DNA of 20,487 nt from a virus. Shown piece after piece: positions 1 through 20,487 of this stretch. The stretch covers positions 1 to 20,487 of the IMG/VR virus record IMGVR_UViG_3300030117_002324. One strand, written 5' to 3'. Made by a program: the position numbers and the translations under genes. Numbering within the stretch: the stretch's first letter is position 1; the number at the start of each line of letters is the position of its first letter. The notes beneath the pieces were generated by a model. That model worked only from the letters and a program-made list of their open reading frames with translations. It was not told where the DNA came from and did not search any database.

Positions 1-809
1 CCAATGCACAAAGAGCATTAGCACAAGCTAAAGAAAGAGCAAGAGTTGCTTTAGTAAAAAGTCAGAAAGAAGCATTGGCATCTGCAAAAGCAAAATCAAA
101 AGCACAATCACCAGCACGAGGTGCAGACAATGCAAAGAAGATACAGACAGTAGTATCAAAAGCTAGTGGTTCAAAGACTACAAGAAAAGTAGTTGAAGCT
201 AATCAGCCAGTAAAGATGTCGCCACCATTAGAAAAAGCAAGAGCAACATCTAAGAGAGGTTTGACTATTACTGGTGGTAAGATAAGTACATACTCAGGTG
301 GTGAAAGTGGACCAAAACAAAAATCTTTGATTTACAAAGACCCTAATACTGGTTCTACAATAGCTACTAAGGAAGCAAGGACAAACATTGCAAAGGGTGG
401 TGACTATAATATTATTGCTTCAACAGCAAGTAAAAAACTTGGCAAAGGTATTCCAACACCGACGACAAAAGAAAGACCAGGCTTAAAAGGAACATCACCT
501 ACTGGTATGCTCTTTAGTCCGACTACTCCATCTATATCTGCTGGTCAGATTATTGGTCAAAAGCCAAAACCAAAAACTGCTGGACCAAAAGGTTTCACAA
601 AGAAAACTCCAACAGACTTTATGAAACAACAAGCACAGATTGTTGATAGACTTGACCAGCCATCACAGACAAAACTAGATTTATTAACTGGTGATCCAGT
701 AAAACCAACAACACCAACTCTTCTTTCTGAGCTTACTAAGAAAAGAAAGAGGAGACAAAAGAGTGGGTTTACTGGAATCATGGCACAGATTAGAACATTG
801 CTGGGATAA
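1..809 (+). CDS. Lysine-rich protein of unknown function, 5' end missing
   Basis: The reading frame is open from base 3 to the TAA at 807-809, so the gene begins upstream of the window. A TTG at 75 could be read as a start, but the frame upstream of it is also open and reads as the same kind of Ala/Lys/Arg-rich sequence, so I reject it. The visible part (about 268 residues) is rich in Lys, Thr, Ser, Pro and Gly and is probably mostly disordered. Short segments such as AGPKGFTKK (from base 579) and a basic KKRKRRQK run near the C-terminus stand out. AGPKG(F/Y)TK recurs in the small gene at 4863-5057. No enzyme motif or membrane segment is visible. The position just before the terminase block suggests a virion or DNA-associated accessory protein, but that is inference. 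The frame is certain; the function is unknown. Confidence 0.75.
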   Translation, partial: NAQRALAQAKERARVALVKSQKEALASAKAKSKAQSPARGADNAKKIQTVVSKASGSKTTRKVVEANQPVKMSPPLEKARATSKRGLTITGGKISTYSGGESGPKQKSLIYKDPNTGSTIATKEARTNIAKGGDYNIIASTASKKLGKGIPTPTTKERPGLKGTSPTGMLFSPTTPSISAGQIIGQKPKPKTAGPKGFTKKTPTDFMKQQAQIVDRLDQPSQTKLDLLTGDPVKPTTPTLLSELTKKRKRRQKSGFTGIMAQIRTLLG

Positions 810-811
810 TT

Positions 812-1294
812 GTGGACCCAGTAACTGCTCTTGCTACAGCTTCAACAGCCTTCAACCTAATAAAAAAAGGCTTCCAGATGGGGAAGGATGTGGAGTCAAT
901 GTATGGTGACATTGGAAGATGGATGGGTGCTGTTTCTGATGTCAACCATGCAGAGAAGATGTCTAAGAACCCACCTTTGTTTAAAAAATTATTTGCTGGT
1001 TCAAGTGTTGAACAAGAAGCAATGGATGCATTTGCTGCGAAAAAAAAGGCAGAAGCTATGGAAGAAGAACTGCGTAACTGGATTAATCTAACGCATGGTC
1101 CTAACGCATGGTCTGATTTATTGAAGATGCAAGCCAAGATAAGAAAGCAAAGACAAGAACAGTTATATGCACAACAAGAACTAAGAGCAAGAGTAATGAA
1201 TATAGCTGGTGTTATATTTCTCTGTACATTAGTTGGTGCTGTGATAATGTGGCTAGGATATTTATTTTATCAAAAACGAACAGGACAACTATGA
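812..1294 (+). CDS. Conserved-type phage protein with C-terminal membrane segment
   Basis: This 160-residue protein starts at a GTG two bases after the previous stop; the start fits the N-terminus MDPVTALATAS, which matches the style of related phage proteins I remember. Residues 1-125 look soluble, mostly helical and charged, with an Ala/Lys/Glu-rich stretch around 70-90. Residues 128-153 form one strongly hydrophobic segment ending in a short basic tail (QKRTGQL), so the protein is probably anchored in a membrane by its C-terminus. The stop TGA overlaps the next ATG (ATGA). Proteins with this layout occur near the terminase in marine phages and have no assigned function. A lysis role (holin or spanin partner) cannot be excluded, but there is only one membrane span and no lysin is visible beside it. 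Confidence 0.8.
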   Translation: MDPVTALATASTAFNLIKKGFQMGKDVESMYGDIGRWMGAVSDVNHAEKMSKNPPLFKKLFAGSSVEQEAMDAFAAKKKAEAMEEELRNWINLTHGPNAWSDLLKMQAKIRKQRQEQLYAQQELRARVMNIAGVIFLCTLVGAVIMWLGYLFYQKRTGQL

Positions 1295-1485
1295 GTTTTT
1301 TACACATACTAAAGCCTGAGGAAAGACGATTACTAAGAACCATTGTTAAGAAAATACATTTACAGTATGTACCTGATGAACATAAATCTGATAGGGAAGC
1401 TGATAAATTAATTGCAACAATAGGTCCAGCTACAGTTGAACAACTTATAAAAGCTGGTAAAGATAACAACATTGACAACATTTAA
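1291..1485 (+). CDS. Small hypothetical protein upstream of terminase
   Basis: The ATG at 1291 overlaps the preceding stop as ATGA and gives 64 residues. The frame can be extended upstream to a TTG at 1249, but that would overlap the previous gene by about 45 bases and encode no recognisable extra sequence, so I choose 1291. The protein is charged and probably helical (LKPEERRLLRTIVKKIHLQY). Its last bases overlap the TTG start of the terminase gene by 14 bases. In many phages a small protein in front of TerL is the DNA-binding terminase small subunit; here the length is short for that family and no helix-turn-helix can be claimed. That role is a positional guess only. Confidence 0.7.
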   Translation: MSFLHILKPEERRLLRTIVKKIHLQYVPDEHKSDREADKLIATIGPATVEQLIKAGKDNNIDNI

Positions 1486-2989
1486 GTACAAACCTGATGG
1501 TGTAGTATTAAAGGAGTTTATGAAAGATGACTCGTTCTTTAGAGGACTGCGTGGTCCAGTTGGAAGTGGAAAGTCGGTGGCGTGTTGTGTCGAAGTCTTT
1601 AGACGAGCATTGGCACAGAAAAAAAACGAAAAGGGTATTCGTAAATCGAGGTGGGCGATTATTAGAAATACCAATCCACAACTTAGGACAACGACAATCA
1701 AAACATGGTTAGATTGGTTTCCAGAAAATACATGGGGTAAGTTTAGATGGGAAGTTCCATATACTCACTTTATAAGCAAAGGTGATATGGAACTTGAAGT
1801 CATATTCCTAGCACTTGATAGACCTGAAGATGTAAAGAAACTACTGTCATTAGAACTAACTGGTATATGGATAAACGAAGCAAGAGAAATACCAAAGAGT
1901 ATTGTTGATGCTTGTACAATGCGTGTTGGTCGTTTTCCATCTATGAGAGAGGGAGGTCCAAGCTGGTCAGGTATAATCTGTGATACTAATGCACCTGAAG
2001 AAGATCACTGGTGGGCGATTATGTCAGGTGAAGTTCCAGTACCAGATCATATCCCAAAAGAAGAAATAAAGATGCTAGTCAAACCTGATAACTGGTTATT
2101 CTTTACACAGCCACCAGGAATGTTGGAAAAGAAAAACGAAGATGGTACTGTCGTCGACTATAAAGAAAACAGTAAAGCAGAAAACAGAAAAAACCTTTTG
2201 AGTACATACTATGAGAATACTGTCAAAGGTAAAACAAAGTCTTGGATAGATGTATATGTAATGAACAAACTTGGTACTATCTCTGATGGTAAACCAATAT
2301 ATCCAATGTTTGTAGGAGATACTCATATATCAAAAGAAGAAATACCAGTAGCAGATGGTCAGCCAGTATATATAGGATTAGACTTTGGACTAACTCCAGC
2401 TGGGGTATTTGCACAGAAAGTAAGAGGTCGTTGGTTAATACAAGCTGAGATAGTTGCTTTTGATATGGGTATAGTAAGGTTCTCTGAACTGTTAAGAGAA
2501 GAGATTGCAACTAAATATTTGAACTGTGAAGCACTGATATATGGTGATCCAAGTGGTGACTTTAGGGCGCAAACAGATGAAAGCACACCATTTCAAATAC
2601 TCAGAGGTGCTGGATTGAGAGCATTACCAGCACCATCTAATGATGTATCTCTAAGAATAGAAGCTGTTAATAAATCATTGATGAAGATGGTTGAGGGTGT
2701 ACCAGCATTTATGGTTGACTATCGCTGTCGACAGCTAATAAAAGGTTTTGAAGGTGGATACCAATATAGAAGATTGCAAGTATCAGGTGAAAGATTTGAT
2801 GACAAACCTGATAAGAATATGTATTCACATATACATGATGCATTACAATATCTTATGTTGGGTGCTGGTGAGGGTAGATCAATCATTGGAAACAATAAAC
2901 CACTACGATCATTTAATGCAAAACCTGAGTTTGATGTTTTTCGTCGACGACCAAAACAAAGAAGAGTTGGCTTGTGGTCACGGATGTAG
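1472..2989 (+). CDS. terL: Terminase large subunit (DNA-packaging ATPase and nuclease)
   Basis: This is the motor that pumps phage DNA into the procapsid through the portal and cuts it. It has 505 residues, a normal length. The N-terminal ATPase carries a Walker A motif GPVGSGKS at residues 28-35. The Walker B-like strand is TGIWINEA at about 130-137, with Asn135 before the catalytic Glu136 where Asp is more usual; Asn here is, as I recall, seen in related marine podophage terminases. The C-terminal RNase H-fold nuclease shows three acidic positions: Asp304 in LDFG, Asp359 in YGDPSGD and Asp456 in IHDALQYL. The chosen start is the TTG at 1472, because KYKPDGVVLKEF resembles the usual N-terminus. 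An ATG at 1520 preceded by AAGGAG (spacing only about 4 bases) is an alternative that would lose 16 residues but keep the Walker A motif. Identity is secure; the start is less so. Confidence 0.97.
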   Translation: MTTFKYKPDGVVLKEFMKDDSFFRGLRGPVGSGKSVACCVEVFRRALAQKKNEKGIRKSRWAIIRNTNPQLRTTTIKTWLDWFPENTWGKFRWEVPYTHFISKGDMELEVIFLALDRPEDVKKLLSLELTGIWINEAREIPKSIVDACTMRVGRFPSMREGGPSWSGIICDTNAPEEDHWWAIMSGEVPVPDHIPKEEIKMLVKPDNWLFFTQPPGMLEKKNEDGTVVDYKENSKAENRKNLLSTYYENTVKGKTKSWIDVYVMNKLGTISDGKPIYPMFVGDTHISKEEIPVADGQPVYIGLDFGLTPAGVFAQKVRGRWLIQAEIVAFDMGIVRFSELLREEIATKYLNCEALIYGDPSGDFRAQTDESTPFQILRGAGLRALPAPSNDVSLRIEAVNKSLMKMVEGVPAFMVDYRCRQLIKGFEGGYQYRRLQVSGERFDDKPDKNMYSHIHDALQYLMLGAGEGRSIIGNNKPLRSFNAKPEFDVFRRRPKQRRVGLWSRM

Positions 2990-3079
2990 TTAGGTTAAGA
3001 GTGTTTTTATTAATATATGGTTTGGCTATGTATCATTTTTGTGCGTGGCTAAAGTCATTCGAATGGAGTATCGAAAATT
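2990..3079 (+). other. Intergenic gap between terminase and portal block
   Basis: This 90-base AT-rich gap is the longest clear break in the window and therefore the likeliest place for a promoter or other control element. I see no convincing stem-loop plus T-run, so I do not call a terminator. TTTGTGCGTGG at 3038-3048 recurs as TTTGTGCGTTG in the gap before the tail fiber (16888-16898) and once inside a gene (7309-7319). A GGAG at 3064-3067 lies 11 bases ahead of the next ATG and may serve as a weak ribosome binding site. Confidence 0.4.
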
Positions 3080-3292
3080 ATGTGTTTTTTTAAAAGTCCT
3101 AAAATGGTAATGCCTGAACCCAAAGTCGATCCTGAAATCGAAAAGCAAAAGGCTGAAGAAAAGAAAAGACAAGAAGCAGAGAAAAAGAAACAAGAAGAGT
3201 TTAACAAAAAGGTTTCTGCTGGTAAGGTTGGTCGTCGATCACTTATATCAGGACAATCAGGTGGTATTGGATATTATAAGGACCCAATGTAA
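3080..3292 (+). CDS. Small charged protein between terminase and portal
   Basis: A 70-residue protein with three parts: a short N-terminus (MCFFKSPKMVMPEPK), a highly charged helical middle made almost only of Lys, Glu, Gln and Ala (about residues 15-45), and a C-terminal GRRSLISGQSGG motif. Small proteins with an MC-F-P start and a GRRSL-(I/L)-(S/T)G end are common beside the portal gene in marine and other podophages. No function is established that I know of; a role in head completion or as a portal-associated peptide is inference. The stop overlaps the portal ATG (TAATG), which suggests coupled translation. The charged middle could form a short coiled coil. Confidence 0.85.
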   Translation: MCFFKSPKMVMPEPKVDPEIEKQKAEEKKRQEAEKKKQEEFNKKVSAGKVGRRSLISGQSGGIGYYKDPM

Positions 3293-4863
3293 TGGTTGAA
3301 GTAAATACAATTACACCAATCAATACTGGTGCTGATAAACCAGTAGATAATTTATTAAGAAGATATGAAAGAGCAAAGTCACTCAGAGATAATTGGACAT
3401 CATTGTTTGAAGAATGTTATGAGTATGCTCTTCCACAAAGAGAAAGTTTTTATTCAGAAACACCTGGTCAAAGAAGAGATGATAAAATCTTTGATGAAAC
3501 TGCCGTCGTCGGTGTACAAGAATTTGCATCAAGGTTGCAATCAGGTCTTGTACCAAACTTTGCAAGATGGGCTGACTTTATTGCTGGTTCAGAAGTACCT
3601 GAAGAACAAAGAGATGAAGTTAATTCTCAACTGCAAGGAGTAACAGATTATGTATTTGAGATTCTACAGAACAGTAACTTTGCTCAAGAAGTACACGAGT
3701 CGTTTCTTGACTGTGCTGTTGGAACTGGTGTTCTATTATGTGAAGAGGGTGATGCAGTTAATCCTGTTAGGTTTTCAGCGATTCCATTACCTCATGTTGT
3801 CTTGGATGTCGGTCCTGATGACAGAGTTGACTCAATATATAGAGAACGTCAAATCAGGGGTGGACAGCTTTTGGTTGCGTATCCGAAAGCTATTATTCCG
3901 CAAAAAATAAAAGAAGCAGTCCTTAGAAGTCCTGAAGAAAAAAGAAAGATACTAGAAATAGTATATAGAGATTATTCTAGAATTAATGTTATGGCTCATA
4001 AATATTGCGTTATTGATCTTGAGACAAAACAGAAGATTTTAGATGAACAGTATGAGGGTGTTGGTTCATGTCCTATAATAGCTTATCGCTGGTCGAAAGC
4101 ATCTGGGGAGGTTTATGGGAGAGGTCCATTAATCAATGCCCTCAGTGCAATCAAGACTACCAACCTTACTATTGAACTAATATTAGAAAATGCACAAATG
4201 GCTATATCAGGTATATATCAGATGGAAGATGATGGAGTTATAAATCCTGATAATGTTTCATTAGTGCCTGGCACTGTGATTCCTAAGTCGCCTGGTTCTG
4301 CTGGATTACAGCCAATAGCAACTGCTGGTAGATTTGATGTCGCTGATCTTGTTTTAAATGATATGCGTAATAATATCAAAAGAGCATTGTATAATGATAT
4401 GCTTGGTGATCCAAACAGAACACCAGCTAGTGCTACAGAGATTGCTGAAAGAATGGCTGATCTATCAAGACGCATAGGTTCTGCTTTCGGTCGATTACAA
4501 GCTGAACTTGTAACACCAGTATTACAAAGAGTTGTACATATACTAAAAAAACAAGGTCGTATTGAGATACCTACAATCAATGGTAGAGAAGTAAAAGTAA
4601 GATCTGTTTCTCCATTGGCACAAGCACAGGCACAACAGGATATTGTTTCCGTCGACAGATTTTTAGAATTAGTTGGTGGTAGATTTGGACCACAGATGAT
4701 TAATTTATTAATAGACAGTGAAGAAACATCTATACATTTAGCAAGAAAGTTTGGTGTTCCTGATAATCTCATAAGAGATAAAGCAAGTCGTGAAGAAATA
4801 ATTAGAATGACAGCACAGCTTGCTCAACAACAACAGCAACAACCTATGATGGAGGAAGAATAA
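3292..4863 (+). CDS. Portal / head-to-tail connector protein
   Basis: This 523-residue protein matches the head-tail connector family of podophages (T7 gp8-like, Pfam Head-tail_con). The family forms a twelve-subunit ring at one vertex, through which DNA is packaged and ejected and to which the tail attaches. Supporting features are the N-terminal RRYERAKSLRDNW helix, the conserved YGRGP motif at residues 275-279 followed by a long helical segment (LINALSAIKTTN), and the LGDPNRTPASATEI stretch, typical of the region before the stem and crown. Length is normal for the family. The C-terminus is a glutamine run followed by PMMEEE and is probably flexible. The gene overlaps its neighbours by one base on each side (TAATG), so it is likely translated as part of one operon with TerL and the scaffold. 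Confidence 0.96.
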   Translation: MVEVNTITPINTGADKPVDNLLRRYERAKSLRDNWTSLFEECYEYALPQRESFYSETPGQRRDDKIFDETAVVGVQEFASRLQSGLVPNFARWADFIAGSEVPEEQRDEVNSQLQGVTDYVFEILQNSNFAQEVHESFLDCAVGTGVLLCEEGDAVNPVRFSAIPLPHVVLDVGPDDRVDSIYRERQIRGGQLLVAYPKAIIPQKIKEAVLRSPEEKRKILEIVYRDYSRINVMAHKYCVIDLETKQKILDEQYEGVGSCPIIAYRWSKASGEVYGRGPLINALSAIKTTNLTIELILENAQMAISGIYQMEDDGVINPDNVSLVPGTVIPKSPGSAGLQPIATAGRFDVADLVLNDMRNNIKRALYNDMLGDPNRTPASATEIAERMADLSRRIGSAFGRLQAELVTPVLQRVVHILKKQGRIEIPTINGREVKVRSVSPLAQAQAQQDIVSVDRFLELVGGRFGPQMINLLIDSEETSIHLARKFGVPDNLIRDKASREEIIRMTAQLAQQQQQQPMMEEE

Positions 4864-5057
4864 TGTTTGTAGACCCAAAACAAATGCCAAAAGAAATGAA
4901 AGAAGAATTAGAAAAAAGAGGTCAAAAATTTAAAAAAAGTGTAAATAAAATTTCTCAAAGTGTTTTTGGTATAAATGTTTATTCATCAGGTAAAGTAGTT
5001 GATACAAGTGAAAGTATTACTGCTGGACCTAAAGGATATACAAAAAGAAAAAGATAA
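4863..5057 (+). CDS. Small basic protein 1 (AGPKGYTK tail)
   Basis: A 64-residue protein whose ATG overlaps the portal stop (TAATG). It has 15 Lys/Arg residues, a charged helical N-terminal half (PKEMKEELEKRGQKFKK) and ends in TAGPKGYTKRKR. The same AGPKG-aromatic-TK motif is found in the lysine-rich gene at the window start. The function is unrecognised. It is the first of five tiny basic genes between portal and scaffold, and its frame runs directly into that of the next gene, separated only by the stop TAA and the following ATG. Confidence 0.75.
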   Translation: MFVDPKQMPKEMKEELEKRGQKFKKSVNKISQSVFGINVYSSGKVVDTSESITAGPKGYTKRKR

Positions 5058-5324
5058 ATGGCTACACCAGCTTGGCAAAGAAAAGAGGGCAAAAACCCTG
5101 AAGGTGGATTAAATGCAAAAGGTCGTGCTTCTTACAATGCCAAAGGTGGTAATCTTAAACCACCAGTATCAAGAGAACAAGCTAAGAAAAGTCCAAAGTC
5201 TGCAAAACGTAGAAAGAGTTTTTGTGCTAGAATGAGAGGTATGAAAAGAAAATTAACTTCTGCTAAAACAGCAAACGATCCCAATAGCAGAATTAATAAA
5301 TCACTTCGTAAATGGGATTGTTAA
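5058..5324 (+). CDS. Small basic protein 2, DUF6321-like
   Basis: An 88-residue protein that starts on the base after the previous stop. Its sequence closely follows a small conserved phage family that I recall as DUF6321: WQRKEGKNPEGGLNAKGR near the N-terminus, then a basic region KKSPKSAKRRK, then SFCARMRGMKRKLTS and TANDPNSRINKSLRKWDC at the end. Twenty-five of 88 residues are Lys or Arg. The family is widespread in marine phage genomes near structural genes but has no known role; binding to nucleic acid is a reasonable guess from charge only. Cysteines occur at FCAR and at the last residue. The family label is from memory and the function is unknown. Confidence 0.88.
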   Translation: MATPAWQRKEGKNPEGGLNAKGRASYNAKGGNLKPPVSREQAKKSPKSAKRRKSFCARMRGMKRKLTSAKTANDPNSRINKSLRKWDC

Positions 5325-5330
5325 AGGAGA
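5323..5330 (+). promoter_or_regulatory. Strong ribosome binding site for the 49-residue gene
   Basis: AAAGGAGA overlaps the end of the previous stop codon and lies six bases before the ATG at 5337. Most genes here lack a clear Shine-Dalgarno site, so this one supports the reality of the very short gene that follows. Confidence 0.7.
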
Positions 5331-5336
5331 AAAACT

Positions 5337-5486
5337 ATGCCAATGGGTAAAGGAACATATGGTTCACAAAAAGGTAGACCATCAAAAAATCAAATGCTAA
5401 GTGGTAAACAAAAAAACTTACCTGAAGCATTAAAGAAAAAAATCATGGCTTCAAAGATGAAGAAGAAGAAAAATGGCAGTAAATGA
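5337..5486 (+). CDS. Small basic protein 3 (49 residues)
   Basis: ATG at 5337 with a strong AAAGGAG upstream; stop TGA at 5484-5486. The protein begins MPMGKGTYGSQKGRPSK and ends in a run of lysines (KMKKKKNGSK); 15 of 49 residues are Lys or Arg. Very short proteins beginning M-P-M-G-K-G-T-Y-G occur in many phages in the same kind of place, between portal and scaffold genes. There is no known function. The next gene starts inside it at 5473, a 14-base overlap in another frame. Confidence comes from the ribosome binding site, the tight spacing and the recognisable N-terminus. Confidence 0.85.
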   Translation: MPMGKGTYGSQKGRPSKNQMLSGKQKNLPEALKKKIMASKMKKKKNGSK

Positions 5487-5640
5487 AGCTGGCAACTATA
5501 CCAAGCCAGCAATGCGTAAAAGAATATTTGCAAGAATAAAGGCTAGTGGCAAAGGTGGAAAGCCTGGTCAATGGTCTGCTCGTAAAGCACAAATGTTAGC
5601 ATTAGCATATAAGAAAGCTGGTGGTGGCTATACCTCATGA
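5473..5640 (+). CDS. Small basic protein 4, GGKPGQWSARKAQ motif (DUF5872-like N-terminal module)
   Basis: ATG at 5473, stop TGA at 5638-5640, 55 residues. The sequence contains TKPAMRKRIFARIKASG, then GGKPGQWSARKAQMLALAYKKAGGGY. I recall this pattern as the first half of bacterial proteins labelled DUF5872, which carry a second module beginning SL-(x)-WT-(x)-Q/E-W directly after it. Here that second module is a separate gene (5637-5891) whose ATG overlaps this stop as ATGA. The function of the family is not known to me. The strong conservation of GQWSARKAQ suggests a defined binding role. Confidence 0.88.
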   Translation: MAVNEAGNYTKPAMRKRIFARIKASGKGGKPGQWSARKAQMLALAYKKAGGGYTS

Positions 5641-5891
5641 AGAAACCTCAACGATCCTTAGTTGCATGGACTAAACAGAAATGGCGAACCAAAAGTGGTA
5701 AGCCGTCGACACAAGGAAAAGATGCAACTGGAGAAAGATATTTACCTTCCTCTGCAATTAGTGCATTATCTGACGAAGAGTACGCAAGGTCAACTAAAGC
5801 AAAACGTCGTGCCATTAAAAAAGGCAAACAGTTTTCTAAACAACCAAAACGTATTTCGGATAAAACTAAATCGCATAGGAAGTTTACATGA
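5637..5891 (+). CDS. Small basic protein 5, W-T-K-Q-K-W module (DUF5872-like C-terminal module)
   Basis: 84 residues, starting in the ATGA overlap with the previous gene. Recognisable parts are RSLVAWTKQKWRTKSGKPS, GERYLPSSAISALSDEEY and the closing KAKRRAIKKGKQFSKQPKRI. Twenty-five residues are Lys or Arg. In bacteria I remember this module as the C-terminal half of a single protein whose N-terminal half equals the preceding gene, so the two phage products may work as a pair. A TCGTCGAC stretch at 5703-5710 is one of the GWCGWC loci. No catalytic motif is visible. The next gene overlaps the stop as ATGA. Confidence 0.88.
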   Translation: MKKPQRSLVAWTKQKWRTKSGKPSTQGKDATGERYLPSSAISALSDEEYARSTKAKRRAIKKGKQFSKQPKRISDKTKSHRKFT

Positions 5892-6214
5892 CAAATAATA
5901 TTGGAATTGATGGATTCCCAAGATCAAAAGAAAATGATGAAATGATTTCAGATGCTGTTGGTAGTTGTTTTTCTACACCAATAGGTCAAGAAGTCTTGAA
6001 ATATCTTAAAAGTATAACTATAGAAATGGTAGCTGGACCTGATATAACAGATGCAAAGCTACGTCACCTTGAGGGTCAACGATATATTGTAGGGATAATT
6101 GAACGCAGAATTGTTCATAATCATGGAGTAAAGAATGGAAGAAGCGACACAGACAGTAGTAAACGATCAGACGGACTCTTCAACAAGCCAAGAAGTGGAA
6201 CAAACAAGACCTGA
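5888..6214 (+). CDS. Small Bbp19-like structural-region protein
   Basis: 108 residues, beginning in an ATGA overlap. The core (about residues 20-78) reads F-STPIGQEVLKYLKSITIE, then AGPDITDAKLRHLEGQRYIVGIIERR. This resembles a short helical family found between portal and scaffold in many podophages, which I recall as Bbp19-like; its members are reported or predicted near head proteins without a firm function. Residues 83-108 (NGRSDTDSS onward) lie outside the core and are encoded in the same DNA as the first 80 bases of the scaffold gene in another frame. That tail may therefore be little constrained. The HLEGQR motif is the best mark of the family. Confidence 0.82.
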   Translation: MTNNIGIDGFPRSKENDEMISDAVGSCFSTPIGQEVLKYLKSITIEMVAGPDITDAKLRHLEGQRYIVGIIERRIVHNHGVKNGRSDTDSSKRSDGLFNKPRSGTNKT

Positions 6215-6854
6215 ATGGTTGCCTGAAAAGTTTGAAACACCTGAAAGTTTAGTTCAAAGTTATGGTGAATTAGAAAGTAAGATTGGTCAAAAAGATGAAA
6301 CTGTAAGAGATCAGTTTCTACAAGAACTTGAACAAGAGTTCTATAATGGTAGACCAGCATCAGTTGGTGATTACAAAATACCTGAAAGCATTGATGAAGA
6401 ACTAGCCCAAGATAATGAAATGTTCAACTGGTGGGCTAATGAAGCATTTGAAAATGGTTATTCACAAGAAGAGTTTGAAGCTGGTATAGGAAAGTTTGCT
6501 GAGTTTATGAATAGTATGCAACCTGACATTGAAGCTGAGAAAGCAAAGTTAGGTGATAATGCTCAAGCAAGACTTGATGCAGTAACTTTGTGGACACAGA
6601 ATAACTTTACTGAAGAAGAGTTTGGTGCAATACAAAACCTTGCTTCAACTGCTGAAGGCATTGGTGTTCTTGAAAAAATAATGGAGATGCAAAAAAATAG
6701 TAGTCTTGGTGGTAATGGAACTCAACCAGCTACATTAAATCAAGATGACTTAGATGAAATGATGCGTGATCCTAGATATTGGAAGCCTGGTGAAAGAGAT
6801 CAAAACTTTGTCAATAAAGTAACTGATGGTTTCAATAAACTGTATGGTTCGTAA
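6135..6854 (+). CDS. Capsid assembly scaffolding protein
   Basis: 239 residues, strongly acidic and predicted helical. It begins with a Thr/Ser/Glu/Gln-rich disordered region, then RPEWLPEKFETPESLVQSYGELESKIG at about residues 25-50, a motif typical of podophage scaffolds (W-(x)-P-E-K-F followed by L-(x)-(x)-SY-(x)-EL). A second recognisable part is the C-terminal MMRDPRYWKPGERDQNFVNKV stretch, also usual in these proteins. The scaffold fills the procapsid and guides shell assembly, then leaves. Its location just upstream of the major capsid gene is the expected one. The start ATG is preceded by GGAG at 6125-6128 with a six-base spacing, which supports it despite an 80-base overlap with the previous gene. 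Confidence 0.93.
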   Translation: MEEATQTVVNDQTDSSTSQEVEQTRPEWLPEKFETPESLVQSYGELESKIGQKDETVRDQFLQELEQEFYNGRPASVGDYKIPESIDEELAQDNEMFNWWANEAFENGYSQEEFEAGIGKFAEFMNSMQPDIEAEKAKLGDNAQARLDAVTLWTQNNFTEEEFGAIQNLASTAEGIGVLEKIMEMQKNSSLGGNGTQPATLNQDDLDEMMRDPRYWKPGERDQNFVNKVTDGFNKLYGS

Positions 6855-7356
6855 CTATACAGCTACGATAGGAAGAATTGATATTGTTTCTTCAACAAGT
6901 GAAGATGCAAAGTATCTACAAGAAAATCTAAGACCTGAGGATGTTCGTGAATGTATCATTCATGGTGTTTCACCTAATCGTGCATTACATATGCCACTAG
7001 TTGATAAAGGCTGTAAAACATTTACAGCACTTGTCGACGACATTCCTATATGTATGTTTGGTACAATGCAGTATTCAAACAACAGTAGCTTTGCTTCTAT
7101 ATGGTTACTTGGCAGTAAAGATATAGAGAAAAACCACTTTAGTTTTTTAAAAGCATCACGAGAGATTATTGAACTTTTGCAAAAAGATTATGAGGTATTA
7201 GAAAATGTTGTACCATCAGATCATAAAAGAACAATAACTTGGTTAGCTTGGCTTGGGTTTAGTTTTTATTCTGTACCAGTATATGTAAATAGTTTTGAGT
7301 GTTTACGTTTTGTGCGTTGTCAAGAAGGTTTAGAAATGCCAATGCTTAATTCGTAA
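6844..7356 (+). CDS. T7 gp13-like protein with GNAT-like pattern
   Basis: The likely start is the ATG at 6844 (MVRNYTATIGRIDI), overlapping the scaffold end by 11 bases; the frame also has an ATG at 6826, deeper inside the scaffold. The product has 170 residues. The pattern is ENLRPEDVREC near the N-terminus, a central TALVDDIPICMFGTM, then FASIWLLGS, FLKASREIIELLQ, YEVLENVVPSDHKRTITWLAWLGFSF. It follows the family of T7 gp13 (I recall Pfam DUF2833), which has an acetyltransferase-like (GNAT) fold and in T7 is needed for proper virion assembly. It is longer than T7 gp13 (138 residues). Whether it binds acetyl-CoA is unknown. GTCGACGAC at 7033-7041 encodes its Val-Asp-Asp. Confidence 0.85.
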   Translation: MVRNYTATIGRIDIVSSTSEDAKYLQENLRPEDVRECIIHGVSPNRALHMPLVDKGCKTFTALVDDIPICMFGTMQYSNNSSFASIWLLGSKDIEKNHFSFLKASREIIELLQKDYEVLENVVPSDHKRTITWLAWLGFSFYSVPVYVNSFECLRFVRCQEGLEMPMLNS

Positions 7357-7472
7357 TGACCCAATGTATGCTGAAAGACCTTTTTAAAGACAATCTTAAT
7401 GAAGCTGAAAGTTGGACAATCATCTGCAAACTGATAAATTTTAACTTTTTAAAGGAGACAATCAATGGCTAA
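7356..7472 (+). CDS. Possible 38-residue ORF before the capsid gene
   Basis: An ATG overlapping the previous stop (TAATG) opens a 38-codon frame ending at the TAA at 7470-7472, inside the first codons of the capsid gene. The product would start MTQCMLKDLFKDNLNEAESW. It has a plausible mix of charged and hydrophobic residues, and the overlapping start is the usual one in this operon, but no Shine-Dalgarno site is visible. If it is not translated, this 108-base stretch is simply the leader of the capsid gene. Confidence 0.35.
   Translation: MTQCMLKDLFKDNLNEAESWTIICKLINFNFLKETING
7451..7457 (+). promoter_or_regulatory. Strong ribosome binding site of the capsid gene
   Basis: AAAGGAG lies seven bases before the ATG at 7465. 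Together with the site before 8291 it is among the best matches to the Shine-Dalgarno consensus in the window, fitting a gene whose product is needed in hundreds of copies per virion. Confidence 0.8.
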
Positions 7473-8280
7473 TACTATTGATACTGCTTTTATTAGACAG
7501 TTTGAATCTGAAGTACACTTAGCATATCAACGTATGGGTTCTAAATTAAGGAACACTGTGCGTACTGTTGCTAATGTGAGAGGAAGCACAGTTCGCTTTC
7601 AGAAGATTGGTAAAGGTTCAGCTTCTACTAAAAGTAGAAATGGTCAAATCACACCTATGGAATTGACCCACACAACTGTTGATGTAACAATGGAAGATCA
7701 TTATGCTGCCGAATATATTGACAAGTTGGATGAAATCAAAACTAATATAGATGAACGTCAGGCAATCGCTAAGTCTGAAGCTGGTGCTTTAGGTAGAAAG
7801 ACTGATGAAATATTAATCACTGCTATGGATAGTGGTGCTAACTCTACTCAAATTCATGACACAAGTTCTGCTATTGAAAAGGCAGATGTGTTAGCATTGT
7901 TTGAGCAGTTTGGTGTTGCTGACATTCCAGAAGATGGTGGTCGATATGTAGCAATGAACCCAAAGGGATTTGCTGATCTATATGCAATCAATGAGTTTGC
8001 TAGTGCAGACTTTGTTGGTGAAGCTAACTTACCTTTTGCTGGTGGAATGACAGCTAAGAACTTCTTAGGTTTTATGTTCTTCTCTTCTTCTTCAGTAACT
8101 GCTGGTAAGAATATGGCTTATCACACTTCTGCTGTAGGACTAGGTATTGGTGCCGACGTCACAACAGAATTAAATTACATACCTGAAAGGGTATCTCACC
8201 TTGCAACGTCTATGATGTCAATGGGTGCTGTTGTTATTGATGACAATGGTGTCTATGAGTTCTTAGACAATAACAGTTAG
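7465..8280 (+). CDS. Major capsid protein
   Basis: 271 residues, directly downstream of the scaffold and with a strong ribosome binding site. The N-terminus (IDTAFIRQFESEVHLAYQ) and the following RMGSKLRNTVRT, VRGSTVRFQKIGKG and DHYAAEYIDKLDEIKTNIDER segments match a capsid family common in marine podophages and distinct from T7 gp10A, which is longer (345 residues). The family is expected to have the HK97 fold: an N-terminal arm, an E-loop around residues 40-70, a long helix near ERQAIAKSEAGALGRKTDEIL, and P and A domains in the C-terminal half. The end (MGAVVIDDNGVYEFLDN) is also typical. It forms the icosahedral shell. The call rests on remembered family pattern plus position. Confidence 0.93.
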   Translation: MANTIDTAFIRQFESEVHLAYQRMGSKLRNTVRTVANVRGSTVRFQKIGKGSASTKSRNGQITPMELTHTTVDVTMEDHYAAEYIDKLDEIKTNIDERQAIAKSEAGALGRKTDEILITAMDSGANSTQIHDTSSAIEKADVLALFEQFGVADIPEDGGRYVAMNPKGFADLYAINEFASADFVGEANLPFAGGMTAKNFLGFMFFSSSSVTAGKNMAYHTSAVGLGIGADVTTELNYIPERVSHLATSMMSMGAVVIDDNGVYEFLDNNS

Positions 8281-8284
8281 GAGG
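8279..8284 (+). promoter_or_regulatory. Ribosome binding site deciding the start of the next gene
   Basis: AGGAGG overlaps the capsid stop codon. Two ATGs follow in tandem: 8288 with only three bases of spacing, and 8291 with six. The second has the better spacing and gives the usual MAYSATGLHR N-terminus. Confidence 0.75.
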
Positions 8285-8290
8285 TAGATG

Positions 8291-8554
8291 ATGGCTTATA
8301 GTGCAACTGGACTACACCGAATAGGTGGTGCTAGTGGAGTAAATCTTTGGATTTATCAAACCACAGATACAATCGCAACTGTTAACAGTGCTGGTTATTT
8401 TAATAACTCTGCTAATATGTTGAACGTAAGGGACTTAATTATTGTTATGGATACTAATACTCCAACAACAAATTTTTGTACCGTGCTTTCAAACACTGGT
8501 ACAGTAGTTGACGTTTCAGACGGAACTGCTGTTGCAGAAACAGATGGCGACTAA
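8291..8554 (+). CDS. Probable head decoration or stabilisation protein
   Basis: 87 residues from the ATG at 8291 (88 from 8288). It begins AYSATGLHRIGG, followed by NLWIYQTTDTIATVNSAGYF and MLNVRDLIIVMDTNTPTT, and ends VDVSDGTAVAETDGD. Small proteins with this TGLHR start and a Y-(x)-T-(x)-D-(x)-I-(x)-TVN-(x)-(x)-GYF core follow the capsid gene in many marine phages. Rich in Thr, Val, Asn and Gly, it is likely all beta. A capsid-binding decoration protein is the best guess from position, size and composition. It has not been assigned experimentally as far as I know. Confidence 0.75.
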   Translation: MAYSATGLHRIGGASGVNLWIYQTTDTIATVNSAGYFNNSANMLNVRDLIIVMDTNTPTTNFCTVLSNTGTVVDVSDGTAVAETDGD

Positions 8555-8559
8555 ATAAT

Positions 8560-9174
8560 ATGAGTCAATCAACATCAGCGACATCTCCTATCGATATATG
8601 TACTCGGTCACTGGTGTTGATTGGCGCACAACCAATTACTTCTTTTAGTGATGGATCAAACGAAGCATTGGTTGCTGTTAATCTTTATGAAGATACTATT
8701 CAAGCTAGTCTTGTAAATACAAGATGGAGATTTGCAGTAAACCAAGCAATAGGTAACAGACTATCAGATGAACCAACTGGTAGATATAATTCAGCTTACC
8801 AAATACCTTCTGACTCATTAATGATAAATGCTGTTACAGTAAATGATAGAAATATTGACTATCAGATTTATGGTAACTTTATCTTCAATGATGCAAGTGT
8901 TAATGATGTCGTCGTCATAGATTATAACTTTAGACAATTAGAAGCTAAGTTTCCAGCATACTTTGTACAGGCTGTTGTCTATGAATTGTCTGGACACTTT
9001 GCATTAGCACTAGCAAGAAATGATAGTATGTCTAACAATATGTTTGAGAAAGCAAGGTTCTTTATGCAGAAAGCAAGAACACTTGATAGTCAACAGCAAA
9101 CAACTCTTAGACTTTCTACTAATCGTTTTGTTACATCAAGAAGGACAACTGGTACATTATCGAGTAATGTCTAA
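8560..9174 (+). CDS. Tail tubular protein A (T7 gp11-like adaptor)
   Basis: 204 residues. After a Ser/Thr-rich N-terminus comes PIDICTRSLVLIGAQPITSFSDGSNEA, the normal beginning of podophage gatekeeper/adaptor proteins, then VAVNLYEDTIQASLVNTRWRFA, and a later helical part AYFVQAVVYELSGHFALALAR. The family forms a ring below the portal and connects it to the nozzle. The first half is helical, the middle carries a beta insertion (NAVTVNDRNIDYQIYGNFIF), as in T7 gp11. GTCGTCGTC at 8908-8916 encodes three valines in a row. There is no obvious Shine-Dalgarno site ahead of it. The stop overlaps the next start (TAATG), as expected for the pair A and B. Confidence 0.92.
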   Translation: MSQSTSATSPIDICTRSLVLIGAQPITSFSDGSNEALVAVNLYEDTIQASLVNTRWRFAVNQAIGNRLSDEPTGRYNSAYQIPSDSLMINAVTVNDRNIDYQIYGNFIFNDASVNDVVVIDYNFRQLEAKFPAYFVQAVVYELSGHFALALARNDSMSNNMFEKARFFMQKARTLDSQQQTTLRLSTNRFVTSRRTTGTLSSNV

Positions 9175-11177
9175 TGGCTCGTATTCGAATACCTCTCAAC
9201 AACTTTGAAAGAGGTGAAGTCTCACCAGCAATGACATCAAGAACTGATTTGAATGTATATGTTCAATCAGCAGAAAAAGTAAGAAACTTTTTTTTGATGG
9301 CAGAGGGTGGAGTTAAACGTAGACCAGGCACAGAGTTTATTCATAAGTTTACTACTATCACAGTAGACAATGCAAAAAGATTACAAGTAAAGATAGAACC
9401 ATTTTTATTTTCTGACGACGAAAGATACATTGTAGCATTTAGTGCTGGCAGATGTGACTTCTTTCGTATAGTTGCATCAACTGGTGCAATATCTCATATA
9501 CAAGCATTAACAGCAGATACAGATAGTACAACATTGCCGTGGACTGTTGATACAATAGAACATCAAACTATAGCACAGTCTGCTGATAATATGTTTGTTG
9601 CTCATAGTTCTCATATACAAATGAGAATAGTTAGAACTGGACTTACAACATTTGAAGTAAGAAAGTTTGCATTTGATGAAACAACAGCTAATGATGAAAA
9701 ATTCCAACCATATTTTGCATTTCAAGAAAGTGGTGTAACTCTTACTCCAAGTGGTACAAGTGGTAGTATTACATTGACAACTTCTGCAAACTATTTTGAA
9801 AGTGGTCATGTAGGAACTATTATAAGATACAAAGGTAATGAATGTCTTGTTAGTGGTTTTACAAGTGCAACTCAAGTCAATGCAACTGTTCGTAAAACAT
9901 TATCAGGAACATCAGCAGACACAGATTTTGATGAACAATCATATTCTACACTTAGAGGTTTTCCAAGTGCTGTTACATTCCATGAAGATAGACTTTGGTT
10001 TGCTGGTACAACAAGTCAACCTGATGGAATATGGTCGTCGAAAACTTCAGAGTTTTTTAACTTTGATGTTGGTACAGCACAATCAAATGAGAGCATACAG
10101 TTTGCAATCAGTGCTGGTGAGTTCAACTCTATTAAACATTTAACAAGTTCACGAGATTTACAAGTGTTCACAAGCACTTCTGAATTTTTTATACCATCTT
10201 TTGCAAGCAGTGCATTGACACCAACAAATGCACAGATACGACGACAAACACCTTTTGGTAGTGCAAGTGTACGACCTACACCATTTGATGGTGCTACAGT
10301 ATATGTTCAAAGAGGTGGTAGAACAGTAAGAGAGTTTGTATTTAGTGACGAGGAAAGTGCGTATGTATCAACACCTATTTCACTATTAAGTTCACATCTT
10401 GTGATCGACCCAACGCAAATGACAGCTATGCGTGGTGCGTTAACAAGACCTGAAAGTTATGCTTTCTTTGTAAATAGTGATGGTACAATCGCAGTGTTTC
10501 ACTCAATTCGTAATGAACAAAAGGCTGGGTGGACATTGTGGACAACCTCTGATACTGGCACTACTGGTGGATTTCACAGTATGTGTACTATTGATGAACG
10601 ATTGTTTTGTGTTGCTAAAAGAGATTTAGGTGGTGGTACTGTAAGGTTTATGCTAGAGGAGTTCTTGGATACAGCTACTTTAGATTGCAGTGATGACTTC
10701 TCAGGAAGTAATGGAGTGTTCACAACAAATTCAATTTTTGAAAACAATGCAAAGGTCGACGTCGTATCTGGTAATGATTATCTTGGTAACTTTACTCAAG
10801 GATCAAATCAAATAGATGTATCTGCTGTAAGTACAACAAGCTCAGCAGAAATTGGTTTTGGTTATACTGGTGTATTAACTACTCTTCCATTAGATGCAAA
10901 TGTAGATGGTGGTCCTCTTACAGCAGAACCAAGACAAATAACAAGGGTTAATTTAGACCTGGTTGATACATTATCTGTATCTGTAAGTAGTGGTGGTACA
11001 GCAGTACCATTGATATTACAAAGTACAACAGATGATTTTTCACAAGGTTTATCAAAATTTACTGGTAAAAAAGAGTTTAGAATGTTGGGTTATAGTACAG
11101 ACCCAAGAGTTTTAATAACTCAAACTGCACCAGTTACTTTACAACTTAATGGAATGGTAGTGGAGGTAGCTTTCTAA
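9174..11177 (+). CDS. Tail tubular protein B (T7 gp12-like nozzle)
   Basis: 667 residues, following tubular protein A with a one-base overlap. The N-terminus is diagnostic: a short basic start, then NNFERGEVSPAMTSRTDL, AEKVRNFFLMAEGGVKRRPGTEF, found in the nozzle or stabilisation proteins of podophages. Further family-like pieces are PSAVTFHEDRLWFAGT, TSEFFNFD and TPFGSASVRPTPFDGATVYVQRGGRTVREF. The protein is expected to be a beta-propeller-like nozzle in six copies that closes the tail and carries fiber contacts. It is shorter than T7 gp12 (794 residues). Four GWCGWC loci lie in this gene (9414, 10034, 10240, 10755), in all three codon phases. Confidence 0.94.
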   Translation: MARIRIPLNNFERGEVSPAMTSRTDLNVYVQSAEKVRNFFLMAEGGVKRRPGTEFIHKFTTITVDNAKRLQVKIEPFLFSDDERYIVAFSAGRCDFFRIVASTGAISHIQALTADTDSTTLPWTVDTIEHQTIAQSADNMFVAHSSHIQMRIVRTGLTTFEVRKFAFDETTANDEKFQPYFAFQESGVTLTPSGTSGSITLTTSANYFESGHVGTIIRYKGNECLVSGFTSATQVNATVRKTLSGTSADTDFDEQSYSTLRGFPSAVTFHEDRLWFAGTTSQPDGIWSSKTSEFFNFDVGTAQSNESIQFAISAGEFNSIKHLTSSRDLQVFTSTSEFFIPSFASSALTPTNAQIRRQTPFGSASVRPTPFDGATVYVQRGGRTVREFVFSDEESAYVSTPISLLSSHLVIDPTQMTAMRGALTRPESYAFFVNSDGTIAVFHSIRNEQKAGWTLWTTSDTGTTGGFHSMCTIDERLFCVAKRDLGGGTVRFMLEEFLDTATLDCSDDFSGSNGVFTTNSIFENNAKVDVVSGNDYLGNFTQGSNQIDVSAVSTTSSAEIGFGYTGVLTTLPLDANVDGGPLTAEPRQITRVNLDLVDTLSVSVSSGGTAVPLILQSTTDDFSQGLSKFTGKKEFRMLGYSTDPRVLITQTAPVTLQLNGMVVEVAF

Positions 11178-11662
11178 TGTGTATTCCGTCACCACAATTA
11201 TTATTATTTACAACAGTAGCATCAGGTGTAAGTGGAATGATGTCTGCAAGGGCTGGTGCAAAGGAAGCACTTAGGGCTGGTCAAAGAACTGCTGAAAGAA
11301 TAGAACAACAAAAACAAGTAGCACAACTTACTGGTGAACAGGAAACAACTGCATTACTTCAAGCCTTTACTCAATCAATGGCGTCTAATATTGCTATGAG
11401 GGGTATCATGGGAAGAGATGCAAGTGATCCATCATTTAGAGCATTTGAAAAAAATAACTTTGCTACACTGCAAACTGATTTAGAAAGAATGGCTATTCAA
11501 GGAAAAAATATTCAAAAAAATTATGATCTGCAAAAGTTTGAAGCTGTATCAGGTGCAACTGATAGAGCTAAATCTTTACGACGACAAGGATTATTAAATC
11601 TTGTTGGTGCTGGTACAGAGGGAATAATGAGATATGATAAAGTCAAAGTTGGAGATGATTGA
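11177..11662 (+). CDS. Small internal virion protein (T7 gp14-like position)
   Basis: 161 residues, overlapping the nozzle stop by one base. The N-terminus has a hydrophobic stretch (PQLLLFTTVASGVSGMM), followed by long, Ala/Gln/Glu-rich helical segments (AGQRTAERIEQQKQVAQLTGEQ) and a basic C-terminal part. The Ala-rich helices with a short hydrophobic start, and the place right after tubular protein B and before two very large proteins, match T7 gp14, which is ejected first and forms the channel in the outer membrane. Sequence similarity to T7 itself is not obvious, so the role rests on position and composition. The last bases overlap the next start as TGATG. Confidence 0.8.
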   Translation: MCIPSPQLLLFTTVASGVSGMMSARAGAKEALRAGQRTAERIEQQKQVAQLTGEQETTALLQAFTQSMASNIAMRGIMGRDASDPSFRAFEKNNFATLQTDLERMAIQGKNIQKNYDLQKFEAVSGATDRAKSLRRQGLLNLVGAGTEGIMRYDKVKVGDD

Positions 11663-13797
11663 TGGTAAAGATAGAAAGATTTAAAAACCAAGTATTTAAC
11701 AAACCAGTAGGTGTTGTACGTTCACAAGAAAGAACAGCAGAGTCAGAAACTTGGGAAACAATATCAAGAATATCATCAGCTTTATCAGGTGAGTTTTATA
11801 AAAAAGCAGTTGATGAAGCAAAGGAAGCTGGAACAAGAAAAGCATTATCTGTCGACGTCTTTGATGAAAATATGCAAATAACAAAAGCACCTTTGTCTAT
11901 GGGAACGATAGGTACAAAAGCATTTGAACAAACAATGCTTCGTAGATATGAAACAAATATGAGAAGTTTAATAGACAATAAAATATCAAATGCACTAAGA
12001 GATAATCCAACAGACGCAGATCAATATAGCATTGATGTTTCAATAGCTACTGCTGGTTTAATAGATAATGCTGATCCAAGTATGAAAGGTATTCTTACAG
12101 ATTATGCAACAGCAAAAATAGCTATAGGTAATAACACAGTATTAGCAAATACAAAAAAAATAGAAGATGAAAATTTAATATTACAAACTTCTGAGCAAAG
12201 TGAATTAATGGCTAATCAAGCTATTAATGCGTTTGCAAATGGAGATATCAATACTGCTAATCAATTAATGCAAACAATAGAACATGAATATAATCAGCTT
12301 GTGAATGAAGGTGTAATAACTGGAGGAGGAGCCAATAACAGAATAGTAGAATTGCGTAGACGAGTAATGGAACAAAGAATTGGTATAGCATTAAATAACC
12401 TTTCTTCTGAAGAAATAATAATGGTAGCTGATAGTTTTGGTAAACAACAATTAGATGATCTACCTGATACAAAAATTATGATAGAAACAGGTAGATCATT
12501 TGATCGTATTAAATCATTGCTTAGTAATAATCCTCATATATTAGATAATCCAACAATTAAAAGAGTAATCAATTCTGTTAAAGTAAGCCAAGCACAATAT
12601 GAAGATTCACAAAAACAAGCTAATGAAGCAAAAAATCTTACATTAGCATTTGAACAAGGTATACGAATAGATATTGGTAGAAAAGAACAACCAGTATATT
12701 CACAATATGTATTTGGTAAGTCAGGTGTAGAACTACAAACAACAAAAACTGGTTTACTTTTACCACCAACTAAAGATCAAATGCTTTTGTTAGCTGATTC
12801 AAAAAATCCAAACAGTATTAATTTTTATAGAATAATTGCTGAACAAGGTGTTCTTCCAAAAGTAATGGAAGACAAATTTGATAGACTTACTAAAGGAACA
12901 TTAGATGCAGAAGAATCATTTGCTGTTCTTGAAATATATCAAAACATGGCAAACAATATGTCACTTCAAGGTGTGCATAGAGATTTGACTTTAGGTATGG
13001 GTATGAGTCAAACAGTATCAAAAAAAATGAAAGCACTAAATGCTATGTTAACTTTTAATAGTACAATGGAAGGAATACAAGATGCTGTAAATAGACTTAA
13101 TTCATCTGATTTACAAAACTTTAATAATTTATTAAATGACATGAATATGGAAATGCAAAGTAAAAATAATGATAAATTTATAGCAAATGTAAGTACAGCA
13201 AAAAGCATTATACGAAGTGAGTTATTTAAAGATATACAAGATAATTTTATTGTAGAACAAGTTTTAGATGAAACAATGTATTTAGGTAATTTAATTGGTG
13301 TTGAAAATGCCATAGACACAATGGTTAGTACTGTAAATAGAGGATGGGTAGAATCAAAATACGCTGTTGATATGCACTCAGGAGGAACAATTAAAAGAAC
13401 AAGATTTGCACCTGAAGTTATATTTCAATCTGAAGCATTAACAACATTTGAAAATAAAGTAAAACAACTTTCTGGTATTAGTAATCCAGTTTTAGGTGAA
13501 AATGTATTTGTAATTGTTGACCCAAACTCTGCTAGATCAAATGTTAGATACTATATTGCAACAGGAGAAGAAGGTGATTTAACTCCAGTTGTTGAAGATA
13601 ATCAACTTGTTTCAATAGAACTTGAAGAATTTGCAGATCAAATAAGTGACCAATATAATAAGATGATAGAAGAAAATTTATTATATGCTGGTAAAATTAT
13701 ACAACAAACAAAGGATGCAAAAAACTATAAGTTTTTATTTCATGGAAGTAGTGGTGGTTTTGGTCCTGGCTTAAAATTTAAAATGGGAAATAATTAA
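11662..13797 (+). CDS. Large internal virion / ejection protein
   Basis: 712 codons when read from a TTG at 11659; the ATG at 11662 is a better start because GGAG lies eight bases upstream and it overlaps the previous stop as TGATG. That gives 711 residues. The protein is Asn/Gln/Lys-rich, predicted mostly helical, with no lysozyme or transglycosylase motif that I can see. The place in the operon matches T7 gp15, which with gp14 and gp16 forms the ejection machinery across the periplasm. GTCGACGTC occurs at 11851-11859. It stops at TAA 13795-13797, and the following large gene begins at the very next base in the same frame, so a read-through product would be a single chain of about 1,740 residues. 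Confidence 0.82.
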   Translation: MVKIERFKNQVFNKPVGVVRSQERTAESETWETISRISSALSGEFYKKAVDEAKEAGTRKALSVDVFDENMQITKAPLSMGTIGTKAFEQTMLRRYETNMRSLIDNKISNALRDNPTDADQYSIDVSIATAGLIDNADPSMKGILTDYATAKIAIGNNTVLANTKKIEDENLILQTSEQSELMANQAINAFANGDINTANQLMQTIEHEYNQLVNEGVITGGGANNRIVELRRRVMEQRIGIALNNLSSEEIIMVADSFGKQQLDDLPDTKIMIETGRSFDRIKSLLSNNPHILDNPTIKRVINSVKVSQAQYEDSQKQANEAKNLTLAFEQGIRIDIGRKEQPVYSQYVFGKSGVELQTTKTGLLLPPTKDQMLLLADSKNPNSINFYRIIAEQGVLPKVMEDKFDRLTKGTLDAEESFAVLEIYQNMANNMSLQGVHRDLTLGMGMSQTVSKKMKALNAMLTFNSTMEGIQDAVNRLNSSDLQNFNNLLNDMNMEMQSKNNDKFIANVSTAKSIIRSELFKDIQDNFIVEQVLDETMYLGNLIGVENAIDTMVSTVNRGWVESKYAVDMHSGGTIKRTRFAPEVIFQSEALTTFENKVKQLSGISNPVLGENVFVIVDPNSARSNVRYYIATGEEGDLTPVVEDNQLVSIELEEFADQISDQYNKMIEENLLYAGKIIQQTKDAKNYKFLFHGSSGGFGPGLKFKMGNN

Positions 13798-16700
13798 TTG
13801 GTAGACGTCGGCAGACCAATAATTGCATATGATAGTATGTCTATGGGTGAGCAAGATCCATCATTTTGGGAAGGAATGATGGCTACATATGGCTATCAAT
13901 ATAGACCAATAATGGGTGCATTATATAGTAGTTCTTTTGAAGAAGATGAAAATTTCAATGTATTAGATCATTTAACAGTAGAAGATTTAGATGACAGAAA
14001 CCAAATAACTATTTTAGGCACAGCGAAATCTATGGATCATTTGCACTATTTAAGAACGCATACATCTAAGATGCGTGAGAATAGAGAAATATTAAGCAAA
14101 AGTGGTTGGGGTTCAATGATTACTGCTGGTATTCTTGATCCAGTAAATCTTTTGTCATTACCATTTAAAGGTGTTGGTATTACTGCAAGAGCATTATCAG
14201 GTGCAAAGTCAGGTTTTTTTATTGGTGCTGGAACAGAATTATTACGAGCGCCCTTTGAACCTGATGCTACCCTGACAGAAAGTGGCATTAATATTGTTGG
14301 GTCGACGGCATTAGTTGGAGCATTAGGTGGTATTACTGGTGCTTTCTCTGGTCGTGCATCACAAAGATTTACTGCTGAACAAACTGATGTAAATAATTCT
14401 TTAAATCAAACTGTAAATCCAAATCAAGCATTTGATTATAAAAATAATTGGTTTGTAAATACACCATTTTATAAATTAGTTGCAACACCAATGAAAGATA
14501 TTATTCAAGGCAACTATCCACAATCAGTTAAAAAGTTAATTACTCAAGTAGGTGCTGATGGTGGTTTAACAAGTATGATGAATAAAGCTGGTCAAGGTAT
14601 TTCATCTGTATTTATGAGATCAGTTACATATATGGGTGACTACTATGCTCACTCTCGTAAATTAAATGGTATCTATCATAATTTTATGAATCAAACAAAT
14701 CAACCAATAGGATTAACAAGTGCTGGGTTTCGTGAGTTTGCTGAAAGATTAGCAAGAGAAAGAATATTAAGAGAAGCACAGCCAAACAGAGCAAGACTAT
14801 CAAGATTTGAAGAAGAATTTATTAATGAAATGGATTTGTTCTATACAAAATATGGAACTGATATGCTTAATAATGGATTACTTGCTACAAGAAATTCTAT
14901 CACCAGGCAAATTGATAATCTAAGAATTACAATCGACGACATAAGAAATCAAATAAGAACAGAAACAAACCCAAGAGCAAAAGTTAAGCTAAGAGAAATA
15001 CTTGGTAAACAAAGAGGTAAATTAAAAGACTCAGAAGATTTATTAGCAAGTGGTTATAACCCATTATATCGTGGTGTTTATTATCCAAGATACTTTAATA
15101 TTGATGCAATAGCTAATGATATGGATGGTTTTAAAACAATACTTAGAGATTGGTACACAGCTAATCCATTAAATCCAAATGCAACAGCTTCTGATATTGA
15201 AAGATCAGTAAACAAAACAGTTGATAGGATTTTAAATAAACAAAATCTTGAAGATGATTTTATGGGATATGGTTTATCTAAACATCTTAGACATAGAGAA
15301 CTAGATATACCAAATCATTTGTTATTAGATTTTATTGAGATAAACCCACTGGATACTGCAATGTATTACATGATGAGAACTGGCTCTAAGATTGAATTTG
15401 CAAATACATTTAAAGGCAAATCAATGGATGATCTTGTAGATCAATCTGAATTAGATATGATTCGTCATGGTAATACAGCACAAGAAATATCTTTGGCAAA
15501 ACAAAATCTATTTCATATGTATGATCGTGTTGTAGGCACACCAATACAAAGACCAGATGCTTTAAATAGAAGAATATCAAGAGCATTAACTGATTGGACA
15601 GCATATGCTTTTCTTGGTCGTGCTGGATTGTCGTCGTTGCCAGAATTAGGAATGATTATTATGCAACACGCAAGTAAACAGGGTGCGTTAGGTCTTGGTC
15701 AAATAGGTGGAACATTAAAAGGTTTGACAGATTTAAAAGCATTAGGTTTGAGTGCAAAAGAAGTTCAGATTGCTGGTGAAGCATTAGATATGATATTAGG
15801 TGTTGCTCATAATAGAATGTATGAAGATTTTTTAAGATCACCTTTTACTAAAGGATTAAGTAAAATTAATGAACAAGGTAAAAGAATATTTTATACAGCT
15901 AATTTATTAGCACCTATTACACAAATAACAAAACAAATGTCTGGTATTCTTGGTCAACATTCATTAGTAGATCGTTCACTTAGACTTGTTGCTGGAACAA
16001 TAGATCAGGAAGGCATTGAACTTCTTGCAAGATATGGAATAACAATAAGAGATGCACGAAAAATAAAAAGACTTGTCGACGACGGCACAATACAAACAAG
16101 TGATACTGGCAGATTGTTTCTAGCAAATACAGAAAGTTGGGGAGATCAAAGATTAGTAAGAAAGTTTCGTGGTGCATTAGCTACAATGACAAGAAATACT
16201 ATTATTAATGCTACACCAGCAGATAAACCAAAAATAATTGATGGTGTTGTATATGCAAGAATGAATCCAGCATTAAAAGCACTAGGTTTTAAAGTAGATA
16301 AAAGATCAAGTACAATAGGATATGAAGTAACAAGAATTGAAAATGGCTTAATGGCACTACCATTTCAGTTTTGGAACTATACATTAGGTGCTACTACAAA
16401 AATACTTGCATCAGGATTTGATGGTGAAAGAACTGGTAAGGTTGCTGGATTTGCTACTATGCTGGCACTTGGCTATTTAACTCTATATATGAAAAATCCA
16501 AGAAGTTTTAACAATATGGATTATGAAGATCAGCTTACAAGAGCAATAGATCAAACTGGTATTACTGGCATATACAGTGATTTATTTTATATGGGATTAC
16601 ACGCAAGACATAGGATGGGTAATTTAGATAGAGATGATACATTAATACAACCAAAGTATAGAGTAAATCCACCATCTGATTTGGGTGCTGGTTTAGAAAC

Positions 16701-16887
16701 TGCAACAGATTTTGCTGGTGCAACACCATCATATTTGTTTGATTTAGCTGATACAGCTTATTTATTTGGAAGTGGTCAGTCAGATGAAGCAATAAGGAAA
16801 GCATTAAGACTTACACCAGTATCATCATTATATGGTTTTCGTACATTGGCTGGAGAAATAGAAGATTTCACAAGAGGTAGATTTTAA
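13798..16887 (+). CDS. Very large internal virion / ejection protein (T7 gp16-like position)
   Basis: 1029 residues from a TTG directly after the previous TAA. The N-terminal MVDVGRP-(I)-IAYDSMSMGEQDPSFWEG block looks conserved, which supports the TTG; an ATG at 13837 is the alternative. Residues about 100-190 are hydrophobic and glycine/alanine-rich (AGILDPVNLLSLPFKGVG, then SGFFIGAG and STALVGALGGITGAFSG) and may insert into the host membrane during ejection. A charged, coiled-coil-like stretch follows (RQIDNLRITIDDIRNQIRTET). I see no catalytic motif of the lytic transglycosylase that T7 gp16 carries at its N-terminus. The call is by position and size. Five GWCGWC loci fall in this gene (13804, 14301, 14935, 15630, 16075). 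Confidence 0.85.
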   Translation: MVDVGRPIIAYDSMSMGEQDPSFWEGMMATYGYQYRPIMGALYSSSFEEDENFNVLDHLTVEDLDDRNQITILGTAKSMDHLHYLRTHTSKMRENREILSKSGWGSMITAGILDPVNLLSLPFKGVGITARALSGAKSGFFIGAGTELLRAPFEPDATLTESGINIVGSTALVGALGGITGAFSGRASQRFTAEQTDVNNSLNQTVNPNQAFDYKNNWFVNTPFYKLVATPMKDIIQGNYPQSVKKLITQVGADGGLTSMMNKAGQGISSVFMRSVTYMGDYYAHSRKLNGIYHNFMNQTNQPIGLTSAGFREFAERLARERILREAQPNRARLSRFEEEFINEMDLFYTKYGTDMLNNGLLATRNSITRQIDNLRITIDDIRNQIRTETNPRAKVKLREILGKQRGKLKDSEDLLASGYNPLYRGVYYPRYFNIDAIANDMDGFKTILRDWYTANPLNPNATASDIERSVNKTVDRILNKQNLEDDFMGYGLSKHLRHRELDIPNHLLLDFIEINPLDTAMYYMMRTGSKIEFANTFKGKSMDDLVDQSELDMIRHGNTAQEISLAKQNLFHMYDRVVGTPIQRPDALNRRISRALTDWTAYAFLGRAGLSSLPELGMIIMQHASKQGALGLGQIGGTLKGLTDLKALGLSAKEVQIAGEALDMILGVAHNRMYEDFLRSPFTKGLSKINEQGKRIFYTANLLAPITQITKQMSGILGQHSLVDRSLRLVAGTIDQEGIELLARYGITIRDARKIKRLVDDGTIQTSDTGRLFLANTESWGDQRLVRKFRGALATMTRNTIINATPADKPKIIDGVVYARMNPALKALGFKVDKRSSTIGYEVTRIENGLMALPFQFWNYTLGATTKILASGFDGERTGKVAGFATMLALGYLTLYMKNPRSFNNMDYEDQLTRAIDQTGITGIYSDLFYMGLHARHRMGNLDRDDTLIQPKYRVNPPSDLGAGLETATDFAGATPSYLFDLADTAYLFGSGQSDEAIRKALRLTPVSSLYGFRTLAGEIEDFTRGRF

Positions 16888-16930
16888 TTTGTGCGTTGAA
16901 GTTTATAAAATAGAATATTAGGGTGCGATT
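16888..16930 (+). promoter_or_regulatory. Candidate promoter before the tail fiber
   Basis: This 43-base gap holds TTGTGC at about 16889-16894 and TAGAAT at 16911-16916 with a 16-base gap. That is a weak -35 (three of six) with a good -10 (five of six) for a housekeeping sigma factor. The element TTTGTGCGTTG recurs almost exactly in the other clear gap at 3038-3048. A weak AGGG at 16920-16923 may serve as ribosome binding site. The promoter is inference and could be chance in AT-rich DNA. Confidence 0.25.
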
Positions 16931-19660
16931 ATGACATTAGATATTAGTGCAACAAGTCCAAGAGTCCAATATACAGTAGGATCGTCGTCGACAACAACAT
17001 TTGCATATGGCTTTCCTATCTTTCAAGATGCTGATTTAAAAGTATTTGTAGGCTCAACACTTAAAACATTAACAACACATTACACTGTAACTGGTGCTGG
17101 TACTACAAGTGGTGGCAATGTTGTAATGACAACAGGTAATGAAGTAACTAATGCAGATGTAACGATTGTTCGTGATATCACAATATCCAGGACAACTGAC
17201 TTTCCTACTTCAGGTTCATTTCAGGTTGATAGTCTGAATACAGAACTAGACACAATCACAGCAGTACAGCAAGAACTAGAAGATGACATTAGTCGATCAC
17301 TAAAGCTATCAGATGAAGATGCAACGGCAACCTTAACTCTTCCCCTCAAAGATGCACGAAAAGGCAGATACCTTGCATTTAACGCAACAACTGGTAACGC
17401 AGAAGCTGGACCAACTCAAACAGATGCAACACTAATTGCTACTGTTACCTCTGATATTGCAACACTTGCCGATATACAAGATGGCACAACAGCTACAAAT
17501 GCTATTACAACTGTTGCTGGTGTAGCTAGTAATGTAACAACTGTTGCTGGTGTAGCTAGTAATGTAACAACTATAGCTACTGGTACAACTGGTGGTAATT
17601 CCAATCTAACAAACTTAAATACAATCGCTACTGGTACAACTGGTGGTAATGCAAACCTTACTCAAATAAATGCAGTAGCTGGAAAAGTTACAGAAATAGG
17701 AAGATTAGGAACTGCTGATGCTGTAGCTGATATGGCATTACTTGGACTGACAGATGTTATAGCTGATATGGCATTGTTGGGTGATAGTGCAGTTATAGCT
17801 GACATGGCACAACTTGCTAATTCAGATATTATTGCTGATATGGCACAACTTGCAAACTCAACTATAATAGATGACCTTGCTATATTAGCTAATAGTACAA
17901 TTACAGACGATATGGCATTACTTGCAGTAACAGATGTAATAGATGATATGGCACTGCTTGCTGATTCAACAGTAATAACTAATATGGCAAACTTAAATGC
18001 GTCAGGTGTTATTACTAATATGGCTAATCTTAATGCATCTGGTGTAATTACTAATATAGCAAATCTTAATGCTTCAGGTGTACTAACTAACATTGCTAAT
18101 TTAAATGCTTCAGGTGTGCTAACAAATATAGCTAATCTTAATGCTACTGATGTTATAACAAACATTGGAACTGTTGCTAGTAATGTATCAGGAGTAAATA
18201 GTTTTGCAGAAAGATATAGAATATCTAGTTCTGCACCAACAAGTTCTTTAGATGTTGGTGATTTATATTTTGATACAACAGCTAATGAATTAAAAGTTTA
18301 TAAGTCTAGTGGCTGGAGCGCTGCTGGATCAACAGTAAATGGTACGTCAGCTAGATTTCATTATAATATATCAGGTACACCAAATTCTGTTACTGGTTCT
18401 GATGCAAATGGTAATACTCTTGCTTATGATGCTGGATTTGCAGATGTCTATGTTAATGGTGTTAGAATGTCACCTGATGATATTACTATTACATCTGGAA
18501 CTTCAGTAGTATTTGCTTCTAATCTAGCTGATGGTGATGATGTAGATATTGTTGCTTTTGGTACATTTAATGTTGCAAACATTGTATCTACTGGAGCATT
18601 GAATACTGGTTCTATTACAAGTGGCTTTGGGAATATAGATACTGGGTCGTCGACAATAACAACTACTGGTGCAATTAGTGGTGGAACATTAACTGGTACA
18701 TTACAGACAGCATCACAAACAAATATTACTGGTGTCGGTGCATTAAATGCTGGGTCAATAACAAGTGGCTTTGGTGCAATAGATAATGGGTCAAGTGCTA
18801 TTACGACTACTGGAGCAATATCTGGTGGTGCTTTAACAGCTACTACAATGACTGCTAGTGGTATAATTAAAACAGATAATACTACAGATGCTACTACTAC
18901 TACAGATGGTTCTTTACAAACAGATGGTGGATTATCTGTAGCCAAAGATGCAGTTATAGGAAATGATTTGTTAATGAAATCTGATTCTTCTGCAATAAAA
19001 TTTGGTGCAGATAGTGAAATGGTTTTAACACATTCTGCTGATGCTGGTTTAACATTATTACAAACAGCTTCCCCTGGTTCATTACTAACATTAGGAACAA
19101 CAAGTACAAGTGTTAGTGATGATGCTTTTATAGGTGGAATTGATTTTTCTTCTGGTTCAACACCTACTGTTAATGCAAGAATACACGCTAGACAAGAGGG
19201 AACTTCTGAAAATGGTGGTAAGATTGAATTTGAAACAAGAAGAGAAGGTGGATCTTTACTTAAAAGTTTAAAAGTAGATGATGAAGGAAGACTTTCTGTA
19301 GCATCAGATGGACTTGTAAGTAGAAATCAAATAGTTTCTCAATACACAGTAGGTTGCGACACATCAGCTACTGTTATTGCAAACACAACTAGATTTAGAA
19401 CGTATGGTTCTTTCTTTGTTGTTTCTGGTCGTGACCATAACTCAAGTGCAAATAGATTTGTTGACATATTAGTTGCAAGTTTGAATGGAAGTGTGGTTGT
19501 AGTTTCTGGTAATACAGTTAGAGGTTCACCAGCAAGTAGGTCATACAGCAATTCAAGTGAAAGATTAAATTTAACTATGGGTGGTGGTAGTTACTCTGTA
19601 TGTGTTATGGGATTTGATTTTAATAATGCTGGAAACACATTAACAGATGGTGCAGATTAA
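16931..19660 (+). CDS. Tail fiber protein with T7 gp17-like N-terminus and long repeat shaft
   Basis: 909 residues. Residues about 5-150 form the N-terminal anchor found in T7 gp17-type fibers: VQYTVGSSSTTTFAYGFPIF, then a strand-rich middle, ending in RTTDFPTSGSFQVDSLN and LDTITAVQQELEDDISRSLKL. This part binds the tail nozzle. A repeat shaft follows: two exact copies of TTVAGVASNV, two 17-residue units with ATGTTGGN, then twelve units of 12 residues (residues 266-409, type TNMANLNASGVI). After that come RYRISSSAPTSSLDVGDLYF and STVNGTSARFHYNISG, and a duplicated segment GALN-(x)-GSITSGFG. The end (about 790-909) has no recognised receptor domain. Such fibers are homotrimers that bind the host surface. 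The fiber identity is firm; receptor and exact fold are not known. Confidence 0.94.
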   Translation: MTLDISATSPRVQYTVGSSSTTTFAYGFPIFQDADLKVFVGSTLKTLTTHYTVTGAGTTSGGNVVMTTGNEVTNADVTIVRDITISRTTDFPTSGSFQVDSLNTELDTITAVQQELEDDISRSLKLSDEDATATLTLPLKDARKGRYLAFNATTGNAEAGPTQTDATLIATVTSDIATLADIQDGTTATNAITTVAGVASNVTTVAGVASNVTTIATGTTGGNSNLTNLNTIATGTTGGNANLTQINAVAGKVTEIGRLGTADAVADMALLGLTDVIADMALLGDSAVIADMAQLANSDIIADMAQLANSTIIDDLAILANSTITDDMALLAVTDVIDDMALLADSTVITNMANLNASGVITNMANLNASGVITNIANLNASGVLTNIANLNASGVLTNIANLNATDVITNIGTVASNVSGVNSFAERYRISSSAPTSSLDVGDLYFDTTANELKVYKSSGWSAAGSTVNGTSARFHYNISGTPNSVTGSDANGNTLAYDAGFADVYVNGVRMSPDDITITSGTSVVFASNLADGDDVDIVAFGTFNVANIVSTGALNTGSITSGFGNIDTGSSTITTTGAISGGTLTGTLQTASQTNITGVGALNAGSITSGFGAIDNGSSAITTTGAISGGALTATTMTASGIIKTDNTTDATTTTDGSLQTDGGLSVAKDAVIGNDLLMKSDSSAIKFGADSEMVLTHSADAGLTLLQTASPGSLLTLGTTSTSVSDDAFIGGIDFSSGSTPTVNARIHARQEGTSENGGKIEFETRREGGSLLKSLKVDDEGRLSVASDGLVSRNQIVSQYTVGCDTSATVIANTTRFRTYGSFFVVSGRDHNSSANRFVDILVASLNGSVVVVSGNTVRGSPASRSYSNSSERLNLTMGGGSYSVCVMGFDFNNAGNTLTDGAD
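17507..17566 (+). repeat. Perfect 30-base tandem duplication in the fiber gene
   Basis: Two adjacent identical 30-base units (17507-17536 and 17537-17566) encode TTVAGVASNV twice. In contrast to the diverged repeats downstream, the two copies are identical at DNA level, so this looks like a recent slippage or recombination event. Confidence 0.95.
17570..17671 (+). repeat. Two 51-base units encoding TIATGTTGGN modules
   Basis: Units 17570-17620 and 17621-17671 encode TIATGTTGGN followed by (S/A)NLT-(x)-(L/I)N. A 24-base core is identical; the rest has diverged. They form part of the fiber shaft. Confidence 0.85.
17726..18157 (+). repeat. Twelve 36-base (12-residue) tandem repeats of the fiber shaft
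   Basis: Exactly 432 bases, twelve units without gaps. They grade from ADMALLGLTDVI through DDMALLADSTVI to TNMANLNASGVI and TNIANLNATDVI. The hydrophobic positions (3, 6, 11 and 12) and the Ala at position 4 are kept. Neighbouring late units are identical or nearly so as protein but differ at six to seven synonymous bases. Confidence 0.95.
18590..18841 (+). repeat. Duplicated 36-residue segment of the fiber
   Basis: TGALNTGSITSGFGNIDTGS and VGALNAGSITSGFGAIDNGS open two copies (18590-18697 and 18734-18841), both continuing to (T/A)ITTTGAISGG. The period is 144 bases (48 residues). Part of the same sequence reappears in the downstream fiber-type gene at about 20038-20070. Confidence 0.85.
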
Positions 19661-19671
19661 AAGGATTTTAT

Positions 19672-19920
19672 ATGGCAATAGAATATTCATGGGTTAAAAA
19701 AAAATTAGCAGTTGATTATTTTGGTTCTGTTACAGGAATTAATTTTGTTATGAAAGCTGTTGATGGAGATAAACAAGAAGAAACAAATGTTGTTACATTA
19801 TATTCTGACCATGAACAAGAAGATGTTAAAAATTGGACACAAAGTAGAATTGACACATTAGCTGAAACACACAAGGCAGAACTTGAAGCAGAGTTAAAAA
19901 GAAGGTTGGAGAAAACATGA
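19672..19920 (+). CDS. Small protein between two fiber genes
   Basis: 82 residues, with AAGGA six bases before the ATG. It begins MAIEYSWVKKKLAVDYFGSV, has a strand-rich first half and a charged helical end (TLAETHKAELEAELKRRLEK). Short proteins beginning MAIEY-(x)-W lie next to tail fiber genes in many marine phages; their role is not known to me. Its place suggests a fiber-associated factor, perhaps an assembly helper or a small tail protein. The stop overlaps the next ATG (ATGA), so translation is probably coupled to the following fiber-type gene. Confidence 0.82.
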   Translation: MAIEYSWVKKKLAVDYFGSVTGINFVMKAVDGDKQEETNVVTLYSDHEQEDVKNWTQSRIDTLAETHKAELEAELKRRLEKT

Positions 19921-20487
19921 GTAATGCAAGAAACTTAAGTAAATTTAAACCATCTAGTAGTGGTCTAGTCGAAACAGCAGACATTGCTGATGATGCTGTA
20001 AGTACAGACCAAATAGCAAACAATGCTGTAATAAATACAAGTGGTGCAATAACAACTACTGGTGCATTTACTTCTGTTGGCATAGATGACAATGCTGATG
20101 CTACTGCTATTACAATAAATAGTTCAGAAAATGTAGGTATTAAAACTACAAGTCCGTTATCTGCACTTCATATAAAAGACAATGATGGTATAATGTTAGA
20201 AGATGATGGCACTACAAACACATCTAAAATACAAACTTTAAATGCAGGTGGTTTAAGATTTTATACTGGTGACACTTCTTCACAAACATCAAGAATGACT
20301 ATTGAAACTGATGGTGATGTTAACATCACTGATGGAAATCTTGTATTAGATAGTGGTCATGGAATAGATTTTAGTGATACTGCTGATGGAACAAGCGTAG
20401 GTTCAGAATTACTAGACGATTACGAAGAAGGAACTTGGACACCTGTAATTAATGGTATGACATCAATATCATATGCTATTCAGTTAG
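19917..20487 (+). CDS. Second fiber-type protein, 3' end outside window
   Basis: The ATG at 19917 overlaps the previous stop (ATGA). The frame stays open to the window end (190 codons). The N-terminus MSNARNLSKFKPSSSG is followed by VETADIADDAVSTDQIANNAV, then SENVGIKTTSPLSALHIKD, and later GSELLDDYEEGTWTPVI. These last two are hallmark strings of phage fiber or receptor-binding proteins from marine phages: the NVGI-(x)-T-(x)-SP-(x)-(x)-LHI type often precedes a self-cleaving intramolecular chaperone domain (peptidase S74), and LLDDYEEGTWTP marks a beta-rich distal region. It is very likely a second structural fiber protein. Whether an S74 domain follows cannot be seen here. Confidence 0.88.
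   Translation, partial: MSNARNLSKFKPSSSGLVETADIADDAVSTDQIANNAVINTSGAITTTGAFTSVGIDDNADATAITINSSENVGIKTTSPLSALHIKDNDGIMLEDDGTTNTSKIQTLNAGGLRFYTGDTSSQTSRMTIETDGDVNITDGNLVLDSGHGIDFSDTADGTSVGSELLDDYEEGTWTPVINGMTSISYAIQL

Follow-up and report, generated by a model that had tools for sequence, protein, structure and literature searches.

Words enriched over whole genomes have each marked a machine that reads DNA, as with Chi, KOPS, DNA uptake words and ram. Chi, KOPS and uptake words are short, occur genome-wide in all codon phases, and are conserved in density rather than in position. The sites termed ram are dispersed over the bacterial chromosome, which is condensed and anchored by the protein that binds them, RacA, a winged-helix protein of the MerR type (PMC6593407); BldC assembles cooperatively into filaments on repeats (PMC5859096). 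For mycobacteriophage Alexphander, the accessible part of the report proposes that the MerR-type protein gp94 acts throughout the phage genome, and within that part no enriched word is reported for it (PMC11242194). Here we describe such a word, GWCGWC, in a 20,487-nt stretch of viral DNA analysed over its whole length (the window). The window covers the structural half of a small podovirus-like phage genome; among isolates, Pelagibacter phage EXVC031P Hodr is the nearest (portal 66%). A first-pass annotation of the sequence knew of no described motif of this form, and literature searches for a GWCGWC-type word in phages likewise found no report.

The window contains 33 copies of GWCGWC in 24 loci (Table 1), nine of them (GWC)3 sites with three triplets; the recount of loci and of triple sites thereby agrees with the first-pass annotation. 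Its description of an AT-rich, CpG-poor genome also holds (GC 35%, CpG observed/expected 0.37), with CpG depleted and TG/CA raised. Simple arithmetic on base composition alone predicts ~8 copies of GWCGWC, and Markov models of order 1, 2 and 3 predict 2.9, 3.6 and 20.2, the last being high because order 3 already absorbs the GWCG and WCGW tetramers. For (GWC)3, proposed to be expected less than once in 20 kb, the computed expectation is indeed 0.04–0.14, though 1.1 at order 3. Synonymous shuffling yielded 6.0 ± 2.2 copies of GWCGWC (maximum 17 in 2000 shuffles), 6.6 ± 2.3 when junction dinucleotides were also preserved, and 7.6 in a repeat with automatic ORF calls; (GWC)3 appeared ~0.1–0.2 times (maximum 2) in protein-preserving shuffles. 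Neither type of model therefore reproduces the nine (GWC)3, and codon or amino-acid bias is insufficient to explain the word, as had been argued. The loci divide 12/5/7 among codon phases with start offset 0/1/2, and read as Val/Asp in 12 cases, Ser/Thr in 7 and Arg in 5, exactly the proportions first given; the peptides quoted then (VVD, VDD, SSST, SST, RRR and RRQ) are all present in the ORFs. No depletion of one-step neighbours of GWCGWC was seen in the window, where GWTGWC, for example, occurs 23 times versus 16–19 expected.

Table 1. Positions of the word and of two candidate reader genes; coordinates refer to the window unless a contig is given.
Feature	Position	Strand	Context
GACGAC (CGACGAC)	461..466		
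GTCGTCGAC, three triplets	2150..2158		within terminase large subunit gene
GTCGAC	2727..2732		sole locus without the 7-mer
GTCGACGAC, three triplets	2943..2951		
GTCGTC(GA)	3231..3236		
GTCGTC (CGTCGTCG)	3505..3510		
GTCGAC (CGTCGAC)	4651..4656		portal gene
GTCGAC (CGTCGAC)	5705..5710		
GTCGACGAC, three triplets	7033..7041		
GACGTC (CGACGTC)	8155..8160		major capsid gene
GTCGTCGTC, three triplets	8908..8916		
GACGAC(GA)	9414..9419		
GTCGTC(GA)	10034..10039		
GACGAC (CGACGAC)	10240..10245		
GTCGACGTC, three triplets	10755..10763		
GACGAC (CGACGAC)	11580..11585		
GTCGACGTC, three triplets	11851..11859		
GACGTC(GG)	13804..13809		
GTCGAC(GG)	14301..14306		
GACGAC (CGACGAC)	14935..14940		
GTCGTC(GT)	15630..15635		
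GTCGACGAC, three triplets	16075..16083		
GTCGTCGAC, three triplets	16984..16992		
GTCGTCGAC, three triplets	18646..18654		
Basic low-complexity protein gene (GPKGFTK-type repeat)	3..809	+	between terminase genes
Small clade-specific winged-helix protein gene	L232:9555-9812	-	homologues L234:9036-9281, L158:17125-17361

The word is not limited to this half of the genome. A relative 97.6–98.3% identical to the window, G050 (contigs L231 and L232), carries 51 loci, 70 GWCGWC and 19 (GWC)3 in 33.1 kb, a length that we regard as near-complete, with the proviso that completeness is uncertified and that a gene missing from a contig may mean an incomplete contig. Its early genes and non-coding DNA also carry the word, such that GWCGWCGWC, a palindromic GC-rich site, is enriched across the entire replicon. 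In the more distant G057 (81–86% identical), 34 loci were counted over 30.8 kb. Within the clade defined by a portal identity of at least 86%, the word is enriched ~10-fold over the whole genome, at a density of ~1 per 650–900 letters. Over 100 other relatives do not carry it, even at 80–81% portal identity, and in some of these word-less phages capsid and portal proteins are both 80% identical. Enrichment of GWCGWC is weak in the outgroup L009 (ratio 2.7) and not clear in the short contig L091. The word is thus confined to one clade of marine phages.

The 7-mer GWCGWCG/CGWCGWC is present at 23 of the 24 window loci, and the unit is therefore not a hexamer: the true motif spans 9 bp and is a degenerate palindrome, GWCGWCGWC, built around the core CGWCG and tolerant at its ends. 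The same form follows from site preferences and CpG spacing. Specifically, the core is accompanied by a G or C at a distance of 4 bp from its centre, to one side or both, and sites aligned on CGNCG, in which C and G are fixed by the alignment itself, show symmetric preferences, with G at –4 in a fraction of 0.66–0.76 in four lineages and W favoured at –3. Among CpG pairs, enrichment is seen at lag 3 and, as its echo, at lag 6 but at no other lag, which amounts to a sharp spacing rule. The two strands are balanced, with 38 forward and 38 reverse GWCGWCG in G050 compared to 1 and 0 for a reversed control pattern. All 60 cores of G050 and all 55 of G057 have A or T at the centre. In L009 the central base tracks background composition, and GNCGNC occurs 93 times versus 35 in shuffles; the change in central-base specificity from W to N in this outgroup is a real shift.

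Sites are spaced more regularly than random in most clade genomes, with a coefficient of variation of 0.48–0.76 compared to ~0.94 expected (p 0.0006–0.14 across clade genomes, tests that share some sites and are not independent). The p-values are 0.011 for G050, 0.00065 for G057 and 0.0007 for G053; the evenness in L009 is weak (p ~0.06). Density is kept within the clade even though individual positions are conserved no better than those of control words: 21/30 sites are kept relative to L168 (84% DNA identity; control 0.68), 12/27 relative to L161 (77%; control 0.53) and 3/26 relative to L009 (control 0.45). Sites therefore turn over, and of the two kinds of conservation raised in the first-pass annotation, position and density, only the latter is found. 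In every comparison, the distance of unique sites from shared ones exceeded the random expectation, individually at only P ~0.84–0.92. Gains comprise transitions and transversions (T>C, A>G, G>C, A>C and T>G), and some involve changes of 2–3 bases. Amino acids at the sites are conserved to the same degree as elsewhere, and the sites therefore fit around the proteins. These dynamics fit selection on density around proteins better than a mutational process.

The early region of the clade encodes ArdC, a lambda-O-like initiator, a RecE-like exonuclease, an Erf annealase and a resolvase-like protein, as well as a Cro/CI-type HTH protein and a second small HTH-like protein. Genes common to G050, G057 and L009, and absent from the other compared genomes, include those for a small winged-helix protein, its neighbour, the hypervariable p5018, the basic protein at the start of the window and a MazG-like protein. 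The winged-helix gene was detected only in word-carrying phages, an association within one clade and effectively one evolutionary event, and further contigs with this gene are all rich in the word. A Pfam search of the protein found no HTH. Its AlphaFold model (pLDDT 81.5) has its nearest solved folds among DNA-segregation and nucleoprotein-filament proteins, with top Foldseek matches that include pSK1 Par (probability 0.99), RacA (0.93) and BldC (0.77) at E 0.1–0.5. With this distribution and predicted fold, the winged-helix protein is the leading, if doubtful, candidate reader of the word. The HTH proteins at L231:265-552 and L231:461-706 are equally possible readers, and the basic protein, whose gene was detected only in phages carrying the word, is a secondary candidate. 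The structure model of p5018 was of low confidence (pLDDT 56) and was set aside.

Relatives of the clade show other distorted words, which bear on the origin of this one. In Hodr and many relatives GCSGC reaches 7–20 times expectation, because GCWGC, its partner, is avoided almost totally; 42 of the 44 GCSGC in Hodr are Ala-Ala codon pairs in phase 0, and we therefore rejected GCSGC and similar words of sister lineages as parallel cases. Since the family avoids many restriction words, GWCGWC might be a by-product of the same kind, but it stands in all codon phases and lacks a depleted one-step neighbour, making this origin very improbable. The enrichment of GGGTCA in G014, reminiscent of T7 primase sites, lies within the codon shuffle (15 versus 10, maximum 16), and nothing beyond the GTC triplet supports a primase site for the clade word. 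A reader of the core itself is suggested by the GC-richer relatives, in which CGWCG is strongly avoided (observed/expected 0/13.7 in G032, 1/15.8 in G017, 1/12.9 in G015 and 1/10.3 in G021), so that some host of this phage family probably has an enzyme that recognises CGWCG. The word could accordingly be the site of a host methyltransferase or restriction–modification system, with the clade gaining from many marks. Specificity for a W-centred 5-bp palindrome is typical of type II enzymes, Hpy99I has the same site, CGWCG, and the clade carries the antirestriction gene ArdC. However, restriction yields avoidance, the opposite of the enrichment in the clade; the G/C preference at ±4 exceeds CGWCG; and we know of no benefit of extra modification marks. 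The search for a co-occurring phage methyltransferase, proposed in the first-pass annotation, returned phrog_757 in L009 only, among 38 records, and none among the searched early genes of G050, so that such an enzyme was rejected as the partner of the word. We consider a modification or restriction reader unlikely, although an A/T-centred palindrome is as typical of restriction and modification enzymes as of HTH proteins.

Alternatively, the site may be rewarded by host machinery, as a Chi-like recombination or nuclease-stop signal or a site for a host nucleoid protein. No polymerase was found among the examined clade genes, and the clade, which has its own initiator, exonuclease and annealase, therefore probably relies on the replication and repair machinery of its host; sister phages without the word may use other hosts. 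Against this, known Chi sites are directional, in contrast to the strand balance of the clade word. GWCGWC has an observed/expected ratio of 1.4 in loci (1.43 Mb) of SAR11, a group that may not be the host of the clade, (GWC)3 was not found in two SAR11 genomes, and a search of 397 Pelagibacterales genomes with the clade terminase yielded no phage of the clade. SAR11 was rejected as the source of the word, and a host-read signal appears less likely still than a modification reader. A mutation or repair bias without function, such as a preference for CpG in the GW-CG-WC context during short-patch repair or gene conversion, would suit the CpG depletion and raised TG/CA of the window and the many gains by T>C or A>G. 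It would be harder to reconcile with undepleted neighbours, with transversions and multi-base changes among the gains, and with spacing more even than random, and is in our estimate improbable.

The pattern is real, strong, clade-specific and exerted at the DNA level; its function we infer. Selection on the DNA itself, as the first-pass annotation had proposed, is well supported, because the word occurs in all phases, shuffles fail to produce it, its neighbours are undepleted, its spacing is even, its gains are varied, and relatives with similar proteins lack it. The causes suggested at that time fare only partly as well: a phage modification enzyme is weakened, and a nucleoid- or segregation-type binding protein is the best fit, as a candidate. 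With moderate confidence, we regard the word as a site, scattered over the genome, at which a sequence-specific dsDNA-binding protein with an architectural role recognises the phage DNA, and rank this ahead of a modification system and a host signal. Each site would serve a neighbourhood of ~1 kb, where the bound protein, for which the clade-specific winged-helix protein is the leading though doubtful candidate, may bridge, condense, anchor or guard phage DNA during replication or packaging, and selection would maintain the density of sites while individual sites come and go. More tentatively, the lineage may possess its own genome-organising system, in which the winged-helix protein and evenly spaced palindromes across the genome co-evolve in specificity and sites (W to N). 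Such a system would parallel, in a phage, those of the centromere or nucleoid type.

The carrier of this word, with its sharp base rules, is a small, apparently polymerase-less clade of marine phages, and the existence of sister lineages without the word and with an altered version makes reader identification and the evolution of specificity directly testable. The word resembles Chi, KOPS and uptake words in its all-phase, genome-wide enrichment and in the conservation of density over position, but Chi and KOPS are directional, whereas the clade word is palindromic and limited to one phage clade. Phages that avoid restriction sites likewise have short palindromes distorted in a lineage-specific way, although with the opposite sign (PMC6286503). 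According to the accessible part of the Alexphander report, gp94 discriminates little between sequences and contains a DinB-like domain, in contrast to the sharply defined clade word (PMC11242194). The RacA/ram system of Bacillus subtilis shares with the clade dispersed GC-rich sites, and the candidate reader has a RacA-like predicted fold; the two proteins lack sequence homology. The ram consensus, TGACG...CGTCA, appears to resemble the L009 form TGNCGNCGNCA. The distributions differ: ram sites concentrate around the origin, whereas the clade word is spread evenly over the phage genome.

The word GWCGWC, enriched in the window, has as its core CGWCG, which is the very word shunned by four relatives richer in GC. 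CGWCG is nearly absent (0-1 copies versus 10-16 expected) from L188-L189 (G032), L192-L193 (G017), L194-L195 (G015) and L196-L197 (G021); CGSCG, unlike CGWCG, is not avoided in these genomes. Among 38 records, the sole carrier of the phrog_757 DNA methyltransferase-like gene is L009, which is the outgroup to the clade and has a relaxed form of the word.

Coordinates of features in related phages
Feature	Coordinates	Remarks
phrog_757 DNA methyltransferase-like gene	L158:13219-13854	L009
Imperfect inverted repeat, ~1.1 kb	L231:3220-4373	centre near 3790, early/late operon junction
Hypervariable gene adjoining small terminase	L231:5018-5689, L169:9715-10308, L160:314-952, L235:16282-16929	

The arms of the inverted repeat in L231, from a near-complete clade relative, are 79-95% complementary, one being the p3248 gene and the other its decayed mirror copy, and the repeat is possibly an origin or an inverted duplication. 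The small-terminase neighbor encodes proteins just 31-46% identical between phages with about 95-98% identical structural-gene DNA.

Across whole sequences, GCSGC exceeds expectation 7-20 fold in sister lineages (L164, the isolate Hodr; L172, L182, L184, L180 and others), and nearly every copy there is an Ala-Ala codon pair. This excess is a by-product of avoidance of the restriction-type site GCWGC. Separately, CACCTGC is enriched 6-9 fold in several relatives (L204, L174, L176, L182). Across the whole window, GCWGC (3 versus 33), CATG (30 versus 105) and GGCC (0 versus 18) are strongly avoided, shortages that look like restriction-site avoidance.
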